Below, one piece after another: positions 1 through 64,000 of a stretch of 64,000 nt of DNA. The notes under the pieces were generated by a model that was not told the DNA's origin, ran no database searches, and saw nothing but the letters and a program-made list of their open reading frames with translations. How positions within the stretch are numbered: the first letter of the stretch is position 1; each line of letters starts with the position of its first letter. The position numbers were made by a program, and so were the translations under genes. Where the stretch lies: contig JADGJG010000020.1 of NCBI GenBank assembly GCA_027596195.1, positions 23,359-87,358 of the forward strand, read 5' to 3'. This DNA is from Podochytrium sp. JEL0797 (lineage: Eukaryota > Chytridiomycota > Chytridiomycetes > Chytridiales > Chytriomycetaceae).

Positions 1-1473
1 ATCCGAATCCTGCTGCGCGTACCGCGCGAAAATACCGGGACTTACTGCCGCTGATTTGACTGGATTCGGGGAATACCGAGGTCTCGAATACGGAGTCATG
101 TACCCCGGTGAGGTTCCCGACTTTCGAGTTGGAGATGAGCCCCCATACGAAGGCGACGCGATTGGTGTCGTGGATTTCAAGGACCACCGGCTTTCGAGAC
201 GTTTCATGGCCTCGAGGGAGCTCAGTGCGATTTTCCCACTGCTCAAGGTGGAGAGGGAGCTTAAAGGTGTTTGTTCGCTCGTGGCGAGACTTAATGAAGA
301 TCCTCCAAGAGCGTGCGGGTCTTCCGAATCAAACATGACACCATCGGGTCCTGGTACGTAATTACCAGACATTCCTGTCTCCACGCCGCGAGTCTCATTG
401 ATGGCAGTTTTGGACAGACAAGTGAGGAGGAGACTGAGACAACCAAAGTAACTCCATTCGAGGAACGAGAGGAGGAACGTTTCAGTGGAAGATTCGAAAT
501 GGAGTTGAGGGCAAAATACGTTGAATGTGAATGTGATCCACAAGGTTCCGGTGATGAGGGTTATGCAGTTGAAGAGGATGTTTGTGATTCGAATCTTTTG
601 GAGGCAAAGTTAGGAATGCAATTGAAGCCAAATTAAACCACACGCACCATCTTTTCATCGGAACACTCCCCCTCAACCCGCGCACTTCCTTTGACTAAAA
701 CGAGTCCAGCCAACAAGCATCTCAACACCCACAGAACCACGGACGCGTACTTAATCATGTTCCCCAACGCTGGCGTGCTCGCAAAATCATTGGCAACGTG
801 AACACACACAACGGCGAAATAGATGGAACATGGAATGAAATAGAATAAGGCCAGGAACGCGTTGAGGGTGGCTTTGTGGTGGCCACTGAGTTCGCTGTAC
901 CACGACCTAATTGTTAAAAGGGGTTTAGAGACGTCAAAGAATGGATGTGGCGAGGGTGGAATTGTTTACTTGATATTAATGAAGCAAAGGATAGCCTGTG
1001 TTCCAAACAAGAGAATTTCGCAAATGGCAGAACACAAGGGCCACGCGTGTGGGAGATTCAACGCGTTGCAGACGAAACCGGCCAGAAACACTAAAGATCA
1101 TTAGAAAGCGTCAAAATAGCATCATGCACTCACTGGAAAACAGTCCAAACAGCAACCCATGAAACGTGAGATTCAATTTCTGAAAATGCGACAAGCCCCA
1201 CAATTGAATAGACCCCGTGAGTTTGTAATACGACTGGAGGGTTTCTCGCGTCGATATGAGAACCGCGAATATTCCCCACAGACAAATGAGGGCATGTGCA
1301 TTCGTGTATCCGATTTGGGATATGAAGAGGAACCAGGCATTGATTTCCGGAGATTTGGAGCCCGAGTAGAGCATTTGGGAGACGGGGCATGTTAACGTGT
1401 CAAAGGGTGGGAGGGAGGAAGGATTCGCTGCGAGGCTGCAGAATAGGGAAATTGGTGGCGGCGGCGATGCCAT
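1..1473 (-). CDS. Seven-helix membrane protein, C-terminus cut by window edge
   Basis: Likely exons on the minus strand: 1473-1134, 1090-970, 906-648 and 594 to beyond position 1. Each junction has GT..AG borders and keeps one open frame of at least 438 codons. The protein has about seven hydrophobic helices, then a Ser/Pro-rich hydrophilic tail of more than 110 residues that leaves the window. This layout is that of a G-protein-coupled or TOM1/THH1-like receptor, but I see no diagnostic motif, so the family is open. The start could instead be the ATG at 1374, which would widen the promoter shared with the divergent RGS gene to about 145 bases. The pairing with an RGS gene suggests, without proving, a role upstream of a heterotrimeric G protein. 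Confidence 0.6.
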
Positions 1474-1517
1474 CGTGGAGAAAAAAGGTGACAATTTTTA
1501 TATACAGTTGCCAGAAA

Positions 1518-2762
1518 ATGATTAGCGCAAGGCACGACTCCAAAGCCAAGATGCTTCGCTTCTTTGGAGAGTCTGGGATTCCTGTACAGAGTGGATCCGG
1601 GAGCAACTCCAAGTTGTCCAAGTTCCTCCTCGGTGTTCCGACCTCTCGCACATTAATCCAACAGACGCTGCAAACGGATTCGGAATTGGAAGACGTTCTC
1701 GAAGGCGATGTTGTTGATGACGCTCAAAGATCTATTTTGTCAAGTGGACACACGTACACGCGCGGTGGAAACTCAATGTTGAGCCTCTCGGAGCTTTCCG
1801 TCGGGGAAAACCGACGCGCCCACTTATTCTTTCATCAATCACATTCCGATTTTGGCGGTTCATTATATTCTTCACCTACTGTGACTCCGGAAGTGTTGGA
1901 GGCGCCAGAGTGGGAACGCGTCTCCGTCGGATCGGTGTCGTTGCATAGAATTCCTTCGAGTGAAAGCTTTCAGCCAGCCTCGAATTTGGTCCGACCGCTT
2001 CCTTCTTTGATTCGAACAAACAACTCGTCCAGAAAACTCTGTCACCTGTTGGGGCCGGACGCCGAGATTGCGACGGCCGTCAAGGAAATTGCTGGACAGA
2101 CCAACTTGCATGACGCGCTGTTGCTTCTTCTCGAGTCCAAGCTTCCAGTGTGTTACTTTTTGCTCTTTTTGATTCAGCAAGGGAAAGGATTTGTGGAACT
2201 ATTCTTTGTCTCTGACGTGTTGGCGTTCGAGCAGACCCCGTTTGACACGACTCAGGCACAGATTGCTGAATCTCAGAGATTGTTCAGAAAATATAGTTTT
2301 ACGGCCAATGGGAAAAGCACGAAGCTGGCTTGTCCACCAGGAGTGGTGCGACGCGTGATTATGGGGATTCAAAACGGGGTTCGCGCATGCTTCGCACCGA
2401 TCCAATCGCGTGCCTTTTGCGACCTGACGTTTCTATTTGCCAAGTTCAAGCAGAGTCCTCTTTGGAGCAAAATGGAAAGAGAAATTGGTGAGTGCAAGTG
2501 CATTTCGTTATTTCCGCTGCGTTTTTCAAAGGCCGCAGCGATAACCGCGATTTTTACCAACGCTGGTGTTCTAGGATTTGGTCTTGTTCCTACTAGAGCT
2601 ATTTCACTGAGTGTCAAAAACCTGCTCAGTCTGGCAATCATGGAAAGTGAGGACTTGGAACGAATTGCGCACTTGGAAGGGCTGGATGAACTTGCAGTGA
2701 AACAAGACGTGATTAAACAAGCGATGGAGTTTGTTGTAGCGAGGGTTCAGTGCAAGCAATAA
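1518..2762 (+). CDS. RGS-domain protein (regulator of G-protein signalling)
   Basis: One long frame gives about 414 residues from the ATG at 1518; ATGs at 1467 and 1551 are also in frame, and 1467 would overlap the start of the divergent gene. The first 190 residues are Ser-rich and look disordered. Around codons 195-330 the pattern fits an RGS fold: a leading helix with LHDALLLLLESKLPVCYFL, an acidic FVELFF..DVLAFEQ segment, and a closing helix ending SPLWSKME. RGS proteins speed GTP hydrolysis by G-alpha and so switch off receptor signalling. A GTGAGT at 2488 and an AG at 2574 could bound an in-frame 87-base intron just after the RGS core. The stop codon overlaps an AATAAA. RGS assignment is by pattern only. 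Confidence 0.62.
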   Translation: MISARHDSKAKMLRFFGESGIPVQSGSGSNSKLSKFLLGVPTSRTLIQQTLQTDSELEDVLEGDVVDDAQRSILSSGHTYTRGGNSMLSLSELSVGENRRAHLFFHQSHSDFGGSLYSSPTVTPEVLEAPEWERVSVGSVSLHRIPSSESFQPASNLVRPLPSLIRTNNSSRKLCHLLGPDAEIATAVKEIAGQTNLHDALLLLLESKLPVCYFLLFLIQQGKGFVELFFVSDVLAFEQTPFDTTQAQIAESQRLFRKYSFTANGKSTKLACPPGVVRRVIMGIQNGVRACFAPIQSRAFCDLTFLFAKFKQSPLWSKMEREIGECKCISLFPLRFSKAAAITAIFTNAGVLGFGLVPTRAISLSVKNLLSLAIMESEDLERIAHLEGLDELAVKQDVIKQAMEFVVARVQCKQ

Positions 2763-2900
2763 ATATTAGGTGGATTCTCATGCAGAATCTCGTGTTGGAT
2801 GGTGTTTCTGTTACTTTTATAAGCCAATTTAGGGTGAAATAGGTAATATTATTTCTCGATGAACGGCGTTTGTTTCAGCTTTCCGGTGCCCATTAATTAA

Positions 2901-4667
<1,767 letters not shown>

Positions 4668-4774
4668 TGGGGTTTTTTGTCTGTCTGGCCATGGATTTTG
4701 GTTCCTGTTGTGCGCTTTTGTTTTATTTTACATTCTGGGGGGAGGACTTTGTTTGATACTCGTTCTCTTTCGAT

Positions 4775-4935
4775 TAAAAGAGATAAATTTTATCAAGGTA
4801 CACCAAGGTTCACGCGCGACGCGCATTTGGTCATTCTCATCCCCCACGCTGCAGAAGCAGAGAAAGTGGTCCCCTCCCTCATTTCCCTTTATTCAGTTCG
4901 GATCAGACAGCTTGGAAACTGGGGGGTGCATGTGT
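4775..4935 (+). pseudogene. Decayed copy of the UGM 3' exon
   Basis: About 110 bases after the UGM stop, the sequence again encodes a recognisable KFYQG..P..TRD.HL..L.P..... pattern matching UGM codons around 4411-4500, including the shared stretch cacgctgcagaagcag. The match then fades and no upstream UGM exons precede it. It looks like a short local duplication that has since drifted. No function is expected. Confidence 0.7.
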
Positions 4936-5052
4936 GTTGAGGTTTTGAATCTACGGAAAGGCTGACAAAGAATTTTTCAAACAACAAACACATGTTTATA
5001 AATGAATGATAAAGAGAAAAGATCGCGATGCGAAAAGGTTTCGATAGTTTTT

Positions 5053-6088
5053 TTACTCTTCGCGACAACCCATGTCTGAAATCTCCTCGAGTGCTTTCAA
5101 CATGGCTACTCTCACTTCCTCCATCAAAGGTGCCACGTCCTTCTGAGTTTTCCCAACAGTCGAAATTGGCGGCAGCACTGCATGGAGAAAAGCAAAGTAA
5201 ATAACCGGTACACATCAATCGGCACAAACCTTGAATGCGAACCACCCCGCCGTCGAAAATTTGGGCTTGGGTGTTGCAAATGTTGCCGTATGTCGAAATA
5301 ACCATTGGAATGATGGGAAGCTGGTCGCTAATTGCGAGTTGGAAGGCACCCTGATTGGATTGGTGGGTGGTGGTTGGTGGTGGTTGCCAGCGGGGTGGGG
5401 GTTTTCAAACCTGCTTGAAAGGCAGCATGGAGTTGTCGGTTTGGTGTGAATGCCTGCCTTCTGGGTACAAGAACACGCTGACCTGAGAAAAACGCAATCA
5501 AACTATCAACAACTCTTGGGCCGGGAGACATCGAAAACGAACACATACATTAAGTCTCTTCATTTCGCGTCTGACATGTTCCATCATGAGAATAGCGCCT
5601 TCCGCGCTTCCGATGCGGCTGTTGCTGTTTCGGCGAGTGAAGATGTTGTCCGCAAGATAAAAGTATTGGCCCATGATTGGTACGAAGAAGAACATTGGTT
5701 TCGCCAGGATCACACAGTCCTTCGGAAAGACGTGGCCAAGAAATAGACCATCGAGCACATTTTGGTGATTGCAAACGAAGATTGCGGGATGTGCTTCTGA
5801 CAAACGCTCGGCCCCATGCACGGAAGTTTGGATACTGCCGACGAGCAGCTTGCCCAGTACTCGGAATGCGAGAACTGCGTCGTTGTTGGCCTTGCGCAAG
5901 TCGCCAAAGGAAATGATTTGAAGGAGCGCTGATAGAATACCAACCGTCGAGCCCATTGCGATGGCAAGGAGAACGAGGATTATGCGCGCATAGAACTTTG
6001 CACGGACCATTAATGGGCGTGCTTTAGTCATTGCGTGATCAAATTCTTGCATCCAGTTTAATTTTTCCCCAAATGAGAATATTTTCAT
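5053..6088 (-). CDS. 1-acylglycerol-3-phosphate acyltransferase-like (PlsC family)
   Basis: Exons 6088-5549, 5482-5411, 5350-5230 and 5177-5053 join to 285 residues, normal for the family. The protein would transfer an acyl group from acyl-CoA to lysophosphatidic acid (or a related lysolipid) at a membrane. A long hydrophobic segment lies at residues 34-62. The catalytic HX4D motif is NHQNVLD at residues 107-113, and the substrate-binding block FLYPEGRHS falls at 184-192, encoded by its own 24-codon exon. The C-terminus is hydrophilic. It diverges from the HxxxDG acyltransferase gene with only about 53 bases between start codons, so the two probably share a promoter. Substrate specificity cannot be read from sequence. 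Confidence 0.85.
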
Positions 6089-6141
6089 GTTTGACAACGA
6101 TAAGATAAAAAAAGGAAGGATGGGTTTTCAACTATCACCAA

Positions 6142-7353
6142 ATGGTATTCGTCCACCAGTTCACAGACTTTGAACAAGGCAATGTCTCTACTTCTGGGGT
6201 TATTGGCAGTATCTCCTTCTTCAGGGGACTCCTTACTGAGGACATCATCCGTTTTGTGAGTGGTCGTCTTGTGGACATTGTCGTTGCGAATCCATGGATA
6301 CTTGGGCAGCTTCACTCGCGCTTCCCAAGAAATGGCATGGAGCTCCTTGTTCCAACGGACGCCGCCGTGATCGGGGCTCACGCAGCTCAACTCTTTACAA
6401 CCCACGAGTGGCAACTCACGTCCAAACACGAAGTCCGTATCATCACTGCCACGATCAAACGAGAGTTTCCAAATGCGTTAGCATTACAAGGACGGGAAAA
6501 CTTTCGAGTGGCCGTATTCAACAACGCTTCAAACAACGAGTTCGCCTTGACCCTCTCCATGAATCACATTCTTGGCGACGGAGCCACGTTTTTCAAGATT
6601 CTCAACATGTTTCACTCCCAACGTGATCCCTACGTGTTGGATTTCGCCCGCAAAGGCGATTTGCTCAACGAACAAGTCCTGCGAGACAAGAATTTGCCAG
6701 CCATTGATCTCATGAAACTGAGAAGCTTCCGAGCAACTATTGCGATGGCCATTGCGATCATCAAGGGGTTTTTTTTCCCCTCCCCTCCTTGGAAAGTGGT
6801 TTCGAAAACTGTGAGCCCAGTTTGGGTTCAAGAACAGAAGGATTTGTGGAATCAATCAGGAATGTGGGTTTCCACCAACGATTGCCTCACGTCCTGGTTT
6901 TGGAACGCCTCTCTCTGTGACGTTGGGAGCATGACGTTTAGTCTGCAGGGCCGAATTGATGGAATCGGTGGAGATCTCGCTGGGAATTACTTTACTCCGC
7001 TGTGGCTCGTTAAATCACAATTCTCCAATGCGGCCAGAGTGTGTGCCTGTGTGACGGATCCTTGGAACTGCCGTGTATCCATCAAACGACTGCTTCCCTG
7101 GTCTACGGTGTGGAAGGGGGCGAGATTCAGTGGGATCAGCAGCTGGACCATGTTTTATGAACGTGATTTGGATTTGGGGCACGGGTCAAAGTTTTTGGGG
7201 ATGCATCCGCTGACAACGCTTCATGATGGCTATATGAGGGAGCTGGGACCATTTGCGATAGTGTATGCTGTCAAAGAGGGGGAGTTGGCAATGCTGTTGG
7301 ATATGAAGAGCGTTGAAAGAGGGGGGTTGTCTGGATCATGTCCGTTTATTTGA
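6142..7353 (+). CDS. HxxxDG-type acyltransferase (condensation/BAHD-like fold)
   Basis: A single exon of 403 codons. The clearest feature is NHILGDG at residues 141-147, the HxxxDG active-site motif of the CoA-dependent acyltransferase superfamily (BAHD enzymes, NRPS condensation domains, alcohol acetyltransferases, wax synthases), placed near residue 140 as usual. The plant BAHD DFGWG motif is not evident; the C-terminal half keeps TNDCLTSWFW, which resembles the second-half region where these enzymes begin their second lobe. It probably acylates an alcohol or amine with an acyl-CoA donor, but the substrate is unknown. The divergent neighbour is a PlsC acyltransferase, which fits a lipid context. 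Confidence 0.66.
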   Translation: MVFVHQFTDFEQGNVSTSGVIGSISFFRGLLTEDIIRFVSGRLVDIVVANPWILGQLHSRFPRNGMELLVPTDAAVIGAHAAQLFTTHEWQLTSKHEVRIITATIKREFPNALALQGRENFRVAVFNNASNNEFALTLSMNHILGDGATFFKILNMFHSQRDPYVLDFARKGDLLNEQVLRDKNLPAIDLMKLRSFRATIAMAIAIIKGFFFPSPPWKVVSKTVSPVWVQEQKDLWNQSGMWVSTNDCLTSWFWNASLCDVGSMTFSLQGRIDGIGGDLAGNYFTPLWLVKSQFSNAARVCACVTDPWNCRVSIKRLLPWSTVWKGARFSGISSWTMFYERDLDLGHGSKFLGMHPLTTLHDGYMRELGPFAIVYAVKEGELAMLLDMKSVERGGLSGSCPFI

Positions 7354-7425
7354 TGTTGTTATTCGATTTGCTTTGAATTTTTGTTGCTCACTGGATACTC
7401 AGATTTATGAATAAATTTTGACTAA

Positions 7426-8507
7426 TTATTGATAGTTTCCTTGGCCTTTGACTTCTATATTGCGATGGTTTGAGGTTGGGAGACGCATAAAAGGAAGCGA
7501 ATCCTGTTGGTCATCGTTCACGGAGCTTGCAAATTTTCTCATGGAATGCAGGAATTCTGCGAAAATGTGCGTGTTGCACCCCAATATCAGTAGTGTTGAG
7601 CCAGCCATATCAATTTGTGAGCCACTTCATCCATACAACGTTACTAGAAAACAAGGCTCCCAATGAAGTGCAATTCGCCTAATCTCAATCAAGCTTCAGC
7701 TTCCGTTTATCAGCGCTATTCTGATTCGACTTACATTGAATAAAATATACAATCCTTGCAAAGCCACAGTCGAAATAGCCCGAGTGATGGAATGCACAGT
7801 GCGCCGTTATTCGAAATTGTAAACAATTGCTCACTTTATTCACTGAGCTACTGAATCCTCTGCTTAAAGGGAACGCGTATAACGGCAGCACAGACTCCGC
7901 CGTAAGAAAGGTCAGACCCACAAGTGAAACGACCCAAAACTGAATAATTCCCACAAATTTAGCACGACAGCTCTTTTGACCCACGTTTTTCGTTAGCTCC
8001 ACTAGGTAGAGGATGGAAAATGGACACATCGTGATGGTGACGGGAAATTTCAACCCGCAAAAACACGGAAATGCAAAACCCGTGCCCCGCAAACGCTATG
8101 CAAACGGATTTCAAGAATTTCTTGACGAGGGCTGAGAATATGGGATCGCCGACCAAATTTCCAGTGATTTGACTGTTTCTTTGGGCAGCGAGAGACGATG
8201 CCAAGCTGGCGACGGCGGATTCGTTTTCAATGGCAGTCTTTTTTGACGCGTCTTTTGATCGCAACGGTTTCAGAGGAGAGCATTGATTCGAGGAGGGGTG
8301 ACATTCTGTCTTTGGTGGAGCATCTGGGGGTTGAGGTGAGGCATAGTAATAGCGTGCTTGGCCACAAGGAAGCGACGATTACGAAACCAAACGGGTTGGT
8401 AAAGTGGAAACGTACCCAACAACGCTGTAATCCCTCCCATTACAGGCCCTCTCCCAGCAACAACATCCACCAAATCCCCAAATACTAATTCGCGCCCCTC
8501 AATCAAA
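7426..8507 (-). CDS. Probable multi-exon membrane protein, model incomplete
   Basis: The minus strand shows several coding-like blocks in series. One runs from about 8507 and ends near a GTACG donor at 8400. A longer block of about 100 codons covers roughly 8335-8100. A hydrophobic block around 8060-7860 contains FVGIIQFWVVSLVGLTFL, a short block near 7815-7740 ends at a GTAAGT donor, and a last block at 7610-7426 contains another helix and a hydrophilic tail. Frames change between blocks, so introns or frame damage must be assumed. The general look, several helices and a basic tail, recalls a 7TM protein, but I recognise no family. A pseudogene is possible. Confidence 0.33.
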
Positions 8508-8752
8508 ATGCTGCCGGCTATATGCAAGCCGTGCAGTTTATCGATATCGAAATTGGCGATTTAGGCGTCGCAGCCACAGTGGATCCGAAAGTGACTGCCA
8601 AGCGATCAAGATTCTCGAGTGTGAAAAGAAAGGGGTGGGTGAAACGCGCGCCTTCAACTGCGCGGCTGTTTTCTGTCCTCCCAACCACCGGAAGGGTGAA
8701 TCCGCGAGAAACATCCATTCAATTTGAATTCAATCAATTTTTAATCAATCCA

Positions 8753-9730
8753 ATGGAGGGCAGCCAATCCGAGGTCTGCACTAGTTTGATGGATGTTCCG
8801 CACGAGGTGCTGCTTCCCATCCTCTCGTGGATCTCTCCCACACAAGTCTTTCTCTACCGAGAGGTATGCACCGGATTCAACGCACTGTTGATCACAAAGC
8901 ACTTTGCTGTCGTCAACCTCCGCCGCTTCCCTCCTTCCAAGAATTGCTGCCCAATCATATCGGGTGACGAAGAAAAGAAGCACCTATCTTCAGATCGCTA
9001 TCGCGTGTCCAAGATGGAACAAGTCTTCTTTCATGGGCCCGCCTCGTTCCAAACCGTCTTTGCCGAAACCCGCTTGAGACCCACCACCGTCATCAAGTGG
9101 GATCGCAACCCCGATTACCCGACGTGCCACATCCCCACGGCTATCAGCCTTTGCGTCAACTTGAAGGTGTTGGATTTGAGCCAATGTCGGCTCAAAGGCC
9201 CGATCCCCGCGCAACTGAGCCTTTTGGGATCCCTCACGCATCTGGACCTGAGCGATAATCAACTTGATGGCGAAATTCCTGTGGAATTGGGAGGCATACG
9301 ATCCCTTGTTCTAGGCAAGAATGAGCTGACGGGGGGGATTCCCGTCGAGGTTGGAGAGTTGCTGCAATTACAGGTGCTCAATCTTTCTCACAATCGGCTC
9401 ACGGGGGAAATTCCTGGTGGAATAAGAAAGCTGGTGAATTTACGCACCCTTTGGTTGGGTAGCAACGAGCTCACTGGTGAAATCCCAATCGGAATATGGG
9501 AGATGAAAGAGTTGGAAAGTCTCGGTTTGGATTGGAACCGACTCAGTGGTTCTATTCCAACACTGGTGGGAAACCTCACTCGTTTGGAATACCTTTCTCT
9601 TCACTGCAACAAGCTGTCTGATTCTGTGCCGCGTGAAGTGATGTTGTTGTCGAATTTGAAGGATTGCAACCTTGGATACAATGAGGAATTAAGCTGTGAT
9701 TTTGAATGGGAGTTTTGGGAACAAAAATAA
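8753..9730 (+). CDS. F-box protein with plant-type leucine-rich repeats
   Basis: An intronless 325-codon gene starting at the ATG at 8753, which opens directly before the F-box. The F-box lies at about residues 12-55 (DVPHEVLLPILSWISP..V then R.VC..F). From residue 140 come about eight 23-24-residue repeats of the form LxGxIPxxLxxLxxLxxLxLxxN, the class seen in plant receptor kinases. There is no signal peptide or membrane helix, so this is an intracellular protein, probably a substrate receptor of an SCF ubiquitin ligase. The target is unknown. It is related to the two LRR loci at 46.7-49.4 kb, but lacks their N-terminal coiled coil. Confidence 0.8.
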   Translation: MEGSQSEVCTSLMDVPHEVLLPILSWISPTQVFLYREVCTGFNALLITKHFAVVNLRRFPPSKNCCPIISGDEEKKHLSSDRYRVSKMEQVFFHGPASFQTVFAETRLRPTTVIKWDRNPDYPTCHIPTAISLCVNLKVLDLSQCRLKGPIPAQLSLLGSLTHLDLSDNQLDGEIPVELGGIRSLVLGKNELTGGIPVEVGELLQLQVLNLSHNRLTGEIPGGIRKLVNLRTLWLGSNELTGEIPIGIWEMKELESLGLDWNRLSGSIPTLVGNLTRLEYLSLHCNKLSDSVPREVMLLSNLKDCNLGYNEELSCDFEWEFWEQK

Positions 9731-9873
9731 AAAGTTGTTGGTTTCCCTTTACAGCCATAAGTGATCGCGTATCCAGTTTGTTTGATATTCCCGTTGTGAT
9801 TAATCTCGACAGCCGGTGAAGGCAAGTTTGTTTTGATGAAGTTGCATCTTTCGGACGACGCAACAAAACCCGA

Positions 9874-12800
9874 ATGGAGCCCAACTCTCTCGCGCGCGCC
9901 AAACAAAAGCTGCTTTCGTGGGAACAGCGCTTCTTCGAAAAGCACCAACGCAAACCCACCAAGGAGGATATCGCAAGTGTGCCCCTGGTCCAGGCAAAGT
10001 ACAAGGAGTACGCTGCCTTGAAGAAGAGCCAAATAGACGCCTTTGGCGACCATCTCAACAAGAGCCAAAGCGATCCCGCCCTGGAGTCCGCACGACACCC
10101 AGACGACCTCTCTAGTGACGATGACACTCCCTCCCAATCCCTCCGGGAACTCATCCAGCCGAGAGTCAAACAACTCGTGTCCAAGGATTCGAAAACAAAA
10201 TGGCTGAAGCCTTCGACCGAAATCAACACAACCAAAATGATGCTGGCTGAGAAGGCTGTGGAGGAGTATCTGAAGAACCATTCCATTGCGAAGGTGGACA
10301 AGAAGTCAAAGCGATCGATTCCCGCTTCGAAACGTCCTGTGATTCCTGTGACATTGCTACCGGTTGATTCGAAGCCATTGGTTTCTATTGAGTCGAAGCC
10401 ATTGCTGTCTGTTGATTCGAATCCATTCTCGTGAGTCTTTCTTTGGCCAGAAACGCGTCCCTCTCGATTGTTTTGACGAGTTTCCCTAGAACCACAACCA
10501 CCGCCGTCACAACCACCACTACTACCACTGTCACACAACCGATTCCTTCCTTCGCAGAACCGCCCATCATTGCTCCTGGATCCTTCTCCCTCCGCAACCG
10601 CCGTTCAACCCCCGCCCTCTTTTCCTCCCGCCCAGCCACAACAACCTCCCTCCACATCACATCATCCGTCATGAATCCTCAGCCTCAATTGTCTGCCATA
10701 CCGCCTGCTGCTGAACGCGCTGCGAATTCCTCAATCTCGATTGAACTACGCAACGCGTCCCAACCTGAAGCAGTTGTTGTCGCATCCGGGTGGACGAATA
10801 ACTATGACAATGAATCGGATACCGAGTCGGTTGCTGCTGAACGAAAGCGTAGATTGGTTGGGAAGCGTGGGAAAAAGATGGCGAATGGGATGAAGGAGAC
10901 GAAGGCGGTCCGGGTTGAGAATGCCGAGGCGGCGAGGGCTGCGTTGGCAAAGACGAAGAGTGGGGCGCAGAAGAGTCGCGTGACTGGGGATGCTGATGGT
11001 GCTGCCGCGTTGATTGTCGAAACCGATGTCCCCGTGTCGCGGGTTCGGGGTCCCGCGAAACGCAAGATTCAACGCGATTCCTCGGACGCTGTCGCAAAGA
11101 AACGAAAACCCTCTGCGAGTCGCATCAAGATTGTATCGTCAGACGACGACGACGAAGTCATGCTTTCCGCGGATTCGAACGAATCCTTCACGGTCCCACC
11201 CGAAACCACACACCGCCGTGCTGCCGCCACCGCAGCTTCCAAACGTCTCGCCGTTGACGACTCTTCGGACGAGGAATCCGCGTCGGCAAATGACTTTTCA
11301 GCGGACGAGATGGAGGTGGGACTTTGTCTTCCCCGCAACAGATTCGTTTCGTATTTACGCGCCGCTTTTTTCGTTGCTTAGGAGGACGAAGAATTCTCAT
11401 TCGACGAGGGCGCCGACAACATGGAGACTCCACAACTCTCGGAACCCACCACAACCACTTCCACATCCGGTACCTCCACGGCCACCAAAAAGAAACATGC
11501 CACGACCGCACCCACAAAACGAACCACCACCACCACTTCACGCCGCAAGTCCCGAGACCCCGCAGACGCGTCGGCTGCACCTGCTGAAAAGGGATGGGGA
11601 AAATCGGCTGAAGCCAAAATCCGTGATTTGAATCAAGGTACCCACCCACCACCACTCCCCTGTTCACCTCCCCCCACATTCTCACATTTACACAAACAAA
11701 TATCAGGAATCGGAAGCTCCAACTTCCGCACCCTCAACCTCCAAAAATCCAAATTCGGTCAACGCGGTGCCAACGGGAGTCGATTCGGTCGTGGAAGCAG
11801 TCGTGGCGGCAGTCGTCTCAAACCTTACTCTGGCCCTGGATCCCGCAACAACACTTACGGTGGTTCTTTTGGAAACGACAACCCATGGCTCGTGAAAGAC
11901 GCCGAGGATGTCGTGCAGGAGCTGCAAGACGAGGCGGAGCGGAAGAGGATGTTGGCGGTTCCGGAGGTGCCGTTTTTGTGGGGGGAGGGGGAGGGAGGGG
12001 AAGGTTTGTGTTTGGTGGATGCGTCGTTTTTTGGAGGGGAGGAGAAGGTGTGGGTTGATTTGAGGGCGGCGTTGAAGACGATGACGGGGTTGGATTCATT
12101 TTTGCCTGGTGAGTTTTTGACAAGCTTACACTCCCTATTTCGCATGCGAATTCTCACGCTGCAACCCCACAAACAGGTCAAGAAAACACAATCCGTCGCA
12201 TCCTCTCTGCTCAATCAACCCTCCTCGTCCTCCCCACGGGTGGCGGGAAATCCCTGTGTTACCAACTCCCTGCGTTTATTCTGCGTCGCGTGGCGGCGCG
12301 GTTGAACGCGCAGGACCCCGAGAAACTGTTGCACACGTGTGTGACGGTGGTCGTGTCGCCGATGGTTTCGCTTATGCAGGACCAGATGCGGTGTTTGCCG
12401 GCGAGGGTGAAGGGGGTTTGTTTGTCGAGTAATCAAACGGTAACAAAAGATTGCCCAGTCTGATCGTTTTGGAGCATGCTCTAAAGATACAACGCACTCC
12501 AGATGACAGAATACAAAAAAATGTCCGAAGAACTCGCCAACGACCAAGTCGACGTGTTGTTTGTGACGCCCGAAAAGCTCCAAACTGAAGGGTTCCACAA
12601 GTTGGTGACGGGACAACGCATTTCGGTGGTTCGGTTCGCGTGTATTGACGAGGTGCATTGTTTGACGGAGTGGTCGCACAATTTCAGGTAAAAAACTGCG
12701 AGTGAATGCTGTATCTGTGTCTCCGCTGACGCTCCATTCCTTTCACCCCAAGAACATCCTACCTGAGCCTCCACACAGCCTTCACCCACCTCCTCCAAGT

Positions 12801-14864
12801 CAAATGCATCCTCGGACTCACAGCCACAGCCACACTCCAAGCGCGCCACGCCGTTGTCCAAATGCTTGGTCTCGACGCGTCCGCGATCGTCGCGGAGAGT
12901 AGAATGCGGGATAACCTCAAACTCACAGTTTCGCGCGTGAGCGCATCGGAAGATCGCGAGGCGGCATTGGAGGCGTTGTTGAGGACGGAGTTGTTTCGAG
13001 GGATGGAGTCGATTATTGTATATACCATGTTTCAAGTACGTCACCCCCACTCTCACACGCACACAAAACACGCCCATCTTTTTTTTAAATATCCATTTTT
13101 TTGCAAAATCAGAACCAAGCCGACACCCTCGCCAAATACCTCCGCACCCGCTCCCTCCCCGCCGAATCCTACCACGCAGGCAAACCCCCCCTCGAACGCG
13201 CCCTCCTGCAACAAAAATTCTCTTCCAACCGGCTCCCCATTATCGTAGCAACCGTCGCATTCGGACTCGGAATCAACAAGCAAAACGTTCGGAGCGTCGT
13301 GCATTTTAACCTTCCCAAGAGTGTTGAGAATTACATGCAGGAGGTTGGAAGAAGTGGACGCGATGGCGGGGATGCGTTTTGTCATGTGTTTTTGGATGCG
13401 AGGGATTATGTGCGGCATCGCAGTTTTGCGTATAGTGAAGGGGTAGAGGAGTCGAGTGTTTGGCGGTTGATTCAGAAGGTTGTATCGGCGGCGGGGAAGG
13501 TGACGGGGAAGGGGGTGAAGGTGGAGGGGGGGTGGAAGGTTGGTGAGGTGGAAGGGGTTGCGACGGTGTTGATTCCCGTGGAAGAGACGGAGAGGGAGTT
13601 GGATATGAAGGAGAGTGTGGTGGCTACTTTGTTGGTGTACATGGAAGGGTTTGAAGATGGGGGAGCGGGAGTCAAAGTGTTGCCGGCCGTGTTTGGAGAA
13701 TATGCGGTTCATTTCTGCAAAAAGGATGGAATCGACGGGTTGAGGGAAAAGAGTGCAGTCGTGGAATCCATGTTGTCCACGGGGGAAAAGCGGAAGGGGA
13801 AGTGGATGGTGGATACTCTGGCTGTGTGTGTCGAGGCGGGGATCTCGCCGGGCCACCTTGCGCAGACTCTTGCCGACTTGAAACGCAACAAGGAGATTCA
13901 TTACGAAGGAACAACGCGGTCGATTCACATTCAAGTCACGAACCTTGTTTCTCTCGCCGAATCGGACCCATCGTACCTTGACCGCATGCGTACCCTCTTG
14001 ACGACCAAGATGCGTAATCTAGAAACCTCACGAGTAGCCAAGCTCGATGTGCTGTATGAGACGTTGTATGACGCTGCGGTGGATTCCGTGGAGGATGTGA
14101 TGTGGGAGGTGAAGGACGAGAGTGGGGTCGAGGAAGACGCGGATGTTTTGGAAGCGCGTCGGGTGGCTAAGGAGAAGATGGAGGTGTTGAAAAAGAAGGT
14201 GGAGCGGTATTTTGAGACGGAGGAAGGCAGTTTGGGTGCCGTGAGAGAGGACGGTAATGCGGCGTCGCGGCAGGAAAAGGAAGAGGAGGAGGATGATTAT
14301 GCACGGAAAAGTTTGCTGGGGGTCAAGAGTGGGTTCCGTGATCCGTCGTTGGCGAGTCGATCGGACAATTGGTTTGTTTTTTGATTGTTGTTGATTTGGC
14401 TGCAAAGTAATCTGATTGTGCTTGGCGGTTTCGACGCAAAACAGCAAAAAGGTGCTCAAGATTGACATCAACGACTTCATTGTTCAGAATCACGCCGTGT
14501 TCACTTCTGGTATGTTGCGAAAGCCGAAAATACCCGCGTTTCCCCCGTCATTTCTGATTTTTTTGTTCGACAATTCTGCCCTCCACACGCACACAGGTCG
14601 CGCGATTGCACGCGTGTTTCATGGAATCTCGAGTCCCAAATTCCCCGCCTATGAATGGTAAGCAGAACCCACTCCGAAACCGCCGCGCTGTTGTCCAACC
14701 TTCCAATACGCGGTTTTTTTTGTAGGTACAAGAACAGAGCGTGGAACTCGTACTCACACTTCAACTTTGGCGAGCTCGTCAAAATCGCGAGCAAGACGTT
14801 GTTGGAGTTTCGGATGCGGACGGGGAAGGCAGCTGGGATCGAGGAGGAGGAAGAGGATTATTGA
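9874..14864 (+). CDS. RECQL4-type RecQ helicase with Sld2-like N-terminus
   Basis: Eleven exons (9874-10430, 10490-11315, 11382-11637, 11707-12108, 12177-12439, 12503-12687, 12753-13035, 13113-14371, 14445-14509, 14597-14657, 14726-14864) splice to 1431 residues. Residues 1-60 match the Sld2/DRC1 helical domain ([20 protein letters not shown] then [10 protein letters not shown]), which in RECQL4 and Sld2 helps load the replicative helicase. A long Thr/Ser-rich linker follows. The helicase core has Walker A TGGGKS near 701, DEVH at 817-820, TATAT in motif III and VGRSGRDG in motif VI near 1002. The C-terminal [13 protein letters not shown] block is the RECQL4 C-terminal domain. It should unwind DNA 3' to 5' and act in replication initiation and repair. 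Yeast-type fungi usually split these parts between Sld2 and Hrq1. Confidence 0.9.
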
Positions 14865-15114
14865 AAAGGCCTGCTTTGTGACTTATTGGGTACCTACTAT
14901 TTATTAAACGATTACGACTAGGAGAGAAATGATGAGGGTGGCACGGGCGGCGCTGGCGGACGTTTCCGCCAAAGTTGGTAATGGCGATGGCTGAACTGGG
15001 TTATGATATCTCCTGATACGCGACATCGATCGCTTTTATCGCACTTGATTCACCCTTCACATGACTTTTTTATTGTTTGACCCAGAGAAGCTCACACCAC
15101 CACTTCTGACTCAG
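14865..15114. other. Convergent intergenic gap
   Basis: About 250 bases between the RECQL4-like stop and the syntaxin stop. It must hold both 3' ends; an A/T-rich patch with tattaaacg lies near 14900. Nothing else is recognisable. Confidence 0.5.
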
Positions 15115-16406
15115 TTACCTGCGACTCAAAACCTGCCAAGCAATGACGGCGGCCAAAATAAGCAAAATCACGAGCACGACCCAGAAAATGATCCATTTCG
15201 TCTTGCGGGCCTTGGCGGCACTCTTGTTGGCTTTTGTGAGTTGGTCTGAACCTTGTCCCACGTCCACGACCGTGTTGAGAACGTGGGTTTCGGATTCGTC
15301 GATCCAGGCTTGTTGTTCCTGTTTGGAAATTAGTGACCCACAAGTTCAAGTAATTAGTAAAACGCAAGAAAGATGGTGAAAGGGTCGCGTCACGGGGTGC
15401 TGCTATAGCGGTCCGCACAAAAACGCCAAAAAAACAAACTCACGTTGATCAGAAAGTTCATTTCAGCCATAATGTCCTGCAACTGCGTCATGCTCCTGAG
15501 CACCTTCTCGAGTTCCTTTTGGCGGTCCTGTACGGCTCCCAAGACGCGTTGCTTGTCCTGAATGCGCGACGAGAGCATGACTTCATTGAATACGTCCGTG
15601 TTTCCAGAATCGATTGCTACGAGGCCAGGAAATGAAAATCGATGCATTAATACCCCTTTGCAATTGATCGCGCGACACCCCAAACCTTGCGCAATCTCCT
15701 GCTCCGTTGCATTCGGTCTTGCAATTCGATACTGTCTCGCAATCTGATCGCGTTTGCTCATCCGAATCTCATTCTGGAGGTCCAAAAACTTGCGCGTCGT
15801 GGCCTGCAGCTTCTGCAACACAAACTCGTACTGTCCTTTGCGAATATTTTTGTCGCCCTTGCGGGACCGGTGCAGCATTTTGACGCCGTCGCGACAGAAT
15901 TGGACAATCAGAGAGGTTTCGGTGGTGAGAGAGTCAATATCGGATTTGAGTCCTGCCGGTTGAGGGGTTCGATCAGGAAAATTGTGGAGATTGCGCACGT
16001 GCGAGACACATACTCGCAGCGTTGTTTTGGTTGACCTCCTGCAAGACACGCATATTCTGTTGTCTGATCTGTCTCAGATTCGCCTCAATGATGCCGATGT
16101 AGTTGACGAGCACTTCTCGCTGCCTGTAGAATACGTCCATGTCTTTTGCCGGGCTCAACAGGATGGGATCGGGACTCGAGGGAGAGGTTTGCTGCATCTG
16201 CTGTTGAGGGGTGTGATGTTGGACATGGTGGTCGGACAGCTCAATGTCGTTGTTGGTGGGAGTTCTCTGTCAACGGAATGGTTTTCAGACTGTCGCGGAT
16301 GCATTCGGGGTTACCTTGACACCGGAGATTCGGTCGTTAGCCAGTCGGTCTCGTGACACTGTGGGAGAGGCAGTTTAGGTCCATCAGGGCGAATGGAAAA
16401 CTCACT
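15115..16406 (-). CDS. Syntaxin, plasma-membrane Qa-SNARE (Sso type), copy A
   Basis: Coding exons 16406 (one base), 16358-16315, 16266-16014, 15952-15686, 15616-15444 and 15318-15115 give 313 residues. The protein is a tail-anchored Qa-SNARE for vesicle fusion at the plasma membrane. An N-terminal Habc region (residues 70-180) includes VQFCRDGVKMLHRSRKGDKN. The SNARE motif runs from about 220 to 285 with the central-layer Gln in the EQQ block, followed by KARKTK and a C-terminal membrane helix ending in SRR. The start codon appears split: the A is the last base of exon 1 and TG opens exon 2, since no ATG precedes it in the leader. The paralog at 18.7-20.1 kb has the same arrangement. Confidence 0.9.
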
Positions 16407-16466
16407 CAATGGGTGATCACAATTTTGTAATGGAAATCCAACCAAAATAATCTCATCTAACCTGGA

Positions 16467-17695
16467 ATGAGTTGCTCTTGCAACGCTTCCGCCAAGGATG
16501 AAGTCCTCAAAGCGAAGCTCAAACTCGCCCTGGACGAGATCAACTTACTCCGCAGTCTGTTGAGCGTTCCGCCACTGCATGAGATCCAACTCCCGAGACC
16601 TGACCACAAGGCTGCTTCGTCTCCTATCCTACGATCCAGATCTCCTCTCCAAGCCATGCCCGCAGAGATCACCAACCGCATCGCCTTGACGCCCGGGGCT
16701 TTGTGAACTTTTGCGATGCTCTCCCAGCCCTCGAATATGCGGCTGATATGGTGCGCTCGGTTCACGAATCGCTTGGAATGGATGTGGATGAGCTGTGGCC
16801 AGACTTTGTCGCTCCTCTGGAGACACACGCAAGCGAGGTCTCTGCGTTCGATGGATTTGTCGAAGGGTCTACTCTTGGACTTGCCCACTTTTCCATGCCT
16901 ATCACTACATTCAGGTGCAGTTCGGTGGCGTTGTTTGTCTTCCCATCACTACCTCTCTTGACCGCTTGAAAGCCATTCATCCGCTGCTGACAAAGACCGT
17001 TGACCTCGTAGTCGTCAGAGCCATAAGAGAGATGAGGTATCGGAGGGGCCACATGGTCTTTTGGACTACCTGCAGGAACACAGGCTTTGAGTTCGCCATC
17101 TGCAACTGCCAGGAGGATTTTCGGTTTCCGCAATGGAAGAAATGTTGGATTACGACATGGTTCGACTCAGCTGCGAATTGTGCGGAAACTTTTTCACGTG
17201 CTGAGATGCTGCAAATCTTTGCGTGAGGTAATGTTTCGAGTGCCAAATTACGAGGCCAGACTGCACTTGAAAGATGCAATTTGATGGCTCTTGCATACTT
17301 TGCCAATGACCAATTTGCGGCACGTGCAGTTTGGGAGCGCACACATGGGAATGGATGATTTTTTTGAAAAGTTGATGCCGTTGTTTCAAATGAGAGATGA
17401 GATGTTGCAAATCTTTACGTGAAGTCACGTTTGGAGTGCTTATATATCGCAAGGTCGAAGAGTCTTTGCAAGACGAGATTCGACGGTTCTTGCATACTTT
17501 GCCAACGACCAATTTGAAGCTCGTTCAGTTTGAGCGCGCGCGCTCGGGACGGGGGAAGTTTGACGACAAGTTGTTGCTGTTGTTTGAAACGAGAGAGGAG
17601 GTGGAGGAGATTGGATGGGCTTTGAGATTTGAGGAGGTTGTCATTCCTGGGAAACCGGGGATGGCTGCGGGCGGAGTCGAGACGAAGGCCTGAAT
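16467..17695 (+). pseudogene. Frameshifted F-box-like gene with internal duplication
   Basis: Read across frames, this stretch parallels the intact F-box-like gene at 51.3-52.1 kb: an N-terminal helix, MPAEITNRIA (F-box start), FCDALPALEYA, DELWPDF, QFGGV, then HPLLTKTVDL and SLREV.F. The frame breaks near 16704 (just after the F-box start) and again near 16900, and stops follow. Two copies of a C-terminal block, CCKSLREV...LHTLPTTNL, sit at about 17200-17320 and 17397-17520, so part of the gene has been duplicated inside it. I see no splice sites that would repair the frames. It is most likely a dead copy, though the last 98-codon frame (17397-17693) remains open. Confidence 0.7.
17200..17525 (+). 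repeat. Direct internal duplication of about 190 bases
   Basis: Copy 1 near 17200-17325 and copy 2 near 17397-17520 share phrases such as gatgctgcaaatctttgcgt / gatgttgcaaatctttacgt and cttgcatactttgccaa. Copy 2 retains about 40 bases that copy 1 lacks. The unit encodes the C-terminal part of the F-box-like pseudogene. Confidence 0.72.
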
Positions 17696-17773
17696 TGTTT
17701 GGGAGCGAGTTGAGGCGCTGATGACTTCCTCTTGAGTCAATTAACCAGATCTGAATAATAAATATACCCTCAA

Positions 17774-18128
17774 ATGGAGACATTGCATTTCCGCATATAT
17801 TCCGTTCCTCCATCTCAGCTAATGAAGTCCTCGAAAAGAAGCTCCGAGTTGCGCATAAGGAAATCAACCACTATTAGATTACCAATAGTTTATGTTGCGT
17901 GGCTGCGCCACACTCTCCATCATCCAAGGAACCGGCCAACGACTCCGCCTTCGAAGACATCCCCATCGAAGACACATTGCTTCCCTTTGGACTTCGCCAG
18001 TTTCCTCACGCGTGTTTGAAAGAACTGTGGACGTTCTCGTGTCGAGCGTCGGAAAGAAGGTGTGCGAGGGTTCGCTCAACAAGCGTCTCTAATCTCTGCA
18101 ACGCTCTGGAATTCTGGTTCGATGCATG
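17774..18128 (+). pseudogene. Second, smaller relic of the F-box-like gene
   Basis: The segment around 17820-17878 encodes NEVLEKKLR.AHKEIN, resembling the N-terminus of the pseudogene at 16467 (DEVLKAKLK.ALDEIN). A later piece, LCNALEF near 18090, recalls its FCDALPALEY. Stops and frame changes separate these pieces and the LRR-like C-terminal block is missing. It appears to be a truncated duplicate. Confidence 0.45.
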
Positions 18129-18661
18129 AATGTTACCGTTTGGGTTTTTGAGACAAGGAGCTGGAATAGTGTAGGAATGTGGCGGCGCGGTTCGACTGCT
18201 CCGACTTTTGTTCTTTGTCTTCGCCTCTCTTGCGGGTCTGTCGCAGTCTTGTGAAGGAGGGAAGCGGCGGAGGTTGACGGCAGCAAAGTGTTTCGTGGTC
18301 AGCAGCGCGTTGAATCCAGCACAGACCCGTCAGACCCGTCAATAAAAAAAGGGTGAGATCCATGACAGCATTTGAAGAAGCACCTCGCGGGGGACGTCCG
18401 TCAAGCGAGTGCAGAACTCGTATCGCGGGTTCAAGATTTCAGGATGTTGCTTCCCCGCCGCCATCGAAAAGTGACAATATTGATTCCGATTCTCAGCTGC
18501 GTTGCGAGGCCAATTTCTGAAAGATCAGATTTAAATCCACACCCAACGTATTTCATGAAATAAACTAAAATCAGACTTTACTAAACGAAACGCAACATAA
18601 TTTAAAATGATCAAAAATCAGTACACCCCCTCTTCCTCCCCCCTCCTCCCCAACTCTCAGT
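18129..18661. other. Intergenic stretch, no supported gene
   Basis: Short frames occur on both strands, the longest 76 codons on the minus strand (18363-18133) with a hydrophobic start, but none resembles a known family or shows splice support. The last 100 bases are A/T-rich and probably hold the 3' end of syntaxin copy B. Confidence 0.4.
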
Positions 18662-20056
18662 CTATTTTGGTTTGTTGGCCTCCACCTGCCACGCAATAAT
18701 CGCCGCAATAACCAACAAAATCACGAGTACGACCCAGAAAATGATCCATTTCGTCTTGCGCGCCTTGGCGGCACTCTTGTTGGCTTGTGTGAGCTGATCG
18801 GACCCGAGCCCGACATCTACGACCGTGTTTTCAATGTGTGTTTCCGTGTCGTCAATCATGTCTTGTTGTTTCTGTGAAAATGGGAGCGGGAATTTACAAT
18901 CGGGGGTCACAATCGATTAAAATCGACACGGAAAGCAACAACAAAAGCCACTCACAGCAATCAACTCATTCATTTCAACCATCATTTCCTGCAATTGCGT
19001 CATGCTGCTGAGAACTTTTTCGAGCTCCTTTTGGCGGTCCTGCACGGCTCCCAAGACGCGTTGTTTGTCTTGGATACGCGACGAGAGCATGACTTCGTTG
19101 AAGACGTCAGTTCTTCCAGAGTCGATCGCTGTTGTTGATGATTTAGCGGGGATGCGGGATTCGCGCAGGGTTTCGAGAGTGAACGGAATTTCGAAAGTGT
19201 CGTGGAGATTGGAGATGGGTGATCTGGTAATTACGACCCAATATCTCTCGAACTGCCATGAATTGAAACAAATCCTCCCTCACACGACCATGAATGATCA
19301 CGAATCCCACCCAGCCACTACGCAAGGATTCCTCACCTTCCTGAATCTCATCCTCAGTCGCATTCGGCCTCGCAATTCGATACTGCCTCGCAATCTGGTC
19401 CCTCTTGCTCATTTTGATGTTGTTCTGCACGTCCAAAAAGTTTCTCGTTGCCGTTTGCAGCTTCTGCAGCACAAAGTTGTATTGGCCCTTTCGAATGTTT
19501 TTGTCGCCCTTGCGGGACCGATGCAGCATTTTGACTCCATCACGGCAGAATTGGACAATCAGAGAGGTTTCGGTGGTCAGAGAATCGAGGTCCGATTTGA
19601 GTTCTGCGAATGGTTTCAGTGCGTGGCGACCGGGTATCAGTCGCAATGGGACGTACTCTGCGTGTTGTTCTGGTTGACCTCCTGCAGCAGACGCACGTTG
19701 GCCTGTCTGATCAGACTCAGGTTGGACTCGATGCGGGCAATGTACTGGATCAACAGGTCTCTCTGGCGGTAGAACGTGTCCATGTCCTGGGCGGGTGACA
19801 GGAGCAGCGGATCCGGGCGTGAGATAGCCTTGAGGGGAGCCATGGGTGGGTACGAAGTCGAGGGCACGGGAGTGCTGTCCACGTGGTCATCGTACGTGGA
19901 GTTGCCACGGGGGTTCTAATTGGTGGAGTGAGTGGGGTGTTGACCAGGTGGGAGACTTGCCTTGAAGGCCTCGGTTCGGTCTCTGGCCACTAGAAGGACG
20001 GGTTAGAAGTCTGGATGGGGCAAATGCCTGGTGCGCCGTTAAAAGAGTTGCTCACT
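18662..20056 (-). CDS. Syntaxin, plasma-membrane Qa-SNARE (Sso type), copy B
   Basis: Coding exons 20056 (one base), 19989-19961, 19915-19657, 19603-19337, 19128-18956 and 18871-18662 give 312 residues. Two exons, 267 and 173 bases, have exactly the same length as in copy A, so the pair arose by duplication. Habc, SNARE motif (KQQ at the central layer) and the C-terminal helix ending EANKPK are all present. The intron after exon 2 starts with GCAAGT, a GC-AG intron, where copy A has GTAACC. The intron at 19336-19129 is enlarged to 208 bases. The start codon is split as in copy A. Two such Qa-SNAREs may serve different secretory steps, for example vegetative growth versus sporulation as with yeast Sso1/Sso2, but that is inference. 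Confidence 0.9.
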
Positions 20057-20240
20057 TTGTTTCGATTGGGAGATCTATTTTTGGACACGACGGGCGAAAG
20101 AAAGTTGGGCGGTGAAGGACGCGAAATACTCCAAGTAGTAATGTAACTCAATTGCGATCCATCTTTTTCTTTTCCACATATATGGGTAATTTAGAGGAAT
20201 TGTCTGAGATTTGTGTGACCCATCGCCCGCTCGCGGTCTC

Positions 20241-20323
20241 CGAAATCATCAAAACGAAGGGAGCAACAAGCTCCATCCTGAAAGTGTTAGCAGAAGTAGC
20301 AATATCAGTACAAGATTCCAAGC
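20241..20323 (+). promoter_or_regulatory. Conserved leader of the first GPCR gene
   Basis: From cgaaatca to the ATG, this leader matches the one before the second GPCR (21473-21554), sharing gggagcaacaagctccat exactly. The gagc..gctc core is a short inverted repeat that could form a hairpin in the mRNA or serve as a binding site. The similarity may be only leftover from gene duplication. Confidence 0.5.
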
Positions 20324-21166
20324 ATGGCCGTTTCCTCGGGCACCGAACGCGTGATTCGAATCACCATGGAAATCCTCTGCCCAATCGCGATCGCAACAAA
20401 CGCCGCCCTCATTATCACTGTGTCCCGACATAAAAGATTCCACAAGACTATCAACTACTTCCAGGCATGTCTTGCCGGCTCGGAAATTATGACCGCCTTC
20501 GCGTGGACAATTGGCCCAGGCATATCTGACCACCAAACCTTGTGCGTCCTGATCGGGGCGGTTAACGAGTTTTTCTTTAATAGCACGTCTTGCTGGAGCT
20601 TTCTGATCCCGCTGTACTCGTACGTTGTCATTCTTCATAGCGCGGTAACCGCCGACCAATGTTGGCCATATTTCCACGCGTACGGATGGGGAGTTCCCGC
20701 CCTCCTGACATCTCTTGTGTTCATTATTTCCACCATTTGGAATAACGGCCCCGTGATGGGTGACTCCGGTTATGCATGCTGGATATCGGCAGAATACCCT
20801 GGCCTTCGAGTCGCCCTTTCCTACGCCCCAACGTGGATTCAATTTCTTCTCATCATCACCATATACTTGCGCATCTACTTCAAAATTCACGAAACGGAAA
20901 AACAGTTGCCGTCCCAAATGACCGTGTTCCGTTCTTCAAATACGTTGAAACCAATCCCCAAAATGCATCGCAAGTTGTTGTGGAAGAGTGGCTGGATTTC
21001 GGCCACGTTCATTGTGAGTTGGATGCCGGCCACAGTATCGCGCGGGCTTGAGTTGGCCGGGAAAGTTCCTCCCGAGTGGTTGAATATTTTGGTTGGGGTT
21101 GGTTTTGCCACATCTGGGTTGTGGAATCCGATTATTTTCTTTTTTACGTGGTTTTATTGGAAATAA
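20324..21166 (+). CDS. GPCR, Dictyostelium cAMP-receptor-like, array copy 1
   Basis: A single-exon gene of 280 codons with seven hydrophobic helices. Helix 1 (MEILCPIAIATNAALIITV) is followed by RHKRFHKTINYFQACLAGSE; helix 3 carries SCWSFLIPLYSYV and the loop after helix 4 has GYACWIS, so the extracellular Cys pair expected in such receptors is available. Helix 7 has LWNPIIFF, and the protein ends almost directly after it with a very short tail. The pattern recalls the cAR/Git3-type receptors of amoebae and fungi rather than opsins. It presumably senses an external ligand at the plasma membrane and couples to a G protein; the ligand is unknown. It heads a tandem array of near-identical relatives. 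Confidence 0.74.
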   Translation: MAVSSGTERVIRITMEILCPIAIATNAALIITVSRHKRFHKTINYFQACLAGSEIMTAFAWTIGPGISDHQTLCVLIGAVNEFFFNSTSCWSFLIPLYSYVVILHSAVTADQCWPYFHAYGWGVPALLTSLVFIISTIWNNGPVMGDSGYACWISAEYPGLRVALSYAPTWIQFLLIITIYLRIYFKIHETEKQLPSQMTVFRSSNTLKPIPKMHRKLLWKSGWISATFIVSWMPATVSRGLELAGKVPPEWLNILVGVGFATSGLWNPIIFFFTWFYWK

Positions 21167-21472
21167 AAAGAAGTATTTGTTGGGGAATGAATCATGTCTT
21201 GAAGGCCTCCCCTCATCTGGCTGCTTGGGATTCTGGTCGATTCGCCAGCAAATAGATATTGATGGTTGCAGTCTCGATTTCGTTTCGCGATATATGTTTG
21301 GAGACGGGAAAGAAAGTTGGGTACGGGAGGTTGTATAAGCATCATGCAAATCCCATTCATATTCCTTTTATATTAAATACTGGCGTGATAGGCCTTTTCT
21401 GAGAAATTGTCTGGGATTTACTCTTCATTTATTATTGCCGTATACCAACCGAGCAACTCTTCTCTCTGGCGC

Positions 21473-21554
21473 CGAAATCACCAAACTAAGGGAGCAACAA
21501 GCTCCATATTTAAAGCGTTAACACAAGCAACAAGATCTGATCAAGACTATAAAC
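21473..21554 (+). promoter_or_regulatory. Conserved leader of the second GPCR gene
   Basis: Counterpart of 20241-20323, keeping the gggagcaacaagctccat element. The remaining 300 bases of the gap upstream (21167-21472) show no gene and little similarity to the first promoter. Confidence 0.5.
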
Positions 21555-22397
21555 ATGGCTGATTCACCGGGAACCCAACGCGTGATTCGCTGGACCATGG
21601 AAATCCTCTGCCCAATCGCGATCGCTGCAAACGCCGCCCTCATTGTCACCGTATCTCGACACAAAAGACTGCACAAGACTATCAACTACTTCCAGGCATG
21701 TCTTGCTGCCTCAGAAATTATGACCGCCCTCATGTGGACGATTGGTCCTGGCGTCTCTGGCCAGCAAACCTTGTGCACCGTGCTCGGAGTGGTTGAACAG
21801 TTTTTCATCAACGGCGCATCATGCTGGAGTTTCTTGATCCCGCTGTACTCTTACGTTGTGATCATATATAACTCAGAAGCCGCCGAAGAACGCTGGCTGT
21901 ATTTTCACGCGTATGGATGGGGGGCTCCTGTCCTCCTGACGGCTGTCGTCTTCATTCTTTCTGCTATTTGGAACAACATCCCTATTATAGATGAAGCCAC
22001 TTATACTTGCTGGATATCAGGCGAGGACCCTGGCCTACGCGTCGGTCTTTTCTACATACCCATGTGGACCCACTTTCTTCTCATCCTCTCCATGTATACG
22101 CACATCTACTTCATCATCCACGAATCGGAAGATCAGCTGCCATCACAAATGACGGTGGTGCGTTCATCCAATTCTTCGAAACAAAACGAGAAATTGCATC
22201 GCAAATTGTTGTGGAAGAGTATCTGGATTTCTGCCACGTTTTTCGTGAGTTGGCTTCCAGCCACCGTGTCGCGGGGGCTTGCATTGGTCGGGACTGCTCC
22301 TCCTGAGTGGTTGGACATTTTGGTTGGGGCGGGTTTCGCAACATCTGGGTTTTGGAATCCGATTATATTCTTTTTAATGTGGTTTTATTGGAAATAG
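21555..22397 (+). CDS. GPCR, Dictyostelium cAMP-receptor-like, array copy 2
   Basis: Exactly the same length as copy 1 (280 codons, no intron) and similar along its whole length. Differences concentrate in the loops, for example GVVEQFFINGASC for AVNEFFFNSTSC before helix 3 and AAEERWLYFHAYG for TADQCWPYFHAYG, while helices 1, 2 and 7 are nearly unchanged. That pattern suggests the two receptors share coupling but could differ in ligand binding. As in copy 1 there is no cytoplasmic tail for regulation. Downstream, only 83 bases separate it from the third copy. Confidence 0.74.
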   Translation: MADSPGTQRVIRWTMEILCPIAIAANAALIVTVSRHKRLHKTINYFQACLAASEIMTALMWTIGPGVSGQQTLCTVLGVVEQFFINGASCWSFLIPLYSYVVIIYNSEAAEERWLYFHAYGWGAPVLLTAVVFILSAIWNNIPIIDEATYTCWISGEDPGLRVGLFYIPMWTHFLLILSMYTHIYFIIHESEDQLPSQMTVVRSSNSSKQNEKLHRKLLWKSIWISATFFVSWLPATVSRGLALVGTAPPEWLDILVGAGFATSGFWNPIIFFLMWFYWK

Positions 22398-22480
22398 ATC
22401 GAGGAAAGGCCGAAAGGGGTATTTATTTTTGTCACTTCAAAGATTTGCAAAGGTCAAAATCCTTGATAAATTGGCGAATC

Positions 22481-23327
22481 ATGGGGCTCAGTGCAAATGC
22501 AATATCTGTAATCCATACCCTCATGTACATCCTCTGCCCGTTCTCTATCTTGTCCAACCTTGGTCTCATCGCGTGCGTCGCCTCCAAACAAAAATTCCAT
22601 AAACCTCTGAACTACTTTCAAGCGTGTCTCGCTGGCACGGAGGCTTATATCGGAATCACTTGGATTATCGGGAATAGTGTCGCCAATAACGAGACTATGC
22701 ACTGTAGTAGGAATAACGAACCACTTTGTTATGAACGCGACATCCTGTTGGAGTTTTCTTATTCCGCTTTACTGCTACCTCACCGTTATGGAGAGCTCAA
22801 CAACGGCAGACAGCTATTGGTATTTTTACCACGCTTATGCATGGGGATTTCCAGCTCTCCTCACTGGGCTCGCGTTCGTGTTTGAAGCTGACTGGCGTCG
22901 CGGCAATCTCATGGGCGACGCGATTTACGAATGCTGGATTTCCACTTTCTACCCCGAACTTCGGATCGGATTGTATTATGTCCCCTTATGGACGCACTTT
23001 ATCCTGATCCTCGCCATTTTCACCCGAATTTTGGTCAAAATCCGCTCCATTGAACATGAGCTTCCGATTCAATATGGGGTGTCAGAATCGAGCAGCAAGG
23101 AAAAGCACTCCTCACACACTCACATTCATAGAAAACTCGTGTGGAAGTCGAGTTTGCTTGCGCTGGGATTTATTGTGACCTGGACCCCGGCCACGACGTC
23201 GCGGGCGTTGGCAGTCGTTGGGAAGGTTCCTCCAGAGTGGTTGAGCGTTTTGGTCGGGGTGTGTTTTGCCACGACGGGGTTTTGGAATCCTGGGATATTT
23301 TTTTTGACCTGGTATTATTGGAAATAA
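22481..23327 (+). pseudogene. GPCR array copy 3, frameshifted
   Basis: Codons from the ATG at 22481 give helices 1-2 (YILCPFSILSNLGLI, NYFQACLAGTE), then the frame is lost near 22697-22705. From there the rest of the receptor, from LCTVVGITNHF through helix 7 (FWNPGIFFLTWYYWK), lies in another frame to the stop at 23327. Against copies 1 and 2 the break equals a loss of two bases (or gain of one) in the ETLCTV region. Those copies are intronless and no GT..AG pair could remove the shift, so the gene is broken unless the base call is wrong. Everything else looks intact, pointing to a recent lesion. Confidence 0.75.
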
Positions 23328-23510
23328 GTTGGGAAACGACCGCGCCAGACACGCTTCGAGTGATCCATAGACCGTAATGCGAATCCGTTGATTTTTTCGA
23401 TCTTAATTAAGCAGCGATTTCTGCGCGATTCTTTCACCCACCCACCCACCCAACCAAAGAAAAAAAATTGTCATTCCCACCCGTCTCCCGCAAAACCCGA
23501 AAAACTCACC

Positions 23511-25630
23511 ATGAGAGCCGCTTCGATTCTCGCCATGTCTTGCACTGCATCCGCAGCCTTGGTGGCCGTCCCATACAACTTGCTCTGGCCACGACCGCAC
23601 CTCTTCACGTCTGGAAGCTTAAATCACACGATTGACCCCTCTTCCCTCAGCTTCCATTTCTCGGGCGGTAACCTCGCGCTTCTCTCCAAGGTTGGATTTC
23701 GCGCATCTGAACTCTTCATTATCAATCGAATTAACTGGTATTTCAGGCGGCCAGTCGATTCCAATCGAACGTCCTGGCTCTGGGATGCAAAAACCAAACG
23801 GTCACTTCCGATATCACCAACGTGTATGTCAACATCACTGAAAACGATCCAACCGACCTTGCTCTGGCGGATGAAAGTTTTGCGCTTGACACGACGGATT
23901 CGGCCGTAACAATTGCGGCTGCCAACTCGGTCGGCGCTCTGCGTGCATTCGAGACTCTTTCTCAGTTGGTTGTGCCGGTTTCCAAGTTGCCTTTTTACGC
24001 GACGGTCGATACTCCTGGATGCGCGAAGGCTGCTGCAGCTGGGTTTGCGCCCGGGTTCCAAATTCCGGTGAGTGTCTCGAAGATGGGAAATCTCATGTCT
24101 CATGACTGAACATTCAAATTCAATCAGGCTGGCCCATGGCACATTCAAGACCGCCCCAACTACTCGTGGAGAGGCGTTTCTCTCGACACGTCCCGCAACT
24201 TCATCCCCGTCCAAGACATTCAGCGCACCCTCGATGGAATGGCCGCCACCAAGCTCAACGTTCTCCACTGGCACATTGTGGATGCCACTGCATTCCCTGT
24301 TGAATCGAAAACGTATCCGGACTTGCAGAACTCTGCGTACGACGCGTTCTCGGTGTATTCTTACGACGACGTTCGACAAGTGATTGCGTTCGCTGCCGAC
24401 CGAGGGATCCGCGTAGTTCCTGAGTTTGATACGCCAGCCCACGCCTACTCATGGAGTGCTTCTCAAGCCCTCAGTCATTTCGTGCTTTGTCAAAATGCTG
24501 CCGGTGGCTGGACCAACCCGTACAACGGCGGTCTCGGAAACCAACCTGACGGTTCCTGGTACCCTCTCTGTGTGGAGCCACCGTGCGGCGCCATCAACAT
24601 TGCAGACCCAGATGCTGCTCCTGCTGTTTCGAAGCTGCTTGTTGAATATGCGACCTTGTTCAACGACAGCGTCATGCACTTGGGTGGAGACGAGGTCTCG
24701 TCCTTCTGTTACGCGACTGAATCGAAGTTCCTCACGCGTGCTTTTCCTGGTATGAGCAGTTACGCTTCCGTGTTTCCCAACGCCACGACTTCCACCACGT
24801 TTCCTACCGGATGGTACAAAGGATTCACGCCCGTATATCAACAATACGCGGACCACATCATCTCCGCTGTCAAGGCCACCAAGCAAACCACCATGCACTG
24901 GGAAGACATTGTCATCAACGACGGAGTTGTGCTCCCCAACGGCACCATCATCCAAATCTGGAACGGGTGGGACAACAAGGCCGCAAAGAACTCGTTGCAA
25001 AAAGTGCTCGACTTGAACAAGTACCAAATCGTCGACTCCAACAACGAAAACTATTACCTCGACTGCGGATCCGGGAAGTGGTTGACGGATTCAATTGGAT
25101 ATGGAAACGCGTCGTGGAAGGAGGAGTATTGGTGCGCATATCGCAATTGGCAGCACATTTACAACCACGACCCTCGCACGTCGCCCATGCAGAATACGAC
25201 CGACACGGCGGGTACAGGGTTGGCGGCTGTGCCCAAGGGAAACTTGAAGCTGATTCTCGGCGCCGAAGCTGCCATCTGGGGAGAAACGATTGACGCGTCG
25301 AACCTCGACACCAAGCTCTGGCCGCGGGCTGCCGCTTTGGCCGAGGCACTCTGGTCTTCGTTCGACGACGCTGCCAACAAGGACATGTTTGAGGCTGAGC
25401 CTCGATTGAGTGTGATGCGCGACCGTTTGATTTCGAGAGGAATGCGTGCCGAAGCTATTCACCCCGCGTGGTGCAACTCTCATCTTTGTGGATTCTCGTT
25501 CAAAGGAAATACAAGTCCGTTTGGGAACGCGCAGAAGGTGACGGGGTCGAAGGATCTTGCAGCTGGTGCCTGCTTGAATCATGGTGCTCATTTTTTGATG
25601 ATTGGAGCGTTAGTGGTTATGCTCTTGTGA
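23511..25630 (+). CDS. Beta-N-acetylhexosaminidase, GH20, probably GPI-anchored
   Basis: Exons 23511-23690, 23747-24067 and 24128-25630 give 667 residues. A signal peptide (about residues 1-16) is followed by a GH20 N-terminal domain and the catalytic barrel: YSWRGVSLDTSRNF, LNVLHWHIVDAT, VVPEFDTPAHAY, and HLGGDEV with the catalytic Asp-Glu pair at about 355-356. GH20 enzymes remove terminal GlcNAc or GalNAc from chitin oligomers and glycans. The last 20 residues are hydrophobic after a small-residue stretch (LAAGAC), the usual GPI-attachment signal, so it would act at the cell surface or wall. It lies between the GPCR array and an inverted GPCR relic, so it may have been inserted into, or bracketed by, that array. 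Confidence 0.92.
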
Positions 25631-25724
25631 TTTGCGTTCTTGTTTTGCTTTAAATCAGATTTGAGAAGTACAGCATTTTGTGCATTAAATATATGCAATT
25701 TTTTTAAAAAGCTCTATTCATGTA

Positions 25725-26183
25725 TTTCGATCAGCTTTCCAACAAAACCCCATCAAATAAAAAATAATCGGATTCCAAAACCCAGATATGGCAAATCACT
25801 GTCAAATCACTGGCAAATCACGCCCCAACCAAAATTTTCAACCAATCGGGGGGAACGCTCCCGGCCAACCCAAGCCCGCGCAACACGGTGGCCGACACCC
25901 AACTCACAACAAACGTGGTAGAAATCCAGTCACTCCTCCATAACAATTTAGGGATGGGTTTCAACGAGTTGGACGAACGGAACACGGTCGTTTGGGATGG
26001 CAGTTGATCTTCCGTTTCGTGGATTTTCAAGTAGATGCGCGTGTAAATGGCGATGATTAGGACAAAGTGGATCCACATGGGGATGAAGAGCAGGCCGAGG
26101 CGGAGGCCAGGGTAATTTGCTGATATCCAGCACGTGTAAGTGGAGTCACCCATTGCGGGGCCGTTATTTGACATGGCAAGCAC
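25725..26183 (-). pseudogene. Truncated, inverted GPCR relic (array copy 4)
   Basis: On the minus strand from about 26183 the sequence matches copies 1 and 2 from the loop before helix 5 (NNGPAMGDSTYTCWIS) through helices 5 and 6 (QLPSQTTVFRSSNSLKPIPK). A stop follows at ILVGA, and the start of helix 7 is disrupted by a small tandem repeat of gtgatttgcc-like units near 25785-25820; FWNPIIF-like sequence reappears in another frame. Helices 1-4 are absent. It is closest to copy 1. The orientation is opposite to the other copies. Confidence 0.75.
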
Positions 26184-26619
26184 GAGATCTTATAGATGAT
26201 ATGGAGAATGAAAAGAGATCCTTAATATTAAGGTATAAAGCATTTGTGGTGAGCCAAAATATTACTTCAGCCTTTGCGTATATGAAGGGGAACTTGCGAT
26301 TAGTGGAAATCTTTTTTGAATAGACAAGCGAAAAGTTTTCTGGTTCGCCAAGTTCTGCCAAGTTCCACGGCAGGAAAAATTGGGACATGTGTCCAATTCA
26401 GTCACGAGTGCACTTGGATCGTGAATTTCAGAAGGATGTAGGGGGCGAGATGAGGCGGAAACGCGAATACGGGCAGTTTCCAGAGAGGAGTCTAAGAGAA
26501 TAGTAGGTTCAGAAGGCCTTCTGATAGGACCTCAGTGTTCAATCAAAGCCGACAAGGTTCGACTGGTTTTGGCCCTTTTTTTGCGTTCAAACGTCCCCTC
26601 CAAAAGTCGACGAGATCCT
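26184..26619. other. Intergenic, no supported gene
   Basis: About 435 bases between the GPCR relic and the low-complexity gene. No frame over 75 codons resembles a protein; the right end should hold the promoter of the gene at 26620. Confidence 0.4.
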
Positions 26620-28645
26620 ATGGACTCTCAACGCGACACCCCTTCCGCGCTGCCATACTCTGCATTCAGCGGTCCGCCAGCCGCCAAAGCAACGCCGGAA
26701 GAGCCCGTACTTGCGCGCACGGCAAAGAAGCTCGTTGCTTCCGTGCGGCGCTTATCGCAGATATTTGCATTCACCAGAACACCAGGCGAGGTGGGATATC
26801 TCTCTCTCTATTTAATCAATCAGGTGATCACTCAATTGCTGAGATTCTCAAACCCAGGTTGGAAAAAAAGAAAAGCCGTCGACACAAGCCTTTGCCAAAC
26901 CAAGGGAACCATGCGATGATCCTGTCCAATCCGCTCTTTCCTTCTCCAAAGAAAAATACACGCTCGAACCTGGCTCCGAAAACGACGCGTCGAAGGAGTC
27001 CAACAAGGAGCATTCCCATCACGAAGCATTCATCCAGAAAGAATACAACCGCAGACACAGCTTCGCCTCCAAAGACCTGCCAAAATTCAATGCGCCCTCG
27101 AAACCACCCCCAGGCCCGCCACCACCCCACCTTATGCCAAACCTCGCGAAACCTTCCGCCTCCTCCACCCCTTCAGGCTCCCACCGCTCCTCTCCCCACA
27201 GCTCCCCAATCCCTTCCAAGCAACCCACCGCCAACATCAACAACCTCAAATCCTTCGCTTCCCAGACCACCGCCAAAAAACATCAACATCGAAAATCGCA
27301 CATGAGCACCACAAGCGGGACCCCAAGCTCCCCGTCTTTTTACCCCACGCCCATGATGCAGCCCACCACTGTCATTTACGTCCCTGTCCCCATGATACCC
27401 GCTCCTCCATTTGCTCCCGTCCTCTCAAATCGCTCCTCGCGCGTTTTCAATACCCCTGATTCGGACACGTCCGAGGAAGACTCGATCCCGCTGCAATTGC
27501 GTCACGAAGATTCGATTCCTTTGCAATTGAGACTGGGGAGCGTGAATTCGTCTTCGAAACGCAACAGCGTTGCGTCCTTTATACCATCTTCGAGCCTTGC
27601 TGTCAGCAGCAGTCCGCGGATTGTGCAGGACGCGTCTGCGGAGGAGGAGACTTCGCTGTCGTCGTCTGAGACCGTGAGTTCTGGCGGGATTTGTACAGTC
27701 GAATTGGTGCCTGAGGTTTCGAAATCGCCTCCCGTCGTGGCAGTGACGGAATCACCTGCCAAGGCTGCGATTCGAAAACGCCAGTCGGTTATATTGCTGG
27801 CGGAGGCGGCCCGTCATCTCGAGGAGGAGCAAGTGGCCGAGAGCAAGCGAAAGGAAGGGGAAGACGCGAGGTCTGCGATTCGAAAGAAGCGCGAGTCGAT
27901 GGTGGGTGCCAACGCGTTGGCAATTCTGGACAAAGTCACCACGCAAGACGAAGACTCTGCCGTGTCTGACATCCAGAAACAGTCGGCCACGCCGACTCCA
28001 CCGGTTCTGCCGACAGCAAAAGTGGACGCGCACCCATCCGTGTCGTTTGATCCAAAACCCACCAAACGATTCTCGTTGGCGGACTTGAGACAGCAACAGT
28101 TTCTCGAACAGCAACTCTCGTCCTCGCCTCTACCGTCAAAACGCTTCTCCACCTTCCCCCAACTCGAAACTCACATCCCCGGAACCCATATTCCGCCACG
28201 TCCGACGTCAGCTTACATTACTCCCTACCACCACCCCGCGTTTGAACCCCCCGCTCCGCATCAAGTCATGCCGAGCGCGCATGTCGTGTACCCGACGCAG
28301 CCCTTGGGGTATGCGAATCCCGCGCTTTTCGCCCAACAGCAACAGCAACAACAGCAACCGGTGGCGCCCAGTGTATCTGCGTTTGATCAGCCCATGAAGG
28401 AGTTGAAGCGGAAGAGTGTGGGACCGCTCATCAAGTTTTCGAAAGAGGAGGTAATATTACAAACATTTCCCCCCTCCCCGCTCCTCCTTCCCCCCCTTTA
28501 CTAAAATCACCCCCTTTTTTTGTAGGAACAAGTCAGTTCGTCGTTGAAAATGGCGATTCGGACCAAGCTTGATTTGGAGGAACGCGCGGTCCAGCAGGAG
28601 ATGTTGAGGGTGAGAGGGGAGCAGAGGGGGGAGGGGTACGCGTGA
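26620..28645 (+). CDS. Low-complexity Ser/Pro-rich protein, unknown function
   Basis: Exons 26620-26790, 26858-28450 and 28526-28645 give 627 residues; both introns are GT..AG and phase 0. The sequence is mostly disordered: a proline run (PPPGPPPPH) near residue 160, Ser-rich stretches, acidic patches, and a run of eight Gln near residue 565. Three short segments repeat the form AIRKR.S / IRKKRESM, basic motifs that recall phosphorylation or nuclear-import sites. A helical C-terminus (SSLKMAIRTKLDLEERAV) follows. I recognise no domain. Such proteins are often scaffolds or regulators in fungi, but no role can be assigned. Confidence 0.62.
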
Positions 28646-28804
28646 ATTTCTTGTTATTATTTTCTTGGTATATCGAGTGTGTGGGTGGTGGTATTATTAT
28701 GGTATTATTATTAGGTTTTGAAAGTCGCCTTGGCAAAGAATTTTTTTTTGAACTCTCCATTCGCTGCGCCTTGGTCATCACTTTAACAATAAAGAAAACA
28801 CAGA

Positions 28805-30392
28805 ATGAAAGTCATCGCCTCGACCCCCGCCACCAAACACAAACCCTTCATCTATGCCACCTTCGCTATCGTCCTCGTCTGCGTCTTCACCGTTGTGTTC
28901 CTCCAAGCCCAAATCCTCACCAAATCACTCGCGCCACTCCACTCTCCCTCAAATACCACAACTGCCTCCTCACGCACCTCACCAATAGCTGCCACCACTA
29001 CTGCTCCTGGCGACAAGCATTCACCGCTCCCCACTACCCCCACCGCCAAAACGTACCCTCACCTCGCCCTCGCGCTCAAAACTGGCGCTGAAACCGCAGC
29101 AAGCCGCTCCGCAATCCAACTCCTCACATTCCTCCAAGACGCAGCGAACGTGCTCGTGATTGCGGAGGCGCCGGGTGTCAAGATTGGCGGGGTAGATGTG
29201 GAGGACATGTATTCAGGGGTTTATGACCGGATTGAGGAGAAGATGAGGAAGGAAGGGAAGGAGAGGAGGGGGGATGCGGTGGAAGGAGGAACGGCGGAGT
29301 CGATGGGATGGTGAGTTTGTGTGGGGGTGGGGATCGGACTGGGCGAGTAATCCGACCGCTGACCAATTTTCAAATTTACCAAAACAAACAGGCAATTGGA
29401 CGCACACAAAAACTTGCCGGGGTTCCAGCTCTTGCATGAACGATTTCCAGACGCAGAATGGTACATACAAACGATTCTTTGGTTTCGTCGTCTCACAAAT
29501 TGACAGGTACATCATGTTTGACGACGACGCCTATGTCCTCCTCGACAACTATGCCGCACATTTGGCCACCTTGAATCCAGACGACGAGTGGTACCTCGGT
29601 CAACCGAACGTGTTTGCCGGTTGTGATGGGGTCACGAATTTCGGAGACGGGCCACTATTTGCGCAGGGCGGGGCGGGGATTGTTATTTCGAGGGGAGCCA
29701 TGAAGAAAATGGTTCCAGTTTTGGGTGAGTTGTAAAGATTGTGTTGTGGCTGTGAGGTTAAATGAAAGCTGATTATGTCCCAATTTCATCAGATAAGTGT
29801 ATTCTCAAATACAGAGACTGCTGGGCGGGAGACGTCCGTGTGGCTCTGTGTATGCGTGATTCTGGCGTTCTCATCACGCAAACAGACCAACTATACCAAA
29901 GCCCGTGAGTTTTTGCTCCCCCGCCTCTCACTTTCTTGCCAAGCCACCGTCTCACCAAAACCCTCCCCTCTCCTTTACCACAGACCAAACTCCGATTTTG
30001 AATACCCCGACACCCCATGCACAGAACCCCTCGTGTTCCACAAAACCCTCCCGCACCAAATCCAATCCCTCTATGATGCCCAACGCGCGACTCCATTCAA
30101 CCGAACGACATTTGCGGACAGTTACCACCACATGCATTTCAACAACACACTCTCCCGCGTTTCAGGGGACTTGAGGATTCGCAAAGACGCGCACATTGCG
30201 GGTGCGGAGAGGGAGAAGCACGAAACGGAGAGTGCAGAGTCGTGTTTGAGCGTGTGTGAGAGTATCAAGGACTGTGTGGCGTGGACTTGGAGGGAGAAGG
30301 AATGCGTGATCAAGTATGGACCCGGGAGGTTGGAGGGGCGGGAGGGAATGTGGGGTGGTGTTTTAGCGGAGAGGTATCGCTGTGAAAAGTGA
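28805..30392 (+). CDS. Fringe-like glycosyltransferase (GT31) with PAN-type module, copy 1
   Basis: Exons 28805-29310, 29392-29460, 29507-29724, 29793-29904 and 29984-30392 give 437 residues. It is a type II membrane protein: a short basic cytosolic start, one helix at about 17-39, then a Ser/Thr-rich stem. The catalytic domain has DAHKNLPGFQLL, the metal/UDP-binding DDD at about 197-199 (MFDDDAYVLLDN), AQGGAGIVISRGAM and CWAGDVRVALCMRDSGV, all Fringe/C1GALT signatures. The last 75 residues are a Cys-rich module (CLSVCES..DCVAW....C..K..PG, ending AERYRC) like PAN/Apple domains, which bind sugars or proteins. It should add a beta-1,3-linked sugar in the Golgi; donor and acceptor are unknown. 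Confidence 0.85.
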
Positions 30393-31406
30393 AGTTTGAA
30401 AGAGTTGGATCGGATGGGTTTGAAGTTCAAAAGTCGTACAATAAATATCATGCATGCATTAAATGCAGAAATTTGCAAATTTCTGATCCTCTGTGCAAGT
30501 GGTGCGTACAGCTTTGACAAACGCGGGGCCGAAATGCGAAACCAAAATCTTAGCGAATAACTTCGACTTCCCCTCTCAAATGGATGCTAAGGGAATCTGT
30601 CTGCATCTCTTGAAAACCAACGCTTTTCCCGACCCTTAACCAAAGATTTGTAAAAGATTACCTACTCGTTTGTTTGTGCGAGCGAAATTGCCAAAAATAT
30701 GAACATAAACCGTGGCTATTATTACCATGATCGGAGACCGGGGAGAGGCGAAGCCGCTCTCACCCAAGTGCCTCCGAGGCGCCACCTCGGATTGTTTTTA
30801 TAAAACGGAAAAGAAAAGAAAATGGTCTGTGAAAACAGCCCATCCCGGATGGTGTTTCGGAGGTAATCAAGTCTGAAACAAAAAACGAAATATATGGTGG
30901 CAGACCCATCAGTTCCTGGGGCGGAAACCATCATCTGGTACCCTAAAATCTTTGTTTAGCTCGCCAATGATGCAAATGGGGTAGTAGAAACTCCGATTAC
31001 AACCCTCTTTCTTACAATTAACAGGTGCATCATTTTTTACGACAATCCTCTCCTTGATAATTACGCCAATCGTTTGTCCAACTTGAATCCTTAAACAAGG
31101 AATGTAATCTCGTCCAACTGAATGCGATGGGGTCACGAATTTCGGAGACGGATTGACAACTTAGTGAACATGGCCTTGTTGGCCTTCTCCGCACGTGATA
31201 AAAAAACATTTCGGGTCAGTCGATTTTGCCGTTTGTGATTCCATCGAATTCCACGAGCATGAAGTTGATTCAAGTGAGCTTGCTGTTGGGAACGTATTGT
31301 ATTTTCTGAATTGCCTCCTACAAACTATTTGATTCGAGAAACCCTTTGGACTCAATTTCACAAGCTTTTTTTTGTTTTGACATTTTTTGAGAATTTTGAC
31401 GATTCC
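30393..31406. other. Intergenic region holding the GT31 relic
   Basis: Apart from the relic at 31012-31155, no coding sequence is supported. An AATAAA at about 30440 probably ends copy 1. The minus-strand frame 30934-30722 is short and unlike known proteins. Confidence 0.4.
31012..31155 (+). pseudogene. Relic of a GT31 exon
   Basis: This stretch parallels gene copy 1 at 29499-29650: the 3' end of its second intron (acaattaacag for acaaattgacag), then CIIFYDN.LLDNYA, SNLNP, and finally gatggggtcacgaatttcggagacgg, identical in copy 1. A stop follows NLNP and about 30 codons are missing in the middle. Nothing of the other exons is seen in the surrounding 600 bases. Confidence 0.75.
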
Positions 31407-32867
31407 ATGAAAGTCACGGTCCGCTGCGGCGCCGTCACCCTCGCCGTCCTCCTTCTCCTGGCATTCGTTCTCCTCGCAGCAATCCTCGCAACTCCATCAC
31501 CACCCCCCACCCACTTCCGCTCCGCCTCCGACGAATCCGAATCCGTTCCACCTACCCCTCGCGCAAAGAAGCACACCCACCTCGCCATCGCCCTCAAAAC
31601 CGGCTCCGAAACAGCCGCGTCCCGCGCCGCCATTCAACTCGTCACGTTCCTAAAAGACGCGGCCAATGTTATCGTTGTGGGCGAGGCGTCCGGATTCCGC
31701 GTGGGAGATTGGGAAATGGAGGATGTGTATACAGGGGTTTATGAGGCCACTGAGGAGCGGATTCGGAGGAATCGGACAAGGGGGTTGAGTAAGAGAGGGC
31801 TCGTGAAGGATCAGGTTGTGGCGGGACAGAGTGCCAAAACGAAGGGCTGGTGCGTTTAGATTAGTCATCAAGACCAGGGGGGTACGTGCCTTGGCTGACG
31901 CGTTTTTTTTAAAGGACCCTTGATGCGCACAAGAATCTGCCGGCGCTTCAGTTGTTGTATAATCGGTTTCCGGAGGCGGAGTGGTATCTTATGTTTGATG
32001 ACGATTCTTACGGTACGAAGCTTTTTTGTGGGCATACCGCAGTTCTGATGTTCGCCGAAACCAGTATTCTTGGACAACCTTTCAAACTACTTGAGCTCCC
32101 TTGACCCTGACGATCACCACTACATGGGCCAAGCGAACCGATTCAAAGGATGCGATGGTGTCACTGTTTTCGGACAAGGACCGCGTTTCGCACAAGGCGG
32201 GGCTGGGATTGTGATCTCGAGGGGAGCCATGCGTTCGATGGCTTTGATTTTGGATTCTTGTATTTTGAAGTATAAGGGGTGTTGGGCGGGTGATATTCGC
32301 GTGGGGTTGTGTATGCGGGATGCGAGGATTTTGGTTAAGCACAAGGATGGGTTTTTTGGGATACCGTGAGTATACTTCCAGCCATATTCACCACTGATAT
32401 TTCTAACGTCGAAAAAAATTAGTCCGAACGCGAATTTTCATTTCCCAGAAAACCCCTGCGCGACTCCGTTCGTCTTCCACCACTCCCTTCCCCACCAAAT
32501 CCAATCTCTGTACGACTCTGAAACGATCCAAAAACTAAACCCATCCTCGAACCTCGTGACCATGTCCGACATTTACCACCACATCCACCTAAACGACCCT
32601 CGATCAACCCTCAACACGCCACAATTACTGCGAATTCAAAACAACACGGACGTGCGTGGCAGGGCGGTCAAGTATCGCGATGTAGAGGATGCACGCGCGT
32701 GTTTGGAGTTGTGCGAGTTTGTGAAGGAGTGTGTGGGGTGGACGTTTGATGGGAAGGTTTGTTGGACAAAGAATGGGCCGGGGAAGATGGAGGCGAGGGA
32801 GGGGATGTGGGGTGGGGTGTTGGTAGAGAGGTATCGATGTAACGGTGGGGATGCGGAGAATGGATAA
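31407..32867 (+). CDS. Fringe-like glycosyltransferase (GT31) with PAN-type module, copy 2
   Basis: Exons 31407-31849, 31915-32012, 32065-32365 and 32423-32867 give 428 residues. Membrane helix at about 9-29, short stem, then the GT31 core with DAHKNLPALQLL, DDD at 176-178 (MFDDDSYVFLDN), GQANRFKGCDGV, AQGGAGIVISRGAM and CWAGDIRVGLCMRD. The C-terminal Cys module is complete (CLELCEFVKECVGW to VERYRC). It is the closest relative of copy 1 in sequence, yet its second intron lies two codons after DDD rather than before it, and copy 1's third intron is missing. So intron positions have shifted since the duplication. Golgi localisation is inferred from the type II layout. Confidence 0.85.
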
Positions 32868-33203
32868 TGGGGCGTTTCTGTTCATAGACTTCCAAGAGGA
32901 ATTATTTATGTGTGTGGGGTATATACGCGTCTGATCACCATCCACATTCTCGGTTGGGCCATCGGCTCGAGCAATCAAACAATATTTGGCGCAACAACAA
33001 ATTCTCCTTCCTTCTCGTAGGGACCACAGAATGATTTCTATTGTGCTCAATATTCTATCACATTCTTCATCAACTTTCAAAATCCCCACGTTGCCGACGA
33101 CTGTCCCAGGGCCTAAAAAACACCCGGCATGCAGATGGCCAAACACCCCCAATCACGAGACAAACCGCAGGGATCCCCCCCATCACTTCTCAAACTGCCA
33201 AAC
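32868..33203. other. Convergent intergenic gap
   Basis: About 335 bases between copy 2 of the glycosyltransferases and the Mpv17-like stop. No gene or repeat is seen; it should contain two 3' ends. Confidence 0.4.
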
Positions 33204-33836
33204 TCAAAACGCACCCTCTTGATACACAACCTCACTCTCACTCTCAGCCGCCAAACCCGCAATATACGCCGTCCACGCGATTCCCATGACGTTCAAAAAC
33301 GCGACTCTCGGCACGCCCGGCCGGATATACCGGAACGACACGAGGTTCACTGCGGGCCACACGCACCATGCGCTCGCGTACAGTTTCGGGAATTTTTTGA
33401 TCACGATATCGGTTGGAGATTTCCCTGGTTGAGGAGGGTTCACGTATGCGGAGGAGAAGTAGAGGAATGAGGCGAGGTAGGGTGGGCTGAAGACGAGTTG
33501 GTTGACGATGGATTTCTGGGCGGCGAGTTTGAGGGAAGAGCCTGAGGAGCCCATTGCTTTGTCGAGGAGGTGGAAGGCGGAGAGGAAGTACCATCCGTTG
33601 ACGAGGGAGCCAAAGGCTGTGAGTTTGAGGGTGCGTTCGTGGTCCCAGGTTGCGAGGGCGGAGGTGAGGGTGGGTGGGGGAGACGTGTGATCGTCATGTG
33701 AGTTGCGGAGGGTCAGAGGGGCGGGTAGTTTGACTTTGCCAGTCAGGATCTGTGCGGAGGTATCGCCGATAAAGAAGAAGGTTCCCGCTAGAAGAGAGGA
33801 CGAGAGGAGACTCGAGAAGGTGAGTGATGAGGTCAT
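33204..33836 (-). CDS. Mpv17/PMP22-family membrane protein, copy 1
   Basis: A single exon of 210 codons starting at the ATG whose complement ends at 33836. Four hydrophobic segments and the family hallmarks are present: an N-terminal SLLAGTFFFIGDTSAQ block (helix then GD..aQ), WDHERTLKLTAFG (D..R), and the C-terminal signature YASAWCVWPAVNLVSFRYIRP with W..WP..N...F. Members sit in peroxisomal, vacuolar or mitochondrial inner membranes (yeast Sym1, mammalian Mpv17) and form channels that help cells under metabolic stress. The compartment cannot be read here. A paralog starts 84 bases beyond, also on the minus strand. Confidence 0.88.
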   Translation of the reverse strand: MTSSLTFSSLLSSSLLAGTFFFIGDTSAQILTGKVKLPAPLTLRNSHDDHTSPPPTLTSALATWDHERTLKLTAFGSLVNGWYFLSAFHLLDKAMGSSGSSLKLAAQKSIVNQLVFSPPYLASFLYFSSAYVNPPQPGKSPTDIVIKKFPKLYASAWCVWPAVNLVSFRYIRPGVPRVAFLNVMGIAWTAYIAGLAAESESEVVYQEGAF

Positions 33837-33919
33837 GATTTTTTGCCGGAGCGATTCTGCAGCGATTCGGCGATTATTTTTTTTGATGACAAAATGATGA
33901 TTTTGAATGAGGTATTCTA

Positions 33920-34688
33920 TTACAGCTTGAATGAGATTTGTTGGAGAACGCGTTCGAGATCGCGATTCCACGTTTGCGGCTCCTTTGGTGATTCCGCGGC
34001 ACTCTGCGTCCAGTTTCCAGAAGTTGCGCCAATCCCCGCAACCCACACGCCCCAACACGGACCCAAAAACAGAAGCCGTCCCAGCCCAGGCGACACGAAT
34101 CGAAATGAAACAAAATTAACCATCGGCCAATAACACCATGCTGTGGCATAAAGCGGAACAAAGCTCGAACGAATCCCATCCCACACAGCGTGTTGTGATT
34201 GCGGATTCACGAATGCAGTTTGGAATGCGAGAAATGAGGACAAATAGAGGGGTGCGAAAAAGAGTTGGTTTGCGAGTGCTTTTGCCAATGCAGTTTGGAC
34301 ATTCTTTTGGAGTCCGATGCGACGATCGAGGAATCGAAAGAGGGTGAGGAAGTATGGACCATGGAGAGCGAATCCGAATGCGGCTGGGTTGCAAAGGGTG
34401 AGATGTGTCAGAGTGGGCTTGAGCGTGTGAACACCGCATGATTGGATCACGGCCCCAAATGCACTCGCTGAATCCAACTGAAACTCAACTCATTTTCAAA
34501 GTGCGATCATGATCCCAGACGGAGTGGGTATGAGTGTTGATATTGTTTGGATCCACTCCCAAGTGGGAGCCCAACGATTGCTGCAGGTTCAGGGATCCCG
34601 CCAGGGATTGGGCGGCCACATCGCCAGCAAAGAACACTGATCCCGCAATGACGGAAGACGAGAGCAAAAGCCGGAGTCGAAGAGCCAT
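33920..34688 (-). CDS. Mpv17/PMP22-family membrane protein, copy 2
   Basis: Two exons, 34688-34490 and 34383-33920, give 220 residues. The 106-base intron was placed by comparison with copy 1: after it the protein reads RTLKM|TAFGFALHGPYFL, aligning with RTLKLTAFG in copy 1. Family marks are VFFAGDVAAQ at the N-terminus and YATAWCYWPMVNFVSFRFVSP near the C-terminus. It has an extra 30 hydrophilic residues at the end. Head-to-tail with copy 1, which lacks this intron, so one copy has gained or lost it. The donor GTTGAG is weak, so the junction could be off by a few codons. Confidence 0.82.
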
Positions 34689-34912
34689 TGTTTTCGATTC
34701 TTCGAAAGCCTTGTTTTGGGGTTGATTGCGATTCGGGTCAAGCACAAGTCGTGCACGCACGGCAAAAAGTGAAAATTTAATTTCATCGCTTTCCCATTAA
34801 TCAATACCAAAACAAATAAGAAAAGAGGATTACATTGTAGTAAGAAATGCGCATCGCCAAGAAAACAGAGTATTTTTCGGTGACAAACCCACTGCAAACC
34901 CACCCTGTCAAA

Positions 34913-36999
34913 ATGTCCACCAACAAAACCACCGCACTGCATCGCCTTCACTCTTCGGCCTCATTCCACAACAGTTCGACTCTTCCCGCCGAGGCATTTG
35001 TCTGTTCGCGAGAAGAGGTACGCACCGCAGAAACGCCGCTTCCTCCGACAATCATGACCGTACTGTGCTTTGTCATCTTCTGTGAACCTGTCTCCATGAC
35101 CATCCTGTGTGAGTCGCTGTTCGAGCTGTTCTCGATCCCCACGCCCAATTAACGCGTACCTTCCAAAAGTTCCCTTCATCTTCTTCATGGTCAAAGACTT
35201 TGACCTTCCCGGCGGTGAAAAGGAAGTCGGCTTCTACGTCGGTTTCATTGCGAGTTCCTTTTCACTGGCCCAATTCATGACGAGTTTGATGTGGGGATGG
35301 GTTAGTGATCGCGTTGGGAGGCGGCCCGTGTTGCTGGTTGGGTTGCTCGGAAACGCGGTGTCGTTGATCCTGTTTGGACAAGCCAAGACGCTGCGGATGG
35401 CGATTGCTTCGCGCATGTTGTGGTGAGTGTCTTTATTTTTGACAGGGTGATCACGGCCTTTGAAGTTTTGAAGATCACACGGCAATTGCAAACCCAATTG
35501 CGATTGGCTCGCATGAGTGGAATCGCGCGCCTTTGAGTGTTTCTCGATCACGTGTCTCCGCAGCAGCAAACTCAAATCCACCGCTGAAATATCTAAAACA
35601 AACACACACCCATAGCGGATTCCTCAACGGCAACGTCGGCATCGCCAAATGCATCATTGGCGAAATCACAGACTCCACCAACCAATCCTTTGGTTTCTCT
35701 CTAATCGGCATCATGTGGTCCGTCGGCACAATCTTTGGCCCCATGATTGGCGGATGCCTCACAAGCCCCGTCACTCAATTCCCTTGGTTCTTTGACGGCT
35801 GGGAGTCCGGCGTGTTGGGATGGTGTCGCGAATTTCTCGAAACGAATCCGTACTTTTTGCCGTGTGGATTGAGTGCTTTCGTGAGTCTTGTGGGGTTTGG
35901 GATTGGGTTTTTCTATATGGAGGAGACGAATCCGAGGATAAAGGGGTATGTTGCGGTTGGGGTGGAAGTGCATTGTGGCGGGGATGAGTTGGAGGAGGGG
36001 ACGGGGTGTGGGGTTGTAGAAAGTGTGACGGGATGTGGGAGTACGGAAAATGGAGCGAGATGTGGGAGGGACGTTTTTGAGCAAGGAAAGCTGAAGGGTC
36101 GAGTTCTCGACCCCGAACGAGACGCTGCCAACGCGCGAACCTCTGTAGAGACCATGGTGGTTGGAGAATCCTCTGCCTCGCTCTCTGTTCTCGAAATCGA
36201 AGACACCACCAACGCATGCTGTCACAACCACCCTCCAACCCAACTCCGCCGCGAAAATCCCGAACTCGGATCCTCATTAACTGCTGCAATTGAACCTGAC
36301 TCCAACTCTTACCCCACTTCCTCCTTCAACTCCTCCTCCATCATGTCCATCATCGCTTATACCCTCCTCGCCCTCCACACCATCACCCTCGACGAAGCTT
36401 TCTCCCTCTGGATCGTATCCCCCCCAATCGACGGCGGCCTCGGATACTCGAGCTCCGACGTCGGAATCGCACTCTCCCTCATTGGCGTGATTGGTCTCCA
36501 CATGCAACTCGTCACGTACCCTCACCTCACGCGGACTTACTCACCTACCACCCTCTTCCGTGCCGGTGCAATTCTCTATATAATCCCATACCTCGCATTC
36601 CCAATTCTGTCAGGAACAATCAACCCCGCCCTCTCCAATAAATCCATCGTATGGACCCTCCTCCTCGCCACCCTAACACTCCGCCAGTTCTGCAGTGTCC
36701 TCACGTACACATCCATCTTCATTCTCATCAACAACAGCGCCACCCCCAACACACTTGGAGTCGTGAACGGGGTCGCGCAGACGAGTGCCGCGTTTGTGAG
36801 GACTGTCGGGCCTGCTTGTGGGGGTGTGTTGTGGGCGTGGAGTATTACGAATGGGGCCGGGTTTCCGTTTAATTATTGGTTTGTGTTTGAGGTGGTGGTT
36901 GTGGGGGCGGGGGTGTTGGTTGTGCAGAGTTTGTTTTTGGGGGAGGAGGAGGAGGGGAGGGGGGAGGGTGGTGGTGGTGGGTTTGGGGTCGGACATTGA
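34913..36999 (+). CDS. MFS transporter, DHA1/ZIFL-like
   Basis: Exons 34913-35108, 35170-35422 and 35616-36999 give 610 residues with about 12 membrane helices. After helix 1 comes FPFIFFMVKDF, and between helices 2 and 3 the MFS signature GWVSDRVGRRPVLLVG. FGPMIGG in helix 5 is the antiporter motif C of drug:H+ antiporters. Overall the first half resembles zinc-induced-facilitator-like and DHA1 transporters. The central loop between helices 6 and 7 is very long, about 130 residues, Cys- and Ser-rich, and could be regulatory. The substrate is unknown. An upstream in-frame ATG at 34847 would add 22 residues. Confidence 0.85.
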
Positions 37000-37565
37000 T
37001 GATGAAGGTCCTTCTCATTTTCTATATTTATTAGTGTGTTGGGGATGGAGAAACTAATATTCGCATTTTTTGAATTTCGTAAAAGGTACTCAAAAGTGTA
37101 TAAAAGATTTTCTCTTCACCGGTTGATTCACGAATGGAAATTGGACGCCAAAAAACACGTATAGCCGCCAGCAACAATTAAAACACCGCAGAAAAATCGT
37201 TCCGCCAGCTGTTAGAAACCAAGGTACGAATTTCCGAGTGTAGACACCTTTTTGGAATATTATTATGCTTTGTGTTACTTTGGATTGGGTATCAGCACAA
37301 TTTCAAACCGAGCACAGAGTCGCACAGAAACATCCTGAATGAGAGCCGTAAATTGTGTGATCTGATTCCGAGAAATGGTGATTATAGAGTTCTACTGGAT
37401 TCGCGCAGTCTCTGTTGGACTGCCCCACCTTTTATTCACTACCTCGTTGACGGGGTGCACCAAGCAAGAGCTGTTTCCTTCTCATTGTCGTTGCATTTTT
37501 CACTGCCGCGACGAAACGCTTTTTGAATGTCGGCGCATTCTTTTTTTGGACATTTCTTTCGAGAA
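37000..37565. other. Intergenic, no supported gene
   Basis: A 565-base stretch after the MFS gene. Short frames only; the right part is presumably the promoter of the GIY-YIG gene. Confidence 0.4.
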
Positions 37566-38704
37566 ATGCCTCCAACTTGTCAAGCAACTGTAGTACGCAC
37601 AAATCTACCCTGCACGAAACCAGCAAAAGAAAACGGATATTGTGGCGTCCACAAAAATCAAGCCAATAATGTTAGACGCAAGTCAGCTTCGGAAAGTGAG
37701 TACCTTGTCCCTTTCCTGCAGGAATCATCCTGACTCAATTTCATAATAAAGAGCCCGTTGGCCAGCGTATTTGTATGGCCACTATAGGAAACACAAATGA
37801 ACACTGCACGCATCCAGCAAAAGAAAACGGATATTGTGGCGTCCACAAAAATAAAGTCAGTGATGTGAAACACAAGTCGCCTTCACAAGGTGAGTACTGA
37901 CCCTTTCCTGGTCAAGTATCTCCACTTAATTTCTTGATAAAGAGCCCGCTGGCCAGCGTATTTGTATGGCCACTATAGGAAACACAAATGAACACTGCAC
38001 GCATCCAGCAAAAGAAAACGGATATTGCGGTGTGCACAAAAATAAAGTCAGTGATGTGAGACACAAGTCAGCTTCGGAAGGTGAGTACTGTCCCTTTCAT
38101 GCTCGATGCATCTAAACTTAATTTCTTGACAAAGAGCCCGCGAGCCAGCATATTTGCAAAGCCACCAATGAATCCAAAAACCGACAGTGTACAAATCCAG
38201 CAAAAGAAAACGGATATTGCGGCATCCACAAAAATTCGAAAGGATCCCATCATGATGCAGGAGATCGAGTGATTCCAGGCAGGGAGCCATACTGGAATAT
38301 CCAATACTACAAAGCACAAGTTGAAATGGGTCCTGTTCTTGATGATTGCATGGGTTACATTTACGTCAAAACTCAAATCGAGCCTGGAAATGAGAAGGTA
38401 AAAATTGGGCGTACGATCGATCTTGAGAAACGGCGTGTTGCTGGTTTAGAATATCGATGGAGTACGCCGAATATGGTGAAAAATCACCGCCGATTGGAAA
38501 AGGCTGTGCATCATTTATTGGATTCGAAACATATTCCGAAGGATTCACCGGAAATCAAAGTTATGGATGGTAGAACGGAATGGTTTGCTATAAGTAAGTT
38601 TTGTAGTTGAAAACTATTCATTTTAGAATCTCATCACTAAAATAGGCGTCAATGAAGCTAAAAATGCTATTCAGTGGGCGATGAGAGACCAATTATTTAT
38701 GTGA
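37566..38704 (+). CDS. GIY-YIG (T5orf172-like) protein with four Cys/His modules
   Basis: Exons 37566-37695, 37752-37889, 37943-38080, 38135-38593 and 38646-38704 give 307 residues. Each of the first four exons encodes one copy of a small module with the pattern C-x(9-10)-C-T-x-P-A-K-E-N-G-Y-C-G-[VI]-H-K, spacing suited to binding one zinc ion. The fourth exon continues into a GIY-YIG-type domain: GYIYV at about 209-213, VKIGRT near 224-229, R230s EKRR, and the conserved Glu in RRLEKAVHHLL. T5orf172/DUF1766 proteins are predicted nucleases found in fungi, phages and large DNA viruses. Nuclease activity and DNA binding by the zinc modules are inference. All introns here fall in phase 1, allowing modules to be copied as units. 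Confidence 0.8.
37740..38134 (+). repeat. Tandem duplication of an intron-exon unit
   Basis: Units of 191 bases starting at 37752 and 37943 are nearly identical, including the 138-base exon and flanking intron ends (gataaagagcccg...ggtgagtact). A third, diverged copy begins at 38135. The near identity of the middle two shows the duplication is recent. Confidence 0.88.
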
Positions 38705-39285
38705 TCTACGGCTGTGGGATTGGAAAGGGGCCACAGGCTGTGACGGAGCAGTTTTGGAAGGGGCAACATAGTAGTTTGTCGAATGTTGATTTCTTTATGA
38801 ATTTTTATGTCAGTTTCGGAAACAATCCAGCTCGCCGGCGCCAAACACAGGCACACACACTGAGGGATTCCGATTGATGTATCTTCGTCCGTAGGAGTAA
38901 CGCGTATTGATGAGGAGATCGCGGCGCGGGCCGGCGTTCTTTCGAATAAATGGTGAGAGCGTTTTGTTGGCAGTCTCATAAAGACAAGAAGCGAACTGTG
39001 AGTGTCAGTGGAGTTTTGGAAGGGGGTATGGAGGAGGCTCAGTAAGCGATCGCGATAGCAAACGATGCGATAATGCGTGATGCCTGGAGCTCTAAGAGTG
39101 GGTCTCTTTTTAAGTTTGCGCGCAGAGTCGCGAATGCCGCGTATCTTAACAGGGAAAACATGGTACTGGGAATGGATGCCGAGCGAATGAGTTGGAATCT
39201 CTTTCCCCCTCCCCTGATTAAATTTCATTTTGTTTCTCGCTTTGCAGCTCCACAAATAGAATTTTTTTCATCGATCAACACCCAA
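38705..39285. other. Intergenic, no supported gene
   Basis: A minus-strand frame of 194 codons (39255-38671) covers it but has no recognisable domain, is rich in basic residues and overlaps the end of the GIY-YIG gene, so it is probably chance. The right end must hold the promoter of the next glycosyltransferase. Confidence 0.4.
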
Positions 39286-40801
39286 ATGCAATGCCTCCAA
39301 TCCCTCACCCGCCTTCTCCCCCGCCGACGCCGCCTCTTCCTCCCCACTCTCATCACAATCACTCTCCTCCTCGTCCTCTCCACATCCCTTCCCCCTCTCC
39401 CCACCGCACCACCCCTCCATATAACCCCACGATCGAACCTCACCCACCTTTTCGCCAACGCCACCATCGCCGCCCGCATCCTCTCAAAAACCAACCCAAC
39501 CTACAACCGCTTCGCCATCGCCCTCAAATCCGGATCTGAAACGTTCCCACTCCGCACCCCGGCACAATTCGACACGTTCCTCGCACGCGCAAGGAATGTT
39601 CTCGTGGTTGGAGAGTCGGACGCTGTCTCAGAAGTTCATGGGAGGAAAATGTGGGATGTGTATCATGGTGTTGCGGGAGACGCGAGGCGGCGGTTGGGCG
39701 AGAAGGGGGTCAAGGTTGCGGAGGGGAGGAAGGGCAAGTTGAAGTTGGATATGGGGGACGGGGTTTCGGATGTGGTGGTTGGGGGTGGGGATGCGGGGGG
39801 GAAGAGTGCAGAGGATACCGGAAAGGCGGGGTGGTTTGGGAATGAAGGGTGGCGGGCGGATGCGCACAAGGTTTGTTTGTTTGCGGTTTCGAAATTGCGA
39901 TCTCATCTGACACGTTTTTGTTTTTAGAATTTGCCCGCATTTGTGCTGTTGTACAACACTTTCCCTGATGCAGAATGGTACATTATGATTGACGATGATT
40001 CGTACCTCTTTCTTGAATCCCTGCACCGCCTTACACAACCCCTCAACCCGCTTCGCGCACACTACCTCGGCCAAGCCAACAAATTCCAAGGATGCGACGA
40101 CATTACACGCATGGGTGCAGGCCCTCCCATCGCACAAGGCGGGTCCGGAATCGTTCTCTCGCAAGGAGCCATGCGAGTCCTCTTGAACCGCGTGGATACG
40201 TGTATCGTGCAGTACGAGGAGTGTTGGGCGGGGGATATACGCACGGCGTTGTGTTTGAGGGACGGTGGGGTGAGGTTGACGCATGCTCGCGGGTTCAATG
40301 GGTGGCCGCCGCAAGAGAATTTTGTGTTTTCGGAGGAGGCGTGTGAAGTGCCTGTAACGTATCATCATGTGCTTCCTGAGCAGGTTAGTGTGTGTGTGGG
40401 TGTTTGCCTGTATGCATTCTGGGAATACCGCGTCGAAAACTGACTTGGGAAATCCACAAACACAACAGATGTACAAGCTTCACGAAATCGAAACCTCCAC
40501 ACCTCACGCCCAACTAACCTCTGCCCACATGTACCACACATTCCTGCATCCCCTCACCGACACCACTGCAACGCAATTCCGCGACCGCAACACGGAACGA
40601 AAGGGCAAGCCGTACAAAAATTTTCGCACTTCCACATTCGAGGAATGCGAACGCGCTTGTGTGCGCGACACGCGGCGCTGTGTGAGTTGGTTTCATGACG
40701 ACAAGAAGCGGTGTTGGTTGAAAAAGACGCCAGGTGGGAAGGATGGGAAGGTTGGGGTGTGGAGTGGGGTGATACCAGGGAGGTATATTTGTCAAAAGTA
40801 A
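39286..40801 (+). CDS. Fringe-like glycosyltransferase (GT31) with PAN-type module, copy 3
   Basis: Exons 39286-39870, 39928-40383 and 40469-40801 give 457 residues. A very basic start (LPRRRRLF) precedes the membrane helix at about 20-35, orienting it as type II. The stem is long and Gly-rich (GGGDAGGKS). The core has DDD at 217-219 (MIDDDSYLFLES), GQANKFQGCDDI, AQGGSGIVLSQGAM, CWAGDIRTALCLRDGGV. Unlike copies 1 and 2, the whole core after DAHK is one exon, and the linker plus Cys module (CERACVRDTRRCVSW...PGRYIC) is a separate phase-0 exon starting at the conserved MYKLHE. That exon border is shared with copies 4 and 5. Donor and acceptor sugars are unknown. Confidence 0.85.
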
Positions 40802-40867
40802 TAATATAGAATCAACACGGAGAAGAATATGTTTATCAGACTTTGAGAATTCGAGGATAAGGACCGT

Positions 40868-41338
40868 ATGTGCAGCTGGCTGGCCTCGTCAAGATTCTAC
40901 AGGAGAAGCTGGATGCCAACATAATGGAGCCAGGGTTTGGCAGCTACAGTGCATCCTTCTTCCTTGTCCCCAAGAAGGATGGAGCGTTGCGGTTTTTTCA
41001 GGATCTCCAACCGCTGAACGCAGTCACTGTCCGCGATGCTGGTGTCCCGCCTGCTGTTGAAGAGGTTGTCAACGAGTACACTGGGCTCGCCATCTACTCT
41101 CCTCTGGATTGCCACTTGTGGTACGATCAGTTCACGCTTCACCCAGATTCGCGCGACCTCACGGCTATTACTACGCCGTTGGGTTTGATGCGGATGGTCT
41201 CTCTCCCTCAAGGTTGGACAAACTCGGTCGCTATCAACAGACTCGACCAATCCCAGAAAATGAATAACCGGGCTCCTTGCAGGCAAGGAATGACGCGAAT
41301 TCAACTCTTGATGCAGGGAGCACTGCGATGCAGGTCTT
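40868..41338 (+). mobile_element. Truncated Ty3/gypsy reverse transcriptase relic
   Basis: An open frame of about 156 codons matches the N-terminal half of a Ty3/gypsy reverse transcriptase: a leading LQEKLDANIMEPGFGSYSA block, FFLVPKKDGALRFFQDLQPLN, VTVRDAGVPP, YSPLDCHLWYDQ (with the first catalytic Asp), HPDSRDLTA..TPLGL and LPQGWTNS. It ends before the YxDD box; RNase H, integrase, gag and LTRs are not seen nearby. The frame is still open, so the fragment is either young or by chance unbroken. It cannot move by itself. Confidence 0.85.
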
Positions 41339-42619
41339 GAAGAACTCTTGTATGGAGGGACGTGACAAACTGCTGTTGTTTTCCTGTCAGAGTCATGTGG
41401 TAGAATTGGACAAGAAGAGGGGCATGCAGAGGAATTCAACAACAAGAGGGACATGCGGTAGATTTGACAACGGGTTGGCGTGAGTGACGGTATGTGACCG
41501 AATTTGACAACAAGTGAAACTGAGCGCTTGAGGGTATCCATGCAGAGGATTTGACTTGAGTGTTTGAGGGCATGAATGCAGAGAAGTCGACTCAGATGGT
41601 CCAGACAGAACCCCAGCATGTCTTCAGTGTGAGCTGTCAAATGCAACGAGTAGTGAGCTCCCCCAGGATCACAAATCAAACTCGTGCGACCAGCAGTTGC
41701 CTCCAGAACTACACAGATGCATCCAGATCGTGACGCCAAACATGGCTGCTTGCTGAACAGAGTAGCCAGACCTGGGTTGTGCATTGGTAAAGCAGCTTAA
41801 GTACATATGTGGCAAATTTCAAGTGGCAAAGGGGAGCTGGGAGGGGAAAGAAGGGAAAGCTCACGTTCATAAGCGAAGGCCGAAGCCCGATTTTTCCGGT
41901 GTCCACTCAGAGTAATTGCTCATCTAGTCGCGAAGGAAGTAGTAGGTGAGAGAATTGGGGAGTCCATAGGTACCAGGTGGAATGCCAGGGTAGGTGGGAG
42001 AAGCGGCAGGCTCGAATTGCGGCGGTGAATGGGATGGGTCCAAGCACTTAAACCAGGCAAATCGAATAGCACTAACGGCCACAATCAATGGTGCGTCCAA
42101 GGTATTTGCTGGATAGCCAGGTTGGCCAACCTACTCTCTCAATAGCCAGACCGACTCTCAGAGCTTCATTTTGGCCAGGATCGGTGGTGTAGAGGTTGAT
42201 GCGGTTGGTGTCAAAGGAACCAAGGTTCTGCGGCATCTACTCCTTGATCTTCTTGATAAAGCCGCCAACATTGCGGCACCCTTCCGTGGAGACTTCGACG
42301 GCTCTGCTGCTACTGCTGGCAAACTTTGTCGTCGGTGCATGGAATCACGGTTTGGTTGCGAGATCCCTGGATTTCGTCCCACAGTCCATCTTTGGATACT
42401 GACATAGTGGTTCAATTTCTCTCGAATCTGAGAGGAAAGGATTCTTGATTTCAGGGTTCAAATTTTTGGTCCCTCCATATAATAATAGAAAGTGATTTCC
42501 TATTCAAAATCTCTTTCAGAAGAGAACCACAAGTGAGTAAAAACGAAACATGAGAAGGGGATCGTTTTCGAACATGGAAGGGTGTCAGTTCCTGCATTTT
42601 TTTCAATCCTCATCCCCTA
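41339..42619. other. Long non-coding stretch with one odd minus-strand frame
   Basis: No gene is supported. From about 41340 to 41600 short phrases recur (ggcatgcagagga, gaatttgacaaca), suggesting degraded repeats. On the minus strand, an open frame from about 42132 to the stop at 41924 encodes IRFAWFKCLDPSHSPPQFEP and then a Pro/Tyr-rich tail; it has no start and no known match. A 78-codon plus-strand frame at 42171-42407 is likely chance. The last 100 bases should be the promoter of the next gene. Confidence 0.4.
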
Positions 42620-44180
42620 ATGCAAATTCGACACCGACTCCTCGCGGCGCTTGGAATCCTGGTTACGTTCCTTGGTCTCTTTGAGCTCGCCACCAACCTC
42701 TCCCTGGGACCCACCACCCCAAAGCCTGTGGAATCCACCTTTTCCAATGCCACGTTTGCCGTTGCCGTCAAAACGTCTCATTCGCGCATGTACGACACGA
42801 TCCCGATCCTCATGGCCACGTCCCTGGTCTCCCTCGATGCACGCACCCTCGTCCTCGGCGACGTGGGCAACTCGTTCGTGGGCGGCGTGGCCATCGTCGA
42901 TGTGGTGACGGGGCTTTACGACAAGACCAAGAAGCGGCTGCTGCACAAACAGGACCTGAACGACGAGGCCATTCCAGAGTATCTGATCGACAGTGCGGGC
43001 GAGGATGCAGAGTTCCACGATACGACGCAGTTTGATGCGAATGTGCGGTTGAGGAGGAGGAATCCCGTCGAGAAGGCGGATGACGAGGTGTATACAGACA
43101 AGAAGAAGGCGGGCGATCTCGTGGTCACGAAAGAGTATTCGTCGCATGTCGATCCACACAAGAACTTGGCGGGGCTGCAGCTGTTGTATGAAAAGTTTCC
43201 TGACACCGATTGGTTCCTGTTGATCAACGATGATACCACGGTGGTATTTCACAATCTGAGGCATTTTATCAAACATTTGGATCCCGAGAAGCCGTTTTAT
43301 ATTGGAAAACCGACCGACTGGAAGGTGTGTTTCAGTGTGGGACTCATTCTCGAAACTGACGCCTGAACAGCGGACTTATGATTACTAATCGTTGATTTGG
43401 TGGTTAATAGGGATGTGACGGCGTCACACAGCCCGGTGAGGGTCCCGTGATTGGAATCGGTGCGTCTGGAATCCTCGTTTCGAGGGGAGGCATGAAGGCC
43501 CTCTCGGTCGTGATTGAATCATGTATTCTCAAATACAGCACCTGTTTCGGTACGTTTTTCATTTGTGTGTGCCATGCATCCCGTTCCCGTATGTTAAGAG
43601 TCTTTTTTGACTCTAGGTGGAGATATCCGCACGGGCCTCTGTTTCCGCGACGCTGGCGTCAAACTCACATGGGAAAACAACTTCAACCTCGAACCCCCGT
43701 TTGGCGAAGAGTTTACATACCCGGACGATCCATGCGATGTTCCGCACACGTTTGGCGCGTCGTTGGCGGAAGATGTGAGTTCAATTCATATTTTGGCACC
43801 ATCTTGATACTACCGCATGCTTACAATTATGTTGCCAGATGGTTCAAATGTCCACCCTCGAACACCTGCACTCCCAAAAACACCCCCACACCCCACTCAC
43901 CATGGGCCACCTCTACAAAGCCACCTCCAACGCCACAACCTCGCTCGTCAAACACAACATGGATCGACCCGGTGGAGCGTACCGCGTCCTTCGAATTGGT
44001 GACGCGCAGTCCTGCGAATTGGCGTGTCGACGCGATCGTAAGAAGTGCGTCGCGTGGGTCGTGGATTATAGCAAAAAGTGCTTGTTGAAGACGACCCCGG
44101 GGAGGATGAAGAAGCGGAAAGGGGTGGTGAGTGGGGTGTTGGTGGAGAGGTATACGTGTCGAAGGAAATTGGATTTGTGA
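42620..44180 (+). CDS. Fringe-like glycosyltransferase (GT31) with PAN-type module, copy 4
   Basis: Exons 42620-43324, 43411-43549, 43617-43774 and 43839-44180 give 447 residues. A type II helix lies at about 7-24. The metal site reads NDD (LLINDDTTVVFHN, residues 203-205) rather than DDD, so one ligand has changed. Other core blocks are GCDGVTQPGEGP, IGASGILVSRGGM and CFGGDIRTGLCFRDAGV. An intron splits CFG|GDIR, exactly as in copy 6, and both share the FYIGK/YYIGK..WKGC block, so copies 4 and 6 form one subgroup. The Cys module is complete (CELACRRDRKKCVAW to VERYTC). Catalysis is less certain than for copies 1-3 and 5. Confidence 0.83.
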
Positions 44181-44690
44181 GGGTTGGAGGAGGGGGGTGG
44201 TTTGTGGCCTTGGTGGAATAGAATTGGGTTATTGCATTATTGGGAGGGGGTGGGTGGCGGAGGAAGGACCTTTCTCTTTGCGTTTTATGTTTTTGAAACG
44301 ATAATTGGAAATGACGATTGGAAATGATGCATGTATTTTGATGTCGGAACAAACCAATCTTTGGCTTGTGGACAAGCCCACACAAGCCTTTAAAGAGCTT
44401 TCGCGAGGCAGCAACTCAAGGTTCTTTTGCGTTGGTTCCTCCTCTATTTCTACCTCAACAACTGGTGTGAACATTTAAAAGAAGAATTAAGTAAAAATAC
44501 GCGACAACATTGATTCCAAGAAAGGGTGATATTCGGGTGTGAATTCCTCGTATTTCTTTTGACGTTGGGATTTCTAAAGCTTCCATTTGGCAGCGCCAAG
44601 AAATTGAAACCGCCATCGTTGCCACAAAAAATCTCATTTCCCCTCTGAATACGGCCAGTGGACACACAAGCCCAAACTCGAACAAGAAAG
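44181..44690. other. Intergenic, no supported gene
   Basis: About 510 bases between two glycosyltransferase genes. No coding frame of interest; presumably a terminator and a promoter. Confidence 0.4.
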
Positions 44691-46275
44691 ATGCGGAAAC
44701 CACTGCAACTTTTCACCATCGCTGCCGCCTTGCTCCTCTTTTGCTTTCTGCTGTCCCGCCTCAGCCAGATGGTTCGATCTGATCCCTTCCAACCTGAAAC
44801 CTGGCCAGAGAAGGAAGCCAAGATCCGGGCACTTGATAACCAACCGATGCCGCTTGACAATCACTTGGTACCTGCGAATACCCAACCAGTGGATCGTCTT
44901 CGGATGCAAGATGACCATCCAGCACCACTCCCGCCAATCAACGTGAGTGAAATTCAACTTAACTATTTTTGAGTCAAGCCTTACCCTTTTGTTTAGAAAC
45001 AACAACACCACCAAATGCGCTTCTCCCGCCTCGCCGTCGCCCTCAAATCCGGCCACGAAACCCTCCTCACGCGTGTCCCCATGCAACTCCTCACCACGCT
45101 CTCCCTGATTCCGAATTTGGTTATTGTGGGGGACACGCAGGGGTGGATAGCGGGTCGGGAGATGGTGGATGTGTATTCTGGGGTGTATGAGCGCGTGAGG
45201 GAGCGGGTGGGTGTGGGGAGGACGGTGGTGGAGAATGTGGGGAGGGTGCAGAAACGTGTCGTTGGTGGGGAGAAGGGGGTGAATCGGGTGGTGAGTGGGC
45301 AGGAGGTGAAGTCGAACGGATGGTAGAGTTGTTTTTTCTCCAATTGCATTGCTGGAGATCCACGAGGGCTGATTCATGAACTTCTGCAGGGTCACTGACG
45401 CGCACAAAAACCTTCCCGGGTTCCAACTGCTCGTTGACACATTTGCGGATATTGAAATCGACTGGTACATTATGATTGACGACGATTCCTACGTCTTCTG
45501 GGACAACCTCGAACTCTACCTTTCGACCCACGACCCTTCCGTCCCATACTTCACGGGCCGCAACAACTACTTCAAAGGATGCGACGGTGTCACCAATTTC
45601 AAAGACGGGCCTTACATCGCTCAAGGCGGCTCCGGAATTGTCATTTCACGTGGTGCGATGCTCCTCATGCGGGAAGGATTGGATGAATGTATTTTGAAGT
45701 ATGAGACGTGTTGGGCGGGGGATATAAGAACTGCGTTGTGCTTGAGAGATGTGGGGGTGAAGGTTACGTGGGGGGATGGGTTTTATCAGCACCCGCCGGG
45801 GGAGGAGGTTGTGTTTCCGGAGGAAGGGTGTGAGAGGGTGAATGTGTTTCATCATGTGTTGCCGGAGCAGGTATTACAATCTTCGCCCAACTGATTCTGA
45901 TCCAATTCTGATTCTCCTTCATTGTAGATGCAACAACTCTGGCAAATCGAACAATCCACTAAATCCCCCTCCACAAACCGCACACTCACCCCCATCGCAT
46001 CCATCCACAACGCGTTCCTCGGCAATACATCCACACGGATACCAAACCATACGCGTACGGGAGTTTACGACTTCAAAATCGTGACGGCGGTTCCTGACGC
46101 GTCCGTGTGTGAACGCGTTTGTATGGGAGAGAGCGGGTGTGTGTCGTGGACTTTTGAGGTGGGTGCGATGCGGTGTGGGTTGAAGAAGGGTATTGGGGCT
46201 TTGAAGGTGGAGGTAGGGTGGGAAACGGGGGTTGTGGGTGGGAGGTATTTGTGTGAGGGGAATCTCAATAGTTGA
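44691..46275 (+). CDS. Fringe-like glycosyltransferase (GT31) with PAN-type module, copy 5
   Basis: Exons 44691-44942, 44997-45322, 45390-45870 and 45928-46275 give 468 residues, the longest single-domain copy. Type II helix at about 6-22 followed by an 80-residue stem, part of it in a separate first exon. The core is canonical: VTDAHKNLPGFQLL, DDD at 223-225 (MIDDDSYVFWDN), YFKGCDGV, AQGGSGIVISRGAM, CWAGDIRTALCLRDVGV. The linker and Cys module (CERVCMGESGCVSW to GRYLC) form the last exon, as in copies 3 and 4. All expected catalytic residues are present, so it is a good candidate for an active Golgi enzyme. Confidence 0.86.
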
Positions 46276-46357
46276 ATATAGCGGCATCTCATCTCGTGAT
46301 CTTGCTTTGAATTAGAAATCTTGGTACAGAAGCAAATTCCAAAATCTACTATATCCA

Positions 46358-46640
46358 GGCCGAAATCGATTTTCTGGGTCAGTGGGTCTATTCCAAGCGA
46401 ATGAGGCACCCTCACGAGTTTGGAAACCCTATTCCTCGAGAAAACAGGGAGTTCACGGGTGAAATTCCGCAGCAACTTGAAAATCTCACTGCACTTGCAT
46501 GTTTTGTGGATCAGAAGCTTGCAACCAGGTTGGGTCAGATTCCACTTGAGCTCGGTCGACTCGCATACTTGGACGTTTGGGAACGCGTTGTTGTCATTCC
46601 TTGAGGGGAAGCTTCTTGCCGCTTCAACGTACTTCTCCAG
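46358..46640 (+). pseudogene. Relic of LRR gene 3' end
   Basis: Matches the neighbouring LRR gene at about 47670-47885: gaggcaccctcacgagtttgg, aaaacagggagtt.acgggtg, and an LRR reading REFTGEIPQQLENLTAL then GQIPLELGRLAYL. Several short deletions and at least one frame change separate it from the source. It is a partial direct duplicate lying about 1.3 kb upstream of its source. Confidence 0.8.
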
Positions 46641-46744
46641 GTTGGGTTGCAGACGGGAATTATAACGAAACCCTTAAATAGAGATTAAAAAGATTTTTTT
46701 CAATATTAATAATAATATCCGCCTGACATCCGCCCTATCCTCGC

Positions 46745-48058
46745 ATGGACCCGCCCCCTCGTCTTCTGCTCCCATCCAATGCCGAGATTTTTGCGCTCCT
46801 CTCTCGGATTGCCGCCAACCAGGAAAGACTCGAGTTGCAGCTCAAGCAACAAGCGGCCTTAACGGACTCTCGCCTCGAAGCTCTCGAATCTTCCTTGTCT
46901 CGACAATTGAATCAGACCTCCCTCAACCACCGCCAAGTTTCCATCCAACTCCTTCAACTTCAGAACCCGTCCAAGAAGTTCTACACTCGCTTCAGTGACC
47001 TTCCTTCCGAGGTTGCCCTTTTGATCGTGGCCTGGATCTGCCCCAAGCAAGTCTGGAAGCTACGTGGTCTGTCTCGATCCTTCCGCGCGTGCATTGGATC
47101 CCTGTCTTTCGCCTCTCTCAACCTCCACCGCTTCCTTCCCCCTCCTGACCCGGCCATCACCAAGTCCCTCGAACCATCCGAACACGACATCACTTTCCTA
47201 TCCAACTCTCCTCCTTCCTACCAGACCACGTACTTTCGAAGACAATGGAAGAATCTCAGTACAATCTGTTGGGGAATCACGGAAGACGGGCACCGTGTCG
47301 TTCAAGTCGCCCACCCTCCCTCGCTGCGGCTGCAGCTGCCAATTCTTGCCGTTGAAATGACGCATCTGGTCCATTTGGCCCTCCTCGGATGCAATCTCGC
47401 ATGCACCATTCCCGTTGAAATTGGAAACCTCGAATGCCTGCAACAATTGCGATTAATTGGCAACTGCCTCCAGGGCCCCATTCCTGCCATCATTTCCAAC
47501 CTCAAACAGTTGAAGGAGTTGTGCTTGCAAGGAAATCGTCTGTCTGGCGCGATTCCAGCGGAGTTGGGTGACCTCTCGAACCTCACTGGCGTGTGGTTGA
47601 GCAACAACAGACTGTCAGGTGCATTGCCAGCATCATTTGGTTCGCTCACCAAACTCAAACAGTTGTATCTTGGCCGAAATCTATTTTCTGGATCTATCCC
47701 ACGCGAGTGGGGCACCCTCACGAGTTTGGAAGCCCTCTCCCTCGAAGAAAACAGGGAGTTGACGGGTGAAATTCCGAAGCAACTTGGAAATCTCACTGCA
47801 CTTCAATACTTGTGCCTCGGAACCTGCAACCTCTTTGGACAGATTCCACGCGAGCTCGGTCAACTCGTGAATTTGGAACATTTCGAACTGAGTTGGAACG
47901 AGTTGCTGTCTGGTGAGATTCCCGCAGATTTGGCAGCATTGGAACATTTGGAGACATTTGATGTGAGTGGGTGCCCGGACCTCTCATGTTCTGTGGAATT
48001 TGGAGAGGGCGTGTTGCTTTGGGGAGAAGATTCGGAGGAATCGGGAGACGAGGGGTGA
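46745..48058 (+). CDS. Coiled-coil, F-box and plant-type LRR protein
   Basis: An intronless 437-codon gene. Residues 15-75 are a heptad-rich helix (LLSRIAANQERLELQLKQQAAL), residues 80-120 an F-box (FSDLPSEVALLIVAWICPKQVWKL), and from about 200 come nine LxGxIPxxLGxLxxL repeats, for example RLSGAIPAELGDLSNLTGVWL. The end is acidic (EDSEESGDEG). Like the gene at 8753 it looks like a cytosolic SCF substrate receptor, with the coiled coil perhaps for dimerisation. The repeats are of the extracellular plant type although no secretion signal is present, which is unusual for F-box proteins outside early fungi. An inverted, broken copy follows tail-to-tail, and a relic precedes it. Confidence 0.83.
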   Translation: MDPPPRLLLPSNAEIFALLSRIAANQERLELQLKQQAALTDSRLEALESSLSRQLNQTSLNHRQVSIQLLQLQNPSKKFYTRFSDLPSEVALLIVAWICPKQVWKLRGLSRSFRACIGSLSFASLNLHRFLPPPDPAITKSLEPSEHDITFLSNSPPSYQTTYFRRQWKNLSTICWGITEDGHRVVQVAHPPSLRLQLPILAVEMTHLVHLALLGCNLACTIPVEIGNLECLQQLRLIGNCLQGPIPAIISNLKQLKELCLQGNRLSGAIPAELGDLSNLTGVWLSNNRLSGALPASFGSLTKLKQLYLGRNLFSGSIPREWGTLTSLEALSLEENRELTGEIPKQLGNLTALQYLCLGTCNLFGQIPRELGQLVNLEHFELSWNELLSGEIPADLAALEHLETFDVSGCPDLSCSVEFGEGVLLWGEDSEESGDEG

Positions 48059-48193
48059 CTCTGATGATTCGAAGCGCTTTGAAGCGAAGCAATAAGCGCA
48101 TTTATTCATATAAAACATTTCATGCCCACTCGTTTTCGACTTCAGAGTCACCGCCATCTTCCGAATGACCTTCGTCTTCCGATTCCTCCGGCA

Positions 48194-49396
48194 TCAATCC
48201 TCCCACAACACACCATCTCGAAACTCCACAGAACTCGAGATATCAGGACACCCACGCACATCCAGCAAAACAAAGTTTTCCAATGCAGCCAACTCTGCGG
48301 GAACCTCGTCAGACATCAACGCGTTCCCCTCCAGTTTCAACTGACGCAAGTTCGCGAGTCGACCAAGCTCGGGTGGAATCTGAACCAACAAGTTGCAGTT
48401 TCCGAGGTACAATGTTTCCACTGCAATGAGATTCCCGAACTCGTGTGAAATTTCGCCAGTCAAATCCTTGATTTCTTCGAGGAATAGCGTTTGCGAATTC
48501 TTGAGGGCTCCCCATTCGCGTAAAATTACCAAGAGAAGAAGGCAGTGTGCCCGATAGCTTCACCCAACTCGGCGGGAATTGGGCCAGACAGTCGATTTCT
48601 TTGCAGCCACAGCTCCTTCAACTGTTTGAGATTGGAAATGCTTGAAGGAATGGGGTCTTCGAGACGGTTGTTCCCCAAATCCAACTCTTTGACGGAGACG
48701 AGGCTTCCAATTTCGACGGGAATTGGCCCCAGAAATTGCATCGGACGAGGGACAAATGAACCAGATGCGTCATTTCAGTAACAAGAATTGGCAGATGCAG
48801 GACGGGAGGATGCGAGACTTGAACGAAATCGTATTCTTCCGTGATTCCCCAACTGAGTTTCTTGAGGTGCTGCCATTGGACTCGAAAGTACAAAGTCTGG
48901 TAGGAAGGGAGGGAGTTGTCAAGGAACGTGAGGTCGTGTTCGGATGGTTCAAGGGACTTGGTGATGGTGGGGTCGGGTGGAGAATGAAGCGGTGGAGGTT
49001 GAGAGAGGCGAAGGAGACGGATTCGATACAGTCGCGGAAGGAGCGAGAGAGGCTGCGGCGCTTCCAGACTTGCTTGTGGTGGACCCAGACCAGGATCAAA
49101 CGAGCAACCTCGGAAGGAAGGTCACTGAAGCGAGTGTCGAATTTCTTGGACGAGTTCTGCAGTTGGAGAAGTTGGAGGGAAACTTGGCGGTGGTTGAGGG
49201 AGGTCTGATGCAATTTCTGGAACAAAAAAGACACGAGAGCTTCGAGGCGAGTGCTGGCTTCGTTGGCGTGTTTGTCGAGCTTCCCTTCGATTCTCTGCTG
49301 GTTGGCTGCGACTTTCTCGAGTTGAGAAGCCTGCTGGGTCACGAGGGCAAAAATGCCTGCATTCGATGGCTGCGGAGGAGAGGTCGACGAATCCAT
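48194..49396 (-). pseudogene. Inverted LRR/F-box pseudogene
   Basis: On the minus strand the ATG at 49396 opens a frame with the same coiled coil and F-box as the gene at 46745 (FSDLPSEVARLILVW). The frame shifts near 48972, where intact LHRFLPPPDP becomes LHRFILHPTP, and again near 48745. A stop occurs near 48527 (GHTAFFSW) and about one and a half LRRs are missing there. The last frame, 48532-48194, still encodes SRSLLE-type LRR ends and CPDISSSVEF. Three separate lesions make it a pseudogene. It may still form antisense or inverted-repeat RNA with its partner. Confidence 0.82.
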
Positions 49397-49752
49397 TGAA
49401 ATCGGGTTACGTACAGATGTCTCCCTTTTTTACGAATTTATGATTTTTTTTTATTTCTCCCACCTTCCTCCCACAATACTTCTTTACCTTATCAAGGGAA
49501 GAAGAATGATTAGAAAACTTTTAATGCTGCCCAGCCAACAGGGAGCTCAGCGTTCGCTCTCATTTCCTCCAGAGGTGGAATCACTCGACAGGAATCGGAC
49601 CACAGAGCATGTTCTTGTGCAAGATCGATATACTCAACTGTTTGAGTTCGGAAATGGATCGAGCTCTCTTCAGGTTTCTGTAAGTTGAAATTCACGTGCG
49701 AACCCAACCGAATGAAATTTTTGATTTTTTCAATCTCCGCTGCGAAATAAAG
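49397..49752. other. Intergenic, no supported gene
   Basis: Contains a 65-codon minus-strand frame (49707-49510) that looks protein-like (FRTQTVEYIDLAQ) but matches nothing I know. It may be a fragment of another gene. The right end is the promoter of the next glycosyltransferase. Confidence 0.35.
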
Positions 49753-51189
49753 ATGCGGCTCCGCAAAGGGGTTCTCCTGACCTCCTCAGCCTTCTTCACC
49801 ATCATCCTCCTCCTCATCCTGAGATTTCAAGATTCCTCGAATCCTTCACACCCTCTTGTGGTGTTCGAGCGCCAGCTTCCCCTCGACCACTACCACTCAC
49901 GACATCCCTCCATCGCCGTGGCTGTCAAATCGACTTCCTCCAATCACCGATCGCTGCTCAAAGCACAGCTCACCACGTTCCTTAATGAAGTCGAAAACGT
50001 GTTGATCGTGGCCGACGAGAATGGCGAGGTACTTGGCAGACCAATGGTCGATGTCTTCACACCCACCCAAAACACATGGACGAGAGTACATGAAGTCGAG
50101 GACGAGTATGCCGGATACAAGGCCGTACAATTCAACGAGAAGAGTGAACCTCACGGGGAATTTGACCCCGATTCGCGGTTACGCAAGAAACGAAGCTCAC
50201 GAAACCCCACCACAAGGGACCCGCATACGAGTTTACCCGCACTTCGAATACTTGCGCGCACGTTCCCGCAGAGTGATTGGTTCCTGTTGATCCCTGATAC
50301 GGCGTTCGTTGCGATGGGAAATTTGGAATCCCTGGTCCGGCGGTTGAACCCGAACCGCGCGTATTATATTGGGAAAGCGGTGAATTGGAAAGGATGCAAT
50401 GGTGTCGAGCGGCTTGGAGGTGGGGGGAAGGTGGCGTATGGGGGTGCCGGGGTGTTGATGAGTCGAGGGGCAATGCAGCGGTTTCTTGGGAGTGTGGAGG
50501 ATGGGATGGACAAGTATCGCGATTGTTTTGGTGAGTTTTGGATTGCTTCTTTATTTGCAGTTGATTGAGGTTTATTCTGATTGCAGGTGGCGATATTCGA
50601 ATTGGATTAACGATGCGTGACGCGGGCGTCCAAGTGAGGGGGGTGGATGGATTCTTTATGGAGGGGTTCAATGCGGATCCATGCAAGAAACCTATTGTAA
50701 TTGGGCAAGTGGAAGAATCGGAGGTATTCACACTGCGGGGCCGAAACAATCCGCCGAATTCTAAACCCGCCCACACGCGAAAACATTTAGATTCTTCAAA
50801 TCCACACTGCCGCGCAGGATTCTCCCCAAATCAAGAGCAAATCCGTGACCAAAAATATGGGAACTGTGTTTCAAGCCATTTATACCAATTCCAGTGGCCT
50901 CATACGAACAGGTCACTCCCACGCTGTAATTATTGTCTCACACCTCCGCTGACACGCGCGCGTTCCAAAAACAGATCTAGATCGACCCGGCGGTGATTAC
51001 GGCGACTGTGAAACTCAAACCGCGGCTGAATGTGAAAATGTGTGTCGCGGAATCAAAGAGTGTTTGTCGTGGGTGCATGTCCCTGGGTTTGGGAATAAGT
51101 GCATCTTGAAACGGTCAGTTCAGCCAGGAAGGATTGCGCAGGGGTTCACGAGTGGGGTGTTGGTGGATCGGTATCGATGTCATAAATAA
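49753..51189 (+). CDS. Fringe-like glycosyltransferase (GT31) with PAN-type module, copy 6, metal site lost
   Basis: Exons 49753-50530, 50587-50723, 50791-50911 and 50975-51189 give 416 residues. Type II helix at about 8-24. The region that should hold DxD reads WFLLIPDTAFVAM (P181-D182-T183), so two of three acidic residues are gone, and the next block is VAYGGAGVLMSRGAM. CFG|GDIRIGLTMRD is interrupted by an intron at the same point as in copy 4. The Cys module is intact (CENVCRGIKECLSW to VDRYRC) and shares DRPGG with copy 4. The third intron's donor (GTCACT) is weak. Probably a non-catalytic paralog kept for binding or partnership, unless an alternative metal ligand is used. Confidence 0.78.
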
Positions 51190-51259
51190 ATAAAGGTTTT
51201 AGATTGCATACAAGGGATGAAGGTGATGGAACGTGCGCAAAATGGAGGCTGTATTGATT

Positions 51260-52132
51260 TCATGCTCTGCGCTCCCACACTACACAGGCCTGGTCATACA
51301 AATCCCCCTTCCCATCCTTCGCCGTCCAACCCAACCCCGCCAAAACCTCTCCCAAGCAAAACAATCCCAAATACGGCGCATGAAGCCGATCATAACACTC
51401 AAACGAAACGCGTCTCAATCGCGTCCTGGGTAACACTTGCAAAAACCGCTGAATCCCCAACTCCCAGAGGGCCGCATTCGTACCGTCAAACACTTCGAAT
51501 ACAGCTTCTCGCAACGCAGGGCTTGACTGAAACGCGTGGAACGGAATCAAATCGTCGAATCGGAAACAATTGAGTCTCTTCACGTTGCCGAGGGACAGTA
51601 TGGCTTCGAATTCGTCTTCGGCCAAAGCGTAGGGGATGTCAAGTTGACGAATCGAATGTCCAGATTGAATCACAAACGCGAGAATGCTCAGAATAGAGTC
51701 CAGTCCGCGGTGGGTGCCGCGATCGGGGGATATCAAGTCCACTGTTTTCGTCAACACGGGAAGAATCGAGCGCGTGTATGAGATGGAATGCATGGGGATC
51801 CGAAACACACCTCCGAAACGCGCGAAAAGGTGGGAATGGGTTTGAAGGAGGGACAAGTGGGCCGTGGGAATTGGAATGGGAGCGTCTTGGTCGTTGGTGA
51901 GCAGTGTCAAGTCGGGCCATAATTCGTGCAGAGACATTTGGAGAGTCATTCCGACGGTTTGTAGAGTGTGAGATGCGTGTTTGAGTGAAGGGAGTGCGTG
52001 GCAGAGACGAAGAAAGCTCGTTGGGCATAGAAAGGAGGCGATGCAGTTCACAATTTCAATTGGAATAAGTTCGAATGACTGTGTGGCGACTCTGTTGGCT
52101 TGTGCGGGTAAGAATATCTGCGTGGAAGTCAT
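51260..52132 (-). CDS. F-box-like protein, unknown target
   Basis: An intronless 290-codon gene. Near residue 20 the sequence ELIPIEIVNCIASFLCPTSFLRLCHALPSL fits the F-box consensus (LP.E....I...L......L..vc....). The rest is helical with scattered leucines but no clear repeat; conserved blocks shared with the pseudogene at 16467 are LHELWPDL, RFGGVF, VLTKTVDL and ALREAVFEV. It may recruit proteins to an SCF ligase. Its start lies only 37 bases from the end of the upstream glycosyltransferase gene on the same strand. Confidence 0.6.
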   Translation of the reverse strand: MTSTQIFLPAQANRVATQSFELIPIEIVNCIASFLCPTSFLRLCHALPSLKHASHTLQTVGMTLQMSLHELWPDLTLLTNDQDAPIPIPTAHLSLLQTHSHLFARFGGVFRIPMHSISYTRSILPVLTKTVDLISPDRGTHRGLDSILSILAFVIQSGHSIRQLDIPYALAEDEFEAILSLGNVKRLNCFRFDDLIPFHAFQSSPALREAVFEVFDGTNAALWELGIQRFLQVLPRTRLRRVSFECYDRLHAPYLGLFCLGEVLAGLGWTAKDGKGDLYDQACVVWERRA

Positions 52133-52169
52133 TCGTTTTTGTTTTGAGAATGTTTTGGTTTGTATTCCG

Positions 52170-54441
52170 TCAGGACTTTCTCCCCGCGTCCCCTTCCCGC
52201 ACGCATTTCACATCCGTATCTAGCGCTCTTCCACCACCTTGGTAAATATCTGAAATAGAGACAACCGCCTGATATCCTCTGATTCGCTCGGTTTCGAGTT
52301 GATGCAGCTCTTGGATTTGCGTCGGGGTCGCGTTGTGAATCACAAATGCGAGTTGACATGGGTCCCGCGTGTGGCGTTCGGATTCAACAGACGACCTATA
52401 TTCAATGCATAAGTCAGAAACTTCACTTTGCATTCACTCAAGAAAGAGAAGGGCCTTACAGGTCGCGATATGATCCAGGATGCATGTCTTGGTTCAATGG
52501 AACTCCGACGCTCTGCAAACACAACTCCACCGTCATGTACTCTGCCATACACTTTTTTAAACTTGGCGCAATTCTCCACACGGCGGCGTTGGAAATCACA
52601 ATCGCCGACGCTGCCGCAGGTCTTGGTGTACCATCAGAGTCGAAGTATTCGGGGACAGCCACAGAGCCTCCAATATATTGCGGAATATTCGGGTCCAAGT
52701 TGTCGAGAAGGGAAGCGAGATTGTCGAGGAATGCGTACGCGTTGTCTGGGAGGAGGAGGTAGAAAGGGGCATCTGGGTCGCGTTCGTGCAGAAATTGAAG
52801 CGATGGAATTTGAATTTGCACATGCGCGTCTCTAAAACCAGGGAAGAGGGAAAGAATTAAAATGAGGAAAACTTGGGGGGAAACCCCAAACCGATTGCTC
52901 TCCACTGTCGCCAAAGCCTCCAACCTCTTCCCTAACCCTTCCACCTTCACATCCCCAACATAACTCTCATCTAGCGCAACCACAGTTAGATTAACCCCTT
53001 TCAAAAACGTTGTCAACTGAATTGGCACGCGCAACACAGCCGACGAAGGATCCGTGAGTAACACGATGGCGAGATCGGGGTACCGGCCCAAGTCTGGTTT
53101 TTGAATTTCGGTGGGATTGACGGGCTTGGGTGGTGTTGTGATGAAGGAGTAGAATTTTTGGTATACGTGTAGCATGGTCACGCTGGCATATTGTTGCTTT
53201 GTGGATGATTCCAGCTCAAACATGAGCTGCATCTGTAAAACAATGTATGAGCGTTGGAGTGTGAGTTTGGGGTACATACCTGAAGGGGACTCATTTTGTG
53301 AAATACGGATGGCAGCTCAGCCGAATCCATTGAGAATTGGAACTGGGAGTGTTTGTCGATAAGCTCGTCAATATATCTCTCCACCACTTACATTATAATC
53401 AGGCGGAGACCCATGAAATCCAACCATCCGTTGGTCCATCATGACACCTGCATCTCTCAAGCAAAGCGCGACCCGCACGTCCCCTGCCCAGCAAGAGTCA
53501 TACTTCACAATGCAGCTGTCGAGAATCGGGAGCATTTTGCGCATGGCGCCTTGCGAGAGAATGATTCCGGAACCTCCTTGAGCAAACGAGGGACCGTCTC
53601 CGGGGGTTTTGACTCCGTCACTGTTTTTGGATTAGTGTTTGCGGCCCCATTTCTGCAATTACCATCCAGTGAAATGATTCGCTTGTCCGAAATACAAAGC
53701 CTCCGACGCGTTAAAAGCCTTCAAATGGGAATCAATATTGTCCAATAGTGCATACGAATCGTCATCCAGCATGAGGTAAAACTCGGCGTTTGGAAATTTG
53801 TCATGCAAGGCGCGAAAACCGGGCAGATTCTGTTTTGGTTGCCCATTAATTGCCTCAAACGCGTTTACACGATCGAAATACAAACAAAAAACCTTGTGTG
53901 CATCCCTCGACCATCCCTCTGACTTCTCCGAAACCGTGGCTCCAATAACGTCTTTCACGAAACCATCGTGCTTCCCACCTCTCCTCAGAAATCCGACATG
54001 CTCTTCGAACTGCATCTGATCCCGGCTTCCTTCACCCGCCAAAAAATCTGCACCCCCAATCTCCCCCTTTGAGCGAATTAACCTCCGTTTGGCGTGTTTC
54101 AGCGCGTCTGTCAACACGTCCACCATCTCCCATGTCCCGACGAAGGCGTTGCGGTCGCCAATAAGGATCGTGTTTGATGCATGCGGTTGAAGGAACGTGA
54201 TGAGCTGGATTGGTGTTCGGAAGAGAAGCGTGTCGGCGCCAGTTTTGAGAGCGATCGCGAGACGCGGGTGGTTCGGGGCGTGTTGACGTTGTTGTTGGGG
54301 CGGAGTGGGTTGCTTATTTGGGAAGGCCCGGAGCGCAGTGAAGCCGCTATATCTAAGGAGGGAGATTATAGAGAGACAGAAGAGGAGTGATTTGAGGAGG
54401 GCGAGGACGCGTTTCGGGGGTGGTGCGAGGATTTTTGCCAT
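52170..54441 (-). CDS. Double-domain Fringe-like protein (GT31-GT31), no PAN module
   Basis: Exons 54441-53893, 53829-53663, 53620-53392, 53342-53280, 53232-52892, 52831-52460 and 52395-52170 keep one frame of 648 residues. A membrane helix at about 13-30 makes it type II. Domain 1 is canonical: DDD at 205-207 (MLDDDSYALLDN), AQGGSGIILSQGAM, CWAGDVRVALCLRDAGV, then the linker VFHKMSPLQMQLMFELE. Where other copies have the Cys module, a second GT31-like unit begins (PDLAIVLL..DPSSAVLRVPIQLTTFL) with the usual intron before DAH. Its metal motif is LLPDNAYAFLDN, and the GGSGI and WAGDIR blocks are degraded. A second linker (VIHNATPTQIQELHQLE) ends the protein. Domain 2 is likely a binding or structural pseudo-enzyme. 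Splicing across the domain junction needs transcript proof. Confidence 0.72.
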
Positions 54442-54810
54442 TTTTGACAGGTTGATTGAGTTTGTTTTCAATTTCGGAAATTTATTTGTGCGAGCCGATG
54501 TATAAATTAATTTGGAAAGGGATATGCGCCTGAAAAGTACACAGCAGATCCATGTAAAATTATTGGTTTCGCCAGATCACGAGAGGAATGCGAGAGGAAG
54601 CGATTCGCCCCTCTTGGTTAGACATTCATCCTCGTTGGTTTATGGAATGGCGGCCTTTTTTATGCAGCTATTTAGGAGAACATGCAGGCGCGTTTCTGAA
54701 TTGCACGTAGGACCTACCTTTTTTGCAGCTGAAACGTAATTTAGCTCACTTTTTGAGTGTGAAACTTGTTTGTCCCGTTTCATTTACACCGAAATCTCGT
54801 TTCGAACATT
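54442..54810. other. Divergent promoter region
   Basis: A 369-base gap between two divergently transcribed genes. It includes an A/T-rich patch (tataaattaattt near 54501) on the side of the glycosyltransferase gene. No gene is seen. Confidence 0.4.
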
Positions 54811-57191
54811 ATGGATTCTAGTCTCCGCCAGCAAGCAACAGCGAACCTGACGCATGTGGATCCGAGCCAGTTGAACACACTTGAGTGGGCTCAGCAGGCC
54901 CTCTTGCCGTACGTTTCATGTGGCCTTGTTGCGAAACCCACGGACTTTCATCTCAGGTGAGGCGGCATTCATTCGAGTTCATTCGCTTGTCCACTGATTC
55001 AAATCAGCTTTTCCAACGGCGTTGGTCTGCTTTGTCTTTTGCATCTCTGCGACGCGTCGCTGGTCGACGACATTGACGCCATGAAACAGAATTTGGAAGG
55101 CAACGCAACAAGCAAAAGCTCGATGTTTAGAAGCCTCCGCATGGTGTTCACCGCAGATCAGAAGCTGTGGCAAGAAACCTGCGATCGGGCCCTGCGCCTC
55201 ACTCAACAGCTGTTGCGTATCAACCCCAACGTACATCCACGCGACCTGAGCACAAACAGTGCAGACAAGCACGCTGTCGAGTTGTTGATGTGAGTTCTGA
55301 ATTGTCCGTTGCTGAAAAGAAACTTAGAAATCTGTTTTTTAGCAACGAATTCCGCATCAGGCTCACCAAGGCCTCCGCTTCCGACTCCAGTCGAGACATC
55401 GATTTCCAAGAAGAACAGCAAGTTCCCACTAGCTCCTCGTTTCTGGGCATGAAATCCTTACGGAGTGCATTTGAAGCGCGTTCCACCAGCGAAGTCCCCT
55501 CCACGAAAACCATAACCTCTACTTTCGGAACCAAATCTGCCGCTGCTGCTGCAGGGAATCCTGCGGAAATCATCTTTGTCAAGAAAGAACTCTCCAGTGC
55601 GCCACAATCCACCCTCATCCGCAAAACCGGCTCCAAATTCGCCTCAATGGCAGATGCCAGAGACCCCACGGCTTCCGCCATCAGCCGCACTCTCGCCACA
55701 AAACGATCCTTTTCCGATGCGTCATCCCCGTCCCCAAGGAAGCAAGGCACCACATCCATCACCACCACCGTCAACACGCTTGAGACCATTGACGACAACG
55801 CCCCCGTGTTTCTTGATGGCAAGAAATCCAAGTTGAGCGAATCCGCCATCACCAGCGATATCCCAGCGACGCGTGACCTCGCCATCATGCACGCTCCGGC
55901 TCCGCAACCCGACGATTTCGTCGCCTCCACAACCAACGTGCGCGCCCTTGCGAATACCTTCAATCAGTCCCCTGCAAATTCGCACCCTCCCAAACCCACC
56001 TTCTCTGAGCGTCGCAGCTCGTTGAACCGAAAAGTTTCTGTGGACCCGCTATTCAAAACGATTGTTACGACTACGACTACAAAGCATGTGACAGACGAGA
56101 AGGGGAAAGTGGTGGATGTGGTTGTGGAAAAGAATGTCGAGGTTTTGGAGGATGTGGAGGAGGTGAGGGGGGAGACGACGCAGATTGTTGTTGGCGACGG
56201 TGAAGTCAAAGAGAATGTGGCGGAGAACGCGTTGTTGGTTAAGGAGATGAACCCATTGGACGTCGTGGAACCCTCGCGTCGAGCTCTCGCAGCAGCTGGT
56301 TCATCCCAGTCCTTCCGACCTGTAGCCACCTGCAATTCCACGACACACGTAGCGAATGACCTCCTGACCGTCCAATCACCCTCCTCTGTGACCATCCCCC
56401 CACTTGAATACGCCACAGATGTAACTGTCGGAGCTGCATCCACCCGGCCTCCCGCGAAATTCGCCAAACCCGCGAGGCAGCGAACTCTCAAAAAGTTTAA
56501 AGCAACGGGTCCGGGGATTGTGCATTCGGATGATGATTTTGAGGAGGAGGGGAAGGTGGTTTTGGAGAACGAGACATTCTGGCAAGCACGCAGCAGCGGT
56601 TCAACGGCATTGATCCCCGCGGCTCGAGTTCAAGATTCCTTGTCGACACATGGGGTTGTTAACATCACCACAACCATGTCGCGGCCTGTTCAAGAGTCGA
56701 TTCAAAAGTCTCAGTCTTCTCAAGAGCTCATTCAACATGCCATGCGCGATGGCGTGGTTTCTCAAACCCTGCCACCGCGAATTACCATGAAAGAGGACAA
56801 ATTCTGGAACAGCAAAAATATTTCACCTGTTTTCATGCCAGTGACCGTTCAAGAGTCGTCGTCGACGGCGTCATCGCCGGTTCAGCAGCAGATTGTGCCT
56901 TCCTCTACTGTTTCCATTCCACCACCCGTTATTTTGGTTTCTGTTGCGGAGAAGCCGAGAAAACAAGGGGTCAAGAATGGTTATGGAAACAAACTTGCGA
57001 CTTCCTTGAATACTGCTTCCGAGGAGGTGGCGGTAGTGGGTGACAAAATGGACGTCAAAACGCAAATGTTGACAGCGGTTCAGCAGATGCAGGCAGCTAT
57101 GGACATGGTGGCGAGGAAGCGCAGTTCTGGAGGAGTTAAAACTGAGATGCATCATGTGCAGGAATCGGGAGGTGGTACAACACGATTGTGA
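54811..57191 (+). CDS. Uncharacterised protein, helical N-terminus and long disordered tail
   Basis: Exons 54811-54908, 55008-55289 and 55343-57191 give 742 residues; both introns have GT..AG borders and the frame holds. Residues 1-140 look folded and helical (NTLEWAQQALLPFSNGVGLL, LRLTQQLLRINPNVHP, VELLINEFRIRL). The rest is Ser/Thr-rich, with short basic clusters (SPRKQG, RQRTLKKFK) near acidic patches (SDDDFEEEG) that recall nuclear or chromatin-associated proteins. A helix near the end (AVQQMQAAMDMVARKR) could mediate interaction. I recognise no family. Confidence 0.65.
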
Positions 57192-57340
57192 AGGAAGTGG
57201 AAGAAGGAATTAGGGGTGTTTGATTTTACTGACATTTTGAGGAAATATTTACTGTGCCGCCGCTCGAAAAGGTTGATGCTCTTCTTCCCCCTCTCGCTTC
57301 AAAGCTCTGATATTCTCAATATCGAGAGAAATAGAGAGAG

Positions 57341-58165
57341 GTGTTAAAAACCGCCACTTCTGCAGAAATGATTTCTCGTCCCTGCACCAAGCGCAGAGAG
57401 AGAAATGAAATGCGCGAAGCAGCAGAAAGTGAAGGACCCTTGCAAGTAAGCACCTGGTTCCTTGGTTGCCCTCCTCGCGAACCTGACCGACCTCGAAACC
57501 ATTATCAAGATGCCGGAAAACCAACTCAACATTACCGCCCGCCTCGCCGAGTTGAACCGCGCGCTGGTTTGTGATTCTCGTCAATTTCGTGCCACGGTTT
57601 GGCATGAGACCTAAATCTTTTGAGCAGAAGGAAGCCCTTCATAACTCCGAGGCAAAAAATGCGAGACTCAAAGAGCGCATGATGAAGCGGAACAAGAAAT
57701 TCGAGCGGCACGAGAACTAAATCTTCTGAACAGAAGAAAGCTCTGCAGGAAGCAGAGGCGTCCGCAAAGAAGTTCCAGACTCGCGTCACGTAGCGCAACA
57801 ATGAGTACACGGAGGCTGTCGCTCAGTTGGAATTCCAAATCCATCATGAAAGTAAGAGACGGTTTTGGAATGTGCTTAGAATGATAAGAATATCATCACT
57901 GTATATAATCAGCATGAGCATCGCATTGAGGTGCGCGAACAGTCTCTCGCGTCTGCGCGCGCCGCCAAGGAAAAAGTGTTATGCGACCGAACGACAAACT
58001 GAAACCGTTTCATTCACAGTCTCACGCGCAGCAACTTTGACCTCGTTCAGGAACTTTCCTATTATCGCTTCAACTATGCAATCCTTGACGAAGAATACGA
58101 AGACTTGGAGGAGAAGGAACGCCAAGGCCGCTCGACAGCGTTTTGAATTTTTTTGTTCTTAATTA
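57341..58165 (+). pseudogene. Decayed coiled-coil gene pieces
   Basis: Several coding-like pieces follow each other: MREAAESEGPLQ before a GTAAGC donor (57408-57446), NITARLAELNRAL (57510-57564), KEALHNSEAKNARLKE ending in a stop (57629-57719), a second copy of that piece with KKALQEAEASAKK (57732-57790) broken by a stop, REQSLASARAAKEKV (57930-57980), and DEEYEDLEEKERQGR before a stop (58090-58154). Heptad-like spacing suggests an original long coiled coil. The paired pieces at 57601 and 57709 share aaatctt.tga.cagaa and mark a 108-base tandem duplication. A tiny functional gene at 57511-57719 cannot be excluded. Confidence 0.5.
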
Positions 58166-59055
58166 ATTTGTATTTTCCGTTCACGTGGAGTGAACCGTGC
58201 TTTGTAATTGTGTCAGAGAGAGTGAATAGAGTGTATACCAGCGAGAATCGCCTTCTTTTATTAGGTTCCGAAACGATGACGAATTCATCCTTTCAAATTG
58301 CAGGAATTAAAGAGGTCTATAGCAAGTGGAGGAGAGGGGATGAGGTTCGCGAGGAGAGAAGCCGCTGGCCGTTGGTTCATATGCCGGGTGCAGTTTTTGG
58401 CTCGGGAGTGTTGATTTGATCATCTCGAAACAACTGTCAAAATAAAGACGCGAAACAAAACCACACCACACTCGCCCGCCCATAGCAGCACTACCACAGC
58501 ATTGAGTTTGGCCAGCCAGTTTTGTTGTCACCTGATCGTGTTTCGTGGGTCACTGACTCGTGTTTCACAACAACAGATCAGCGTGTGAATGATTGCCTAC
58601 TTCTCATGCACTCACTATCTTTCATATTTTGTATTATAATAAACGCGATTTTGAAAGTTACCTGATGTTGAAATCCAAAAGAAAAAATCTGTCAAAATCC
58701 GCTTGTTGCAAAAATGGCTTCACGCCGCCTCATGCGCAGAAAAACAGAAATGGAAGTTGATGATGCGATTAGCCAGGTTTCGCATGTATGCATTAAGCGT
58801 CCTAGTGATTTGGGCTGGTTGGGTCGTTTGGTTCCTGACTCCTGAGTTGCCCCGCGCGTATGCGCGTGAATTACGCGGTTCTTGACGATGACTACACGGA
58901 TCTGGAGGAGATGCTTCGCCAACGCCGCTCCTCGACTGCATTATGAATTTTTATTTTCGTGTCGTTTTTTATTTCCGTTCACGTGGAGTGAAGCATGGTT
59001 TATGTATAGTGTTTGAGAGAGAGAATATAATGTATAACAGCGAGAATCGCGTTCC
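58065..59055 (+). repeat. Two copies of a gene 3' end plus downstream sequence
   Basis: Copy 1 (58065-58250) and copy 2 (58868-59055) share NYAxLDxxYxDLEE, a stop within a few codons, then ttccgttcacgtggagtga and cagcgagaatcgc. Both belong to decayed coiled-coil genes. Between them (58251-58700) I see no gene. Copy 2 carries extra unrelated sequence before it (58703-58867). Confidence 0.7.
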
Positions 59056-59116
59056 AACTTCCCTTCTTTGAATCTCACCTTTGAAACTCTGCAGAATTAA
59101 CTAGGATCAATATCCC

Positions 59117-62100
59117 ATGGACCCACCCCCGTTGGCGTCCCCGACCACGCCCAGACTCAGCGGCATCGCGCTCAAACTGGCTACGAAGCGAGCGGCACTC
59201 GAGGAGCAACTGCGCAGGGAGGAAGAGGGCAAGGTTACCGCCCTCCCTGTCGAAGTGAATCCACATGAGATGGTCGATGAGGACCAGCTGGGTACCGAAG
59301 CATCTTGTTCCTAGGCACTCCTAACACTCTCTTTAGAGAGCCACGCCCATCGCCTAGAGAAGGAAGCGAGGGACATGCGCAAACAACTCGATGAAGCAAC
59401 AACGAAGGCTGCCAGTGCTGATCGCATCGGTACAGCGTTATTACCCTACCAATATACCTCTATACCTCTCTGACCTTGGTTCCAGCTTCCGAATTGGTCC
59501 AGGAGCGAATGAACCTCAAGTCAGCAGAGGAAGCCATTTCCGCCCATTCCGCAACCATTGCCCAACTCCAACGCACTACCAATGAGCAAACAGCATCGAT
59601 TGAGCGTATGGAGCAACTGGTGACCGCAAAGCAGAAGGAATCCGACGACCAGAACGAATCCATCCGCCAACTGCAGCACGAACTCGAATCTCTCTCCGCG
59701 AACCTCACCGAACGCTCCCAGCAGACCCAATCGAGTCAATCCGACGAAACAAGATTCAGAATCCAGAATTTGGAGTGGGAGAAGGAGAAGCACGAGCTGA
59801 CCAAAAATGTCGACTGGCTGAACGCAGAGTTGGAGAGGCGGGCGGTCGAGTTGAAGGACTTCCGGGAGAGCAAGGTACTTGTTGAATGCTCGAGCGATAT
59901 GGCCCATTGGTTCTTGAGATTTCCAAGCAAATCGAATCCGCGAACGCTCGTTGCGCAGTCTTGAAGTTGGAGACTCCTCGGACGCGATATTCTTGGCGAT
60001 CCGATGCGAATCGAATTCACCCATCTTATACTGTCGGTTATTGATCGGGCCTCTCTTTGCTTCCCAGGCGACGGAAGTGGCTGAACTGAAGCAGTCCGTC
60101 GACGCGTTGACCCAGCAGAAAGTGTCGCTCGAACAGAAATCTGTTTCTCTCGAGGAAAAATCGAACGCGAATGATGCTCGAATTTCAGATCTCGTTTCCA
60201 AATTGGCTGATGTGAGTCGCGGTTCACTAACCTGTTTTTTGAGCGTGTTGCGGTCCTGACCCTCGCTTGAAAACAGTCCGAATCGCGCTTCAACAAAAGC
60301 CAAGAAACCTTCCAAACCGAACTCAATGTTCAGCAGTCACTCGCGAATCTCTACAAATCCAAATCCGAAGAACACGCGCACCGTATGCAAGAGTGTCTGC
60401 AGTTGGCGCACGCCGCGCAGGAGGAAACGGATAACGCAATTCGCAGCCGGATTGAGATGGAGCAGAGCTTGGTTGATGTCAAGAAGGCTCTCGAAAAGCG
60501 AGATGAGCAGATTGAGGAATTGGAGAGTCGCGTGAATGCGATGAAGGAATCGGGTGTTTCGAGTGTGAGTGTCAACGCGACTGTTTCTTTCCTTGGGAAG
60601 CGGATACTCATTATTTCTAAATCCCAACTAGCTGGCTGTCTTGAATCCCGCTTCTCAACTCGCCATGACCGGCCAAAAAACCGGGAAAACGTTCACGGAG
60701 ATAGTGAGTTTGTCCTTTTTCTGGATTTTCCCAGCGGCGCACAGATTGATTCTCTTTCCCGTCTGCTTTTCAAGTACGCCGAGTATTCGGATTTGAAGGA
60801 AGAGAATCTTCGGCTCAAGAGCGAAACGTTCCGTCTCAACGAGAACCTCAACTCCATCGTGGCAGATATCCAAGAACGGGTAAGAAGCGACGGCTGTGTC
60901 ATCCAAGCACCTCATTGAATCGAGTTTTATACAACAGGCTCCCTTGATCAAGCAAATGGTCGCCGACAAACGCAACCTCACGACCTCCGTCCATCTCCTC
61001 ACCACCCAACTTTCGGCCTCGAAACAGCAACACCAAACCGCACAATCATCCATTTCGAATCTCCAGAATATCATTTCCTCCCTTGAATCAACCCACAAGG
61101 CCGTCGAGACCGAATCGAAGACATTGAGCAATCAAGTCCAGCACTTGCTGATCCAACTCGAAACTTTGCGCAGCGGTGGGGCAGCACCCACAGAACCCAA
61201 CGATCTCTCCAACAGTGTGGCAGAAATGCAATCCGAAAACACGCGCCAACGCGTCGAGTTGCAAACATGTCGCGAAATTATCACGAAGCTCGAGACCGAA
61301 AACGCGTCCCTCGTTCGAATGCGCGCCGTGACGGTTGAAGTGGAGCAGCTCAGAACCGAGTGTGGGAAACTGAAGGAATCGTTGCGCGTGAGTGAGTTGA
61401 AGGCCGGGTCGTACAAGCGCGAGAGGGATCAGATCAAGTGGTTGCTGGACAACAATAAGGAGAATGAAGGGAAAGTTGTTGAGGGAGCGGATGTGGTGGG
61501 GGGTGGTGGGGAGTTTGAAGCCATGTACAAGCGTTTGCAAGTCGAGTTTGACGAATTCCGAAACGAGACGGGGACCGATACGCAGGCTCTCAAGGAGACG
61601 AATGAGGCGTTGCTCAAGGCGAAGAATGAACTTGAAATTCATGTTGTGAAGTTGAATTCGGCGTTGGATCATCTGCAAGGCAAATTTGCTTAATTATGCG
61701 CGTGTTCGGGTCGCGTTTGTTGACTCTCTTTGAAAACTTTTAGAGCGATACAAAAGTCTTTCGGAGCACTCCGACTTCCAACGGAAAGAAAAAGAACAAC
61801 TCCATGCACATCTTTCGACCGTGATGGATCAACAAACCTCCCACGAACTGCGCCAACAAGACCTATCGAACCAGGTTGTCACTCTCCGTAACCGCCTCGA
61901 AGCAACGACCACCGAGCTCAACCACATGATTGGAGAGAAGGGAGTGATTAGTGCGAGTGAAGCGAGGCTTGCGGCTGAGAATGCGGAGCTCGTGGCGCAG
62001 CGGAATTTGGCGACGGAGCATTTGAAGCGGTTGCAGGGAATGTTTGAGGAGGCGGAGACGAGGAGGTTTAGAGCTTTGGAAAAGACGAAGGAGTTGCAGA

Positions 62101-63954
62101 AGGGATATGAGGAGAAGATGTGAGTATCTGTTTGCGAGTGGAATTATTATGCTTGGCGGCTGACATGTGGGTTGCAGTTCCGCACTTCGTGCTCAGATTT
62201 CGACTGCAGGCGAGGAATTCAACGCGTCGAAATCCCGACTTGAATCCGAAGTCAAGGAGCTCCAACTCCAAATTGAGCGATTGGTTTGTCGAAGTTTTTG
62301 CTTCGCTTCTCAAAGATGTCGCTGATGTGATTGCTTCAGACTTCCCAGCTTCACGAATCAACCCAAGAATGCTCGGCGCTCAAGGAATCGGAGCAGCAGT
62401 TATCGAAAACGATTGAGGTCACAAAAACCGAGTTGGCGACTTGCGAGGAGAGTTTGGCGCGTTATACCAGCCGCGAAAGTGTCGACACCTCCGGATCCAC
62501 TGCGGAAGTGACGCTCTTGGCATTGCAGGAGGATTTGGCGAGTACAAAGTGGGTGTTTGTCCCTTCGTTTTTTGTGTTTTTGTTTGCTGATTTTGATTTT
62601 TCAGAGCCAAACTGCAAACCGCCCAATCCACTCTCGTGTCCCAGAAAGCCGACATTGAGCAGTATAAATCAATCGCCATGGCCGCCGAAGAGAAACTGAT
62701 TCAAAAAGTCTCCGAATTCGAAACCACGTTCGCTTCCTACCGCGAAGAATCCGACGCCAAATTGACCGAACTCCAACTACAACACTCTTCCCTCGAACAG
62801 TCGCGTCTCGAATCCGAAACCAAACTCTCGCAAGCCCTCGAAGAACTCGCGGACCAACGCACCCAGATTGACAAGGACCAGATTGAGTTTTTGCTCGAAC
62901 GCAGTCGCATGGAGGACGAGATGATGAGAGTCAAGAGTTCGGAGGATTCGATGCACAAGACGTATCAGACTGTTTCGAATGAGGTGAAGCGGTTGAAGCA
63001 GCGGTTGGCGGATGCAAAGATGGATTATGAGAAGGTGATTTTGATGGAGGGGGAGAGGATCAAGACTTTGGAGCGGTTGAGAGAAGAGGTTTTGGAAGGG
63101 AAGAAGGTGGCTGTTGCGATGCAGGTGGGGTTATTTTGTTTAGCGCTTGCGGCGATTCTAGGAAATGTGCTCAACATTGTGGTTTGTTGCAGGAGAGGAC
63201 GAACGCAGCGGAACAGGCTTTGCAGCTCGAACAATCAACATCAACCGCGAGGATTTCGGAGTTGGAGAATGAGCTCCACGCACTGAAAGAGCAGTGAGTT
63301 TGACTCGAGTTGTATTCGCGATTTCGTTTTTCACTCATGTCCCTTTCAAAATTTACTTTAGCAACCGTGACCTCGCATCCCAAAACTCGAACCTCCACTC
63401 CCAATTCGACGCCTTGTCCGCGAAACTCGGATCCATGCACCAAGCCAGTGGTTCGTCATCTTTCACCAGTCTCGACGCGGATACCGCCTCATCGATCCAA
63501 GAATCCGAACGTGCGAACCTGATTCGCCACCTGCGTCGCGAAAAGGAAATTCTCGAAAAGGAAAACGAGTTGGCGCTTCAGAAAGTGAATCGGATGCAGG
63601 GCCAGATGGATCATTTGCAGCGGTCGTTGGATGACGCGAGGGCGGTGTTGAACACGGTTCGTTTTCATTCATCATTCTTCTGCGGGGTCGTATCTTTGAA
63701 TGCTGATGAGATGAATTTTGCAGGAGAGGCAAAAGTCGCTGTCGAATTCCGATTCCGCACGAGTCCATGCCGAACTCATGAGCAAGATTGATCGCGTCAA
63801 TACTTTGACCGAGTCCAACACGTCTCTTCGAAGCCAGAACAAGAGCCTGTCCTCGCGCATTCTTTCTTTGGAGTTGAAGATCAAGCAGAAGGAGACCGAA
63901 GTTGGACCGTTGAGAGGTATTTTTTGTGGCGTTTGTGTTTGTTTTTTTTTTGGC

Positions 63955-63985
<31 letters not shown>

Positions 63986-64000
63986 GACCAAGTTTGTTGA
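59117..64000 (+). CDS. TPR/Mlp1-type nuclear basket nucleoporin, 5' part
   Basis: A multi-exon gene opening at 59117 and leaving the window. Clear exons include 59117-59291, 59337-59429, 59486-59874, one from about 60069, one from about 60276, and large ones from about 60940, 61744, 62653 and 63363; the stretch 59900-60060 is uncertain. Nearly all of it is coiled coil. Conserved TPR/Mlp blocks appear in order: VDWLNAELERRAVEL, NVQQSLANLYKSKSEE, the LNPASQLA...TGKTFTEIYAEY patch, APLIKQMV, SNQVQHLLIQLETLR and LRREKEILEKENE. These proteins form the nuclear basket and serve mRNA export and spindle checkpoint functions. One intron (61680-61743) would need a GC donor. The visible part is about 1300 codons; the family runs to 1700-2400. 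Confidence 0.88.
63955..63983 (+). repeat. Poly-G tract of 29 bases
   Basis: An uninterrupted run of 29 G follows a T-rich stretch within an intron of the nucleoporin gene. Such a run can fold into G-quadruplex structures. It can also be an artefact of two-colour sequencing chemistry or of assembly at a contig end, which its place near the window edge makes likely. Confidence 0.9.

Follow-up and report, generated by a model that had tools for sequence, protein, structure and literature searches.

Podochytrium sp. JEL0797 carries a 26-kb array of glycosyltransferase genes, which we analyzed within a 64-kb stretch of DNA (the window). Each of six genes (A to F) combines a glycosyltransferase family 31 (GT31) core, of the Fringe/DUF604 type, with a C-terminal PAN/apple domain; a seventh gene (HG) contains two cores (Table 1). 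The array is probably an old and conserved set of Golgi-type inverting GT31 enzymes in which the PAN domain binds the acceptor and so directs the enzyme, and D and F serve as non-catalytic partners.

Table 1. Features of the GT31 array and the linked mutase gene (positions are those of the window)
Feature	Positions	Strand	Description
UDP-galactopyranose mutase (UGM) gene	3006..4667	+	4 exons, 497 aa; exon 4 compared with PDB
Gene A, GT31-PAN (HDU98_004304)	28805..30392	+	5 exons, 437 aa; FDDD, GDV
Relic resembling exon 3 of A	31016..31151	+	found by blastn
Gene B, GT31-PAN	31407..32867	+	4 exons, 428 aa; FDDD, GDI
Gene C, GT31-PAN (HDU98_004308)	39286..40801	+	3 exons, 457 aa; IDDD, GDI; predicted structure
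PAN/apple domain of gene C	40574..40798	+	folded alone by structure prediction; fold search
Gene D, GT31-PAN	42620..44180	+	4 exons, 447 aa; NDD, C-terminal His replaced by Gly; GDI, PAN Cys intact
Gene E, GT31-PAN	44691..46275	+	4 exons, 468 aa; IDDD, GDI; HDU98_004310 (NCBI) covers part
Gene F, GT31-PAN	49753..51189	+	4 exons, 401 aa; PDT, C-terminal His replaced by Gly; GDI, PAN Cys intact
Gene HG, remainder	52170..53232	-	last part of H, followed by the second core, G, which is degenerate (LPDN; lacks GD); no PAN
Gene HG, H half	53280..54441	-	intact GT31 core; LDDD, GDV; no PAN

The gene models are spliced predictions with hand-chosen introns, all of which are GT..AG with consistent phases. 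Models A and C are identical, letter for letter, to NCBI proteins P0017 and P0019. The first-pass annotation of this DNA had described seven genes and one relic in 26 kb. The six GT31-PAN genes stand, but H and G are a single gene of 648 amino acids (7 exons), in which the intact core H is joined to the degenerate core G. They share one open spliced frame, and HDU98_004312 (P0089, 446 amino acids) is an exact suffix of the model, so G is part of HG and not a separate relic. (The version of HG used in the tree, the motif counts, and the constraint test had 668 amino acids because a 60-bp intron was retained.) A deletion between adjacent genes is the most likely origin of HG. There is also a further relic of 136 bp between A and B, which we accept because blastn matched it to the third exon of A (E = 7e-14, 69% in an alignment of 155 columns); its spliced alignment scored 163, hardly above the best of 20 block-shuffled controls (154).

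The genes had also been described as mostly in tandem, which is loose wording: the intergenic gaps along the array are 1014, 6418, 1818, 510, 3477, and 980 bp, and they hold unrelated open reading frames (Mpv17/PMP22, MFS, T5orf172, a weak reverse transcriptase, and LRR/F-box). A search of the genome (24.4 Mb in 995 contigs) found five further GT31 loci (C987, C513, C575, C712, and C260). Since 7 of the 12 loci that we found lie within 26 kb, the clustering is not due to chance; the genome-wide count is at least 12, as only the best candidates were scored. We set aside a subtelomeric location: although the window reaches the end of the contig, TTAGGGTTAGGG did not occur anywhere in its 64 kb with one mismatch or less.

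The proposal that the cores are Fringe-like GT31 enzymes held up. Using exon pieces for A to F, the Pfam Fringe scores were 46.1 bits for A, 22.2 for B, 34.5 for C, 28.8 for D, 47.1 for E, 32.6 for F, and 33.1 for H, all above the cut-off of 21 bits; the G half had no Pfam match. The predicted structure of gene C, the one gene folded, has a GT-A fold that resembles solved GT31 enzymes, and profile matches in PDB were to GT31 enzymes and apple domains. The metal ligands (DxD and the C-terminal His) and the base Asp are all present in A, B, C, E, and H, but not in D, F, or G. We compared these motifs with 107 listed homologs from outside the window. The DDD motif is present in all 107, which is biased upward because shared-word searches favor conserved members, and the base Asp in 101 (5 gaps and 1 Gly); these counts include fragmentary sequences.

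Judging from these motifs, we expect activity from A, B, C, E, and H. They would use a UDP-sugar and Mn2+, the metal being held by DDD and the C-terminal His; the base would be the Asp of GD(I/V). All seven genes encode a hydrophobic stretch near the N terminus, and the proteins are probably type II membrane, inverting glycosyltransferases of the Golgi.

The C-terminal module had been called PAN-like, and this was correct. Because the full-length fold search for gene C was filled by matches to the GT core, with few to PAN, we folded its C-terminal domain alone, and structure prediction with a fold search gave a PAN fold. C, E, and F exceed the curated Pfam cut-offs for PAN. A, B, and D fall below them, so their assignment is based on the family alignment, in which five Cys are invariant (30 of 30 sequences). 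The proposed terminal motif, [V/A/I]x[E/D/G]RYxC, is present in all six PAN genes, except that its first position is L, I, or V. PAN/apple domains are found in factor XI, kallikrein, and the sugar-binding apple lectins SML-2 and TgMIC4; here the same fold is attached to a glycosyltransferase, and the likeness is of fold only. The domain most likely binds an acceptor glycan or glycoprotein and would thereby steer the enzyme.

Which sugar is transferred? We tentatively favor UDP-galactofuranose (UDP-Galf) as the donor. As a refinement of our explanation, it is possible, if short of an even chance, that the array, much like GfsA in Aspergillus, decorates glycans of the wall or surface with beta-galactofuranose, the donor being supplied via the linked UGM. 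In every core in the window except G, the catalytic Asp is preceded by Gly, as it is in 100 of the 107 listed homologs (5 gaps, 1 Ala, and 1 Leu). A profile alignment places the GD and HH of GfsA on the GD and HH of the array's family, whereas C1GalT1 and CHSY3 have ED and B3GLCT has DD. However, A and H have HK instead of HH, and GD is not exclusive to GfsA: a distant homolog from Galdieria has it, as do plant DUF604 proteins, so the Gly may mark a subfamily rather than a sugar. The GfsA structure (8yrl) aligns to the model of gene C over 260 residues, but GfsA is not the closest relative, either by fold or by profile. The GfsA authors propose that the change to Gly before the base is typical of Galf transferases (PMC11538602), and Chytridiomycota are predicted to have UDP-Galf but not UDP-GalNAc (PMC8092308). 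GfsA contains its own beta-sandwich domain (PMC11538602), whereas A to F have PAN.

The UGM gene lies within the window, but it is 24,138 bp upstream of A, with unrelated genes in between. Its exon 4 matches solved UDP-galactopyranose mutases in PDB (2e-140), and the full model is open. Pfam's GLF family did not match it; this eukaryotic-type UGM was picked up via NAD_binding_8. Another contig (C248) has a second copy, which we count as allele-like because it is collinear and 98.4 to 98.6% identical over the 10 kb compared. The UGM may belong to the pathway of the array.

D and F are sister genes that have lost metal ligands of the DDD motif, in D only in part. We consider it unlikely that D, F, and HG are functionless, decaying pseudogenes. 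Besides the lost ligands, this would fit the long branches of F, G, and (in part) D, the lack of PAN in HG, and the decay of further copies in this genome (C260 and the relic near A). However, the models of D, F, and HG (with introns chosen by hand) contain no stops or frameshifts. When D and F were randomly mutated to 20% divergence (300 copies), just 0.7% of copies of D and 0.3% of copies of F remained free of stops. Also, differences between D and F are mostly at third codon positions (197, 150, and 246 differences at positions 1, 2, and 3 of 385 codons). Both genes retain the five PAN Cys and the GD, and they share the His-to-Gly change; both genes thus appear to have persisted after their ligands were lost.

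Ligand loss with a retained frame, as in CHPF or Cosmc, is what we found for D and F. By analogy, they are most likely retained non-catalytic copies that act as partner or chaperone subunits, as CHPF does for CHSY and Cosmc does for C1GalT1. The CHSY3-CHPF chondroitin polymerase would be a comparable case, although its chains are longer and have no PAN match. If D and F are dead, they would be a natural case of inactive glycosyltransferases kept next to live paralogs. The loss of ligands could also mean metal-independent catalysis. We also consider unlikely the full combination, a galactofuranosylation locus in which the UGM supplies UDP-Galf, each old GT31-PAN lineage transfers it to a different acceptor selected by its apple domain, and the dead, PAN-bearing D and F are partner subunits, like CHPF and Cosmc but of independent origin.

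GT31-PAN proteins are widespread in chytrids and are also found in Basidiobolus, one ascomycete, and one heterolobosean. The phylogeny that the first-pass annotation had called for, with 54 hand-picked homologs out of the 107, placed B and C with well-supported relatives from other genera, but the deep branches are poorly supported, and 19 of 63 inner branches are unresolved. E groups with proteins from other genera, just below strong support, and H has no firm place. In Siphonaria, whose assembly is flagged as contaminated, the relatives of B, C, and E have consecutive locus tags; from locus tags and contig sizes, we infer that arrays are shared with relatives. The cluster had been proposed to be a diversifying surface-glycan system; recent diversification of this kind is very improbable. 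Podochytrium-only duplicates do exist in the A lineage (A, C987, C513, and C575), and the stem and PAN are looser than the core, but the highest computable dN/dS (YN00) was just 0.73, in the stem region. (The pair A-C575 was saturated, and these values are averages, so a few selected sites could be masked.) The N-terminal anchors also fit Golgi enzymes. Given the wide spread, the relatives of B, C, and E, the linked Siphonaria tags, and the low dN/dS, which indicates purifying selection, the array appears to be old and conserved, with recent duplication confined to the A lineage. Because A, B, C, E, and H form separate old lineages, we suggest that they differ in the acceptor they use or the linkage they form on related glycans of the cell surface.

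UniProt names several members as core-1 O-glycan synthases (T-synthases), which add beta-1,3-galactose to GalNAc. This is the least credible reading, and we set it aside: of the acceptor contacts of C1GalT1 (7q4i, which lacks PAN) given in PMC9065035, Tyr218 is replaced by F, I, V, or M in 105 of the 107 listed homologs (2 gaps), Ser220 by H, Q, or N in 104 (3 gaps), and Glu254 by Gly in 100, and UDP-GalNAc is predicted to be lacking in Chytridiomycota (PMC8092308). A weaker point, as the contigs are short, is that GT2 matches (8 contigs) and ricin-lectin matches (6 contigs) were never on the same contig; a GalNAc-transferase needs both parts.

In the open-licence literature, we found no paper on a GT31 with a PAN domain in fungi or on glycosyltransferase family 31 in chytrids. 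Yet GT31-PAN proteins occur in many chytrids, including the amphibian-infecting Batrachochytrium, and the entries we inspected have "hypothetical" or automatic names. Our results argue against the T-synthase names assigned automatically, and UDP-Galf is a testable candidate for the donor. The proteins from Batrachochytrium dendrobatidis (QVD99_005110) and Chytriomyces hyalinus (HDU81_006713) have the same two domains and motifs and are 33 to 50% identical to C or E; among the 111 or more proteins listed, only those of Podochytrium showed the seven-gene array, the ligand loss of D and F, and the HG fusion.

We assembled gene models manually from splice signals and reading frame, and this method is supported because the models of genes A and C are identical to NCBI proteins of Podochytrium sp. 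JEL0797. A Fringe-type GT31 core is joined to a cysteine-rich C-terminal module, the PAN domain, in six genes (A to F). The first-pass annotation was right overall about this anatomy, with small corrections: for example, what it counted as a seventh gene and a relic are a single frame, HG. In HG, the intact core H crosses an intron position that is common to C, D, and E and continues through a short linker into a second core, G; between the two cores, we saw neither a PAN domain nor a second membrane anchor. The NCBI model HDU98_004312 is structured like HG from the DDD exon onward and includes the same 60-bp intron. The fusion is a new point of this analysis, and it likely arose by a deletion that joined a neighboring gene pair. 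The Obelidium protein P0090 has an N terminus like that of H and carries a PAN domain; our tree left the partner of H unsettled.

GT31-PAN is a standing family rather than a peculiarity of this locus, because its host range is wide and a PAN cysteine, C407, is retained (aligned in 91 of the 107 non-window rows listed, with 15 gaps and 1 Ser). Three protein searches gave at least 111 proteins; among the matches listed, most named homologs are from chytrids, and others are from Sorochytrium, Gonapodya, Hyaloraphidium, Basidiobolus, Saitoella (Ascomycota), and Acrasis. In the Podochytrium genome, all seven PAN_4 matches lie inside GT31-PAN genes.

The same annotation had also proposed a diversifying surface-glycan system, and its evolutionary reading was for the most part not supported. 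Our tree had 66 rows (54 homologs chosen by hand, 8 cores from the window, and 4 other genomic copies); resolution is poor along its deep backbone, and long branches lead to F, G, and some outgroups. B groups with Siphonaria and Obelidium (100/99), C with Rhizoclosmatium, Obelidium, Siphonaria, and Chytriomyces (100/100), and E with Rhizoclosmatium and Siphonaria (97/79, slightly under the mark for strong support), while D pairs with F (99/98) and A joins three other Podochytrium loci (100/96). Members of the C, B, and E groups include Siphonaria 007557, 007558, and 007559, each listed with a 26,205-bp contig of an assembly that NCBI flags as UNVERIFIED_CONTAM. Chytriomyces hyalinus contributes HDU77_009024 and 009026 (13,381 bp) to the C and A/B groups, and the B-group and C-group proteins of Obelidium are both listed with a 248,776-bp contig. 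From locus tags and contig sizes rather than DNA, we infer that the array is shared among members of Chytriomycetaceae, the family of both Podochytrium and Siphonaria. An additional copy, on contig C260, aligns with five frameshifts and one stop, so there is loss of copies in addition to gain.

The highest computable dN/dS was 0.73. Core dN/dS for A was 0.08-0.10 against the copy on contig C987, 0.20 against the C513 copy, and 0.15 against B. PAN values were 0.24-0.25 (C987) and 0.55 (B), and stem values were 0.70 (C987) and 0.54-0.73 (C513). The comparison of A with the C575 copy was saturated.

In C1GalT1, Asp181, Asp183, and His324 bind Mn2+ and Asp255 is the base (PMC9065035); these align to Asp217, Asp219, His341, and Asp298 of gene C. 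DDD is present in 107/107 non-window homologs listed and the metal-ligand His in 92 (13 gaps, 1 Cys, 1 Asn). Within the window, both are present in A, B, C, E, and H. D has NDD and F has PDT instead of DDD, each with Gly at the His position, and G has PDN, with the His but without GD. In the alignment, human CHPF is comparably changed (VPDTTY). The frames of D and F are open for 447 and 401 codons; after simulated random mutation to 20% divergence, 0.7% (D) and 0.3% (F) of copies were stop-free. Differences between D and F cluster at third positions (197/150/246 of 385), with dN of 0.69 and dS of 2.4 (NG86), close to saturation. We read D and F as retained proteins that, judging by sequence, are predicted to be non-catalytic, with caution given this near-saturated dS and because homolog searches favor conserved members. 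This pair with lost metal ligands is another new point.

Galactofuranose (Galf) is a tentative candidate for the sugar donor, and this hypothesis, with a linked UDP-galactopyranose mutase (UGM) gene, is also new. Motif V, C[WF][AG]GD[IV][RK], occurs in 100 of 111 proteins among the matches listed, and in a profile alignment, its GD and the family's HH fall on the GD and HH of GfsA, an Aspergillus galactofuranosyltransferase, while at the GD position C1GalT1 and CHSY3 have ED and B3GLCT has DD. The residue before the base is Asp or Glu in other GT31 enzymes, and the Gly of GfsA may typify galactofuranosyltransferases (PMC11538602). A UGM gene lies in the window, the only such locus found in the genome besides collinear contig C248, and a phylum-level prediction gives Chytridiomycota UDP-Galf but not UDP-GalNAc (PMC8092308). 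However, GD is also found in a Galdieria homolog, GfsA is not the family's closest relative, HK replaces HH in A and H, and unrelated ORFs, among them acyltransferase, RecQ-like, GPCR-like, and GH20 ORFs, lie in the 24 kb that separate UGM from gene A. It is very improbable that the GT31-PAN enzymes are T-synthases.

Other features in the window
Feature	Position	Strand	Remarks
UGM gene	3006-4667	+	same window as GT31-PAN array
LRR ORFs	8489-9730		outside array
Three similar tandem ORFs	20300-23327	+	7-transmembrane receptor family matches in both ORFs scanned
Glycoside hydrolase family 20 gene (hexosaminidase-type)	24110-25630	+	upstream of array
Two adjacent ORFs	33204-34489	-	Mpv17/PMP22 matches
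ORF between B and C	38122-38607	+	T5orf172 (GIY-YIG-type) and DUF5763 matches
ORF between C and D	40861-41337	+	weak reverse-transcriptase match, 21.7 bits (cut-off 29.6); possible retroelement remnant
LRR ORFs	46727-49429		inside array

Positions 1-10000 of C248 are collinear with contig C113 (98.4-98.6%) over the first 5.2 kb of the window and the preceding 4.8 kb; therefore, the assembly seems to contain some second haplotypes. The ORF at 46727 matches both F-box and LRR families, and the opposite strand carries similar ORFs (48194-49429).
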